The notes under the pieces were generated by a model. It did no database searches. It was given only the letters and a program-made list of their open reading frames with translations, and had not been told where the DNA came from. A program made the translations under genes and the position numbers. 64,000 nucleotides of DNA from Sipunculus nudus (Eukaryota > Annelida > Sipuncula > Golfingiida > Sipunculidae). The stretch spans positions 73,772,659 through 73,836,658 of the forward strand of contig CM049313.1 in NCBI GenBank assembly GCA_026874595.1, read 5' to 3'. Below are positions 1-64,000 of this stretch, piece by piece (within the stretch, counting starts at the first letter, position 1; each line of letters starts with the position of its first letter).

Positions 1-1205
1 AGTCACGTAGATTGGAGGCGGTTACCTCCACCAAATAAAATGTTTAAAAGGGTCATCGTATCAATTGTCTCTACAGCAATATTATATTAACTCACCTTAC
101 AAATACTGTAACAATGGGACATAATTCCAACTGCGAACTGGCTGAAGACCATGAATAAACAAATAAACAAACTGATAATGAAATTATGCAGCCATATTGT
201 TAAATGTTCGTATGTTCCTAATAAACACTGAATTTCCATAAAAATTTAAATTTCTAAATACATTTAATTAGCTATATTGTTGTTGACAAAACACCTCAAA
301 TTATACTGATTTTAATTACACACAGGTTGAATAATTAAAACCTTAAAAATAAGAATATAAGAAGTGAACATGATGCTACAACTCTATATATACTGCATAT
401 CTCTCAACCCAAAGAAATCTCTTGACTCACGAACAGACGTGTGTGTTTATGTGCGAGCCCATAATTCACCAGCCCATAATTCAGATGGTTCTCCTTAGGA
501 GTCCAATCAGATTCTTACTCCATGGTTCTCCGCGGTATGAACTTGTACTAAGAGAACTAACTGGAACCATCTAGTTGCGTCATCAAAACAAGAGTGAACA
601 CGCATTAGGAACTCAACAGCTATCAAGTATTACGCTGCTAGCAGTTCTTTTTCACTGCGCTTCCTGTTAAGAAATGTTTCTCTCGAATCCTGCGTACATG
701 TTTCCTGGGAACCGGTAGCAGGTCTATACAAGATCACCTAGTACATCTATTTCACGACATTTCAGAAAGTCCTTAACAAGGAACCGCTTATTTTTTTTTT
801 ATTTCCTTTATGGCGGTAACCACATCTTTCTCAAGTCTCTTTCCGCTTTTACCTACGAATGGTCATATGCGGGCTTCCTTGCGACATGGGCCAGTCGGGT
901 GACTTCCTTGCAAATGTTGGCATACTGCAACTATGCCAGGTGTCACCCTGGAACAGCCAACACTGGATTATACCCACTGGCACGCCCTGTGTTCTTCCAA
1001 GAGAGACCGACCGTGCCGTGAAGGCATCAGTATCGTCGAAAATCCCTATATTTAAAATCAATCCAAAAGAGGTTTGTATTCATAAAAGACCCCAAAAAGT
1101 ATACATTATTTTAAACCTAATACAGTGATCTCTCTGATGGTATAGATATTTTATATATTTTCCTCCATTTTCACATGATTTTTTAACATTTATTTTTTTT
1201 AATTC
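1..1205. other. AT-rich DNA, nothing recognised
   Basis: I see no gene, RNA or named repeat here. Short open frames near 850-1130 exist on both strands, but they lack coding signals such as splice sites or recognisable domains. A T-run lies near 790-800. Confidence 0.5.
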
Positions 1206-1555
1206 AAAAGGTACGCTATAGTAAGTAACAGTACTTCACTTTTCCGTGGACTTATATATAACTACATGATAATACCTGAAAAAAAACATTCTGTGTTCAC
1301 TCTATCATGTTTCTTTCTTATCTAAAACTAAAATTAAAAATTTATTCAATTTAAAATTTTAAATTTCAATTATTTTAAAAGGTACGCTATAGTTTGTAAC
1401 AGTAAATGACTTTTTAGTGGACTTTAATAATACAACATGATGATATCTAGATAAAAAAAAACTTTCTTGTGTTTACACTGTCATGTTTCTATCTAACCTG
1501 AAACTGAAAATTAAAAAATTTGATTCAATAAAAAAATTAAAATTTCATTTTTCAA
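1206..1555. repeat. Two-copy tandem repeat, period 171 bp
   Basis: The word AAAAGGTACGCTATAG occurs at about 1206 and again at about 1377. Each is followed by the same ordered words: GTAACAGTA, GTGGACTT, CATGAT, TCATGTTTCT, and an A/T-only tail of AAATT and TTTAAA blocks. The two copies differ by many substitutions and small indels, so the duplication is old. No coding potential is visible. Confidence 0.8.
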
Positions 1556-1611
1556 TAAGAAAAGACAAAGTAGTTTGCCTGGAGATGTAACCACTCTCGT
1601 CCCCATTAGGC

Positions 1612-2060
1612 CGGGGCAAGCACCGGACTGGACAGCAGAACTGTCCGATAATCAGCAGCAGCAAAAGTTTAAGCTCGTCGAGCAGCTACAGGTTGCTGTG
1701 GTCAAGACCTCAGCCCTGCGCGCTCCTTAAGCATGTTGTCTGAGCAAAAAAAGCCGAGATGCCACACCAAGCCAAGCAGAGAGCCGCGAGAGGTCGCCAC
1801 CGTACATCCCGAACCGGTGACCTTTTAGGAAAGCTACAGCATCCACAGCCGCAAAGGCAGAAGCAACCTACATTCCCTCTACCGATCCCAGCAGCGGAGA
1901 CCCAGCCATGCAATTCGAGAGCCGAACCCGAACTTGTGAACGACAGTGTTTCGAGACGCATCGCCTTTATACTTGCAGTTTCGGCCATTTGGACCGTATT
2001 AACCAGTTCACCCAGTTATGCAAGTTCTAGCAAGTTTTTTTCGTCATCAGCACAGATAAT
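1612..2060 (+). repeat. Dispersed repeat R1, plus-strand copy
   Basis: This block is repeated in reverse complement at about 3906-4375. Shared ordered words include CTCAGCCCTG, CTCCTTAAGCATGTT, CCAGCAGCGGAGACCCAG, CGAGAGCCGAAC, and the region around GTTTCGAGAC. Translations of the two copies are similar over about 80 residues (for example IPAAETQ followed by SRAE), but both are broken and neither resembles a family I know. It may be a piece of a non-autonomous transposon or of a decayed coding element. No terminal repeats were resolved on this copy. It is GC-richer than its surroundings. Confidence 0.7.
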
Positions 2061-2215
2061 CTCCACTTTTATTTTAAAACTTCTGGTGAAAGTCTATTAT
2101 CACCTCCCAGTGCACCGGCTCAGGATACAGACACGCTATAAGCAATCAAGGGATCCCTCATTGTTTCTTCAAGGTTAAACATATGTACAGTTTTTTTTGT
2201 GGTCTGGAGTTGCCA

Positions 2216-2440
2216 TTTCTAACACAAATTACATTCACACAGACTGGGGCCAATGACTGTGTCAATGTGATAAAGTTTAATCAGACTTTGATTGACTATT
2301 AACCAGCCGGTAAATGCAATATAAGAGAGGGCATAAACGAGATCAACGCCCGGAAGTTTGTCACGGTAATAAGTGGGTTAATGAATACATCCTTGGGACT
2401 GTTGCGCTTATTTAAAATGCGGTTTATTTGGCTGAGTGTA
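2216..2440. repeat. Dispersed repeat R2, copy 1
   Basis: This is a direct repeat of about 3205-3415. Shared words are TGGGGCCAATGACT, AACGAGATCA, GCCCGGAAGTT, GGTAATAA and TGTTGCGCTT, in the same order. The two copies flank the minus-strand SINE, so R1, R2 and the SINE together form a patchwork of duplicated blocks. No function is suggested. Confidence 0.75.
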
Positions 2441-2810
2441 AATATAATGATTATCATATGATATAAATACAGAACTGCATATAATGAAGATGGTGCATTT
2501 TGTCCTGAAGAGCTGTTAAAGCTTTCCACGCTGGGTATATACTCTTATTTACCGTTTCTATACATAATGTAAAAGGATTCCTAAAATATCCATTGTCTAA
2601 TCCATCACCTCGTGTCCATCTGTTTATTAGAATTTTTATTTGCTACATATCGAGGGAGAACTTTCATATAGGGTAGAAGATACGCTCTGAACACAACGCG
2701 TGACCTCCAGGAGCCCTTCACTTACGGGCTGTGAGAAATAGAAGGAATCATCAGGTTTGGGAAGCTGCAAAACAACCAGCACACTGACGCTTGGTAAGGT
2801 GAAATCTATG

Positions 2811-3130
2811 GATATGTTTCGGACTACGTTACAGGGCAATATCACACGCTTCCTCTCATTTTATATCCTGGCTTCAACCAGTCCCGGTGACTACTGCACC
2901 TGCGGGCCCTGTGTGCATAATCGTCCCCATTGCTTGGTCATTCCACCGAGGAACCCCCAAAGACGAACTTTTTGTAAGTGAAGCACGGACGTTGAGCACG
3001 GCCTTCCCACTTAGCCCGCAGAGCGCTCGCCCTGGGTGGGGCCGACCGTGAAAAACTCACCGCCTCGGCTGAGATTCGAACTCACAATCAGCATTGCGTC
3101 CTGTGCTCTACCCCTGAACAACAGAGGACG
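2811..3130 (-). mobile_element. tRNA-derived SINE, minus-strand copy
   Basis: Read on the minus strand from 3130, the element opens with a tRNA-like head. An A-box-like word TTCAGGGGTAGAGCAC lies near 3100-3117 and a B box, GAGTTCGAATCTC, near 3071-3083, the spacing of an internal RNA polymerase III promoter. Downstream, a body of about 250 bp (GGCGGTGAG, then GGGGGTTCCT, CAGGTGCAGTAGTCA, ATATAAAATG, GAGGAAGCGTGTGAT) is shared in the same order with the plus-strand copy at 5010-5375. A head plus unrelated body is the usual design of a SINE. It would depend on a LINE reverse transcriptase supplied elsewhere; none is in this window. The exact 3' end and target duplication were not resolved. Confidence 0.75.
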
Positions 3131-3204
3131 GTTGAATCTAATATGTTGTAAAATCCAGACGCTTTAAGTGATTGAACCTATAAAACTGGTAACTGCGTGC
3201 AACA

Positions 3205-3415
3205 ACAGAGCCAGATTGGGGCCAATGACTTTGTAAATGTGATTAACGTTTATTAAACTTTTATTGACTATAAGGTAAATGCAAAATAAGAGAAGAATTA
3301 AACGAGATCAGTGCCCGGAAGTTAGTCTTGGTAATAAATAGGCCAATGAATTCGTGCACCGTATAAAATATACTTTAGGTTGTTGCGCTTGTTTAGAATG
3401 CGATATGTTTACATT
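3205..3415. repeat. Dispersed repeat R2, copy 2
   Basis: This is the second direct copy of the block at 2216-2440, with the same ordered words and an extra segment near GTGCACCGTATAAAATA. The stretch after it, to about 3840, holds nothing I recognise apart from AT-rich DNA. Confidence 0.7.
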
Positions 3416-3844
3416 CACTGGTCCTTGCATGAATACCACTCATCCCAGCATCACTGAATTTAAGACAAGGATATTTTAAAGATTTACATATATAAATAGC
3501 TGGGTATTTTCATCAAATTAGGAACACATATTATATTCTTTTGTATTCCTTTTTTTATTAAACCTGGTTTGTATCATTCATGTTTCATGTCCCCCACTTA
3601 TTCCCAAAAATACCTTTACATCTCAACTGACTGTGCATTACACAGATCCAGTTGAACTCATAATGTGAGGCTATGAAAATATCTTATACTTATGCCTCCG
3701 TGTTCCGACTCAGACATATCAATAAAACAAGACGTGACAAAATAAGATGTCAAAAGCATTGAAATCGTATTGCAGTTCAACACGTCATTGAATAAATTTA
3801 GCTTCCATGGTTTGGAAATGTTAAAAGGAATTATGACTACATAA
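3416..3844. other. AT-rich DNA, nothing recognised
   Basis: No open frame with coding character and no repeat boundary is visible between R2 copy 2 and the first 50-bp minisatellite unit. Confidence 0.5.
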
Positions 3845-4621
3845 TAACCGAACAGGCGATGGAATGACCTTATATGGAGTTTATGACTTCATAACAACCG
3901 AACTGCCGATGATGAAAAAACTTGTAAAACTTGCATAACCGGGAAACCTGGTTAAACGGTCCAAATGACCGAAATCGCAAGTAAAAGGGCTTTGGGTCTC
4001 GAAGTAAGGTCGTTCACAAGGATCGAGTTCGGCTCTCGAATGGCATCGCTGGGTCTCCGCTGCTGGTATCGGTGGAGGGAATGCAGGTTGCTTCTGGCTT
4101 TGTGGCTGTGGAAGCTGTAGCTTTCTAACAAGGACAACGGCCCTAGCCGTGACAAACACGACTCAGGTAGGACCCCCTACTCTGATCTGGCCATAATGTC
4201 AGAGGGCCGATCTGGCGCTACAACGGCCTAGGAGAGACGATGGCACCCTCTACGGCTCCCAGCTTGGCTTGGCGTGGCACTGCGACTGTTGGCTCAGAGA
4301 ACATGCTTAAGGAGCGCACAGGGCTGAGGTCTTGACCGCAGCAACCTGTAGCTGTTCGTTGAGCGTATACTTCTTTTGGTTGGTTGGATAACAACCGAAC
4401 AGGCGATGGAATGACCCTATATGTTGTTAATGACTACATAATAACCGAACAGGCGATGGAATGACCTTATATCGAGTTTATAACTTCATAACGACCGAAC
4501 AGGCTATTGAATGACCTGATATGGAGTTTATGACTTCATGACAACCGAACAGGCGATGCAATTATACATTATATGGAGTGTATGACTACATAATAACCTA
4601 ACAGGTAATTAATGGAATGAC
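3845..4621. repeat. 50-bp minisatellite split by an R1 insertion
   Basis: A 50-bp unit beginning ACCGAACAGGCGATGGAATG occurs about once at 3847-3905 and about 4.5 times at 4391-4621. Between the two blocks lies the reverse-oriented R1 copy. Units differ by scattered substitutions. The arrangement suggests that R1 landed within a pre-existing tandem array, or that the array belongs to the ends of the R1 element. Confidence 0.75.
3906..4390 (-). mobile_element. Dispersed repeat R1, minus-strand copy
   Basis: This is the reverse complement of 1612-2060, and words from that copy recur in reversed order (TCTCGAATGGCATCGCTGGG, CTTAAGGAGCGCAC, AGGGCTGAGGTCTTGAC). Both sides are bounded by 50-bp minisatellite units, so these limits are a fair estimate of the mobile unit. 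The reverse-strand frame over 3881-4159 is a relic shared with the other copy, not a supported gene. Confidence 0.6.
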
Positions 4622-5009
4622 CTGTGGAGAAAGCCCAGTTGAAGGTCAAGCAAAATATTATCATATAACATAATTGCCTATGAAAAAAATATTAATATAG
4701 ATTTTAAATATAATAAGCCCAATTCCTGGAGGGAAAACTTTTTTTCTATCTATTTTTCCACTGAAAGCTTGAGGTTGTGTGATTTGTTCAAACACTATTG
4801 GCACATTTATGAGCACTGGCAACTCGGCAGTGACGTGACTAAAAATTCTAGATCTCAGTAAAAGCATAGTATTTCTGCCTCTGTCAGAGTCAAATTTTCA
4901 GCAGAGAATAAAAACAACATGCATTACTAGATCTGAGTTGTCGATAAAATTCAGTCCATGATGTCACATGTGTACCAGCCAATCAAATCAGGACAAAGTC
5001 TGGGATCTG
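4622..5009. other. Unassigned DNA
   Basis: No gene or repeat is recognised between the minisatellite and the plus-strand SINE. Confidence 0.5.
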
Positions 5010-5375
5010 GATGAAATCCCTCAGGGGACAGACCAATAACGAAAACGCACAGGACTTAAAGCTGGGAGTTCGAATCTCAGCCGAGGCGGTGAGATTTTTC
5101 TTGATCCCTACCCCCCCTCCCCACCCAAAAAAAGGGGGGAGCGGTCTGCAGGGAGCCGTAATGGGAAAGCCGTACCCATGCAATGGCCGTGCTTCACTCA
5201 CAAAACGAGTGCGCCTTTCGGGGGTTCCTGGTTGTTATGACCCGGCAATGGGAAGGATAACATTCCCAGGGCCGGCAGGTGCAGTAGTCATGGGGTCTTG
5301 GTTGACGCCAGTATATAAAATGTGAGGAAGCGTGTGATACTGCCGGGTGCCCTGTCACGTTACTCACGTAGTCCG
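5010..5375 (+). mobile_element. tRNA-derived SINE, plus-strand copy
   Basis: A B box, GAGTTCGAATCTC, lies at about 5068-5080 and is followed by AGCCGAGGCGGTGAG, as in the minus-strand copy at 2811-3130. The body words GGGGGTTCCTGG, GGCAGGTGCAGTAGTCATG, ATATAAAATG and GAGGAAGCGTGTGATA follow in the same order. The A-box side is more decayed than in the other copy (CTCAGGGGACAGAC). A C-rich/A-rich/G-rich tract at 5110-5140 is extra. Open frames across this block are shadows of the SINE. Confidence 0.75.
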
Positions 5376-6156
5376 AAATCGAAATTGAATTCTGCAGGTG
5401 TACATATACTTAGTCAAGTTATCATTAAAAAATCGAAGTAGTTATCTCTACAAAAAAAAATAGTAACGAAAAAAGAATAACCAAACAGGAGAAAATATAA
5501 GTATACCATGAGTTTATGAAGGCCCAAGCATTCGAATATGTATGATCGGAGTTCCATAAAGTGGCCCATGCAGACACTTACTAGTGGGAACGGATGGACA
5601 TGGTAAGTTAGGGTTTAAGGTTTCGGTCTGTGGTATATAGTCTAAAAATACTACTTTTAAATAACCTCATATGATATATATATAGTTCACATTGTTTAGA
5701 ATGCATAAAGAAAGAGAACACAAATTTACAAGTTAAGTTCTGCAAATGCACGCAGAATAGCCTACAGTTATCTGTCTTTGACTGACATGTTTTATATGTG
5801 GAGCAGTAGATCGCCATTATGTTGGTTCCCAAGCCATCCTTTCTTACATATAAGAACTTGTGGAAAATTAGGAAAATTGGCCTATCAGGACATGCGATGC
5901 CAAAAACACCAATAAATTATGTATAATCATATAATTATTACTCCGTAAGGAAAGTATAATGTGTTTCTCTTGGTTTGTTGGTCGGGTGGGTTGTCTGTTA
6001 TTATATAGACTGTTTGGAACTTATTAGGCGAACTCTGAATTAATTTTGTGTTCGATAAAGATAACATCCAAGAAAAAAAATATTTAATTATGGAGGTAAT
6101 CTTGGTCACCATAATATATCGTTTGTTCGAAGATTTATATACGATTGTGAATCAAG
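5376..6156. other. AT-rich DNA, nothing recognised
   Basis: I see no gene, RNA or clear repeat here. Confidence 0.5.
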
Positions 6157-6158
6157 GA

Positions 6159-6230
6159 CCTCGCCTCAGAAACAAGGGGAAGCATTTATTCAGCCACCAG
6201 CTGGATGGACCCGTGTTTCTGAGGCGTGAC
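6159..6230. repeat. Short inverted repeat (hairpin)
   Basis: CGCCTCAGAAACAAGGG at about 6163-6179 has its inverted partner CCCGTGTTTCTGAGGCG at about 6210-6226, with one mismatch in 17 and a loop of about 30 bp. It may be the remnant of a small foldback element. No target duplication was found. Confidence 0.6.

Positions 6231-7673
<1,443 letters not shown>

Positions 7674-7729
<56 letters not shown>
7674..7729. repeat. Microsatellite (ATT)n
   Basis: An uninterrupted run of about 18 TTA trinucleotides. Confidence 0.97.
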
Positions 7730-8695
7730 CAGAAAAGCTTGTAGAAGAAGTAAGAATAGTCCTGTAACAGCAAATCTGATCTTATACCGTGGCGACCTCT
7801 GATGGTGTCTGCTGGTATCACTGGAATCCGTCTCCTCTGCTTCTTGTACGAATTAACATCGGTTACTGGTGCCTCACTATTTCGTGATCACACCTGACGC
7901 AAACAACAGAAGCTGCAGACTTGGCAAATATACGTTGTCTTTACACATTGCTCTAAGTGTATCATTTCTCCACCCAAGGTCACCCCTGCAGGCTCCAGGC
8001 CAAGTAATCAATAAGTTTGAACGCCCTCAGGTAGACCACTAGAACTGAGGAAATATGTATACGAAACTTTTTACCTTTTAATTTTCTTCTTTAGCACAAT
8101 AAATATTTAAATTCTTTATACTTCTCATGGAAATATTTTATAGTTAACGTTTTAAAATCACTCGAACCAAGCATATTCGTATATAAATTGTTGAAGATGC
8201 ACATGTACTATCATTGTGCAAAACACACACGCACACACAAACAAGGGGAGAGTTCTACCCTGATCTTGGTATTTTACAATTTTTCATCACTCCTGAAAAA
8301 AAAAAAACTTTTTTTTATCAGTAACATATTTTTAATTCCTATACAATCTGTAGTATAGTAGGCCTATTTATAAGCGTAGATTAATCAATTTCATCTTTCT
8401 GGAGATATGTATAGCCTCCGACGTTGCTGAGATTTTATGTAATGCTCGATTGGAGCTCCGGTGATGAAGAGTAATGTATTGTTTGAGTCCACTTTGTTAT
8501 GGACTCGGACTTGGACTGAGAAGGATCATGGACCCAAGAATTCAGGCCCACTCCAACCGGAGGGCAGAAGATAAAGAAATCTCTTTCAAATGCTAAGGAG
8601 GTTAAATGCATACGCGAGATATAAACAGGAAATGACAAAAACGGCTAAATTTATTACCAAATAGCTCTTCATAGGGAGATAAACATTCACTGACT
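7730..8695. other. Unassigned DNA with one stray minisatellite word
   Basis: No gene is recognised. Near 8500-8520 the words GGACTCGGACTTGGACT resemble the hexamer-like core of the array that starts at 8696, so this may be an outlying decayed copy. A short CA-rich tract lies at 8224-8242. Confidence 0.45.
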
Positions 8696-9846
8696 TTCAC
8701 TCAGACTCGGATAGTGTAGACTTGGCCTTGGGTGGCCTGGACTCGGACTTGCACTCAGACTCGGATAGTGTAGACTAGGACTTGGGTGGCCTGAACTCGG
8801 ACTTGCACTCAGACTCGAATAGTGTAGACTTGGACTTGGGTGGCCTGGACTCGGACTTGCACTCAGACTCGAATAGTGTAGACTAGGACTTGGGTGGCCT
8901 GGACTCGGACTTGCACTCAGACTCGGATAGTGTGGACTCTGACTTGGGTGGCCTGGACTCGGACTTGCACTCAGACTTGAATAGTGTAGACTTGGCCTTG
9001 GGTGGCCTGGACTCGGACTTGCACTCAGACTCGAATAGTGTAGACTCTGACTTGGGTGGCCTGGACTCGGACTTGCACTCAGACTTGAATAGTGTAGACT
9101 TGGACTTGGTGGCCTGGACTCAGACTTGCGCTCAGACTCGGATAGTGTAGACTTGGACTTGGTGGCCTGGACTCGGACTTGCACTCAGACTCGAATAGTG
9201 TAGACTTGGACTTAGGTGGCCTGGACTCGGACTTGCACTCAGACTCGAATAGTGTAGACTTGGACTTGATGGCCTGGACTCAGACTTGCACTCAGACTGG
9301 AATAGTGTAGACTTGGACTTGGTGGCCTGGACTCGGACTTGCACTTAGACTCGGACAGTGTGGATTCTGACTTGGGTGGCCTGGACTCGGACTTGCACTC
9401 AGACTCGAATAGTGTAGACTTGGACTTGGTGGCCTGGACTCGGACTTGCACTCAGACTCGAATAATTTAGACTCGGACTTGGTGGCCTGGGCTCGGACTT
9501 GCACTCAGACTTGAATAGTGTAGACTTGGACTTGGTGGCCTGGACTCGGACTTGCACTTAGACTCGGACAGTGTGGACTCTGACTTGGGTGGCCTGGACT
9601 CGGACTTGCACTCAGACTCGAATAGTGTAGACTTGGACTTGGTGGCCTGGACTCGGACTTGCACTCAGACTCGAATAATTTAGACTCGGACTTGGTGGCC
9701 TGGACTCGGACTTGCACTCAGACTCGAATAATTTAGACTCGGACTTGGTGGCCTGGACTCAGACTTGCACTCAGACTCGAATAATGTAGACTCGGACTTG
9801 GTGGCCTGGACTCGGACTTTCACTTAGACTCGGACAGTGTGGACTC
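8696..9846. repeat. Minisatellite, 53/54-bp unit, about 21 copies
   Basis: The unit reads CTCAGACTCGAATAGTGTAG, then ACTTGGACTTGG(G)TGGCCTGG, then ACTCGGACTTGCA. Units in the left part mostly have the extra G and are 54 bp. Units from about 9090 onward are mostly 53 bp. Because 54 is a multiple of three, the left part stays open in one frame per strand, giving Ser/Pro/His-rich 18-residue repeats on the minus strand and Asp/Ser/Leu-rich repeats on the plus strand. The switch to 53 bp breaks those frames. The unit contains a smaller GACTYGGACTTG periodicity, so it probably grew from a hexamer-like seed. I do not regard the frames as genes. Confidence 0.95.
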
Positions 9847-9849
9847 GAA

Positions 9850-10880
9850 TACATGACTGGTAATGAAATATAACATAAAACAACTAAGCAATATGTACGT
9901 GAACCACCACATTGACAGTTTTAGCATTGTCGACAAAGTACACCAGAAACATATTGTCCAGAGGAGCGCACTACTATTTGAAACATGAACGTAAGTGCTA
10001 TGTACTTTAATTTTTAATACATAATAAAGCTTATTACGGGTTCAGTTTTCATAATTAAAATAGAAAATGTAAGCGTTTGGGGGATATTTATTCTGCAAAT
10101 GAAAACCAAACAGATGGGCAGATTGAGAAAATTGATTACAATACTCAATGTGTGGGTAGCTATATTATTTTTTTTTTTCAGATTCAGATATTTCATAAAT
10201 ATACACCTATACAAACATCTTCTATACTGTTAAACTATTGACCAAAATTCCAACTGCCCCTTGCTCCCTAGGCCTGTAACAATTTTCACTCCAGGTGGCA
10301 TCAGTGTGCCCAATTACAAAGGGATTTCATGGCTGCATGCATTCATTTTTTCAATAAAACATCTACAAGTGTCCTGAAGTCTGTGCTTCTTTTGTACAAC
10401 TTTGAAAATAAATTCTGCAATTAAACTATGTTAACGGAGATTTTGTTGTTTCTTTCGTCAAACAAGGTCAAGAAAATCAGGGCTTGTGTATCTCATTTTC
10501 ACACAATCCTGTTCTTAATACGATAAAGATAAAATTACCCCTCAAAGCAGTCCAGGACAAGGACAGTGTGTCTTTGATTGGTCACAGATTAGCAGATTAT
10601 GGTGAACATGCATAAAAATCAAACACTAGTTGTAATTTAAGGCCACTAGAGCAAGTCAAACAATTTTGACCTACTCTTCCATGTCACCGTCTTATGGCCC
10701 TGCATGGGTCATATGAATAAAGTGAACCGCGTGATCTCTCAGTCCTAATCCCATAATGATAGTGGGGCCCATGGAGAAATAAAGTAATCTATTTGTATCC
10801 GACAGAAGAAGCCAATACTGAATTATGCAATGGTCACTGAACAGAAACAAATATGATGAAAAAAAAATAGTAAACAAATT
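9850..10880. other. AT-rich DNA, nothing recognised
   Basis: No coding or RNA signal and no repeat boundary seen. Confidence 0.5.
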
Positions 10881-11309
10881 ATAAATGGCCTAATTTCAGG
10901 CTTCCATGGAGATTTGCCCGAGACTACCCTGGCTGATACATCAGAAGATTCCAGGGCTAACGAATACAAGTTGTTCCCTGTCTATCTTTTTGGGTGCTCA
11001 TAATCATATTTGGGCACGTTGTTCGCAGGTCACCATAATATAGGTAATCAAAACCTAGATTCATGTTTCCATGGAGATTTCCCCGGAACATTACTAGATA
11101 TGGCGTTTGAATATTTAAGGCCTAATGTACATATACGATCCAGAGGCAGCAGAAATTTTGCGCTTCTAAAGAAGCTTCTGATTTCACGCTGCCAGCTTTG
11201 ACCGTTTATGATATATTTAGACACCAGATGGCGGTCCGTTATCCGCTGAAAAAAACGTGCGTATGATGTGACAAGCAGCCAACAAAATGCCAATAAACAA
11301 ACACTCGAC

Positions 11310-11560
11310 AGGCATCGTGGCTCCGCCCCTAGCTGCGCTTCAAGCGACGCTTGACGAGAGTAAACGGTCGAATTTTAATTGCTTCCTCAGTATTCTCGCA
11401 TCATCGACCGATTCGATTTTGATATTATGACTGTGTTAGCGTAGCCATGTATCTGTTGTCTGCAGAACTGAAACCGGCCAGCGAGGTGTGCACGCAGCCT
11501 TTGTTGTTACGGTTCGTTTGAATCGCAATTAACCCACCGGCCGGGCATCCTGTGTGCCCA
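11310..11560. other. CpG-richer block with a 15-bp palindrome
   Basis: In otherwise AT-rich DNA this block has many CpG dinucleotides, a GC-box-like CTCCGCCCC near 11322, and the exact palindrome TCAAGCGACGCTTGA at 11340-11354. It could be an old promoter-like fragment or part of an inserted element. No transcript structure is visible. Confidence 0.35.
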
Positions 11561-11696
11561 AAGCCTTAAGCAAACCACGTCTGGGGCAATTCTCTTTGAG
11601 CCTGTGGCCTGTTCAGACGGTTACCGGGGCGATGAGCTGTCACTCAAAACGAAATGAACATGATTGGCTTCGTGTATTCCTCGCTTTACCGTGTCT

Positions 11697-12056
11697 AGTC
11701 TCTTCAACAGACGCCAGGTGCCGCTACCACTCTGCACCAGTACGTCTGTTGGAATGGAAGTGTTATTTGGCATGCGCAAGGAATCCCCCTACTATTCCAC
11801 CCTTGCAATAGACAAGCAAAAGTGGATTGTTTTTGCCACACAACCAAACAATATTGTTTACTTGTCTTTATTATGGTCTCCTGGGTCTGTGCAAGGGCGA
11901 CATCCATTCTGGATTCACCTCCAGATGCTAGGGGAGTTTCCAACGCATGCCCAACGGCACTTCCGTTTTTCAAGATTCTTGAAAAAAATAACGTCCAATA
12001 ACAGACGTACTGGTGCAGAGCGGTAGCGGCACCTGGCGTCTGTTGGAGAGACAAGG
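11697..12056. mobile_element. 360-bp foldback element with palindromic arms
   Basis: A 45-bp arm at 11706-11750 recurs in inverted orientation at 12000-12044 with a single mismatch. Each arm is itself an imperfect palindrome, with AACAGACG and GGTGC on the left matched by GCACC and CGTCTGTT on the right. Similarity continues outward through GTCTCT. The 8-bp direct repeat CCGTGTCT lies just outside both ends (11689-11696 and 12057-12064) and looks like a target duplication. The middle of about 250 bp codes for nothing recognisable. Frames of about 120 residues running across it are by-products. An 8-bp duplication would fit hAT-like mobilisation, but the ends lack the usual CA start, so the superfamily is open. 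Confidence 0.8.
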
Positions 12057-12268
12057 CCGTGTCTTCCAGCACAAGGTCTTATCTGATAGGACAAAAATAC
12101 AGTGCTCCCCTCTGATGTAGCAATTCAGGATACGAGGTCGTAACAAACAGCGCTTACGATATAGAAAGTAGGCATATTGTTAAAGCCCTGTGTAAAGAGC
12201 GTTATGAATATACAGTTTGTGCCAATGCAGGCTAAAATCCGGTTATTTACCTATAGCTCAGAGAATAT

Positions 12269-12283
12269 AGGTCATGGTGACCT
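12269..12283. promoter_or_regulatory. Perfect IR3 AGGTCA palindrome (ERE-like)
   Basis: AGGTCATGGTGACCT has two inverted AGGTCA half-sites separated by 3 bp, the consensus spacing for estrogen-receptor-type elements. It sits in a tandem core module of the minus-strand element; occupancy is unknown. Confidence 0.5.
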
Positions 12284-12428
12284 AATTTCAGTATTCAAAT
12301 GAGACTTTTCACGGATCTGCATGGAAGTCATATATAGAAGGTTCTAGTTCCAACAATAAAGTGTTTTGCTTTGTCCGACTGTCTGGGTACTCAAAAATCA
12401 TGTTTTTTACTAGTAGCTCACAGAATTT

Positions 12429-12443
12429 AGGTCACTATGACCT
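12429..12443. promoter_or_regulatory. Perfect IR3 AGGTCA palindrome (ERE-like)
   Basis: AGGTCACTATGACCT occupies the equivalent position of the next core module. A third module has AGGTTACCATGACCT at 12742-12756, with one mismatch. Confidence 0.5.
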
Positions 12444-13263
12444 TATTTCAGGTTTTCATGGAGGTTTGCCTAGGACCTCCCCGGATTTACAATGAGAAGA
12501 TTCTAAGGCTAACGAATACATTTTGTGCCAGTCTGACATTCAGAATGCTTAAAACATTTTTTTTTTCTCCTATAGCTCACAGAACAAAGTCACTATGCCC
12601 TTATTTCCTGTTTCAAATGACATTTACCAAGGACTTCCTTGAATGTCACGTAAAAAGATTCTAGGCAAAATGAATACAATCTGTGCCCATCTGACTCTCT
12701 GACTCTGGGTGAACATAATCACCCTGCGGCTCGCAAAATATAGGTTACCATGACCTAATTTCAGGTTATAAAGGAGATTTGCCTAGGACCTCCCTAAATG
12801 TACAGATATATAGAAGTTTTTAGGTCTAACGGCTCAGTTTGTGCCCTGTTAACGGCCGGACTGCTTCATTTGAAGGACTCAAAAATAGAGAAAGATGCGT
12901 AGAACTTTGAAAAACAAAACAGATAAAAGTAGCGCCACCAGTCTTCAGGAACTAATGAAAATGTTCATGATCAATATTTATGGAAAGAATTATGGCTATC
13001 AAATAGTTAGGTATTCAGATATTGGATTTTTAGTATCGAATTTCTAATTATTTTGGGGTGCACAAAACAAGCCCCGTTACTCAGTGACCTAATTTATGAT
13101 GTCAAGGGAAATTTTTCAAGGACCTCCGAGGATTTCAAGTTAGAATATTCTTGGTCCAACGGTTACGATCTGTGCCCTCACAACGCAGAAAACCGAACGG
13201 CACGACGGCCGGTCGGACGGACGACGGACAAAGAGTGATCGCTATAGCTCAGATGACTTTAAA

Positions 13264-14200
13264 CGGTAAAAAGTTATTCAATCAAGAAAACAAATAGTTT
13301 TAAAGGTGATTGAAATCTTTCAGTTCTATTAAACGCATCGGCAGTTTCAGTAAGAAGTGAATCATAGTTTTTTAGATATCATGTCTTTGCACAAGAAAAA
13401 AATACGGACTATAATTGGCGACATGGCGGACATGCAGATAGAAGGTTCTGGGGCTGATCACTCTATCTGCTGATATTGGGGGGGGGGGGGGGGGGGATTT
13501 AAGGAATATTTAAGTTCAATACGAGATGAATTTATTATTTTGTTCATTGAATATTAACCCATTAAAACATATATTCCTGTCTGGCGTAGACGGGTTTCTA
13601 TAGGGAGAGTTCGATCACCACCTGGATACACAAAGTTGGCGTAGTTTCAGATAGATGGCGCTGTGAAAGAACTACATGAAATGTCAAATTCATCAGGATA
13701 TATGGAAACATGTGAGAGACGACCCCCTCAAGACATATTTGACATCATTTATGACATTTTAAGACATAAAGAACCGGGCATTTCCGAGGCGTGACCAGAG
13801 AGTCGTAGCGTCAGAACAATACATAATGTGACTACAGTCATTTATAATGTAGATTGTCATTCGATTTACCATGTGAAATATGAACAAATAATGTCACCGT
13901 TCTCATTCATTTTGAAGCATGACTAAACTATACTTGGTCCTCTAACCCCCTCCCCGGAAACGGTGCCACGCCTCCATCAACTGATCAAGTAGGGTAAGTG
14001 ATAAGATGATTCTCTGGCTTTTTTAAAGATAATTAAATACCGAAAAACATGAGATGTAACTGTATGTTTACATATATATATATATAAGTCTGTATCCACT
14101 TGTTATAAAAACATACGCCTTGTAAATGTAAACAAAATGACAAACAGCAATGTGGTCATTAGCCACAAAGGGTGACTATAAAATGTTAGATGTAACTGAG
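13264..14200. other. Unassigned DNA with a 19-G run
   Basis: No gene recognised. A homopolymer of 19 G lies at 13478-13496 and a short (TA)n at 14072-14085. Confidence 0.5.
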
Positions 14201-14204
14201 AGTA

Positions 14205-14560
14205 CAGTCGTCCGTTAACGGTGCAAGACGTTTCGCCGGCGCAGGCGGCTATGTGGTCATACCAGCTGTGACATCCCCAGCAAGTTGTTGACAAAGTTAT
14301 GCAAATTAGCCACGTTCCGATAGTCACATGGCAAAACAAACATGGCAGCGTGAACGGGGCGAGTGGTTCTCAGTGCAGTGTAATTGATCCGGCGAGATGT
14401 AGCGGGCCATCCCCGCCTAAGAGGAGCTAGCTATCCTTACAGAATATTTAGGGCATCTTCCCATGGTAAACGAGAGAAATGGAGGAGAATAACCACAAAA
14501 ATGGCAACCAGTCTTGGAGGAGTAAACTTCGGCTGCCGAGCAGTAAGTACCACAACCTCC
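14205..14560 (+). promoter_or_regulatory. Possible CpG-rich promoter / first-exon region
   Basis: CpG density rises here relative to the flanks (for example CAAGACGTTTCGCCGGCGC near 14223-14241, and GATCCGGCGAG near 14387). The stretch appears unique within the window. It ends in a good Kozak start and a splice-donor-like GTAAGT at 14543. No TATA or initiator is evident. It is the only place here that resembles the start of a gene, but nothing downstream in the window is recognisable as exon 2. Confidence 0.3.
14479..14542 (+). CDS. Candidate 5' coding exon, unidentified gene
   Basis: The ATG at 14479 has G at -3 and G at +4. It is preceded by an in-frame TAA at 14467 and opens MEENNHKNGNQSWRSKLRLP, reaching GTAAGT at 14543-14548 in the middle of a codon. 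An alternative ATG at 14501, with A at -3 and G at +4, gives MATSLGGVNFGCRA, ending exactly on a codon boundary at the same donor. I recognise neither peptide. If real, the following intron would exceed 49 kb or the next exon is hidden. The reading could equally be chance. Confidence 0.2.
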
Positions 14561-14856
14561 CTCCCAGTCTGATCATTGCATCTGAACCGATCCCCCGCCG
14601 TAATCATTTAGACATCATACATACATCACGCAGTCTGTGATCTCTCTACCAGCATATATATCTGTTGTTTGTTTACAGATATGACATGCCATCACGAATA
14701 TGCGTGTAAACACCCCTTGTTAAGTTCAAGTGTTTATCAACTAGCTACTTACATTTGAATGGCACGAGTCAAGTGCTTGCCCTGATGACGGCGTCCTGAT
14801 GTAGGCCTAAAGACGCACATACAGCAAAATGTGGTACAGTCAGACGTTTCTGATGT
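14561..14856. other. Unassigned DNA
   Basis: No feature seen. If 14479-14542 is an exon, this is the start of its intron. Confidence 0.4.
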
Positions 14857-14860
14857 TTTT

Positions 14861-16170
14861 AGCTCAGCTGACTTTCAGTCATGCTGGGCTATAGTGATGG
14901 GTCTTTGTCCGGCGTCCTTCTATCTGTCCGTCCGTCCGGCCGTCCGGCCGTTAGCAGGGCACAAATCGTAACCATAGGGGCTAGGGCCATGAACCCTATG
15001 CAGCCTTAGAGGTTCTAAAAAGATCTCCTTGCAAACCTGAAAATAGGTCACGGCGACCTATATTCTCAAAGTTATGGGGTGTGTTTGCACCCCCCAGAAA
15101 TAATTCTTTTAGCCAAAATTTTCATCCCAAACCTTCCATCTTTCACATACAGCTCACCTACCAACAGGGGAAGAACCATAATTATTTTGAGGTCACAAGG
15201 TCAAAGGTCAAGGTCACAGAACCAACTTCTTTGAAGTTGGCTTTATTTGATTACAAGACTCTTAGTGATGCTTTCTGCATTTCTTTTCTTTTAGGTTTTG
15301 CAGTTTACCTACCCTGCTGACCCCATTGAATAGCAAGCTGATAATTAAAACAAATTGGACTTGCACTTTTTGCATTTGCATGTTCATAAATCTGATATGA
15401 GAACTCTCCAACCTGATCATGCCTTTTGAATTGTTTTGGACATTCATAACTGTTACATTTTTTGAAGCAATTGCTACAAGTTTAGTGTCTTATTGGAGGG
15501 TGTGTGACTTGTCAGAAAACCATTATGTCTGCCAGGTAGCCATTTTAGAAATCCTTTTGCCAGGACAGTTTCTGTGATTTTATTATGATGTTTGGTCCCT
15601 TTTAGAGGATGTTTGTTGTTCAATTTCCAACCTGTCAGAAATCCAATATGGCCACCAGGACGTCATCTTTAAATTCCTTTAGAACATATTATCTCAAGAA
15701 CTATTAAAGTGAATGCAGTGGGATGTATATTAATGTAATCTTGCATTGGGTCAAAGATTTCTTAATAAATATGACCATCATTTATGAAAGCTCAGTACAG
15801 TTGGCTTGTATTGAATAAAAATTAATATGGAAGCACCCATTTCACAATAATTCTTGCATGGATTTCCTTGATCTTTTGCTATATTATGATCTTATATGTG
15901 GCCTGTGTGGTATTCCTTTCGAGACTGACAGGTATCGAGCAAGCTGTGGGATTAGTTCCTGATAGCTTAACAACCATACATTTTGCCTCAGACCATCATT
16001 CACTATGTTTTAACCAGACATATATGATAAGAATTTATGGCAATGTAGAAAATTTAAACAAAATTGGCATATAGGTTCTGCAACAATTTTACTAGAAGTT
16101 GTGAATTGCAGCCTATGATGTCGCAGTTCATGCTTGGCAGCTGAGCGTCATGACCCATGGGTCACTTGTT
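14861..16170 (+). mobile_element. AGCTCAGCTGAC element (Helentron/DINE-like), copy 1
   Basis: The 5' end follows a T-run and folds: TAGCTCAGCTGACT pairs with AGTCATGCTGGGCTA around a 3-nt loop. A TCCG-rich stretch follows (14926-14950). A core module carries AGGTCACGGCGACCT (15045-15059) and a run of AGGTCA half-sites (15190-15217). A distinct 3' module spans 15253-16135. The 3' end has CAGCTGAGC, the inverted partner of 5' GCTCAGCTG, then the 14-bp palindrome TGACCCATGGGTCA, then CTTGTT. Asymmetric inverted ends, a terminal hairpin and insertion in T-runs without clear target duplication are the described features of Helentron-associated non-autonomous elements. No Rep/helicase gene is present. 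This copy has one core module only. Confidence 0.75.
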
Positions 16171-16243
16171 GTGTTTCACTGGCAATTTTTATTTCAGCTG
16201 CTGCAAGATAAGCAACTAATATAATAATAAATATAAAGTGTCA

Positions 16244-16244
<1 letters not shown>

Positions 16245-16327
<83 letters not shown>
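16245..16327. repeat. Microsatellite (TA)n
   Basis: About 41 TA dinucleotides. The minus-strand frame reading poly-Tyr/Ile is a by-product. Confidence 0.97.
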
Positions 16328-16330
<3 letters not shown>

Positions 16331-16599
16331 CAAATAAATGGTCTTAAAAAGACCTTAAAATATACATAACTATGCACAGATGAACATATGATGACATAAT
16401 ACAATGCATATAAAAATGTGCTTCAAAATACAAAACTTTGTAGGTGTTCATGGATTGATAAATATACATGTACAATTAATGGATCTAAATGCATATTTTG
16501 TTACGCATTCTGACATTCCCAAACCACAATCATATAGTATTCATGCAGGAATTGTCATCAACCCAAGAATAAAGCCATATGGAAATTTCAAACCCTGAG

Positions 16600-16885
16600 T
16601 GTGTCAACTTGTCTATGTGTTTGCTTTTGGTGAAAATCACTCGTATCTTGATCAGGAGTGGTTCAATGTAATGGTCTGAAATTTGGCATGTCTATTCATC
16701 TTGGATAATTTTCTCATAGACCAGACAGGTGACACCACCTACCTTCCTGTTTTTTTTTTAAGAATACACTGATACCTTTTTCTCAGGAGTGGTTTGCCAT
16801 ATAAGCCTTCAATTTTGAATGTCCATAGATCTTTGATAACTCCCATCTTGTGTACAAGCCTGGTAGCACCACCTTTAATAATTTT
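16600..16885 (+). repeat. Core modules of family B, host of copy 2
   Basis: Two decayed modules of roughly 140 bp share CTCAGGAGTGGTT, GGCATGTC or GAATGTCCATAGATC, and end in GGTGACACCACCTACC or GGTAGCACCACC. The same modules resume at 20480, after element copy 2, so copy 2 is inserted into this tandem array. Confidence 0.7.
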
Positions 16886-17074
16886 TAGCTCAGCTGACTT
16901 TCAGTCATGCTGGGCTACAGCGATGGATCTTTGTCCGTCGTCCTTCTGTCTGTCCGTCAGTCCGGCCGTCCATCCGTCCGTTAGCAGGGCACAAATCCTA
17001 ACCGTAGGGGGTAGGGCCATGAACCCTATGCAGTCTTAGAGGTTATAAAAAGATCTCCTTGCAAACCTGAAATT

Positions 17075-17089
17075 AGGTCACTGCGACCT
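17075..17089. promoter_or_regulatory. ERE-like IR3 site, one mismatch
   Basis: AGGTCACTGCGACCT in duplicated unit 1. The equivalent site in unit 2 is perfect. Confidence 0.4.
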
Positions 17090-17499
17090 ATATTCTCGAA
17101 GTTATGGGGTGTGTTTGCACCCCCCAGAAATAACTCTGAGAGACAAAATTTTCATCCCAAACCTTCCATCTTTCACATACAGCTCACCTACCAACAGGGG
17201 AAGAACCATAATTTTTTTTAGGTCAAAAGGGCAAAGGTCAAGGTCACAGGAGCCTCTTCTTTGAAAAGCCTGTGGATGCATTTTAAGCCAACCCTTTCAT
17301 CCCAATTCTTTGATTTTTCACATATAGCTCACTTACTAAGTTGGAGAAGAATCCTATAGATGTTGAGGTCACAAGGATAAAGGTCAGGGTCACAGGATCC
17401 ACTTCTTTGAAAAGGTTGTGGACACTTTTCAAGCTAGACTTTTCATTCCAAACCTTCCAGCACTGATATCGCTTCTCTGCCAACAGGGGAAAAGACCTG

Positions 17500-18810
17500 T
17501 TGATTTTGAGGTCAAAGGTCAAGTTCACAGCACCCACTTCTTGCGTGGAGTCATTTTCAGGCAAACTTTTCAATCTGTACCTTCCATCTCTCATATATGG
17601 CTTACCTACCAATAAGGGAAGAAGCCTATTGATGTTGAGGTCAAAAAGTCAAAGGTCAAGGTCACAATATTTAATTGTTCTAAATGCTTGTGAGCATATT
17701 TCAAGTGTAACTGTTCAACCCAAACCTTCAGTCTTTCACACATGCCACATCTATGCATCACTCAGTTTGACTCAAACTTCATATTTATGGGTCTTTTTGC
17801 TTGAATAAATAACTTATTGATTTTGGGGTCAGCTGGTCAGCAGGTTAAAGGTTGCAGGTCAAAGTTATTCACCCATTGGTTGCCAAATAATTACACCAGA
17901 TTTAAGTGGTTAGTAGTTACCCATCATTTAGAAAGAATCCAGTTGATATATGGGCAAAAGACCAAGGTCATAGGTCAGGGATGTTCACAATTACTTATTT
18001 TATAGACCATCTCTATTTTTTAGCTCAGCTTACTTTCAGTCATGCTGGGCTATAGCGATGGGTCTTTGTCCGGCGTCCTTCCGTCTGTCCAGCTGGCCGT
18101 CCGTCCGGCCATCCGGCCGGCCGTCCGTCCGTTAGCAGGGCACAAATCGTAACAGTAGGGGCTTGGGCCATGTACCCTATGCAGTCTTAGAGGTTATAAA
18201 AAGATCTCCTTGCAAACCTGAAATTAGGTCACTGTGACCTATATTCTCGAAGTTATGGGGTGTGTTTGCACCCCCCAGAAATAACTCTTTGAGACAAAAT
18301 TTTCATCCCAAACCTTCCATCTTTCACATACAGCTCACCTGCCAACAGGGGAAGAACCATAATTTTTTTTAGGTCAAAAGGTCAAAGGTCAAGGTCACAG
18401 GAGCCTCTTCTTTGAAAAGCCTGTGGATGCATTTTAAGCCAACCCTTTCATCCCAATTCTTTGATCTTTCACATATAGCTCACCTACTAAGTTGGAGAAG
18501 AATCCTATAGATTTTGAGGTCACAAGGTCAAAGGTCAGGGTCACAGGATCCACTTCTTTGAAAAGGTAGTGGACACATTTCAAGCTAGACTTTTCATTCC
18601 AAACCTTCCAGCACTGATATCGCTTCTCTGCCAACAGGGGAAAAGACCTGTTGATTTTGAGGTCAAAGGTCAAGTTCACAGCACCCACTTCTTGCGTGGA
18701 GCCATTTTCAGGCAAACTTTTCAATCTGTACCTTCCATTTGTCATATATAGCTTACCTACCAGTACGGGAAGAAGCCTATTGATGTTGAGGTCAAAAAGT
18801 CAAAGGTCAA
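17500..18810. promoter_or_regulatory. DR1-type AGGTCA half-site clusters
   Basis: Words of the form AGGTCAAAGGTCA (direct repeat spaced by one base, the RXR/HNF4/COUP type) recur near 17506, 17639, 18376, 18514, 18658 and 18791. Many are followed immediately by another AGGTCA. They are part of each core module, so their number reflects module copy number. Regulatory use is only a possibility. Confidence 0.4.
18226..18240. promoter_or_regulatory. Perfect consensus ERE-like site
   Basis: AGGTCACTGTGACCT is the reverse complement of the classical vertebrate vitellogenin-type estrogen response element AGGTCACAGTGACCT. It lies in duplicated unit 2 of element copy 2, close to the 5' end. Mollusc genomes encode an estrogen-receptor homologue that binds such sites without hormone; binding here is untested. 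Confidence 0.55.
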
Positions 18811-20479
18811 GGTCACAATATTTAATTGTTCTAAATGCTTGTGAGCATATTTCAAGTGTAACTGTTCAACCCAAACCTTCAGTCTTTCACATATGCCACA
18901 TCTATGCATCACTCAGTTTGACTCAAACTTCATATTTATGGGTCTTTTTGCTTGAATAAATAATTTATTGATTTTGGGGTCAGCTGGTCAGCAGGTTAAA
19001 GGTTGCAGGTCAAAGTTATTCACCCATTGGTTGCCAAGTAATTACACCAGATTTAAGTGGTCAGTAGTTACCCATCATTTAGAAAGAATCCAGTTGATAT
19101 ATGGGCAAAAGACCAAGGTCATAGGTCAGGGATGTTCACAATTACTTATTTTATAGACCATCTCTATTTTTCTTGTATATATAACCATCCCACTCCAGCT
19201 GGTACATCTCCCTGTGTGGCTGTAATTGTGAGTGACACTGGTGACATATGACTCCCTTTTGTATCAGCCTATTAAGTGATAAGGCTCAGTGATAAGTACC
19301 TTGTTACTTCATAACAAAAACACTGTTGTCAGAATGCTTCAGCCAGGCATTAAGACTATGAGAGTATAGTATTAAGGTTTAGCTACTGATTTATAAGATG
19401 ATGGGAACATTTTGCAGTTTATTTTATGGAATCCTAGCAATAAACTTAGTTTCCTAGATATCTGAATATTTTAATATATATCACCACATATAAAAGCAAG
19501 TGTTTGTTCTCATAATATGTGGATGTGTACCTTGATTTAGGATGGCTTTTTGTTTTATTTCAAGACTCTTAGTCATACTTTCTGCATTTCTTTTCTTTCA
19601 GGTTTGGCAGTTTACCTACCCTGCTGACCCCATTGAAAAGCAGAGTGATAATAAAAAATATTGGACTTACACTTTTTACAATTGCATATCTATAAATCTG
19701 ATATGAGGGCCTGGACATGCCTTTTGAATTATTTTGGGCATTCATTACTGGATAATTTGCCCAAGTTTGGTCTCTTATTGGAGAATGTGGGATATCAAAT
19801 GTCATACTTGTCAGAAATCCATAATGTCTGCCAGTTAGCCACCTTAGAAATTCTTTCTTCAGTGCAGTTTCAGTAATTTTTCTTTAATGTTTGGTCCGAT
19901 TTAGAGAATGTTTGTTGTCTGAAGTCAGACTTGTCAGAAGTCCAATATGGCCACCAGGCAACCATCTTTTAATTCCTTTTGATCATATTATCTCAAGAAC
20001 AGTTAAAGTGAATGCAGTTGGATGTATATTTATGTAATCTTGTAAAGGATTGGGTCAAATATTTCTGAATAAATATTACCATCATTTATAAAAGTGCAGT
20101 ACAGTTGGCTTGTATTGAATAAAAATTCATACAGAAGCACCTGTTTCTCAATAATTCTTGCATGTATTTCCTTGATTTTTGCTATATATTTTGATCTTAT
20201 ATTTTCCCTTTGTGGTGTTCCTTTGAGACTGACAGGTTTCAAGCAAGCTGTTCGAATAGTTCCTGATAGCTTAACAATCATGCATTTTCCTCAGACCATC
20301 AATTCACTGTGTTTTAACCAGACATAGGTGATATATATTTCTGTTGTCATAGAAAATTTTCAACAAATTGGCAAATTGGTTCTTCAAAATTTGACTGGAA
20401 GTTGTGAATCTCAGTCCATGATGTCACAGGTCATGCTTGGCAGCTGAGCGTCATGACCCATGGGTCACTTGTTTTTTGT

Positions 20480-20633
20480 AGAAACCATTCATAAATCTGT
20501 TTTTGGTGAATTTGCACATATCTCAGGAGTGGTTTGCTGTATCAGCCTGATCAGACCTACAATTGTTTTCATGCATTTTTCACAGGAGTGTACGTATGAT
20601 TGTATCAGCCTGCAATTTTAAAGTTTATCCATC
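20480..20633 (+). repeat. Family B core module, left of TTAA insertion
   Basis: Continuation of the 16600-16885 array: TTTGGTGAATTTGCACATA, CTCAGGAGTGGTTTG and TTTATCCATC. It breaks at TTAA (20634) and resumes at 22374. Confidence 0.7.
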
Positions 20634-20637
20634 TTAA

Positions 20638-22373
20638 GGTCGTCAAAAATCATGAAAATTACATTTTTCTGAAAAACATCTGGTTTTATAAATGTTTGCT
20701 ATATCTATTTTTTCACAAAAACACGTTCCTGGGGTTATATTGTATCAATTAGAAAAATAAATATTTTAATTCAGATGTCAACCCCACGTGGGGTGCACTT
20801 ACTAATTGGCACTAATTAATACAAACACGTCCCCTCTATACACCTTACCCAGAAGTAAACTGTATATCGTACTCCTCCAGTCGCCGAATAATGTCTATGT
20901 CACTGCCCTAAAATATGTTAGTGTCACCCAATAATGGTCCTGGCACCAAGAATATACACAGAAATATGAATTTACCGATTGTTATTTCTGTAATATTGAC
21001 CCTGTTATACACTATAACATTTTCTCCCAGGGTCCATCATTACATCGCCAAAACCATTACCGAATACATCGTTTCTTCTTCTATAATATACACTATCTTC
21101 AAACTGAACGTCATAGGTCGAAGATAAAATTCGCTATTTGAACAAGAGACAGTCACATACTGCTGATCACAAGGTTCCCGTGTCGTTAGTGGAGGATGTA
21201 GATAAACGCCGAGGGTGGTGCAGCAATATGGGACTGCGTTGCATGAATGAATTTTGTGAGAGGAACGCGGCACCAAGTTACACCACCACGTTGCCTGCTA
21301 ACAAATTTTGCGAAGTGAACCGTGCCGGAGTCTTAGCTATGACAGTGATCGGTAAAGGAAGAGCGGCCGCAGCAAGATTTAGCGCGTATATGACTGGTGT
21401 AAATAAATCTAATGAGAGAGAGAGAGAGATGTGTTGCTGCTAGCTCTGTAGTGTCTCATATATAATTGTGAGAGGGAGAAACAAGCTGTTAATTGGATTA
21501 GGGTATATGGTGGTCTGAATTAGGGCGCAGAGTAAACAGTGTGATCATTCTAATCAGTCACTTCACACCTGACGCGTGCCCTGGCGCAGTAGCCCATGAC
21601 CTGATTACCGATGACCGACCCCTCGGACCAGTAAGCTCCGCCTACTTTATTTTGACAGTTCTCCAGTTGTCATGATGCCTAATAAAATCCTTTTTTTAAC
21701 ATTGATAAACCATTAAATTTTATAATTTATATATTGAAACTGATTCTCATCCGAACATTTAGTGAAAAAATACAACTGTCACTTGCGCTTATATCCCTGT
21801 TTTCCACTCAAAACGAAATTTCTCTTCCCTAACAGTTTTTGGCCGTTTTCTCAAAACAGTATTTCAGGAGACTGTACGGTATTCAGAGCGATATTTCTCT
21901 AAAACCATCGAATATAGAGTCTTCAAACTTTGCATATAGGATAATCAACAAGTATTCTAAAATGTATTTTTTTCTTTTTCCTATATCGTTTTTAGTGTAG
22001 TAGAAATACGTTATTTAAACGAAATAGATATTGTCAACATACATTTTTTTTAAATTTAAAATTCATTATGAAAAAAAACAATAAATATATAAAAAAAAAA
22101 CCTGGAGATATTTGTATGTAGTTTCAAATGATACTATTTCCACATACATACCCTATGCCAATTTTGAGATATATCCAATTAAAAAAAAATAATTTTAAAT
22201 CATTTCAAGTTTTAAATTTTCAAAGTGGACACTGTTACACTTTTCAAATATATCTCATCTGATAGAGAATATTCTAAGGATTCTAAATACATATACATCA
22301 CTGTGTCTAAAATTATTATTAATATGAATTCTAAAGCTAAATTAAACCAAGGTTGTTTGATGATGATTAGACC
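20638..22373. mobile_element. TTAA-flanked insertion of 1736 bp
   Basis: TTAA stands on both sides (20634-20637 and 22374-22377). Removing the insert restores a family B module reading through TCCATC-TTAA-ATAGCTTTG to GCTCCACC, matching intact modules with ATCTTGGATAGCTTTC. Ends are GGTC and GACC, with only short inverted similarity beyond. TTAA duplication is the hallmark of piggyBac-type insertion. The interior has the perfect palindrome CCCCACGTGGGG at 20782-20793 and a GA microsatellite near 21412-21429. A 101-codon open frame at 21138-21443 has no recognisable domain, so the element looks non-autonomous. Confidence 0.75.
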
Positions 22374-22377
22374 TTAA

Positions 22378-22946
22378 ATAGCTTTGTTTTAGACCAGACT
22401 GCTGGCTCCACCTACACTTCCTTTTCAAAGAATTCATTTATGCCCTTTTCTCAGGACTGGTTTGATGTATCCCCCTTAAATTTGCATGTCCATGGATCTT
22501 GGAGTGGTTTTTCTTGTGTAAAAGACTGATGGCGCCATTTACATTCATTATCACCTGGCATCCATCTGTATATCTGTTTTTGTCAAAAATTACATGTCTC
22601 AGGAGTCATTCAATGTAACAACCAGAAATGTGGCATGTTCATCCATGTTGGGTTGACTTTTCGAACACAAGGCAAGTGGCACCACCTAGAATCACTTATT
22701 TTTGGAATACTATCAGGCATTAACACAAGAGTAGTTTTATGTACCTGCCTGATAATTTGCATGTTCATCCATCTTGGATAGCTTTCTCTTACACAAGGCA
22801 GAGGATGCCATCTACAATAATGTATTCTTAACATACATTTATGCATTTATCTCAGGGTTGGTTTACTGTTTCAGCCTGAAATATTGCACATCCATAGATC
22901 AAGGTTGGCATTCTCTTGTGACAAATGCCTTTTGGGGATGCCTACA
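22378..22946 (+). repeat. Family B core modules, right of TTAA insertion
   Basis: About four decayed modules with GCATGTCCATGGATCTTGG, GATGGCGCC, GGCAAGTGGCACCACCT, and GCATGTTCATCCATCTTGG. They form one array with 16600-16885 and 20480-20633. Confidence 0.7.
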
Positions 22947-22950
22947 TTAA

Positions 22951-24409
22951 AGGGGCCCAATCACATATAAAGCATGTTGAATTAACAAGAAAATAGCTTC
23001 TTCCCTTTGAAATTAATGTGTACCTACTAGAATATTGATTTGAAACCATTTTCAGCCCTCAGCCCTTAGGCTGATGGGCTATTGTCGTCACCCAAGCTGT
23101 CCGTCCGTCCGTCTGTCCATCCGGCGTCCGTTAACTTTTACCTTGTGAGCGGGAAATCTTGAAAAGGATTCACCGTCAGAATTTTATTTCCTCGGTAAAG
23201 ATGTATATCGACAAAATCTCGGTCAAGTTAGAAGATGGGTGACCTTGACCTATTTTTCTACATTTTAGAGCTGATTATAGAAAAACACTTAGATGCTTAT
23301 TACTCAGGAACCATTTGGTGGATTTTCACAAAACTTACTATGATTATTGGGACTGATAGTCTGTACCTGCTATACAAGTTTGGTGGCGCCCCCTACAATT
23401 TCTGATTTTAAATGAATTTTTATCGGATTTTTCAACTTTGGGCTTGTGAGCGGGATATCTCGAAAAGGATTCACCATAAGAATTTTATTTTTTCGGTGAA
23501 GATGTATATTGACAAAATCTCAGTCAAGTTCGAATATGGGTGACCTTGACCTATTTTTCTACGTTTTAGAGCTGATTATAGAAAAAACATTTAGAAGCTT
23601 ATTTCTCAGGAACCATTGGATAGATTTTCACAATACTTACTATGATCATAGGGACTGATAGTCTGTAACTGCTGCACAAGTTCGGGGGTGCCACCTGCAA
23701 TTTCTGATTTTTTATTGAATTTTCTTGGATTTTTCAACTTTGGCCTTGTGAGCGGGATATCTCTAAAAGGATTCACAATAGGAATTTTATTTCTTTGGTG
23801 AAGATGTGTATCGACAAAAATCTCGTTCATGTTTGAAGATGGGTGACCTTGACCTACTTTTAAAGGTCACAGAGCTTATAATAGAATAAAACTTAGAAGC
23901 TTATTTTTCAGGAAGCATTTGGTGGATTGTTATGAATCATGGTACATACCTCTCCATTTTAAATTTATAAGTGAGACATGTACAGATATACATCCATGTG
24001 AGAACAGATATTTAGTACTTGTTACTTTTACCACCTCTAAACACTGTTCTTTTGGCAGAGGGCTTTTGTCAGCTTCTGCTGATATTCTAGTTTTCCCCTG
24101 TAATGCAGTGTTAAAAACAATGGACCAGAGATGCCTTTGCTGACTTGGGCAGAAAAATGTAATACATGTTCCCGCTGGCTGAAACAGCTCCTGTTTGGAC
24201 CTCAAGTCACGTGGCCTTGTTATGGTAAACAGACACATGTGGAGTGTGTTTACCAAAATGTGGAGCCATAACAAGGTGTTAAACAGTGGTAAGCGAGGTA
24301 CTGAGACCGTGTGCTGGTATGGTTTTCCTAGGAAACTTTTGTATTATAATGCAAAACTGAATTGATAGTGTGAAAGAACAGGCATTTTATTGCACCTGAT
24401 TATGTCCAT
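22951..24409. mobile_element. TTAA MITE copy 1, carrying a nested element
   Basis: The ends are TTAA-AGGGGCCCAATCA (from 22947) and TGATTATGTCCAT-TTAA (to 24413), an inverted pair with several mismatches, flanked by TTAA. The outer parts match a second copy at 42964-43689 (AAAGCAT, TTTGAAAT, GGGTACCT/TGTACCT, CAGAAAAATGTAATA, CCTTGTTATGGTAAACAGAC, GGTACTGAGAC, AAAACTGAATTG). Here about 0.9 kb of unrelated hairpin-type element sits in the middle. TTAA target and short ends suggest a piggyBac-type non-autonomous element. Confidence 0.75.
23046..23945 (+). mobile_element. Hairpin-type element family C with three 300-bp modules
   Basis: It opens with AGCCCTCAGCC-CTTA-GGCTGATGGGCT (23054-23080), an 11-bp stem with one bulge. 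CTATTGTCGTCACC and (TCCG)n at about 23099-23130 follow. Three tandem modules start at CTTGTGAGCGGGA (23142, 23443, 23744; period 300-301). Each module holds GAAAAGGATTCACC, GGTGACCTTGACCTA and TCAGGAACCAT. The design parallels the AGCTCAGCTGAC elements, though the sequence differs. Its 3' end was not resolved. Confidence 0.75.
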
Positions 24410-24413
24410 TTAA

Positions 24414-24739
24414 TTTTTAGTTTTGCCAATATATGTGTCCTTGGATACTCAGGCATCTCTGCTGCCACAAATTTAGAGGAATGTCTTATTCAATACTAGA
24501 AGAGATTCCATGCCTCACTTTATCTTCACCTCTGTGATGTGGTGGTAACCTGTAACCACTTGTTGACTACCCATATTCTAATTCTTATGAAGTTAATGAG
24601 TTCTTAACAAAATTATCAGTTTTTATAATGAGACATTGAAACACTTAAAAATAATATTTTAATTGTTAAAGTGCAGCAGGATCAGTTAAGATAAAAATCA
24701 GCTTGATAATTTTCTTTGTTGTTTGCTTTGTTTTTAGTG
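24414..24739. other. Unassigned DNA
   Basis: No supported feature. Confidence 0.4.
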
Positions 24740-25230
24740 AACCTGTGAGCCTATGCGATGGTGAAAGCGGTGTCCGTCGTGCGTCGTTTGTGGTGCGTCG
24801 TCTGTATGTTAACCATAGCTATCTCAAAAATGGCAGGGGCTAGCATCACCAAATTGTTTGCAAATAATCAGTAATCATAAAAACTATATTGGATTTTGTT
24901 TATTTTTTTTCTAACTGCATTTTCTTAGATTTTAAGGGGGAAAAGCTAAAAAAAATGTTAAATCTTCTTCTCCGGAACTGTCCAGCCAAATTATCCAATA
25001 TTTCACAGAAATGATCCCTGGAACAATCTCTCTCAAGTTTGTTCGAATGGTTCCGGTTTGGAGATTTTTGGCCGAGTTACAGGAGGTTGAACTTTGTCAT
25101 CTGTCCAAAAAAGCACATTAAAATTTAAATCTCAGAAATGGCTGGAGCTATCATCACGGAATTTTATGCCAATGTTGGTCACATCTGTCATATCTGAAAT
25201 TGAGGTATTGGTGGCGCCACCTGCATCGGC
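24740..25230 (+). mobile_element. Hairpin-type element family D fragment
   Basis: It opens near GAGCCTATGCGATGGTGAAA, then GTCCGTCGTGCGTCG. Modules contain CTCAAAAATGGC, GGGGCTAGCATCACCAAATT, CAGAAATGATCCC, and end in GGTGGCGCCACCTGCAT (25210-25226). Related modules recur at 28380-28900. Element copy 3 follows immediately in its terminal T-run. Confidence 0.6.
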
Positions 25231-25232
25231 CT

Positions 25233-28200
25233 TTTTAGCTCAGCTGACTATAAGTCATCTGAGCTATAGTCATGGTCCATTGTCCGTCATCCGTCTGTCT
25301 GTCCGTCTGGATGTCCGTCCGTAAGACTGGCACGTTTCCAAACCGTTGGACCTATGAATCTGAATTTCCGCATACAGTTAGATGTCCCCATAATCTCCTA
25401 CCATGCCAAAAATTGGGTCAATAGGACTTCGTTCCTTTGAGATATTAAGGAAAAACCTCAATTTTTTATTAGAAATCTATTTTCACACTTCAGGACTGCC
25501 TAATTTCAAAACCACTCATCTGGTTTTCTTCATATTTACCATAAATATTCCTCTATATAGTTCCTATGTACATGCCAGATATTAAGTCAATATTATATAA
25601 TTTAAAAAAGTTATGGGCCCAAACATAATGGACTTTGTAAAAAAATCAGGAAGATATTTGGTCACTTAAGACCAAAAGTGTTAAAGGTAGGGACTTTTTA
25701 CCAGTAATACAACTTTAATTAATCAAAATTTAATTGTATATCAAAAATTAGATCAAAATCTGTTAAATTTTTTTTTAAAATGGCAAAAATATAAAATTGG
25801 TACCTTAAATTTTGCCCAACTTTGGCCATGGCACGTTTTTTTCCTGTAAGTACTGTGGATTTAATTTTCACACCATGTATACATAAGGATTTAATCTGTT
25901 AAAATCTGAAATTTGAAAATAAAAGCTGCAAAATTAGGCTAGTTATTGAATTTTTTTGGAGGCTCTTGTTGTATTCCCTTACATTGTCAAGCAGTCCACT
26001 TTGATGACTGTAGGTCATTCAGTGCACATCTCTATGCTCCCCAGGCTGTTGACATAATTTTAGATGTCCCCAAAATCTCCTACCATACCGAAAATTGGGT
26101 CATTAGGACTTTGTTCCTTCGAGATATTAAGGAAAAAAAACTCCGTTTTCCATAAAAAAAAGCCATTGTTACACTTCAAGGCTGCCTAATATCAAAACCA
26201 TTGATCTGTTTTTGATTGTATTTAGTATTCACATTCTTTTATACATTTTCTATGAACATACCAAAAATTAGGTCAGTATTGGGTATTATTTTGAAGTTAT
26301 GGGCCAAAACATAATGCAATTTTAAAAAAAATCAGGAAATATATTTACTCGCCTAACATGAGAATTGCTGAACCTAGAGACTTTTTTTCAGGAATATAAC
26401 TTTATTTAATCAAAATTCAATTGTTTACCCAAAATTAGATCTGAATTTTGCAAATTTTTCAAGTTATTAGCATAAATAAAAAATCAATACCTTAAATTTT
26501 GTCCAACTTTGGCACTGTTGATTTAATTTTCCCAGCATATATGCATAAGGATTTAATCTTTTAAAATCTGAACTTTCAAAAGAAATTGATTGGAATGAAT
26601 AGCTTTTATTCATGTTTTCATACACCATGTCAAGTATTGTTTACATCTAGCCCACCTAGTAGTACAGCCTTCACTTGCATTATGTAACCCACCCCAGGCA
26701 GCTTACCTTGGCCCAGCTTGGCCACTTCTAGCAGGCTTCCCCTCTGCCCTGCACTCATCCCCCCAGCTGGTGCATAAACTAGATGAATGTTATAATTTTT
26801 CTGTATTTTATTTTATTCTTGGACATGCTGCATTTTAGATTTTGTTTTGAACCACCAGGGTTACAATGATTAAAGTGTACATTTAATTGTGTCCACAAAG
26901 TGGTGTATTGCTGTGAAAGTGTGGATGTTCATGAGATAAGTAATTCCTTACTTCAGAAGAGTAAAAACTTCACCAGGTGTGAAATTGACTATTAATTCCA
27001 GTAATTAATTCAATCTGGGATAGTAATTAGCACAATGATATTGTTTGTCCCTCATTCAACCAACAGTGTGTATACTTTATTTGAAAAGATGTTTTATTTT
27101 ATCAAATTTACTTTTATTTTATTTTGGTGAATAAAATTAAGCATGTCCTGAAAACTCCAATGTGCAAAACTTTTTAATAGTGATTCAAGGAATATTCTTG
27201 TAGATGCCATGTTGTGGCATTATTTTCTTTTAAAATCAGTTTAAACATTTATGATTTAAAAATAATAAAATATATGTGTATGCATAATATGACCCAATGT
27301 TTTTTACTCTGTATAACTTTTGCAACAATTCTAATATTTTAACTTATATTTTCAGGTTTTTTAATTAAAAATTTATAAACCTGTAAATAAAAAAATGATT
27401 CAGATAAAAACTTCTTAATGGAAAAAGTGGATCTGCTTAAAAAAATAGGATTATATATAAACTTAAATGCATTATTCTCTTGAAAGTGAAATAAAGGTAT
27501 TAGTCCATTCTGTCCACTTGCCTGTCCATCTGTAAATTTTCGTATGCAACACAGTATCTCAAAACTTTTACTGTTTTTCTTCATGACAGTCTTGTCAGAG
27601 TATTAGTTTGCAATCATATATTTAGAACTTTACTATAACCAAGTAGGAGGGCCCCTTTCCTCTTAGCTTTTCATATTCTTATATAAAGGAAAAACATTAC
27701 AATAGAATATTTCTACATCCACCTTCGTGCTGCCCTCACTTTTCCCTTCTCCGAACCCCATCCCAAAGTTAGCCTCAGTAAGCAAGAACAAGATGAATCA
27801 GATATATTCATACTTTAATATTTTGTATAACTATTCGTCCATAGGTACCTATGTACATTCCAGAAATAATGTCAATATTGTGTAATATGTAGACATAGTG
27901 GGCATCACAATAATGTACCTTGTCAAGACTAAAGAGATATTGTGTCATACAGTCACATATTCATAAATCACTTCATCAGCATAGTTAATCATAACATCAT
28001 ATCTGTCAAATTGAACGCTTGCAGACTACCATACACTTTAGATCCTTCAACAAATAGCCTTATCATCATTCTACTACTGCTTATTACTGCTGTCATTGCA
28101 TTCATATTTGCTCAAATATATCACAATTTTCAACCCCTCCTAAATAAATAAAAAATAAACCACTTTATTTGACTCTATTAATCCATCAGTCAGGTAATTT

Positions 28201-28363
28201 CATTTATCATTTACTCACATATTACATTACATTCCTTTATAATAGCCCAACATGCACATGATATTCATAAGCTTTATCGACTCGATATAGTATCACAGTG
28301 GAGAAACATTTATAGTCCAATCACGATCAGCTGAGCGCCATGACCAATGGGTCCCTTGTTTGT
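25233..28363 (+). mobile_element. AGCTCAGCTGAC element, copy 3 (long)
   Basis: The 5' hairpin is of the second subfamily: TAGCTCAGCTGACT-ATA-AGTCATCTGAGCTA (25236-25266), nearly fully paired, followed by a TCCG/TCTG stretch. A module at about 25380-25940 is duplicated at about 26062-26590 (AATCTCCTACCAT, AAAATTGGGTCA, GAGATATTAAGGAAAAA, CTGCCTAAT). The 3' end at 28328-28361 reads CAGCTGAGCGCCATGACCAA, then TGGGTCCCTTGTT, with a decayed terminal palindrome. The middle (26640-27900) is AT-rich and may include other insertions. No protein is encoded. Confidence 0.65.
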
Positions 28364-28365
28364 AC

Positions 28366-28900
28366 TGGGTCATCAATGCCTGTATCACACTGAGGGCTAC
28401 AAAAAACTTCTTCTCTGAAACCATATGGCCAAAATGTTTAATATTGCACAGAAATGATCCTAGGGTAGTGCTATCTGAAGTTTTATAAATAGTCTCTGTT
28501 CAGTGACTTTCGGCTGAGTTTTGGGAAGCTGAATTAAGTCATATGCCATAACAGCCCATTTTAGCTCAGTGGCTACAAAGATCTTCTTCTCAAAAACCAC
28601 AGGGCCAATTTCTTAAATCTCACACATTAATTATCATCAGATGTTGATAATTCAAGTTTGTTCAAATGGTTTTGGTACAGTGCTTTTTGGCTGAGTTATG
28701 GGAAGCTGAACTTGGCCAGTTTGCTGTATCTTCATGTATGAGTTAAAAACCTGCAAAACATTTTTCGACTGATGTCACTGAAGCCAGTTTGTTAAATATT
28801 TTACAAGAATAATCCCTACAATAATTCTTATAATAATTGTCATTAATGGTTCCACATGAATAATTTTGGCTGAATTATGGAGATTGAATTGAGTTTTTTT
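28366..28900 (+). repeat. Family D core modules
   Basis: Three modules of about 175 bp share AACTTCTTCTC, GGCCAA, CACAGAAATGATCC or ATTATC, and TTTTGGCTGAGTTATGGGAA. They continue the family D sequence interrupted by element copy 3 at 25233. Confidence 0.65.
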
Positions 28901-29300
28901 ACCATATATGTTAGCTGTGTGATGCTGTTACATCTAGCCTGGCACCGTTTTATCAGCATCTATTACATCATGCCACTAGACATTTAGATTTCAGGTCATC
29001 TTTGGTTAATATTGACAAAAAAAACTTTAAAAAACTTTTAAAAAATTAGATTTATGATTTAAGTTATTCATCATACCAGGCAGTGTTACAATCAAGGATA
29101 TTCAGCTCTCTGTGGCTATATAAAGACATCAGTACATGGATTATAAATTATTGGTATCCCTACTCAACCTAATTCAAGACATTGCCATCAATGAGATATA
29201 TCTGTATTTAATTTTGCATGCAGTATGCATTTGTAATAATTTTATATATATTCCTGATTTTTTTTTAATAAAAAGTCAGCTGAAAAGTATTTTGTATTGG
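28901..29300. other. AT-rich DNA, nothing recognised
   Basis: No gene or clear repeat seen. Confidence 0.45.
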
Positions 29301-29309
29301 GAAAATTAA

Positions 29310-29720
29310 TTTCAAAGTTATTTCAAGTAGGGACCACTTTAGTGTACAGATGGCAGCACTTGGTTTACCATTGGCAGATTGCCAATGCCTTGATGTTAGC
29401 CATTAGCCAAGATGATGTCAGCTCTGTAAATAGTTTTGGCACAGTGCCAGGATTGGAAGAAGTGCGGCCAGGTATGGGCCAAGAGTTCACTCAGTGCAGC
29501 AGCTGCATTCTATTTATAGCTTTGGCAGACTGCTCACTGCATCAGATTTCGCACCAAAGTTCAGCCTGGATCTATTTATAGCTTTGGCAGACTGCCAACA
29601 GGGTCAGATTAATCAACAGGTCAAGAGTTCTCTCAGTGCAGCCAAGTACAGGTCAAAATTTCACTCAGTCTAGCCAGGTGCAGGTCAAGAGTTCACTTAG
29701 TGCAGTAACTTGAGGCAGCA
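29310..29720. repeat. Decayed local repeat with two MEF2-like boxes
   Basis: Repeated words include GGTCAAGAGTTC(A/T)CT, CAGTGCAGC and CTATTTATAGCTTTGGCAGACTGC. The perfect CTATTTATAG occurs at 29510-29519 and 29572-29581. The 94-codon frame at 29297-29581 has no recognisable domain. Confidence 0.5.
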
Positions 29721-29789
29721 ATTTGTCACAGTTCACTCGTGGGCATCTGCCTCACTCATCTAAGCCTGGTCAGCCCAGTGCATCAAACT

Positions 29790-30132
29790 CTGGGGAAGTT
29801 TGATGTATTGGCTTGATATTATGACCTGTTTATGCGTCTTTGATGGTATTATCATTTACAAGACAGGTGATGCTACCTACATTGACTTTTGCAGTGTATG
29901 CGCCTGCTTATCTCTAAAGAGGAATTTGAAACATCAGCCTAAAATTGGGCATGTTTATACATATCGGGTAGCTTTATAGTGTACAAGACTGGTGGCGCAA
30001 CCTACAATAATTTTTGCACGGTGTATGTCCCTGCTTATTTCGAAGGAGGGGTTTGACATGTCACTCTGACATTGGTTATATGTATATATCTCTTAGTTGT
30101 ATACAAGACTGGTGGTGCCAGCTACAATCATT
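29790..30132 (+). repeat. Family B core modules
   Basis: Modules with TTTGATGTATTGGCTTGATA, GTTTATACATATCGGGTAGC, and ACTGGTGGCGCAACCTACA or ACTGGTGGTGCCAGCTACA. The last module is cut by the hAT-like element at 30141. Confidence 0.65.
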
Positions 30133-30140
30133 GTATCTGG

Positions 30141-30700
30141 CAGGGTTGGGGCCAGGTACATGCAAAAGTACCTAGGTACAGGTACTTACAAAATGGTCAG
30201 GTACAGGTACAGGTACAGGTACAGCATTATTGTAGAGTACCTAGGTACAGGTACAGGTACTTAAGAAAGTACCTAGGTACAGGTACAGGTACATTTTAAA
30301 GATATTTGAACTAATGATAATTGCATAAATTTCTTGTAGATATGCGATAATAAGTTGTAATAGAATGGCTGAATATATCATTAAAAAGTTTTAAATTATA
30401 GCTTTTTATGTCATCATGAAAAAAAAAACGGAGCCAGCTGCAAATGTAAAGGATCGCCTTTAGTAAATGTAATAAGTTAATGAAGCTGATAAAGTTTACA
30501 AAGTTAGTATTACAGAAATATAAAACTTTCATTCATATACTAAAATACGATGTCACTTTTTCAAATCAAGTTTTGAGTTTTAGAGTAATGATTTAAGTTA
30601 AAAAAGTCTTGAAGCACAACACACTCTTTAATATAAAGAGCTGAATTATGTACCTAGGTACAGGTACAGGTACAGGTACAAGTACCTGGCCCCAACCCTG
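30141..30700. mobile_element. hAT-like MITE with AGGTAC subterminal repeats
   Basis: The ends are a perfect inverted pair: CAGGGTTGGGGCCAGGTAC at 30141 and GTACCTGGCCCCAACCCTG ending at 30700. Flanking 8-mers GTATCTGG (30133-30140) and GTATCCAC (30701-30708) match at five positions, consistent with an aged 8-bp target duplication. Arrays of AGGTAC hexamers lie just inside both ends (about 30153-30296 and 30650-30693), with CCTAGG junctions. CAGGG ends, 8-bp duplication and subterminal repeats are typical of hAT elements, whose transposase binds subterminal repeats. The AT-rich middle codes for nothing, so it would need a transposase from elsewhere. Confidence 0.8.
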
Positions 30701-30717
30701 GTATCCACCTATTGTAT

Positions 30718-31895
30718 GGATCCGCCAAAACAGAGTTTTGCGGATACTATGTTTTCATTCGGACGCCGCAACCGCCACTGCTGCATAGGTTTCCGGATAA
30801 CTCCTCCGTAACCACTGGGCAGAATTTTTTGAATTTCAGAATTATGATCGGGTCACAGAACTGCTGCGCCCTCATTTTTGGTTTACCTCTGACCTTTCAT
30901 CTCTGCCCAGCGTCCATTTGTGCGTCTGTTTCCACACATTAACCCACATATCTCGGGAACCATTTGATCGATAAGGCTACAAATTTTGCACAAATGTACC
31001 CCTTGGATAGCTTTATAACATACACTAAAGATGATGGCGCCACCTGCAACCATTTTTGCACAGCGTCCATCTGTTCATCTGCCTTGGGATAAAATCACTC
31101 ATATCTCTGCATTGGTTGGACTTATCCACCTGAAATTTTGCATGTGTATACATCCTGGACAGTTTTCTTGATTTTATGACAGGTGGTGCCACCTACATTC
31201 ATGTTTAAGCTGCAGGCATCCAAGCTCATATCTTGGGAACGTTTGACCAAAATTTTGCATGTGAATAGATCTCCCATAGCTCTTGATCATACGCAAAACT
31301 GGTGGCGCCACCTGCAACCATTTTTGCTCAGTGTTGATTTGTTCATCTGGCGTGGGATAAAACAACTCGTATCTCAGCAGTGATTTGACTTATCCACCTG
31401 AAATTTTGCAGGTTTATACATACTTGACAGCTTCCTTGATTTTGTGACAGGTGGCTCCACCTACATTTTTACATTTATGCTGCAGACATCCAAGCTCATA
31501 TCTCGGGAACCATTTGACTGACTTGGCAAAAATTTTGCATGTTGATAGATCTCACATAGCTCTTTATCATACACAAAACTGGTGGCTCCACCAGCCACCA
31601 TTTTGCACAGCGTCCGTCTGTTTGTGTGCCGTGGGCTAAAATCACTCATATCTCAGTAGTGGTTTGACTTATCTGCATAAAATTTTGCATGTTTATACAT
31701 CTTGGATAGCTTTCTCGATTTTGTGGCAGGTGGCGCCACCTGCATTTATATATGCGCTGCAGACATTCAGGCTTACATCTCAGGATTTGTTTGACATATC
31801 ACCCTGAAATTTCGCATGTGTAAACAACTTGGACAGCTTTCTGGATTTTGTGGTAGGTGGCGCAACCTACATACACATTTCGGCTGCAGACATCC
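30718..31895 (+). mobile_element. Hairpin-type element family E, copy 1
   Basis: It begins with ATCCGCCAAAAC-AGA-GTTTTGCGGAT (30720-30745), a hairpin with one bulge, then ACTATGTTTTCA. Modules of about 270 bp recur (GGTGGCGCCACC near 31036 and 31303, GGTGGCTCCACC near 31581), each with TTTTTGCACAGCGTCC, ATCACTCATATCTC, GAAATTTTGCATG and CATCTTGGATAGCTTTC. The 18-bp palindrome GCAGGTGGCGCCACCTGC is at 31726-31743. Minus-strand frames at 31174-31649 are shadows. The 3' end was not defined. Confidence 0.7.
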
Positions 31896-31899
31896 AGGC

Positions 31900-33200
31900 C
31901 ATTATGCAACACACCTCACTCTATTTCCCCTTGCCACTCAATCCATGCCTCACTTCACCCGTCCCACACTGATTTTGGTGGATACACGTAGTCACTTGTT
32001 GACTACCAGTATTCTAGTTTTTGTGTTGTGTGCACCAATGCCAGAATTTCAGCAGTGATGTTTGTTTAATTGTTTCTTGTTCTAAGTCTTTAGTACTAGC
32101 TTTGTTCATGTACATGTAACATGTTCTTGAAAAGTAATCATCCAGCATTAAAGCATTATACCTGGTGTAATCTCATTGCACAGGTTCGCATTAGGCCTGT
32201 AGGCCTTGTTAATTGTTGAACTACTTTGAACCACAACATTTTAGATCCAAAATGGCCGACTTCTGGGTAGACTAGTAACCTGTATATGATCATGTCTAAA
32301 GCTAGCATTCCATTTATGCATATGCGGTATGTATGCTTCTGCAGTACTTATGCGTAATGCAGCTAAAATACAAACCCCTCTGGTCCCAATAATATGTATA
32401 AGTATGCAGTATGAATGCAAAATATAGCCTTAAGTATAGAGCTGCAGGAGAAGAGAGGTCATCTGCCTGTGGAATATCCTATCACCGACGTCCAAGTGTG
32501 GAACTTTCCTGTACTTTACCATGCATAGGGTGTTCAATCTCTACCCTGAGGGATCCTAACATGGGGCATACACATATGTATACATACACATGTGCATGTG
32601 TATATATGGAGTTACTCTGAGAGAACATAATTGGTGTGTTTTCTAGCTGCATATGCATATGTGGCAATTACGTGTGCAAACGTATATATATGGAATACCA
32701 CCTTTACTTATCAGAGGTAGTGTAGTAGTTTTCCAAACATACACACGATGGCACTAATTATGACAAATGGTTTGACAGCATGCAAGGCGCACTGGTTATG
32801 GTGTCCCCAGAATTTGGATGTAATGTACCTTGTGCCAGAATGTTACCATCTAATTCTAAACTTTGCTGATCTAAAATGATGATCTGGCAGGAAGGGTAGC
32901 CTTTAATTAAACTTGGGGATATGTACATGTGCTAAACAGTCACTCAGCCTGTGGTGGGTGAATCATCATTTTTTGAGGTAGGAATCAATAATAAAATCAT
33001 ATTCAGTCACTGAAAGATAGACAATGACTAATGATCAATGATCAATTATAAATTGAATATTTTTATAACCATATATATTACCATGAAATGTCCTGTATAG
33101 AATCATAAGAAAATATGGACAGAGTTAATTCAATGTAACTTCTACATTACGCTGAAAGTTCAAGGTAATGCCCAGGTTGTTAACACTTATTCATCACATA
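31900..33200. other. Unassigned DNA with alternating purine-pyrimidine tract
   Basis: No gene recognised. About 32566-32610 and 32648-32690 are rich in alternating CA/TG/TA steps (ACACATATGTATACATACAC and CATGTGCATGTGTATATATG), a possible Z-DNA-prone tract. Confidence 0.45.
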
Positions 33201-33223
33201 AGGTTAAGAGCAGACAAACCTCC

Positions 33224-34133
33224 CTACAAACAGTGCAGACTAACTTCTCTTCAGGAGAAGCAGACAAACCTCCCTTCAAGAGGAGCAGACATATCTCCAG
33301 CTACAGATGGAACAGACAAACCTCCCAACAGGAGGAGCAGACAAACATCACTACAGGAGGAGCAGACAAACCACCCTTCAGGAGGAGCAGACAAACCTCC
33401 CTTCAGAAGAGGCAGACAAACCTCACTATAGGAGGAGCAGACAAACCTCCCAACAAGAGGAGCAGACAAACCTCACTACAGGAGGAGCAGACAAACCTCC
33501 CTTCAGCAGGAGCAGACAAACCTCCCTTCAGAAGGGGCAGACAAACCTCACTACAGGAGGAGCAGACAAACCTCCCTTCAGGAGGAGCAGACAAACCTCC
33601 CTTCAGAAGGGGCAGACAAACCTCACTACAGGAGGAGCAGACAAACATCACTACAGGAGGAGCAGACAAACCTCCCAACAGGAGGAGCAGACAAATGTCA
33701 CTACAGGAGGAGCAGACAAACCACCCTTCAGGAGGAGCAGACAAACCTCACTACAGGAGGAACAGACAAACCTCCCTTCAGAAGGGGCAGACAAACCTCA
33801 CTACAGGAGGAGCAGACAAACCTCCCTTAAGGAGGAGCAGACAAACGTCACTACAGGAGGAGCAGACAAACCTCCCAACAGGAGGAGCAGACAAACGTCA
33901 CTACAGGAGGAGCAGACAAACCACCCTTCAGGAGGAGCAGACAAACCTCCCTTCAGGAGGGGCAGACAAACCTCACTACAGGAGGAGCAGACAAACCTCA
34001 CTACAGGAGGAGCAGACAAACCACCCTTCAGGAGGAGCAGACAAACCTCCCTTCAGGAGGGGCAGACAAACCTCACTACAGGAGGAGCAGACAAACCACC
34101 CTTCAGGAGGAGCAGACAAACGTCACTACTACA
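33224..34133. repeat. 25-bp minisatellite, homogeneous block, about 36 copies
   Basis: The unit is GGAGGAGCAGACAAACCTCC plus CTTCA, with ACTACA and CAACA variants of the tail. Since 25 is not a multiple of three, three units (75 bp) are needed to return to frame. Every plus-strand frame therefore reads the same 25-residue cycle (GGADKPPFRRSRQTSLQEEQ then TNLPS), and the minus strand likewise gives one Cys/Ser/Leu-rich cycle. No frame has a stop until the array ends, which explains open frames of 341, 293 and 113 codons. There is no start context, splice site or non-repeat domain to support a protein. Confidence 0.95.
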
Positions 34134-34636
34134 AATGTTTTCCATATTTAACACACAGTTCTCTGACAGTTTTAGCTTGTATACCTAAATCTGCAGTCTC
34201 CCATCTCCTTTACTGCCAATTTATAAAAGAATGCTCATACTGTAAGCTTATAACCTGAAATTTTGATTGGCTTTTTGATCGCAAGGGATTAAATTTTGTG
34301 ATATATGCGAAAGTGTTTCCAAATTTAAAAGTTGTTCCATTTACACTGATGAAAAGTCCTTTAAACTATAGTGTCACTAACATGTATGTTTTGTATTTGT
34401 GTAGCTTCAAATGGCAAAAAAATGCATTGTTTATTCCCTTAGCTATTAGTCATTCCATGTCAGATTTTAAGATTTTTTGCACATACTTATTGTCTTTATA
34501 ATGATGGATATGCTCTTTTAACTGTATGATAAGTTAGTGAAAATGGAACCCTAATGAAACACTATAAGTAGTATAAAACTGAAAAATGTGAAAATATATT
34601 GCAATGCATATGTTGCCAACCACAGAATATTCATAA
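34134..34636. other. Unique spacer between the two 25-bp blocks
   Basis: Non-repetitive AT-rich DNA. It could be an insertion into one original array. Confidence 0.5.
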
Positions 34637-36935
34637 CAGGAGGAGCAGACAAACTTCCCTTCAAGAGGAGCACACATACCTCCCTACAGAAGAAGCAGAC
34701 GAACCTTCCTTCAGGGGGAGAACACATACCTCCATACAGAAGAAGCAGACAAACCTCCCTTCTGGAGGAGCAGACAAACCTCCCTTCACAAGGATCAGAC
34801 ACTCTCTTCAGCAGGTCAAGACAAACCTCTTTACGGAGCAGACAAACCTCCCTTCAGCAGGAGTAGACAGACATCATTTCAAGAGGAGCAGACAAACATG
34901 CCTTCAGGATGCGCAGACTTACTTCCCAACAGGAGGAGCAGACAAACCTCACTACAGGAGGAGCAGACAAACCTCCCTTCAGGAGGAGCAGACAAACCTC
35001 ACTATAGGAGGAGCAGACAAACCTCACTACAGGAGGAGCAGACAAACCTCCCTTCAGGAGGAGCACACATACCTCCCTACAGAAGGAGAAGACAAACCTC
35101 ACTACAGAAGGAGCAGACAAACCACCCCCACTCAGGAGTAGCAGATAAACCTCCTACAGCTACAGGAGAAGTAGACAAACCTCCCTACAGAGGGAGCAGA
35201 GAAACCCACCCTTCAGGAGTAGCACGTAAACCTTCTACAGCTACAAGAGTAGTAGACAAACCTCCTACTGGAGGAGCAGACAAAACCCCTCCCTTCAGGA
35301 GGAGCAAACAAACCATCCTACAGAAGAAGCAGACAAATATCATACAGCTTCAGGAGGAGCACACATTTCTCCCAACAATAGGAGCATACAAATATTCCAA
35401 CAGGAGGATCAGACAAACCTCCCTTCACAAGGATCAGACAAACCTAACTGGAGCAGACAAACCTCTTTTCAGCTGGTCAAGACAAACCTCATTTCTGGAG
35501 CTGACAAACCTCCCTTCAGAAGGTGCAGATAAACATCTCTTCAGGAGGAGCAGAAAAACCTCATTTACAGTGGATCAGTCAAACCTCCCTACATGAGAAG
35601 CAGTCAAACCTCCCTTCAGAAGGTGCACACAAACTTCTCTTCAGGAGAAGCGGACAAACCTCCCTTCAAGAGGAACTCCTACAGTGAGTAGCAGACAAAC
35701 TTCCCTTACAGAAGGAACAGACAAAAATCCCTACAGAAGGAGAAGACAAACCTTAAAGGAGAAGGAGACCTCTTACTGTACAGGAAAAACAGACAACACT
35801 CATACAGAAGAAGCAGGCAATCTCTTTTTCTACAAAAGATGCAGACAACCCCATTCTACTGAAGGAGCAGACAACCACTTCTACAGAAGGAGCTGCCACC
35901 CCTCAGACACCCCTCCTATAGAATAAGCAGACAACCCCTACTTCAAAAGAAAAAAAACAGATAAACCTTCCTTCAGGAGGAGCAGACAAACCTCCCTTCA
36001 AGAGGAGCACACATACCTCCTGACAGAAGGAGCAGACAAATCTCCCTTCAGGAGGAGCACACATACCTCCTGACAGAAGGAGAAGACAAATCTCCCTTCA
36101 GGAGGAGCACACATACCTCCCTACAGAAGGAGCAGACAAATCTCCCTACAGAGGAAGCAGACAAATCTCCCTACAAAAGGAGCATATTAATTTCCCTTCA
36201 GAAGGAACACATATACCTCCCTACAGAAGGAGCAGACAAATCTCCCTACAGAAGGAGCTTACAAATCTCCCTACAGAAAGAGAAGAAAAATTCCAATCAA
36301 GAGGAGCATACAAATATACTACAGGAGGAGCAAACAAATCTCTTTTCAGGAGGAGAACACATGCCTCCCTACAGAAGGACAGACAAACCTCCCTTCAGGA
36401 GGAGCAGACAAAATAGACAAATTTCCCTTCAAAGGCACACATACCTCCCTACAGATGGAGCAGGTAAATCTCCCTACAGGAGGAGCAAACAAATCTCTTT
36501 TCAGGAGGAGAACACATGCCTCCCTACAGAAGGACAGACAAACCTCCCCACTGGAGGAGCAGACAAAGCAGTCAAATTTCCCTTCAGGAGCACATATACC
36601 TTCCTACAGAAGGAGCAGAAAAATCTCTACCTAGAGAAGAGCAGACAAATCTCCATACAAAAGGAGCATATTAATTTCCCTTCAGGAGGAGCACACATTC
36701 CTCCCTACAGAAGGATCAGACAAATCTCTATTCAGGAGGAGAACACAAACAGAAGGACAGACAAACCTTTCTTCAGGAGGAGCAGACAAAGCAGACAAAT
36801 TTCCCTTCAGGAGCACACATACCTCCCTACAGAAGGAGCAGAAAAATCTTCCTACGGAAGGAGCAGACAAACCTCCTTACATGAGGAGCAGACATATGTC
36901 CAAGATGGAACAGGAGGTAAACCTCTCTACAGACC
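34637..36935. repeat. 25-bp minisatellite, degenerate block
   Basis: The same unit as 33224-34133 but much more variable. Units are about 18-27 bp, with GGAGCAGACAAACCTCCCTT mixed with CACACATACCTCCCTACAGA and AAGGAGCAGACAAATCTCCC. The most regular part is 34920-35110. Interrupted repeat frames of 180-232 codons persist by chance because the unit lacks stops. Confidence 0.9.
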
Positions 36936-36949
36936 CAGGGCTTTGCAGA

Positions 36950-39170
36950 GGTATTTGCTCCCTTAATGCTTACATTAGTGATGTACTTTGCCCATTGATA
37001 TCATGACAGCTTAATTGTTGCTGCAGACCATGTTTTCCACAACCCTCCCCTCTCTGCATCTTCTGGCTGTTTGGAATTACGCTCTCAGTATTTCTATAGA
37101 TGTAATAACCTTTCCAAAGCTAGGTTTTTCTATCTTGGGTGATGGATTGTATTTCAAATCAAGCACATAAAGCTGCATTGTCATTTTTTTCCTTGGAACA
37201 TGAATGGCAGGGAAGATAAAAGGCAGTACATGACAATTTAGGAGATTACTGGGTAGGGAGACAGATCTGTAAGAGAGACATTCTCATACAGATATAACAC
37301 AAAATATATCATGCACATTATCAACCGCCTTCCTTGCAGAAGTATGTATATCCAACTGTGTTATAGGATATGCAGGAAATATATTCATTGAAGACATGCT
37401 GTGATGTGAGAGGTAAAGAACATGAATTTTAGTAATGCCATTCTTCTGAATAACATCATCATTCAGTTATATAAGAAATAAAGTGTACTTCAGTAGTAAA
37501 GAAACATTTTTAGCCATAATTCTTTTGACTACCAATTAAACCTTGTACATGCAAGACACAGTTCTTAAGGCAGGGAAAATTTGAATAAAATTGAAGAACT
37601 TTGAGGATGATCATACATGTAATACAGAATGCATTTGATAAAATTGATATTCTGTAAATATGCTGGATCAGCCCTCAAAGTACTAAATTGTATTCTCTTG
37701 CCCCATGCATAGTACATGCAGTGCATAGCATAATTACAAGAACACACAATATATAAGATATAATATGTCATTTTTTTTTATTAATATTTTTCTTCAATTA
37801 CAAATGATTCATAAGTCATGGATATGAATAAATTTGTAGGTTTAAATTATTTGAAGCTTTTAAAGCTTTTAATTTCAATTCACTGGATTAGACCATTCAC
37901 AAAAATTAATTGTTCAATCTGTACAGACTCATTGAACAAAAATGTGATGCAACAGGGCAAGTTTTTACCATTTTATTTGTTATTTTTCTGGCTGAGATAT
38001 TGTTTGGAATTTTACCAGCTGGCACATAAATAAAAAAGAAAAGTTCTACTCTTCTTGAAATGGTGTAAATGGTGAACATAAAATTCAGTCAATTTTCCAT
38101 ACATAGCGTTCAAAATTATTTATGGGAAACATTACCAAGGAACTGGTCTTCAATTGCAAACAAAAACTTGATCAGCAAAATTTGGAGCAGGAGAACCATA
38201 AAAAATGTGTGGCCTTTTTTACCAAGTGTTTCAGAACTAAAATGCTACAAATGCAAGATTCAGACAAGATGATACACTGGTAGAGAGAAAATATGCTAAG
38301 CTTGGCCTGATCATGGATAAACTCTCTAGTTAGGGTGGCAGGAGGCAGTCAAGCGGGTAGTCATAGGATTAACTTTCTCTGAGTCAACATTTATTATATT
38401 GATTGGAACAAGGGCTGTTGCAACATTAAAGTACAGCAAGTACGACCTGTGAATTGAAAGCAAAGGTTCTATTCTCACATCCATGATTAGGCCATCAGCT
38501 GTTTACTGATAGTCAGACAAGCTTAAAGTCTGATGGTTTATTAATTAGTCAGTCTATAATTGGGGACTTCATACTTGGAATATAGTAAAGCCAAGCCCAT
38601 TTTAGTTGCTTGGTTGTATGGTGCTCAAGTTATTAACTAATAACATGAGAAAATAAACTTATTTTATATTTTGTTTATGTACCTTTCATACAGAATGCAT
38701 ATAACCTTTAATTTTTTAAGGCATGATATTTAATAGCATTTTGTATCACAGGGTTACCTTCATCAAGATTCAACAAGCAGGGGTACCAACAGGCCATTGA
38801 TGAAACCTTAAAGTAAAAAATAAAAAAAGGATTTTTCTCACTGGGTCAGTCATGAAGTCATTGACTGTGTGCATTCAGTCAGGCCTGGAAAACTGCATCC
38901 AGAATGAGGCAGGAAGAAAGTGCAATTAGCACCACCTATCCTCATCTATTTGAACCATGGATGTGTTAACATTTTAACATAATTCCAGCCTTGTAGAGAT
39001 TCAGATAATGCTGCTCCTTAGAACTCACATAATACATGGTCTAACTGAGAGATATGTGAACAAATGATTCAAAAACATGCAGTGCCCTTCAGTTCTTTAT
39101 CAAGTCACTCTCTCTGTTTTTAAAATAAACAACTGCTAGATATTTGGTGATAGTTTTTCCACGTATCAGC
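36950..39170. other. AT-rich DNA, nothing recognised
   Basis: No coding exon, RNA gene or clear dispersed repeat seen in this 2.2 kb. Confidence 0.5.
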
Positions 39171-39173
39171 TCA

Positions 39174-39334
39174 AAGATAGAAAGCATGAAATGAAATTCC
39201 TATATCTGATAAAAAAGATAGATAGCATGAAATGAAATTCCTATATCTGATAAAAAAGATAGAAAGCATGAAATGAAATTCCTATATCTGATAAAAAAGA
39301 TAGAAAGCATGAAATGAAATTCCAATATCTGAAA
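39174..39334. repeat. 41-bp tandem repeat, four copies
   Basis: GCATGAAATGAAATTCC recurs at 39184, 39225, 39266 and 39307, exactly 41 bp apart, followed by TATATCTGATAAAAAAGATA. The copies are nearly identical, so the expansion is recent. Confidence 0.95.
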
Positions 39335-39882
39335 AAAAATTGTTTTTAGCTAAGCTAGCTATCATTACAAGTTCTGCTGAACTACAGGAATTGGTCTTTG
39401 TCTTATATCTTTCTACAAGCTTTTTTGCCATCCTTCAGAAGGTAACATATATTATAACTGTAAGGCCTTGGCAGATCTAACTTGAAAACTTGACAGAACT
39501 GATAAAAAGTGCATGGAAACCAGAAGTATGTCATGATGACCTTCATTCTATTCATCTTTAAAATATGGTGCAAAACATGATTTTGAGTACCATTAAAATT
39601 CAAACAAGGCTGCTGGACAAAGTGTAGCCAGCTTATTGTATGATCCAAATAATATAATTATATGCCTCATGCAAACACATATTTATGGTGTTTTACATGT
39701 TATCTTATCTCTCTTATATATGGCTTTACATAATTCCTTGAAATTTTTAAATTATTATGTTTATTGATCTTTAATAGTTTAATCTTGTGTATAAGATCCT
39801 TTAATCATTCCCTGTGTTACTCATTCCCTTTTAATATTTGCAGTTGGAGTGAAGCAAGGCTCACAATTTGTATTGGGTACAT
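39335..39882. other. Unassigned DNA
   Basis: No supported feature. Confidence 0.4.
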
Positions 39883-40995
39883 TTTTAGCTCAGCTGACTA
39901 TAAGTCATCTGAGCTATAGTCGTGGTCCATTGTCCGTCATCCGTCCATCCGTCCGTAGATGTGGCACGTTTTGAAACCGTAAGACCAAGGAATCCAAAAT
40001 TCAGTATAATGTTTTATGTCCCCAAGATCTCCTGCCAAGTCGAAAACTGGGTCTTTGCGACTTCGTTCCTTTGAGAAATTAAGGAAAAACCTCACTTTTT
40101 TATTAAAATCCTATTTTCACACTTCAGGACTGCCTAATATCAAAACCACTCGTCAGTTTTTCGTCATATTTACCATAAATATTCCTCTATATAGTTCCTA
40201 TATACATGCCAGAAATTAAGTCTGTTAAGTATAAATTCTGTATGGATAAATATAGACACAATTAAAAATTGTGAAATCTAAATCAAGTATTATTTTTAGA
40301 TATTTATTGTTTTGCAGATTTAAAAGATATATTTTTGTGGTAAAAAATAAATAAACATTTGTATGCATGATGTGGTGTTATCTGACAAGATTGAGATTTA
40401 TGATGATGCAATTGAGAATTATGAATCAACTTTTGTATTCAGATATATATGTTATATTGGAAATGTATAGAAATATAAACTTAAATTTTAAAAAAATTGA
40501 TGTGAAAAAAAATGAGGATTTAATACAAACATTTGTTCATTATTTTCCTGCCTCAGTAGGAAATTGGGATCAGGCTTTGTTTGCCCTGTTTTATGTTGTT
40601 AATTAGTTATATTTCAACTGTAGAAATTTCATAAAAAGATACATATATATTTAATAATTAATATTATACAAAAAAATAGATTCAATTGAACAAATGTATA
40701 AACTACTGAAATGTCAACAGTTAATCAAAAAGCCAACTAATTATCATGGTAATAGTACAGATCATTTGTTCACAAACTGCTCACATGCTTTAGTTTCAAC
40801 ATTAGGAAACACATGGTAAGTCAAGAAAATATTATTTGCAACAATTTCTTGCTCATCAATACAAACCAATCATATAAACCAACCATGGCCTTTATTACCT
40901 CTTCCTCTTACACTTTATCTCCATTTGATATTATTTTAGATTTTTACCTCCAAGGTCAACTTCAGCTGAGCACAGTGACCCATGGGTCCCTTGTT
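39883..40995 (+). mobile_element. AGCTCAGCTGAC element, copy 4
   Basis: The 5' hairpin TAGCTCAGCTGACT-ATA-AGTCATCTGAGCTA starts at 39886 after a T-run, followed by TCCG repeats (39932-39955). Copy 3 modules follow (ATCTCCTGCC, GAAAACTGGGTC, TTAAGGAAAAACCTCA). The 3' end at 40963-40995 reads CAGCTGAGCACAGTGACCCA, then TGGGTCCCTTGTTTG, with the inner palindrome GACCCATGGGTC. At about 1.1 kb this is the shortest copy with both ends. The 40230-40940 part is AT-rich and unrelated to the copy 1 interior. Confidence 0.75.
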
Positions 40996-41094
40996 TGTAT
41001 GTCATTATCACTCATTGTTTTCTTTCCCTCAGATCAAAATTTCTCAGTTGATTTTATAATGTCTCAATGTCACTGATTGGTCACTTCATTGTTT

Positions 41095-41320
41095 CTTCTG
41101 CCAGGAAGATTTGTGTTCATCCCCGTTGAAGTGTGTGTTGTTCACAAGATAACTCACGCAATCAAGAATTAAAGCAGTCATGAATTGAATCTTACACACT
41201 AAACAGGGCATTTTGGAAACAGGCCAATGAAGAATTGATTAGATTTTGTTGTTGATCTTGTACATGATTCAGATTCAAGAATAAACAAAGGAATATTTGC
41301 AAATATTCCTTGATGTTATA
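41095..41320 (+). repeat. Dispersed repeat shared with 54178-54420
   Basis: Shared ordered words are GCCAGGA, a GTGTGTGTTG-like stretch, ACATAACTC(A/G)(C/T)GCAAT, ATGAATGGAATCT or TGAATTGAATCT, CAGGGC, TTGAT or GGATCCAGCACATGA, CAGATTCA, and AAGGAATATT. It ends here in the perfect 24-bp palindrome at 41288-41311. Confidence 0.55.
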
Positions 41321-42960
41321 TACAAATACTGTATATTTACACAGTCACTTATGCATGAATGAACCTTTATAAAAATAGAGATTTTACTATGATGGTTTTT
41401 AAATAAATCATTTATAAGTTGGAAGTATCAGTAATTCTGTTATTAAAAAAATTTTAGGGCTACCGGTCTTTAAAGAATTTGAAATTAAATGCTACAAATA
41501 GAAAAAAAGTATTTATTTTCCTAAAAAAATTAAGGTAGTCAGGAATTGAGATTTGTTCAGTGTTTCAAATTTACATATAGGTTATATTTATTTCCATCAG
41601 AAAAACTTGTTGCATTGAATTATCCAGTATAGTAGATATAGTCACAGGATTAGATGTACTACCGTGTGTTACAAGTGGTTTCAAGTGGTTGTAATGTAGT
41701 GTCAATTGTTTTTTGTGCTGCAAAGTTATAATTCAAGAGGGCACTTGTATGTACTATATCAGTATAAGTACCAATAGGTGTCAGAACTTTATACAGGGAT
41801 ATGTAACATCTGTTGAGTCTACCCACAATAATATTATACACCAGCGAGATGGTACTGTTTAATGAATTTTCAAAAGGTTGTTGCCATGGTAATACACTTA
41901 TTCAGGAGTTTTTATGGTACATGCACTGGAAAATTATTATTTCCTACCAGTACATTATACAATGGTTGATTTTGATGCAACACACAATATATCCAACTTT
42001 ACTAGTCAATACAATAAGATGATATATTATAAATAAAATAAAATAAAATGCATTGTTCTCCCATACTACAGAATTTTTGCTGTGTATATTGTGTTTGGAG
42101 AGGGGGATGGGGAAAGTACTAGGTAATTGTAGTATTTTTGTTGTTGTTGTTTTAAGTTTTTTGAGGTCGAGGTAATGGCCTCCATATTTTAATGCATGCT
42201 TAACTAGTTATTTACTTTATATATCTGCCGAGTTCCCTTACATTATTTTTATCATTAAATATTACACCTTTTAATCAACTCTGTGGTTTCAGTAACATAA
42301 TATATTCACTCTAGTCTTGAATTAAACTGTAATCAAATGCAGCAAGAGTTGCTGTCAATGAAATGTTGTCAAGGGACATAACATATATAGAAAAGGCAGT
42401 ATATGGGCATTATTCTTTCAAAAACCATTTTTATAATACACTATACCATTTAATTTACACTTCATTCCCTTTTTATTTTTAAGCCTTCTGATATGCAATA
42501 AAATTAAATTAAAAGCTGCAAGAACAAACAATTAATACCCAAACTATTTGAGTTGTCACTAATTTATTATGTGTTTTTCTTTTATGAATTTCAGTGTGAT
42601 AATGTTTGCATAACAAAATATTTAACATAAAAAAAAATCCAGGTTTAGGCTGTTTCGTTTTCATCGGTAGCCTGAGTGTAACTTAATTAATAGACATTTT
42701 TTCCTGAAATGCTACCCAAGTTATCATATAACATTATTTATATTATATTTTATTTTATGTAACAGTTTGACATTTAAAGCAATACACTTTTAAGATATTT
42801 TGTGAATCTCACATCTGCTACCTTGTTTTCATGGTTACTCATGAGTTACATCAAAAACACCAGCCCTGGTTCCATTGATAATAATTTAGTTAAACTGTTG
42901 CTTAAACATTTTGACTGTAGCTAGGTTTTACAATATAAATTACAAATCCACCAAAGATGT
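41321..42960. other. AT-rich DNA, nothing recognised
   Basis: No gene or named repeat. Short (AAAAT)n at about 42030-42049. Confidence 0.45.
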
Positions 42961-42963
42961 AAA

Positions 42964-43689
42964 AGGGGCCTAATCACCTGTAAAGCATTAGTTTAACATG
43001 AAAAGTAACAGTATTAACAGAATTAACATGAAAAATAACTTCTCTTTGAAATAAATGGGTACCTGCCAAAATATTGCCCTGAAACAGTTGGCTTACTCCT
43101 GTACACAAGTGTTACAAAAATTGATTGGGTGCAATCACAGGTGTCAACATTAACACAGCGCATGGAACTCTGTGCTTTGCCTGTCAATCTGGAGATGCCT
43201 TGACTGATTTGTCCCAAAAATGTAATATATGTTCACGCTGACTGGAACATAGCATACTTCTTACAGTATATCAGCGACCAGATACATTGGCTCACAATGT
43301 GCATTCATTTCAGCTAAGGCCCCTGGACCTATCTTACAGATCTGTTGTGACAGGTTCCACAATGAATTTTCATTTGGCCCATGGGCCATAATGTCCATCC
43401 ACCAGATATATATGTCAGAGGACATGAAGGTCCATGTTTAGGTATGGACTAGTTTGGACTAGGATCTGTGGCGCAATAAGTGCAAAATCAGAGCTCTGGT
43501 CACACAGCCTTGTTATGGTAAACAGACACACCGTGTTTACTCACAACGCAAAAAAATGTGTTAAACAATATGGGAGGTACTGAGACTGTGTGCTGGGATT
43601 ATAGTTTTGCTGGGAAACTTCTGTTAAAAGCAAAACTGAATTGGTAGTGTGAATGAATAGGCATAAATATTGCTCTTGATTATGTCCCT
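42964..43689. mobile_element. TTAA MITE, copy 2 (uninterrupted)
   Basis: The left end is AGGGGCCTAATCA and the right end TGATTATGTCCCT, inverted matches at 11 of 13 positions. TTAA follows the right end (43690-43693); the left equivalent is TAAA, one change away. The interior matches the outer parts of copy 1 (22951-24409) but lacks its nested element, so it approximates the intact unit of about 726 bp. No coding capacity. Confidence 0.75.
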
Positions 43690-43744
43690 TTAATGTCCCT
43701 TCAATTTGTCATGAGTTGGCATTCTTAAAATAGCTGAGTAAAAA

Positions 43745-44185
43745 AGGTCTATATTAACAATGAAAGGTCATCAATCTTGTTTAGAAACAGTATAACTTAT
43801 TTAATGGGACAGTGAAATGGTAATAACTGACAAGGACGCAGTAATGTGTTACAGTTTAAGCCTGCTGTGTCGATGTCTCTTTGATTGAATACCCCCATTT
43901 TGTTTAAATCTGTGAAAATCTGTTTAATTTCTGGTCAAACCAAGGTTGTCTCACAGTGAATATCTGTTGATATGTTTACCTGTCTATAATAACAATGAAA
44001 GGTCATCAATCTTGTTTAAGAGACAGTGTTTTTACTTAATATGTTTCAGTTTAAGCCTGCTGTGTTGATGTCTCTTTGATTGAATACCCCCATTTTGTCC
44101 AAAATTTGGAAAATCTTTTTAATTTTTTTCTGGTCAAACTAATATAAGGCTGTCTCACAGTTTATATTTGTTGTTATGTTTCCAG
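43745..44185. repeat. Two-copy direct repeat, period about 234 bp
   Basis: TAACAATGAAAGGTCATCAA occurs at 43755 and 43989. Both are followed by CAGTTTAAGCCTGCTGTGT, TGATTGAATACCCCCATTTT and GGCTGTCTCACAG or GGTTGTCTCACAG. Confidence 0.8.
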
Positions 44186-44387
44186 CCTCCAGGGGAGATG
44201 TGTTGTTTTCAGTGCCATCATCTGTCATCTGAAGGAAATCTTGTGAACTCAATAACTTTTGAAGGGCTACATATTTTTTCCAGAAATTTGAAACACAAAT
44301 TGTTTCTGCCAATATCTCAAAGAGTAAGAAAATCTATGACCTTGACCTTCATCTTCAAGGCCAAATCTTCGAAAATGTAAATTTTGA

Positions 44388-44680
44388 GGACAGTGGACTG
44401 AAAGTCATCTGAGCTATAGAGATCACTCTTTGTCTGTCGTCAGTCTGTCTGTCTGTTAACAGGGCACAAATCATAACAACTGGACCTAGATTCTTCTTAC
44501 TTGACATCTACCTGTCAATGAAAAATTTCCGTAAAAACCTGAAACTAGGTCTTTGTTACCAATATCCTCTGAGCTATTGGGCTCAGAAGTACACCCCCCC
44601 CCCCCCGGAATAATTAAATATTTGATGCAAAAGCTCCAGTATCTGATCAACTAATGCATTGATCACCATGATTGTAGCTA
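44388..44680 (+). mobile_element. AGCTCAGCTGAC element, 5' fragment
   Basis: AAGTCATCTGAGCTATAG at 44402 is followed by GATCACTCTTTGTC, TCTGTCTGTCTG and CAGGGCACAAATCATAAC, as in the minus-strand element at 13263. The left half of the hairpin is decayed. The C-run equivalent to CCCCCC of the other copies has grown to 14 C (44593-44606). Confidence 0.65.
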
Positions 44681-44683
44681 AAT

Positions 44684-45310
44684 TATTAGCTCAGCTGACA
44701 GGAAGTCATCTGAGCTATAGTCTTGGTCCATTGTCCGTTGTCCCTCCCGCCGTCTGTCTGTTCCTCTGTTAGACTGGCACATTTTGAAACTGTTAGACCT
44801 ATGAATCTAAAATTCGGCATACTATTAGATTTCCCCAAAATCTCCTACCATACCAAAAATTAGGTCCATATGACTTCCTTTCCTTGGGATATTTAGGAAA
44901 AACCTCAAATTTCCATTAAAAACCTATTACACTTAAGGACTGCCTAATCTCAAAACCACTGATCTGTTTTTCTTAATATTTACCAGAAGTAATCTCCTAT
45001 ATATTTCCTATGTACATGCCAGAAATTAAGTCTGTTAAATATAATTTCTTGAAGTTATTGGCCCAAACATAATAGACTTTGCAAAAAATCAGGAAAAATA
45101 TTTACTCACTTAACATGAAAAATTTTGAAACTAGAGACTATTTTCCAAAGTATATAATTTTGTTTAATTAAGATTCAATTGTTTACCCAAAATAAGATAT
45201 GAATTTTGTAATTTTTTAAGTTATAAGCATAAAAATAAAATCAGTACCTTAAATTTTGCCCAACTTTGACCATGGCACATTTTTTTCCTGGAAATCTAGA
45301 ATCATTTTTG
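44684..45310 (+). mobile_element. AGCTCAGCTGAC element, copy 5, 3'-truncated
   Basis: The hairpin AGCTCAGCTGACAGGAAGTC, then ATCTGAGCTATAG, starts at 44688. Modules match copies 3 and 4 (AATCTCCTACCAT, TTAGGAAAAACCTCAAAT, GGACTGCCTAAT). No CAGCTGAGC/hairpin 3' end was found before the GAAT microsatellite. Confidence 0.65.
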
Positions 45311-45429
45311 AGATTTTTGACCCCTTATGTTTTTTTGATGGCCCATACAGGGCAGGGACATATATATATGTTTTTGCACTGCTAAAAATAATGCCATTTC
45401 AGTTCCCTGTAATTTTGTTTTAAGGGGAT

Positions 45430-45735
45430 ATAGTTAACTTAATTAATGAGTGAATTGCTGGAATGAGTTAGTTAATTAATTATTGAACGGCTGAATAAAT
45501 GCTGATTTCATGGATGAACAGCTAAATAAATGAAGCATGAATGAATGAATTAATTAATTGATTAGTTAATCAGCCGATCAATCAATCAATCAACCAATCA
45601 ATCAATAGCTCCATGAATAGCTAAATGAATGGCTTGAAAAAAAGAATGAATGTATGAATGAATGAATGAATGATTGAATGAATGAATGAATGATTGATTG
45701 AATGAAAGTATGTATGAATGAATGAAAATATAAAA
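45430..45735. repeat. Degenerate GAAT/GATT microsatellite region
   Basis: Runs of GAAT, TTAA, AATC and GATT tetranucleotides, purest at 45655-45725. The outer part (45430-45540) is a decayed extension. Confidence 0.85.
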
Positions 45736-45794
45736 GAACATATGATGTCAGAGGCTATTGTTATGATAACTTATATATTAATAGCTTGGTCAGT

Positions 45795-46030
45795 ATTGTA
45801 TCTTTGATACTCTGATATTTGCATCAGCACCCCAATAACTGGTATCTTTGGTATAAACACCTCCATAATTAATATTTACTGTCACAGCACCCCAGTCAGT
45901 GGTGTCTATGGAGTTAACATCTCAAAAATTTGCATTTCTGGTATTATGGCATTTCTTGTATTATCACCTAAAAATTTTGCATTTTTAATTTTTATTAACA
46001 CCTCAATAACTGGTATCTCTGGTGTTAAAA
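45795..46030. repeat. Decayed short tandem repeat
   Basis: Recurring words CACCCCAATAACTGGTATCT, CACCCCAGTCAGTGGTGTCT and CACCTCAATAACTGGTATCT alternate with TTTGCATT words. The period is irregular. Confidence 0.55.
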
Positions 46031-47150
46031 AAGCACATAAACAGCACTTCTTTGGTCATAGCCCAGGCATTTTGTATTAATATGTCTGAATCTTTGGTAT
46101 AAATAGTGATAGTTTAAACCAGAACTCAGAAGACAGTAGTATATGAATAAAAAATAATGAGTTTCAGAGGTTTTTGCTCTATTAAACTGAATCAGCAAAC
46201 ACAGAATGTTCAGTGTAATTTTGTAGTAGGATTTATGAACTATATGAACTACATGCAGCTGCACAGGTTACTATAGTGATAACAAATTCATCAGAAGGAG
46301 AACACCTGAATGTGCGGGTGCATTGTGTCAGGACAGCTGTCACATGGCATAGACCATAATCAGAAGGCCACTCCCTTTATCTGCCTGCCGTACTGCAGCA
46401 CAATCGGTTTGAAAGCCATGCCTCTGGCGCTGTTACACAGGTATAATGCTGTAATCACCTGCATCTGCAGCACTACATATCTGCTGCTGCCACAGTGGCT
46501 GACAAGCTTGTTCAGCAAGGACAGCCTCAAAACAGCCCTGACATCAGGTGGCACAGTCTATTAACAGTCTGGAAGGATTATGAAAGAAGCATGCTGAATT
46601 AACCTTCACATTTGAAGATTCCGCAAGACACTGCTGTTGTCATTCTGTTTCAGCTGATAGCAGCCTTTGGCGGTGTTCTCCGAGCTCTGGAGCTTGTTAT
46701 CGTGAATTTTCAGTGATTTTTCATAAGATGATCGACCGTTGACATTTCATGGAGTCAAGAGTTCTTTTTTGCCTTTTCAACTGAATTGAAGAAATTTTTC
46801 TTGAAACATTTGCTTCATTCTTGATCTGTTGGTGGTCATGACATTTCATGAAACTGTTATGATATAAAAACATGTTGGCTACAGCTAGGTGGAATGACAT
46901 GGCACAAATACTGAACAGTACACCTGAAGTATTAGGAAATATATTTTTCCAGTTATCAGGACCCCAGTATTGACAGGTGATGGATATGTTGCCATGGTAA
47001 CCATGGTCAACTCACCAGTTGTGGAGTCTGGGATCTGATAAAGAAATTAGGGTTTGAGATAATTATGACATTATGAGCTTTAGTAGTACCCAGCTTAGAA
47101 GAGGATGGCTCTCTGCAGGTAATTCATTTGTATATGTGCAGCTGATTGTT
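46031..47150. other. Unassigned DNA, one GC-richer island
   Basis: 46310-46560 is less AT-rich than its surroundings and open in one frame per strand, but neither peptide has a recognisable domain or splice context. I do not call a gene. Confidence 0.4.
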
Positions 47151-47272
47151 AAGATTGTGCATCTTTTATAACCCATATATGTAGTATTTAAAAATGTGCA
47201 TCTATTATTAACCCATATATGTAATTGTTAAAAATGTGCTTCTTTTTATAACCCATATATGCAGATACCTTA
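47151..47272. repeat. 40-bp tandem repeat, three copies
   Basis: ACCCATATATG occurs at 47171, 47211 and 47251, exactly 40 bp apart, preceded by TGTGC(A/T)TCT. Confidence 0.85.
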
Positions 47273-47487
47273 AGTTTTTAAAATACTCAACCAAACAAAG
47301 AATTCTCCACAAATTGTCTATAAAGGAATTCAATGACATTATTTCAAGGTAGATAGTCTAGCTATCTGGCTATTTACATTGAAGGTATTAAAAAGTCCTT
47401 TAAAGAATTAAACTTTTGTTTTTTTCTCGCAACAGACTAAGTTTTTCAAGCTTATCTAAATTTTTTTTATTATTTGAATTAAGTCTC
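47273..47487. other. AT-rich spacer
   Basis: No feature seen. Confidence 0.4.
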
Positions 47488-49275
47488 ATGTGCCAAATTT
47501 TTTTTATTTCCTTCCTCAGCTGACAGAATTCTTTGTGCCGCAGTTATTTCACTTTCTCAGCTGACAGAATTCTGTGTGCCACAGTTTTTTCTCTTCCACA
47601 GCTGACATAATTCTGTGTGCCACAGTTATTTCACTTCCTTAGCTGACAGAATTCTGTTTGTCACAGTTATTTCACTTCCTCGGCTGACAGAATTCTATTT
47701 GCCACAGTTATTTCACTTCCTCAGCTGACAAAATCTGTGTGCCACAGTTATTTCCCTTCCTCAGCTCACAGAATTCGGTGTGCCACAGTTTCTCACTTCC
47801 TCAGCTGACAAAATTCTGTGTGCCACAGTTATTTCCCTTCCTCAACTGACAGAATTATGTGTGCCACAGTTAATTCACTTCCTCAGCTGACAGAATTCTG
47901 TGTGCCGCAGTTATTTCCTTTCCTCAGCTGACAGTATTTTATGTGCCACAGTGAGATCCCTTCCTCAGCTGACAGCATATTGTGCAACTGACAGCAGTTT
48001 TCCTGCCTTAGCCGATGGAGTTTTTTGTGTCCCTTCCTCAGCTGACAGAATTCTGTGTGCCACAATGAGTTCCCCACCTCTGCTGACAGAATTCTGTGTG
48101 TCACATTGAGTTTCTTTACTCAGCTGACAGAATTGTATGTGCCACAGTTATTTCCCTTCCTCAGCTGACAGAATTCTGTGTGCCACAATAAGTTCCCCAC
48201 CTTTGCTGACAGAATTCTGTGTGTCACATTGCGTTCCTTTACTCAGCTGACAGAATTCTGTGTGCCACAGTTATTTCCCTTCCTCAGCTGACAGAATTCT
48301 GTGTGCCACAGTGATTTCCTATCCTCTGCTGACAGAATTCTGCATTCCACAGTTATTACCCTTTCTTATGCTGACAGAATTCTGTGTGCCACAATACGTT
48401 CCCCACCTCTGCTGACAGAATTCTGTGTGTCACATTGAGTTCATTTACTCAGCTGACAGAATTCTGTGTGCCACAGTTATTTCCCTTCCTCAGCTGACAG
48501 AATTCTGTGTGCCAAAGTTATTTTTTATTCTCCGCTGACAGAATTCTGCATTCCACAGTTATTTCCCTTTCCTATGCTGACAGAATTCTGTGTGCCACAA
48601 TACATTCCCCACCTCTGCTGACAGAATTCTGTGTGTCACATTGAGTTCCTTTACCCAACTGGTAGAATTCTGTGTGCCACAGTTATTTCCCTTCCTCAGC
48701 TGACAGAATTCTGTGTGCCACAGTTATTTTTTATTCTCCGCTGACAGAATTCTGCATTCCACAGTTATTTCCATTTCTTATGCTGACAGAATTCTGTGTG
48801 CCACAATTCGTTCCCCACCTCTGCTGACAGAATTCTGTGTGTCACATTGAGTTCCTTTACCCAACTGGTAGAATTCTGTGTGCCACAGTTATTTCCCTTC
48901 CTCAGCTGACAGAATTCTGTGTGCCACAGTTATTTCCTATCCTCCGCTGACAGAATTCTACATTCCACAGTTATTTCCCTTTCCTATGCTGACAGAATTC
49001 TGTGTGCCACAATAAGTTCCCCACCTCTGCTGACAGAATTCTGTGTGTCACATTGAGTTCCTTTACCCAACTGATAGAATTCTGTGTGCCACAGTTATTT
49101 CCTATCCTCTGCTGACAGAATTCTGCATTCCACAGTTATTTCCCTTTCTTATGCTGACAGAATTCTGTGTGCCACAATACGTTCCCCACCTCTGCTGACA
49201 GAATTCTGTGTGTCACATTGAGTTCATTTACTCAGCTGACAGAATTCTGTGTGCCACAGTTATTTCCCTTTCTCG
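47488..49275. repeat. 41-bp minisatellite with 206-bp higher-order repeat
   Basis: The unit is CTGACAGAATTCTGTGTGCC, then ACAGTTATTTCCCTTCCTCAG. About 43 copies, most carrying an EcoRI site (GAATTC). From about 48240 the units fall into an ordered five-unit block. Diagnostic variants are TGCATTCCACAG, TTATGCTGAC, CACAATACGTTCC, GTGTGTCACATTGAGTTC and CCAACTGGTAG. The GCATTCCAC-type unit recurs at about 48342, 48548, 48754 and 48960 (206 bp apart), then at about 49124 (164 bp, one unit lost). The left part lacks this order. No coding role. Confidence 0.95.
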
Positions 49276-49470
49276 GCTCCTCTGCCTTTTGTTTATATTT
49301 TCTTCCCTTAGCTGAGTCTCCTGAGCCTCTGAGTTAGATATATTACCCTTCCTCAACTAACTGAATCTCTTGGGCCACAACTATTTAACTGCCTTAAATG
49401 ACTAAGTCTTCTGGGCCTCAGCTATTTCCCTTCCTGAAATGACTGAATCTTCTGAAATCATTTCCCTTCA
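49276..49470. repeat. Decayed right edge of the 41-bp array
   Basis: Words such as CTTCCTCAACTAACTGAATC and GGGCCACAACTATTTA show old, diverged units. Confidence 0.7.
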
Positions 49471-52307
49471 GTTTCAAGTTAAATATGAAACAAATATATC
49501 AGACATTTTTTTTAATTTTTCATATTATATATTTGTATGATTTACCAAAGCTGTGTCATGCCTTTATAATGTCCCTGATAGTATTTATGTGCAATTGTTT
49601 CTGTTAAAATTGTGTACATTTGGAATGGACAAACCATCTGTTGGAGAGAAAATATGCCATTATTACACAGATCCTATTGTTGCCATTTTGCATGCATTTA
49701 TTATTTCCAGAAAAAATCCCACTAGATTGGTTAGGGCAACATGGATGATCATTTCTTTGCACTGGGTATACATCTCCCTATGTCTGAATAATTCATAGTA
49801 CACTTGGCAGCGCTGCAAGAAAACTATGGATGAATATTGAACCATTCATCATTTAGTACAGTTCTCCATGCCAATGGTGACTTTGCTGTATGGGAATTAG
49901 CAGAACAGTTTGTTTCTTATGATTCTAATTTGACTTGCAGTAGATTGTAGTATATAATCATATTATATCGCTCCAGCTAATATTTTGACACAGCTTATTG
50001 GTAGATCAACCTATAGACATCATCTCAATTTGTCATTAGCTCCTTTTGCTCAGTGTCATCAATGAAATCCTACATGTCCTCATGAATATGAATGTTATTT
50101 ATTTGATGCAATTGTACTGCTAGGAATATGCAACAAGCTATTTGTATAGGGAACTTTTATTACAAATAAGTCAATCATCCCTTTGTGTTCCCCATGTTGT
50201 AAGAATTATCTTACTTACTTATTAACTTACTAACACAGAATTCACTTTAAAATATTTAAGCACATGGTCTTTGTTACATATACAATTTATTTAAGGGATG
50301 CAATATGTAAAAACTATCATTTATTCAGGAGATTCCCCTTAAAATGGATGATGGGCTGTTTTATAAATATCATTTATTCATAGAGTTATACATACATGAA
50401 TATTGACTCCAGGATCAATATATTAGATATGACATATAGCAGCATAAGGATCTCAGACTTGAACTCAGAGGTCCTGGTCTCAATTTTTACTTAGTCTGGA
50501 TTTTGAAAGCTAGGTAGATTTTCTCTGACTTTAATCTTTTTTCAACCACATGTCTGTGCAGAAATTCAGGTTTTACAAAGAGTGCACCAAACAAAGCAAT
50601 GTGTAACTTGCCATCTGTTTAACTTTTCTTTCCTCAAAAAAAGATGCATCGTTTTGTCTACACCTTCATGTTTTTCCCTGTTCATATGATATTTTTATCA
50701 AAACATACAAAAAAAAGGGTAAAAAGAAATCACCTGCCGGCACTGATTTATGAAAAAAGTGCCTGATAACCAAAATTTTTATTTTTTGGCATTATGTTTC
50801 TATTTTCCTTCAAAAGAAAAGTGTAAATCAACAAAAAAATCCATCAACCCATGCATCTGTAGGTAAATATTTAAGCCTCCCCTGACGAGTTTATGACTAG
50901 GGTTGATGTGTTTATTTCTATAGCAACGTATTTGTCAATTTTTGGGTGGGTCACCCAAGGTGCACAACCTATGATTACAATTTTTTTTTGTTCATGTTGG
51001 CTCTAGATCTCCATGGTCTCACAAACTGACCTTTTGGTTTATAAACAATTTTAAGTGATGTATTTGCACCTGATATTAAATTTGGACCTACCCATGAAAA
51101 CATGACTCACTTGTTAAAAAGTATAAACATGTAAATGTTATTTTGTGCATTTACAGGTGAATGAGCTCAATTTTGTTTCAATTATAAAACAATAGGATGC
51201 AGTTGGTTTCACTTTTAGGTGATGACTGAAATATAAGGGATTTATCCAGCATCATTTTATAATCTGAGGATCTCATTTCCCTGGCTTTTTGAGTGATTAG
51301 ATGAGGTTTTCAGGATCAAGAACTCGGTTTATATCTGATGAAAGAGATTACAAATTAAATTCAAAATGGAAATGGTTATACACCAGTATAGAAAGGAATG
51401 AAAGGTTCATTACTGTTCTCCAAGGGTATTTGTCTGCATTTCATATTCTTATGAAGATATGATGATATAGTTAATTAAACAATATTTCATCCATACTGAC
51501 TTTAGCAAGTGGACCAACACAAATAACAAGACGTCAGTAATATCAGAAAGATTAACATAATTAGACAATTATCTTAATCTGACTTACAAATTAATTGAGC
51601 ATAGCATGGCATCTGGGTTTCTTGTCTAAAGCAAAGATAATTTTGCAATTTGCTTCTTTTTCTGGTTATTTAATCCCCCAAACACAAATATGAAAAGCAT
51701 GTTACTTACATTACAATGTTTTAATGTATCAATAACTGTTAACATTTCATATAAAAATACAATGAAATCTGAGTGTGATATTCAATATTTGTCTGAAATC
51801 TGAAAATTAATTGGAGCAGTAAAAGTTTAAATAAGATGGAATATGAACTAAAACCTTTATGGTATTCATGTAACAGACACTGATTATCTAGTTGAAGTTT
51901 ATTCAAATATTTCAATATGCAATAACATGTTATTTCTGCATGGAATAATTTATTAGTTCATTAAATTTAACTTAATGATTGTGTTTGTATGAATTAGTAT
52001 ACTAGTCCATTTATATATGAAATTTGTGCAATATTTTATATCATTTCATGGCGATCAGGTCATATGAGATTTTTTCTAATATAATTATCTGATAGCATTT
52101 TCATGATGCAACATATATAATCAAGATTTGGTATTTCCCTGGTGAATATTATATGTATAATAACTATAATCTCAATGGCTCAAAGCATTTTCATTGTATA
52201 TCAAAGTTATAAATGTCAAATGAAATTTCCAGATGTAATTAATATACCGAAGATAAAACAAAGTGATATACCAGTATACAACCTGATTTTATGTGCTAAT
52301 ATATAAA

Positions 52308-52309
<2 letters not shown>
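49471..52309. other. AT-rich DNA, nothing recognised
   Basis: About 2.8 kb without a supported gene, RNA or dispersed repeat. Open frames are 60-81 codons and featureless. Confidence 0.5.

Positions 52310-52361
<52 letters not shown>
52310..52361. repeat. Microsatellite (AT)n
   Basis: About 25 AT dinucleotides. The poly-Tyr/Ile frames on both strands come from it. Confidence 0.97.
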
Positions 52362-52366
<5 letters not shown>

Positions 52367-52739
52367 GCTATATACAATAATCAATATATATACCATCTCA
52401 GATGGGGTTCTGTATAGATTTTCATTCATGTGGACAGCCCATGTAATGTTTTGCGATGTGTTGTCTGCAGTCCTCATGAATATTTAACAGTAACACCCAC
52501 CAGCTAAACCCACAGAGGGGTCTCAATAATTGATAGATCAGTCTGTGGTGTGGCCATGAAATGTTAATTTTATCAGCACACACTTTCTGTAACGGCATCC
52601 TGTGCCTGTGCAATATATGCACATTTTCATGCATTTCAAGAACATCTGTTTTCTCTGTTTTTCATCCAGCCTGCATTGAGCTAAATAACAAATTGTAACC
52701 ACTTACTCTAGAAACTTCTTAGTGAATATCAAGGCAGGT

Positions 52740-52890
52740 TAATCAAAATTCTCCTTGGAAACCGATACTTTTGGTCACTGCGACCTATGTTCTCAAAGCT
52801 AAGGGGGTTTGTAAGTAACCCCCAGAATAATTGAAATTTGATACAAAAAGTCCAGTATCTTGATATTTAAGCACCCCATCAGGGAGTTTA
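52740..52890 (+). mobile_element. AGCTCAGCTGAC element, internal fragment
   Basis: GGTCACTGCGACCTATGTTC, TCAAAGCTAAGGGGGTTTG, CCCCCAGAATAATTGA and GATACAAAAAGTCCAGTATC match the core of copies 1-2 and the fragment at 44388. Confidence 0.65.
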
Positions 52891-53015
52891 TCGCTTTACC
52901 AGGTGGGCGTCAGCTTCCATGTCTGTTTCCGCAGCCTCGTCCCTGTCCTTGCCTGGACCTTTTAAATGCTTATATATCCTAAATGCTGGCAGCTATAAAT
53001 ATGATATCTCAATTG

Positions 53016-53822
53016 TATCTACCAAAACAATGTTTTGCGGATACTATGTTTTTGACCGGGTTTCGCCGCGGCGGCAGCATTTGTTTCCGGAATAGAACTC
53101 TCAGACCACTGGACAGATTTTTCCAAAACTTTACACGATTATCGGGTCACATGTCATCTGCTGCCGAAATATTTTGCATTGACCTCTGGCCTTTCCACTG
53201 TCCAGTGCGTCCATCTGTGCATCTCTTTTGAAACATTAACCCACATTTTTCAGGAACAGTTTGAAAGATTGGGCCAAAATTTTGCATGTTTATAGATCTC
53301 ACATTGCTCTTTATCATACGCAAAACTGGTGGTGCCACCTGCAACCATTTTTGCACAGCGTCAGTCTGTTTGTCTGCCTTGGGATAAAATCACTCATATC
53401 TCAGTATGACTTATCTGCATAAAAGTTTGCATATTTATACATCTTGGATAGCTTTCTTTATTTTATGACAGATGGACACTGTGCAAACATGGTTGCAGGT
53501 GGCACCACCATTTTTTGTGTATGTTATAAAGCTATCCAAGGGCTACATTTGTACAAAATTGTTTTCCTGATTGGTCAAATGGTTCCTGAGATATGTGGGT
53601 TTATGTGTGGAAACAGATGCACAAATTGACGCTGGGCAGGGAAGGAAAGGACAGAGGTCAACGCCAATGGTTAGGCACCAGTTCACATGTGATCCGAAAA
53701 TTGGTGTAAGTTTCTGAAAATCAGTCCAGAAGTCTCAGAGGAGTTCTTGGTAACGAAAGCAGTGGCGGCAGTGGAACCCGGTTAAAAACATAGTATCTGC
53801 AAAACTTCGTTTTGGCGGATAT
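53016..53822. mobile_element. Foldback pair of family E elements
   Basis: The left end CCAAAACAATGTTTTGCGGA followed by TACTATGTTTTTGACCGGGTT is matched inverted at the right end (AACCCGGTTAAAAACATAGT, then ATCTGCAAAACTTCGTTTTG). Similarity runs inward for about 300 bp per arm (ACTCTCAGACCACTGGACAG, ATCGGGTCACATGT, CCCACAT, GGAACAGTTTGA). Both arms carry their own terminal hairpin, so two copies sit tail to tail with 5' ends outward. No coding capacity. Confidence 0.8.
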
Positions 53823-54177
53823 AATAATTATCTCCAGCTCTTACCACCAACAATATATATCAGGCCATCGTAGGTGAGTTGTGATAATTGATATATTGAC
53901 CTTAAATTTATTTGTTTATTCCATTTGTTATCTCCCATCCCTTCCATAAATTTCTTAGAAATCAGTTTTTTTGCTAATTCTACAAACATATAAACAAACA
54001 AGAAGAAAACATAGGTAAAAACATCCAACTTCCTTGGTGTAGGTAATTAAAATGAAAATTACAGAAAACAAGGTCAAACAACCTCAATGATAATGTCATT
54101 TTTTACTTGATCATAATAAAACATCAGATTTGAGTTTATTCAAGCAAATATTGAAGGGATCACCAAGATTGTTGCCT
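53823..54177. other. Unassigned DNA
   Basis: No supported feature. Confidence 0.4.
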
Positions 54178-54420
54178 TCGCCAGGAGGGTAGGTCTTCAT
54201 CAAAGTTCATATGTGTGTTTGGTATGGGGTTGTGTTTGTGTGTGTATTTGTGTACAACATAACTCGTGCAATTATGAATGGAATCTCATAAAATTTTCAG
54301 GGCCTTTCAGGATTGTGCCAAGGAAAAATTGTTTCAATTTTGGTGTGGATCCAGCACATGACCCAGATTCAGGAACCTCTTCAAGGAATATTCACATATG
54401 TAAAGTGAATTAAGCATAAA
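54178..54420 (+). repeat. Dispersed repeat shared with 41095-41320
   Basis: GCCAGGAGGGTAGG, GTGTTTGTGTGTGTA, ACATAACTCGTGCAATTATG, AATGGAATCT, GGATCCAGCACATGACCCAG and TCAAGGAATATTCACA parallel the earlier copy. Confidence 0.55.
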
Positions 54421-54589
54421 TGAATATGGCAATAAAGGCTGAATTAGTGAACGCCAAATGCCAACAAGAATGATGATGGGAATATGGGCTGAATATGTGA
54501 ATGCCCACATGGCGTAGGCTTGCATTCTTTGGAATTCAGATTTCTAGTTTTACTATGTTCAAGGTATCGTTGATGCAGACTTAACACAA

Positions 54590-55030
54590 AACATGTTTAA
54601 GCTAAGGACTTTTTTTCCCAGCAACATAACTTTAATTAATCAAAATTAAATTGTATACCCAAAATTAGATCAAAATCTTGTAAATTTTTTAAAATATAAG
54701 CAAAAATAAAGGATACAAATAAGGATTTAATCTGTTAAAATCTGAAATTTGAAAATAAAAGCTGCAAAATTAGGTTAGTTATTGAATTTTTTTGGAGTCT
54801 CTTGTTGTATTCCCTTAAATTGTCAAGCACTCCACTCTGGTCACTGTAGGTCATTCAGTGCAGCTCTCTCTGCTCCCCAGGCTGTTGTTATGTAATCCCA
54901 TCACTTGGGCAAGCCCTCTCTCCACTGAGTTTAGCTTGATCAGGCTGTCTGCGGTTAATAACACAGGGAGCCTTTTTCTCCCCCCCCCCATCCCATTCTG
55001 TTGACAGACCTGTACTATGAACTAGATGAA
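54590..55030 (+). repeat. Fragment shared with the interior of element copy 3
   Basis: AAAATTAGATCAAAATCT, AAAGCTGCAAAATTAGG, TTGTTGTATTCCCTTA, GTAGGTCATTCAGTGCA and GCTCCCCAGGCTGTTG recur at 25745-26050, and AACTAGATGAAT recurs near 26775. It is a partial copy without ends. Confidence 0.65.
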
Positions 55031-55199
55031 TATTATAAATAACATTTTTTTTCAGCAACAAGCAGTAACAACAGAGACCCCTCCTCTGACCCACCCCTTC
55101 AATACAGAAGACTAATAAACAAGTTTTGTCAGTTCCTGAAAAGTGGTGGCGCACCTGTATTTTTGTTATTTTAACTAATATATTTCTCTTTTGCCAATG
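55031..55199. other. Short unassigned spacer
   Basis: Contains GTGGTGGCGCACCTGTATTT near 55143, a module-end word of families B, D and E. Confidence 0.4.
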
Positions 55200-56181
55200 A
55201 CAACAAACATGTAAGTTTCATAGCTGTGATTACATCTACTGTCCCAAAACCTGGTGTGTTTGTTGATCACAAGTCCATCCAATCATCCACATAAATTTGT
55301 TTCCAGATGATAACTCCAGGTTGGATTGACACTTGGATTTCAAACTTGACTTTAATATGGCCCACTACTCAAGCAAGAATCTATATAATTTTTGGGTCAT
55401 GAGGTCAAAGGTCAAGGTCACAGGGGCCATCTGTTCACAAATTAGTTTCCAGATGATAACTCCAGTTTAGTTTGACATATTGGATACAAACTTTACTTAT
55501 ATATGGCTCACCACTAAAGTAAGAACCGTGTCAATTTTGGGGTCCGGCGGTCAAAGGCCAAGGTCTAAGGACCCATTTCTTTAAAAAGAATGTGTATGCA
55601 TTTCAAGCCAAACTTTTCTTCACAAACCTTCCATTTTCAGGATATTGCCAACCTGCCAATAGGGAATGATTCTATTCGATTTTGGGGTCATAGGGTCAAA
55701 GGTTAAGGTCACAGGGCCCATCCATTCACAAATTAGTTAATGGATGATAATTCTGCTTTGGATAGACAGATTGGCTTCAAACTTGATTTATTATTGACCT
55801 ACCACTTAAGTAAATTCATTTTGATTTTCTTGGTCAAGAGATCAAAGTTGAAGGTCACAGGAGCCACGACTTTAAAAAGACAGTGGATACACTGTAAATC
55901 AAACTTTTCATCCCAAACTTCCCATTTTTCACACATGGCTTACTTGCCAAAAGTGAGGAAATCTGTAGATTTTGAGGTTACCTGGCAGGGGTCAAGGTCA
56001 CTTTTTACAAGATTGTTACAATAATCTAAATGCTGCAAATTCAAGGTTAATAAGTTCTAAGATTTTTTTTGTCACAAGGTCATTGGTTAAGGTCATAGGA
56101 CTGTCATTCTGAAAAATCTCTTCAAAAATATCCTTTTTGATAAAATCAGCTGAGCATTGAAACCCATGGTTCCCTAATTAA
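55200..56181 (+). mobile_element. AGCTCAGCTGAC element, 5'-truncated copy 6
   Basis: Modules of roughly 150-185 bp carry CAGATGATAACTCCAG, ATATGGC, and clusters of GGTCAAAGGTCAAGGTCAC (near 55404, 55549 and 55692), like the core of copies 1-2. The 3' end at 56147-56180 has CAGCTGAGC, then AAACCCATGGTTCCC, a decayed terminal palindrome. The 5' hairpin is missing. Confidence 0.65.
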
Positions 56182-57007
56182 AATATTAATACTTTTTTTT
56201 CAAGCAAGACTTCTTTTATACCTTTTTCATACTTGTTCAGGTGTTAATATTATTTCATTCTATTTTTTCTAAATTCATCATCTTCAGTTGGGGATTGTAG
56301 GCTGTTTACCTGAACTAATTGAGTGCAGAAGACAAGCTCTGTCAATATTTCATAATAGGGGCATTGCATTAGCGATGACTTCTTTTCTGTGAGCTTGCCA
56401 GTGTTCTACAAAATTACTGGATACATGGATTACTGGAAAATATATTTTACCATACCTGAAGGTTGTTAAGGAGTATCACATGCTTGAAAATTCACAAAAA
56501 ATTGCACTGAATTTTTTTTAACTTTTTTTTCAGACATTTAAACTATTGTTCTTGTAATATTTTATATTTTTTTAATTAAATTTTGAGTGTACTTTTGCAT
56601 ACCAGGCATCCCTTTTCTGAATGTACATATATAACGATATTTACCAAAAAATGTTTAGCAAACAAGTTTTGCAGAGCTTAATTCCATGTCATAAGCAGGT
56701 TGACTGGTTGCATATTATCAATAGGAATATGCAAATGGAACCTTAATGCATATTGAGCCAGATTTTGCTGGCTCTCTGTGAATTATTATGTATTGATTTG
56801 CATTTAGCCCAGCTCTAAGCAACAGTTTTAAAATCTTAAAAGACAGAAAATTTTGATTTTGATTTGAAGACTTTGTTCTTGCTCAGGGTTTGGGTTTTAG
56901 AATAAAGGAATTTTTTTTTTAAAGACCCTGATACCAAAATACAGGGATCAGATCAAGTTAAAGGAAAATGACTGGTTCATGTTATGAACACATAGTCACA
57001 TGACTTA
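56182..57007. other. AT-rich DNA, nothing recognised
   Basis: No supported feature before the large minisatellite. Confidence 0.45.
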
Positions 57008-60000
57008 CCTATTCCAGGTACAAAACTAGAAAGTACTCACAGGTCATACATATTCCAGGAACAAAACTTGAAAGTACTCACAGGACATACCTATTCCAAT
57101 ACAATACTAGAAAATACTTACAGGACATACATATTCCAGGTACAAAACTAGAAAGTACTCAAAGGACATACCTATTCTGATACAAAACTAGAAAGTACTC
57201 ACAGGACATACAAATTCCAGGTACAAAACTAGAAAGTACTCAAAGGACATACCTATTCTGATACAAAACTTGAAAGTACTCACAGGACATACAAATTCCA
57301 GGTACAAAACTAGAAAGTACTCAAAGGACATACCTATTCTGATACAAAACTTGAAAGTACTCACAGGACATACAAATTCCAGATACAAAACTAGAAAGTA
57401 CTCACAGGACATACATATTCCAGGAACAAACTTGAAAGAACTCACTGGATATACCTGTTCCAGGAACAAACTAGAATGGGCTCTAAGGACATACCTATTC
57501 TGATACAAAACTAGAAAGTACTCACAGAACATACAAATTCCAGGTAAAAACTAGAAAGTACTCAAAGGACATACCTATTCTGATACAAAACTAGAAATTA
57601 CTCACAGGACATCCAAATTCCAGGTACAAAACTAGAAAGTAGTCAAAGGACATACAGATTCCAGGTACAAAACTAGAAAGTACTCACAGGACATACCTGT
57701 TCCAGGTACAAACTAGAAAGTACTCACAGGACATCCAAATTCCAGGTACAAAACTAGAAAGTAGTCAAAGGACATACAGATTCCAGGTACAAAACTAGAA
57801 AGTACTCACAGGACATACCTGTTCCAGGTACAAACTAGAAAGTACTCAAAGGACATTCCTATTCTGATACAAAACTCGAAAGAACTCACAGGACATACAA
57901 GTTCTAGGTACAAAACTAGAAAGTACTCACAGGACATACAAATTCCAGGTACAAAACTAGAAAGTAGTCAAAGGACATACAAATTCCAGGTACAAAACTA
58001 GAAAGTACTCACAGGACATACAAATTCCAGGTACAAAACTAGAAAGTACTCAAAGGACGTACCTATTCTGATACAAAACTAGAAAGTACTCACAGGACAT
58101 ACAAATTCCAGGTAAAAAACTAGAAAGTACTCACAGGACATACCTGTTCCAGGTACAAACTAGAAAGTACTCAAAGGACATACCTATTCTGATACAAAAC
58201 TAGAAAGAACTCACAGGACATACAAATTCTAGGTACAAAACTAGAAAGTACTCAAAGGACATACCTATTCTGATACAATTAGAAAGTACTCATAGGACAT
58301 ACAAATTCCAGGTAAAAAACCAGAATGTACTCAAAGGACATACCTATTCGGATACAAAACTAGAAAGTACTCACAGGACATACAAATTCCAGGAACAAAC
58401 TTGAAAGTTCTCACTGGATATACCTATTCCGATACAAAACTAGAAAGTACTCACAGGACATACCTGTTCCAGGTACAAACTAGAAAGTTCCCTAAAGGAC
58501 ATACCTATTCTGATACAAAACTAGAAAGTACTCACAGGACATACATATTCCAGGAACAAACTTGAAAGTACTCACTGGATATACCTATTCTGATACAAAA
58601 CTAGAAAGTACTCACAGGACATACCTGTTCCAGGTACAAACTAGAAAGTTCCCTAAAGGACATACCTATTCTGATACAAAACTAGAAAGTACTCACAGGA
58701 CATACCTGTTCCAGGTACAAACTAGAAAGTTCCTTAAAGGACATACCTGTTCTGATACAAAACTAGAAAGTACTCACAGGACATACAAATTCCAGGTACA
58801 AAACTAGAAAGTACTCAAAGGACAAACCTATTCTGATACAAAACTAGAAAGTACTCATAGGACATACCTATTCTGATACAAAACTAGAAAGTACTCACAG
58901 GACATACAAATTCTAGGTACAAAACTAGAAAGTACTCAAAGGACATACCTATTCTGATAAAAAACTAGAAAGTACTCACAGGACATACAAATTCCAGGTA
59001 CAAAACTAGAAAGTACTCAAAGGACATACCTATTCTGATACAAAACTAGAAAGTACTCACAGGACATACAAATTCCAGGTACAAAACTAGAAAGTACTCA
59101 AAGGACAATCCTATTCTGATACAAAACTAGAAAGTACTCACAGGACATACAAATTCCAGGTACAAAACTAGAAAGTACTCAAAGGACATACCTATTCAGA
59201 TACAAAACTAGAAAGTACTCACAGGACATACAAATTCCAGGTACAAAACTAGAAAGTACTCAAAGGACATACCTATTCTGATACAAAACTAGAAAGTACT
59301 CACAGGACATACAAATTCCAGGTACAAAACTAGAAAGTACTCAAAGGACATACCTATTCAGATACAAAACTAGAAAGTACTCACAGGACATACAAATTCC
59401 AGGTACAAAACTAGAAAGTACTCAAAGGACATACCTATTCTGATACAAAACTAGAAAGTACTCACAGGACATACAAATTCCAGGTACAAAACTAGAAAGT
59501 ACTCAAAGGACATACCTATTCTGATACAAAACTAGAAAGTACTCACAGGACATACAAATTCCAGGTACAAAACTAGAAAGTACTCAAAGGACATACCTAT
59601 TCTGATACAAAACTAGAAAGTACTCACAGGACATACAAATTCCAGGTACAAAACTAGAAAGTACTCACAGGACATACAAATTCCAGGTACAAACGTAGAA
59701 AGTACTCAAAGGACATAGAAATTCCAGGTACAAAACTAGAAAGTACTCACAGGACATACAAATTCCAGGAACAAACTTGAAAGTACTCACCGGATATACC
59801 TATTCCGATAAAAAACTAGAAAGTAATCAAGGGACATACCTATTCTGATACAAAACTAGAAAGTACTCACAGGACATACAAATTCCAGGTACAAACTAGA
59901 AAGTACTCAAAGGACATACCTATTCTGATACAATTAGAAAGTACTCATAGGACATACCTATTCTGATACAATTAGAAAGTACTCACAGGACATACAAATT

Positions 60001-60125
60001 CCAGGTACAAACTATAAAGTACTCAAAGGACATACCTATTCCGATACAAAACTAGAAAGTACTCACAGGACATACAAATTCCAGGTACAAACTAGAAAGT
60101 ACTCACAGGACATACCTGTTCCAAG
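57008..60125. repeat. 40/41-bp minisatellite, about 77 copies, 81-bp dimer
   Basis: Type A (40 bp) has GGACATACCTATTCTGATAC. Type B (41 bp) has GGACATACAAATTCCAGGTA. Both continue with AAAACTAGAAAGTACTCA. Across about 58800-59640 they alternate strictly as an 81-bp A-B dimer with very few differences. Outside it the order is irregular, with variants CCTGTTCCAGG and GGAACAAACTTG. As 81 is a multiple of three, dimeric stretches stay open in a frame (27-residue cycle on the minus strand), giving a 114-codon frame at 57188-57532 that I do not regard as a gene. Confidence 0.95.
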
Positions 60126-60450
60126 TTCAAATCTTAAAAGGACTCATGAGCATTCCAATTTATCGACAGACAAAGAGAAATTACTCACATGCAGGGAATA
60201 CCTGAGCCAGGTGGAGCATACCTAGGCCAGGTAGGCAACTAGACACCATTCAGGAAACATACATAGGCCAAATAGACTATTCAAAACAATACACAAAACA
60301 TATCTCAGCAAAAGACAATTAGAAACCATTTCAAGGGGCATACCTCAGGCCTGTGGATAGGCAACAGGAAACCAGTTACTCAGGTCAGATAGACAAAAGG
60401 AGATAGACAAATGAAGAGATAAACAACTAGAAACCATTCACAGAACAACC
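60126..60450. repeat. Decayed right edge of the 40/41-bp array
   Basis: CATACCTAGGCCAGGTAGGC, AACTAGACACCATTCA and AACTAGAAACCATTCACAG look like diverged units of the array. Confidence 0.65.
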
Positions 60451-60762
60451 CTAAATAATTTTCTTTCAGTATCGGAAATGTTTTGAAAGTAATGTGTTCT
60501 CCAGCTTGTGAGTCATTCTCCAGTGGTATTGTGTGTTTATTATCCATGTTATGAATGGAATGCCTGGAATTTTAATTTAAGTTGATGCTTAGCTGATTTT
60601 GTTGGATCATTAATTACAGGAGGGCTGGGTTGGAATGTGAGACAGCTGCTTGGAGCTCAAGTATCTAATATTAACATTTACTTGTAGAAGCCTCGACTTT
60701 CATCCTGAATAAATAAATCTATACACATACAAACAACTACTCACCATACAACATACAAATAA
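60451..60762. other. Unassigned DNA
   Basis: No supported feature. Confidence 0.4.
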
Positions 60763-60902
60763 TCTCCCCCCCCCCTGTTCTCCCCCTCCTTTTCTCTTTC
60801 TCTTTATCTCTCTCTCTCTCACCTTCAAGTTTTTATTGTCTTTCTCTTTCTATCTTTCTCTTTCTTTCTCTCTCTTGCTTTCATTTTTTCATTCCTTCTT
60901 CT
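60763..60902. repeat. Pyrimidine-rich tract
   Basis: About 140 bp almost entirely C/T on the plus strand: a C-run, then CTCTTTCTCTTTATCTCTCT and TTCTTTCTCTCTC words, followed by a short CA repeat. Confidence 0.9.
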
Positions 60903-62560
60903 ACAACACAACACACACACAGGTTCTTCACCCTATATGACAGAGGTTTTGTGCTGTATGTCACCAAACAAATATGAATGAGTTTTTTTTTACATCAGAC
61001 AGACAAATACTGTGCAATAAAAATTTTATTTTTCAACCACGAAAGTCTGAAAGTCTAAAACTTGTGCATTAACAACACATACATAGTCAGACATACATTA
61101 ACAACAATAATGTTCTGGGCTTTGAAACCTCCCAGCAGATCTGTATTATGTATGTGTAACCTTGAGTGAATCACAATGGAATTGAAAGCAGCACTCCATT
61201 TTAAGGCCTGTTTGCAGTTTATCAACTTTGCCATTTCTTTTTTTTGCAATAATGTGTGAAAACAGTTTCATTTTCCATCATGCTTTCAGTTTTAAATGGC
61301 TAAGTTCCTTTCATTTTCATCTGTAACCTTTTGAAACTAGATTTACTTTGATGGGAATACATTTTTACATTCTGACATAACATGACTCAGTCTGCCCAAT
61401 CCAACGGAATTGTGTTCATGAAATGTTTAGATAATGGCTGGATCTATGCATACTCAGATGCTAACAGCTTTGTGCCTCTGCCTCATATTACATTGAATGA
61501 ATGAATGTTTTTATTTCAGACACATACATTGGTCTATATATTGATGATTTCATGACCAGTATTACAGGAAATTATAGTGCAGTAGTCTAGCGACATGCAT
61601 GTAGATGAAGGTGTAATACTGTATCCACTAATACTGTGAATGGGCTCAAGTCGTATTCTAAACCTCTGTGCCTTCCAGTGTGATTGAATCAGGTTAGTTA
61701 CTAGAACTATACCCTTGAGACCACAGTTAAGTCTGTGATGCAGCTACTTCTAAACCAAACTTTGTTTGCTGCTCAGTTTCACAATTCGCCAAAGAATTTA
61801 TGCCTCTAGAACAAAACCACTAATGAAATTGATTTGGGGGGAGGGGGATCAAAACATTGTATTCCAATTATGTAAACATATATTTGTCAACACCTTAATT
61901 GCCCTTACTACTGGGGGGTAGGGGGAGGTTTAAATGTCCAAAAATGCCAAAGGAATCTCTTGCAGATGCTCTTGGTACTATAATGGATTCAACATTCTTT
62001 CTCAGCACGACTTGTGCAGTGGAATGGCTCAGATCTTTACACCGACCAGGATGTTTGGGTGGGGCTTGATTGGGAATGCCTGTACCAGGGGTGAGTTTTA
62101 AAGCAAGACCGCTATGTAAAGCTTGGTGTTTACCCCCCATGGTAACAGGTTTTGACTGACCCTTACACCCACTCCCCTGAACTACCCCACATGGGTTTTA
62201 TATTTGGCCCATTCATCTGATATTACAGAAGGTGTTCAGAGTAACTGTACATTGATGATGTCTCAGAGAAATGTTGCCACCCGACTTGAAAGTAGGCCAT
62301 GTACTAGCTGTGGTTGGCTTTATATAGCAATAATAAAAATGTTCAATTTTTTATTGTTTTGTGAGGTTTCCTTTTTCATATAAAATATGTTGAGTATATC
62401 CTCATTATATACATTAATAATAATATTGAATATTATATGCCAAAAAAGTGAACATCAAACTACAGGTAGTGCAAGTTAATGTTAATCACTGGCAGATGAT
62501 TTGAAAAACATCATTAATAATAGCAATCATTAATTTACAGGTAATTATACAGGATCTGTT
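60903..62560. other. Unassigned DNA
   Basis: No supported gene. The minus-strand frame at 61895-62140 (81 codons) has no recognisable domain. Confidence 0.45.
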
Positions 62561-62563
62561 ATT

Positions 62564-63240
62564 GTATCCCCAGACAAAGTCAGGGGATACTATGTTTTCA
62601 TACTGGTCCCGCCGCCGCCGCCGCATATAAATCTTGTTGGTGCGATAACTCAAAAATATTCCACGGATCTTTACCAAACTTGGTATATGTATAGATATAG
62701 GTGAGAGGACGAAGCCTTTTTAAAATGAGGTCATGACCTTGACTAGGAGAGTCTCCTTGACCTTGAATAGATCCAATTTTGGGGAAAATCACACAAAGTC
62801 TTAAATATCTCAAGAAATCTTGCATGGATTGATCCCAAAATCAAGTTGATGGAAGAACATGGATAGGGTTGTTATGTTCCAGAAACTGGTGGCGCCTGCT
62901 GTTATTCTTTTACTTGTTTTTGTGCCGTTTTATACCCCCATCATTGTCACTTAACAGTACTGTGAGCATTATAAGTCAAAAACTAATGAGCAGAGATTTC
63001 TTTCATATTATGCATATACATAGATATGGGTAATGGCATGATTTTTATTTAAATTGGGGTCATGACCTTTCCTATGAGAGTGACCTTGACCTTGAATATT
63101 GCCATATATGGTGATAATCACACAAAATCATTAATATCTCAATAAGGGATGCACTGATTGATCCAAAAATCAACTTGACCGAAGATCTTGGAAAGTGTTG
63201 TCATGTACTGGAAACTGGTAGCGCCACCTGTTTGAAACCC
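62564..63240 (+). mobile_element. Hairpin-type element family E, second subfamily
   Basis: It opens with GTATCCCCAGAC-AAA-GTCAGGGGATAC (62564-62590), a hairpin of 8 bp plus 3 bp with one A-A mismatch, then ACTATGTTTTCA as at 30746. Two modules of about 330 bp follow, each with AAATTGGGGTCATGACCTT or the like, GTGACCTTGACCTTGAAT or the like, TGATCCCAAAATCA or TGATCCAAAAATCA, and GAAACTGGTGGCGCC or GAAACTGGTAGCGCCACCTG. A GCC trinucleotide run is at 62610-62624. The 3' end is not defined. Confidence 0.7.
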
Positions 63241-64000
63241 TCCTGAACAAAAAGACACTCACATGCAGTATTCACTTATCTCTATCTGTGTATTCATCCA
63301 TCTGTCAAAATACAATTGTACCAGTTATCTTGCAGTTATATCCTTTTGCCAGCAAAACTGGAGAAGAACAGCTTGATTCACTCTTGTTTGCCTGGACATT
63401 TTTGACTCCATCACAATAACAAATGAAATCAGGAAAGAAAAAAAGCAGTATGGGCTCTGGCTACCAGCTAGACTCATGTGTCGCAATTTGTATGTCAGTG
63501 TGTCTATCAGACAGACTGTCTGTCTGTCCGTCTATTTGTCATCAGGTATTGATAGTCTTGCATTCTTTTATTCCTCTTGAACCAGCAAAGTTGGGAGAAC
63601 TTCATGTGTTCACCTGTGTCAGTTTGTGTGTCTGTCATGCTGTATGCTTGATATCTCATATTTCTTGTTTTTATTCTGAATGGTTATAATTTCTAAGCCA
63701 AAACATATACTGCCAGTCCAAGCTAGGGTTAAAATGATGGTTAAAGAGCTGTGCAATTGTGGTGGGTTATACCAAAAAGTTTCCCAATTCGTTGATTAAT
63801 GTGAAGCATCTTATCACATTATATTGACCTAAGTGCCATCTTATGAGAGGCTGGCATATCTGGCCATTGGGTACAAGCATCCGTCTCACTCAGGCACTTG
63901 AGAAAAAGTGAAGTTTTTTCACCCTTCGGGAGAGCAGCCTTCTTTACCATAGGGGTCAGTCCACTTATTAATGGGTCAGTCCACTTATAGTTAAGAGGAG
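63241..64000. other. Unassigned end of window
   Basis: A TGTC/TCCG microsatellite-like stretch at 63496-63540 may mark another hairpin-type element. GGGTCAGTCCACTTAT occurs twice, at about 63954 and 63973. The 88-codon frame at 63423-63689 has no recognisable domain. Confidence 0.45.

Follow-up and report, generated by a model that had tools for sequence, protein, structure and literature searches.

What kind of mobile element do the repeats in this 64,000-nucleotide stretch of Sipunculus nudus DNA (the window) represent, and why do neighboring copies point the same way? The initial annotation had read them as a Helentron-associated family of the DINE-1/Pearl type. That reading is supported, as all three checks proposed with it, on common boundaries across the genome, on insertion between Ts, and on an autonomous element with the same ends, gave favorable results.

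Repeat copies and their ends

The window holds complete HINE copies of two subfamilies on the plus strand. A subfamily A copy at 14861..16170 has the 5' hairpin, TCCG-type repeats, subTIR, palindrome, and CTTGTT terminus. The left part of a further A copy (16887..18021, plus) is either 3' truncated or interrupted by the next one, a complete A copy with one mismatch in its 5' end (18022..20473, plus) that abuts it or is nested in it. The doubling seen by the initial annotation is real, with 95.6% identity between 16883-18020 and 18018-19171; the 18021/18022 junction resembles an interior T-run, and the alignment extends only about 16 bp beyond it. Subfamily B is represented by complete copies at 25237..28360 (plus) and 39887..40995 (plus; with an endonuclease fossil at about 40701-40873) and by a 5' part at 44688..45400 (plus). 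Interior pieces with a degraded 3' end lie at 54579..56179 (plus; CAGCTGAGC at 56147). On the minus strand are HINE-like pieces at 12254..13259, which have no 5' AGCTCAGCTGAC end, and a second stretch at 53468..53834 with weak library support (depth 2). Another family, X, has 127-bp repeats and GGTGGCGCCACC-type palindromes and occupies 29858..32210 (3' end, 32178-32210) on the same plus strand as the HINEs. The window HINE copies contain both TCCG-type microsatellite repeats and a core of 146-bp tandem units.

The 5' sequence TTTTAGCTCAGCTGAC is exact at four positions (14857, 16883, 25233, and 39883), not at five as claimed; 18018 and 44684 (TATTAGC) each differ by one mismatch, giving four exact and two near ends. 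At the 3' side, CAGCTGAGC is exact at 16138, 20441, 28328, 40963, and 56147, as annotated apart from a small slip (20451 for 20441). The palindrome TGACCCATGGGTCA, said to follow in the best copies, is exact at 16151 and 20454, is matched with no more than two differences at 28341 and 40976, and is degraded at 56147. The proposed asymmetry of the ends holds: GCTCAGCTG occupies nucleotides 2 to 10 of the 5' end, while CAGCTGAGC lies 24 nt from the 3' end, forming a perfect subTIR of 9 bp. DNA folding gave a 5' hairpin in all four window copies folded (free energies between -9.4 and -9.8 kcal/mol, z scores between -3.3 and -5.1), with the annotated 3-nt loop in three of them and a 5-nt loop in the copy at 44688. 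The 3' palindrome is real but so short that it folded no better than shuffled sequences in the two copies folded (z, -0.1 and +0.5).

The same ends recur in many copies across the genome. A 16-mer from the 5' end has 35,284 exact copies in 1.43 Gb (17,506 + 17,778), and the reversed 16-mer has none on either strand (0 + 0), so the ends are far above chance.

Insertion sites were compared with empty homologues. Fourteen flank pairings had a spanning homologue, and 10 insertions were examined in detail (the spanning pairings L015:3719, L024:517, L025:172, and L028:3616 lie outside this set). Three were clean (L015:3946, L020:4196, and L027:138), and in these AGCTCAG...CTTGTT sits between Ts without duplication. 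Two more (L011 and L026) are compatible within one or two Ts, and in five the junction was too diverged or T-rich to tell. No target duplication other than of T was seen among the 10. Five Ts precede AGCTCAG at 31 of 39 5' ends, where the search pattern already demands two, and a T follows CTTGTT at 30 of 36 3' ends.

The autonomous Helentron partner

The window HINEs have no coding capacity of their own, and a Helentron with the identical two ends exists in the same genome. One end-to-end element of 14,875 bp (C1:71790321-71805195) carries both ends but has broken frames. A sibling on C17, about 97% identical, has an open 2,342-amino-acid frame in a stretch that stops short of the 5' end. Pfam domains in this frame are Herpes_teg_N, DUF6570, Helitron_like_N, PIF1, and, in its last part, Exo_endo_phos (E = 9.8e-06), a C-terminal AP-type endonuclease. 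Its HUH (GSPHIH), YxxxY, and Walker A motifs match a Rep and PIF1-like helicase. The autonomous copy's 5' inverted repeat and subTIR also fold as a hairpin.

Among 20 regions fetched downstream of Rep genes, 10 contain CAGCTGAGC with the palindrome, and the other 10 have no CAGCTGAGC 3' end. In seven of the former, the intact CTTGTT end is the next one downstream of the Rep gene; at L062, L069, and L070 the gene is followed by a variant end, and the intact ends in these regions belong to further copies. The Helentron-type genes at C8:80.13 Mb and C11:50.38 Mb were rejected as partners, being without such ends in the 15.4 and 14.8 kb read; 18 of the first 20 Rep loci belong to that Helentron lineage.

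Some HINEs hold endonuclease fossils: one copy (L014) aligns to the autonomous 3' part, including the endonuclease, at 85.7% identity over 525 columns, and the peptide of a fossil in a HINE is 63.5% identical to L057 (E = 2e-26). Points that count against the classification as HINEs are the 9-bp subTIR, the palindrome fold, and the occurrence of both ends and the open frame in separate copies.

Orientation of neighboring copies

Local strand coherence did not figure in the initial annotation. Orientation was mapped densely over C1, 0 to 20 Mb. At C1:96-1146 kb, 76 of the 77 listed HINE ends lie on one strand, as do all 14 family X matches in the same block of about 1.05 Mb. HINE-B pairs 3 to 100 kb apart share a strand in 63 of 69 cases (40 of 46 beyond 1.2 Mb), and HINE-A agrees with HINE-B within 200 kb in 19 of 21. 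The sequence of family X is unlike that of the HINEs, yet it follows the same local strand: within 60 kb, HINE-B agrees with the nearest X in 43 of 47 cases (30 of 34 beyond 1.2 Mb), and X agrees with the nearest HINE-B in 41 of 48. The insertion L020:4196 has the orientation of its domain, not that of its oppositely oriented host. This co-orientation of neighbors suggests insertion into one particular strand. Beyond the first megabase, coherence declines after about 50 to 100 kb.

For these counts, the C1 list of HINE 5' ends was thinned ahead of segmentation, and family X was thinned from 100 places to 80 for the tests (81 in a hand-thinned neighbor list). A strand switch at 1.15 to 1.23 Mb was withdrawn, as minus copies there were missing among the matches listed; only C1:96-1146 kb is used because minus copies existed beyond those first listed. 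Judging from this artifact, the last part of each set of 100 listed matches may lack minus copies.

Some counts run against a strand rule. Family X is only weakly self-concordant beyond 1.2 Mb (20 of 33 within 100 kb), and subfamily A agrees with the closest copy of HINE-B or X, at distances of up to 60 kb, in only four of six cases, with an adjacent-pair P value of its own of 0.06. As a small control, tRNA-SINEs agree in 4 of 11 cases with the nearest copy of HINE-B or X lying no more than 60 kb away, compared with 30 of 34 for HINE-B and X (Fisher P = 0.0016, on neighbor counts that are nonindependent events); within 30 kb, SINEs agree with HINE or X in four of six. SINEs also agree with each other within 100 kb in 15 of 18 cases (adjacent-pair P = 0.012), partly in evenly spaced arrays, which makes them a weaker control. 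The SINE orientation tests left out places from the two-mismatch search, which showed exact places only, and from the body-pattern search. Other controls were dropped: one SINE pattern was too strict, the SINE body pattern (425 matches) and an LTR primer-site pattern (199 matches) were too rare, and family Y was clustered, often at 331-bp spacing. Two LTR primer-site matches close to X copies are, by eye, on the same strand. T-A skew had opposite signs in the two domains examined, and base skew gave nothing usable.

Classification, target strand, and known relatives

Given the shared ends, the 5' hairpin, duplication-free insertion at T-runs in the clean empty sites, the autonomous element, and the endonuclease fossils, the repeats are very probably a HINE family, that is, nonautonomous derivatives of an endonuclease-encoding Helentron that move by rolling-circle copying; this confidence applies to the classification and not to the replication-fork step below. 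Derivation from canonical Helitrons (Helitron1) is refuted by the ends and the endonuclease of the partner: such elements are described as having 5' TC and 3' CTRR and inserting between A and T, none of which applies here, even though the genome also has two Rep loci (L029 and L030) that are not of the Helentron lineage. Hardly any more room is left for a MITE mobilized by a cut-and-paste transposase. Pearl elements were originally described as MITEs, but that reading is refuted because the clean empty sites show no duplication; the inverted repeats are also asymmetric and the partner is a Helentron.

By analogy with known Helitron/HUH biology, Rep would nick the 5' terminus at T^AGCTCAG, one strand would be peeled off by the helicase, the 3' subTIR and hairpin would signal the end, and the peeled strand would be joined into a T-run. 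The orientation data suggest that the target would be single-stranded DNA of one strand. We tentatively favor the template for lagging-strand synthesis at germline replication forks, in which case HINE orientation would record local fork direction. Dissimilar Helentron families could then be reading one local strand polarity set by germline forks, and the orientations of HINE copies, which number in the tens of thousands, might form a fossil replication map with blocks of about 50 kb to 1 Mb. Should the strand rule prove valid across the genome, it would have direct implications for target choice by eukaryotic Helitron-type elements, and germline replication or transcription polarity could be read from sequence alone.

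Orientation could instead follow transcription, either because the elements enter the strand that R-loops displace or because copies facing one way within introns or piRNA clusters are selected against. We consider this possible but doubtful. Long genes could have the coherence length of about 50 to 100 kb seen beyond the first megabase, and unistrand piRNA clusters are on record in the literature, but the one-strand block of about 1.05 Mb exceeds ordinary gene length, and selection in introns should affect SINEs too, which agree in only 4 of 11 cases. Local duplication, whether tandem or segmental, or HINE-into-HINE nesting is unlikely to have produced the coherence as a side effect, although HINE-like sequence occurs in 21 of 38 5' flanks, some 5' ends are spaced 227 to 374 bp apart, and 10 flank pairs are similar among 32 flanks. 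The remaining flank pairs show no similarity (flanks read from the window and from C1:93-355 kb, part of which was covered by 20 stretches), and all 12 insertions in that C1 interval with non-HINE-like flanks lie on one strand. The sense strand of the HINEs is symmetric in runs of five or more, with 218 of T and 212 of A, and family X, dissimilar in sequence, agrees at 3 to 60 kb.

The HINE kind is already known, and this family is a further member, now tied to an autonomous Helentron. The IS200/IS605 transposase differs from that of Helentrons. If the lagging-strand reading is right, the family would resemble these bacterial single-strand transposons, whose orientation follows replication direction and for which experiments tie both excision and insertion to the fork (PMC5371812). 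The described Helitron2 elements of Fusarium likewise have asymmetric terminal inverted repeats and hairpins at both ends, with insertion reported between TTTT and T or C; an endonuclease domain was not found in them but is present in the partner here (PMC5148889).

Compared by published description, the ends resemble those of Cg_HINE/Pearl elements of bivalves, which also have a 5' subTIR with a complementary inverted repeat, a GTCY-type left microsatellite, a tandem-repeat core, a 3' subTIR with a palindrome, and T-rich insertion without duplication; their subTIRs are 11 to 12 bp long, compared with 9 bp here (PMC7492417). That oyster study reported no Repbase Helentron relatable to Cg_HINEs and could not link its families, whereas an abundant family is linked here to a same-end autonomous Helentron and to endonuclease fossils (PMC7492417). 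In mites, flies, and mosquitoes, the subTIRs of DINE-1/HINE elements and Helentrons are 12 to 15 bp and lie 38 to 60 bp from the mite 3' end, compared with 9 bp and 24 nt here, and the accessible part of that study makes no mention of the strand coherence seen here (PMC4067079). These elements share with ours the asymmetric subTIRs, the 3' palindrome, the T-run target, the partner with Rep, helicase, and endonuclease, and the deletion-derivative relation to it (PMC4067079).

HINE ends, copies and empty sites

HINEs, non-autonomous Helentron-associated repeats, begin with AGCTCAG and a hairpin and end with a palindrome and CTTGTT. The end positions in the initial annotation stood, apart from a 3' end that lies at 20441 and not at 20451; two of the 5' ends carry one mismatch. 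By self-comparison, the copies in the window form two groups, HINE-A (5' ends at 14861, 16887 and 18022) and HINE-B (25237, 39887 and 44688). The proposed duplication of the 5' end at 18022 was borne out, with 95.6% identity between 16883-18020 and 18018-19171. Across the 1.43 Gb of the genome, the exact 5' 16-mer has 17,506 + 17,778 matches; the control, the same 16-mer reversed, has 0.

We compiled 39 5' ends (six from the window, 32 from twenty stretches of contig C1, one from an autonomous copy) and 36 3' ends with at most five substitutions, from these same sources and nine Helentron loci. Five Ts precede AGCTCAG at 31 of the 39 5' ends, where the search pattern already requires two Ts, and CTTGTT is followed by T at 30 of the 36 3' ends. 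In 14 pairings, joining the HINE flanks gave a sequence with an uninterrupted homologue, and 10 insertions were compared in detail. Three were clean (for example, filled CATTTTT[AGCTCAG...CTTGTT]TGTG versus empty CATTTTTTGTG), two were compatible within one or two Ts, and in the remaining five the junction was too diverged or too T-rich to place. Duplication of non-T sequence was seen in none of the 10 compared with empty homologues. Both proportions and the clean empty sites support the earlier prediction that the elements end at AGCTCAG and CTTGTT between Ts; the exact cut position among these is ambiguous because the target is a T-run.

An autonomous Helentron with HINE ends

With 150 out of 195 candidates evaluated, the Rep profile PF14214 gave at least 143 matches; none of the 14 control genomes had any. 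Ends of the HINE kind were not found in the stretches read around the first two long Helentron-type genes (contigs C8 and C11). Downstream of further Rep genes, CAGCTGAGC with the palindrome was present in 10 of 20 fetched regions; the end next downstream has an intact CTTGTT in seven of these (L053, L055, L056, L057, L061, L063 and L072) and is a variant in three (L062, L069 and L070). Identity among the autonomous copies on C17, C5 and C1 is mostly 96-98%, and the alignable sequence breaks off no more than one or two bases from CTTGTT.

On C1, a 5' end with matching orientation (AGCTCAGCTGACTGTAAGTCATCTGAGCT) lies upstream at a distance of 14.9 kb, which delimits the element to 71790321-71805195. 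On folding, this end forms the same hairpin as the HINEs; its alignments with HINE 5' ends span 61 to 370 bp and show 69-85% identity. The autonomous Rep/helicase element with HINE ends, a search for which the initial annotation had proposed, was found, with broken reading frames in the C1 element and an open frame of 2342 aa in its C17 sibling, for which no 5' end was reached in the stretch read. The C17 frame matches Herpes_teg_N (which we take to be an OTU-like protease domain), DUF6570, Helitron_like_N, PIF1 and Exo_endo_phos, and has HUH, YxxxY and Walker A motifs. A decayed endonuclease reading is present in HINE 3' parts, and one HINE (L014) aligns with the 3' part of the C7 element over 525 columns at 85.7% and 127 columns at 85.0%.

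Other Rep lineages are also present. Two matches outside the Helentron lineage (L029 and L030), with 40% mutual identity and stop codons, look canonical-Helitron-like. A Helentron-type lineage (L031-L048, e.g., C8:80133600-80149000) has open frames to at least 2426 aa among the matches listed, and one copy has OTU, Rep, PIF1 and endonuclease domains. HINE-type ends were absent from both copies read, and the lineage's own ends were not found.

Strand coherence of HINEs and family X

Within C1:96-1146 kb, 76 of the 77 exact HINE 5' ends among the matches listed are on the minus strand; in this interval the list appears complete for both strands, because the minus copies missing from it lie beyond. 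Over C1 0.1-20.1 Mb, HINE-B pairs 3-100 kb apart share a strand in 63 of 69 cases (40/46 beyond 1.2 Mb). Agreement is 40/66 at 100-200 kb, 166/272 at 0.2-0.8 Mb and about one half above 0.8 Mb. HINE-A agrees with HINE-B within 200 kb in 19 of 21 cases. When the comparison is with the closest HINE-B or X copy no more than 60 kb away, agreement is 4 of 6; HINE-A copies up to 100 kb apart agree with each other in 7 of 8 pairs (p 0.06 in a permutation test of adjacent pairs).

This strand bias is not trivial. Runs of T5+ and A5+ number 218 versus 212 on the HINE sense strand, 405 versus 455 in whole C1 stretches and 224 versus 207 in the window. All 32 HINE 5' ends in 20 C1 loci are minus, with none on the plus strand at up to one mismatch. 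HINE-matching DNA, scored with a library drawn partly from these loci, amounts to 59,912 versus 2,664 bp in the C1 loci and to 14,116 bp plus versus 1,004 bp minus in the window. The window's plus strand carries six HINE 5' ends and X; on its minus strand are HINE-like pieces at 12254-13259 and a weakly supported stretch at 53468-53834. HINE-like DNA surrounds 21 of 38 HINE 5' ends, 20 of them oriented as the host and one against it; other repeats surround 10, and the remaining 7 lie in DNA unmatched among the compared sequences. On C1, the ends in the latter two settings are on one strand in 12 of 12 cases. The sole insertion against its HINE-like host (L020:4196) matches the surrounding domain in orientation.

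Family X occupies window positions 29858-32210 (plus strand), with 127-bp repeats, GGTGGCGCCACC-type palindromes and the 3' end CAGGTTCGCATTAGGCCTGTAGGCCTTGTT; one of its 17-mers has 3842 exact copies in the genome. All five copies found end in a palindrome and CTTGTT, and the sequence is otherwise unlike HINE. We file X as a putative second Helentron-like family, classed by its 3' end only, as the 5' end was not found. Family X follows the local strand of HINE-B. HINE-B agrees with the nearest X in 28 of 30 cases within 30 kb, 43 of 47 within 60 kb (30 of 34 for copies located beyond 1.2 Mb), and X with the nearest HINE-B within 60 kb in 41 of 48. Beyond 1.2 Mb, 67 of 91 pairs within 100 kb agree, a level unreached by circular shifts of X (5000 trials); X against X is weaker there (20/33 within 100 kb).

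A tRNA-SINE does not follow the HINE/X strand (4/11 within 60 kb and 4/13 within 100 kb), though 4 of 6 agree within 30 kb, one of these SINEs lying inside a HINE. SINEs agree with each other within 100 kb in 15 of 18 cases, in part because of evenly spaced SINE arrays. L019 (C1:215 kb) holds a tRNA-derived SINE, A-rich at its tail, that has inserted into a HINE about 25 bp inward from its 5' end.

Further repeats include family Y (CCGCCCCCTAGCGGCC), which is clustered with frequent 331-bp spacing and unequal between strands genome-wide (199 forward versus 455 reverse), and window minisatellites with units of 25 bp (GCAGACAAACCTCCCTACAGGAGGA; 33101-36966, open frames of at most 385 codons), 81 bp (57002-60115), 41 bp (47504-49278) and 53 bp (8692-9847).

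Possible origin of the orientation

Among the papers listed, from a library with few subscription journals, no title or abstract opening describes strand coherence of Helitrons or Helentrons. The parts of the Helraiser study available to us treat circle formation and replication, not target strand (PMC5876387). If insertion proceeds by a single-strand rolling circle into an exposed T-run, orientation would be set by whichever strand is exposed. The main rival explanation is that HINE/X orientation is set by transcription. We tentatively favor replication-fork direction as a possible determinant, given this exposed-strand prediction and the behavior of IS200/IS605 in bacteria, where orientation follows fork direction (PMC5371812).
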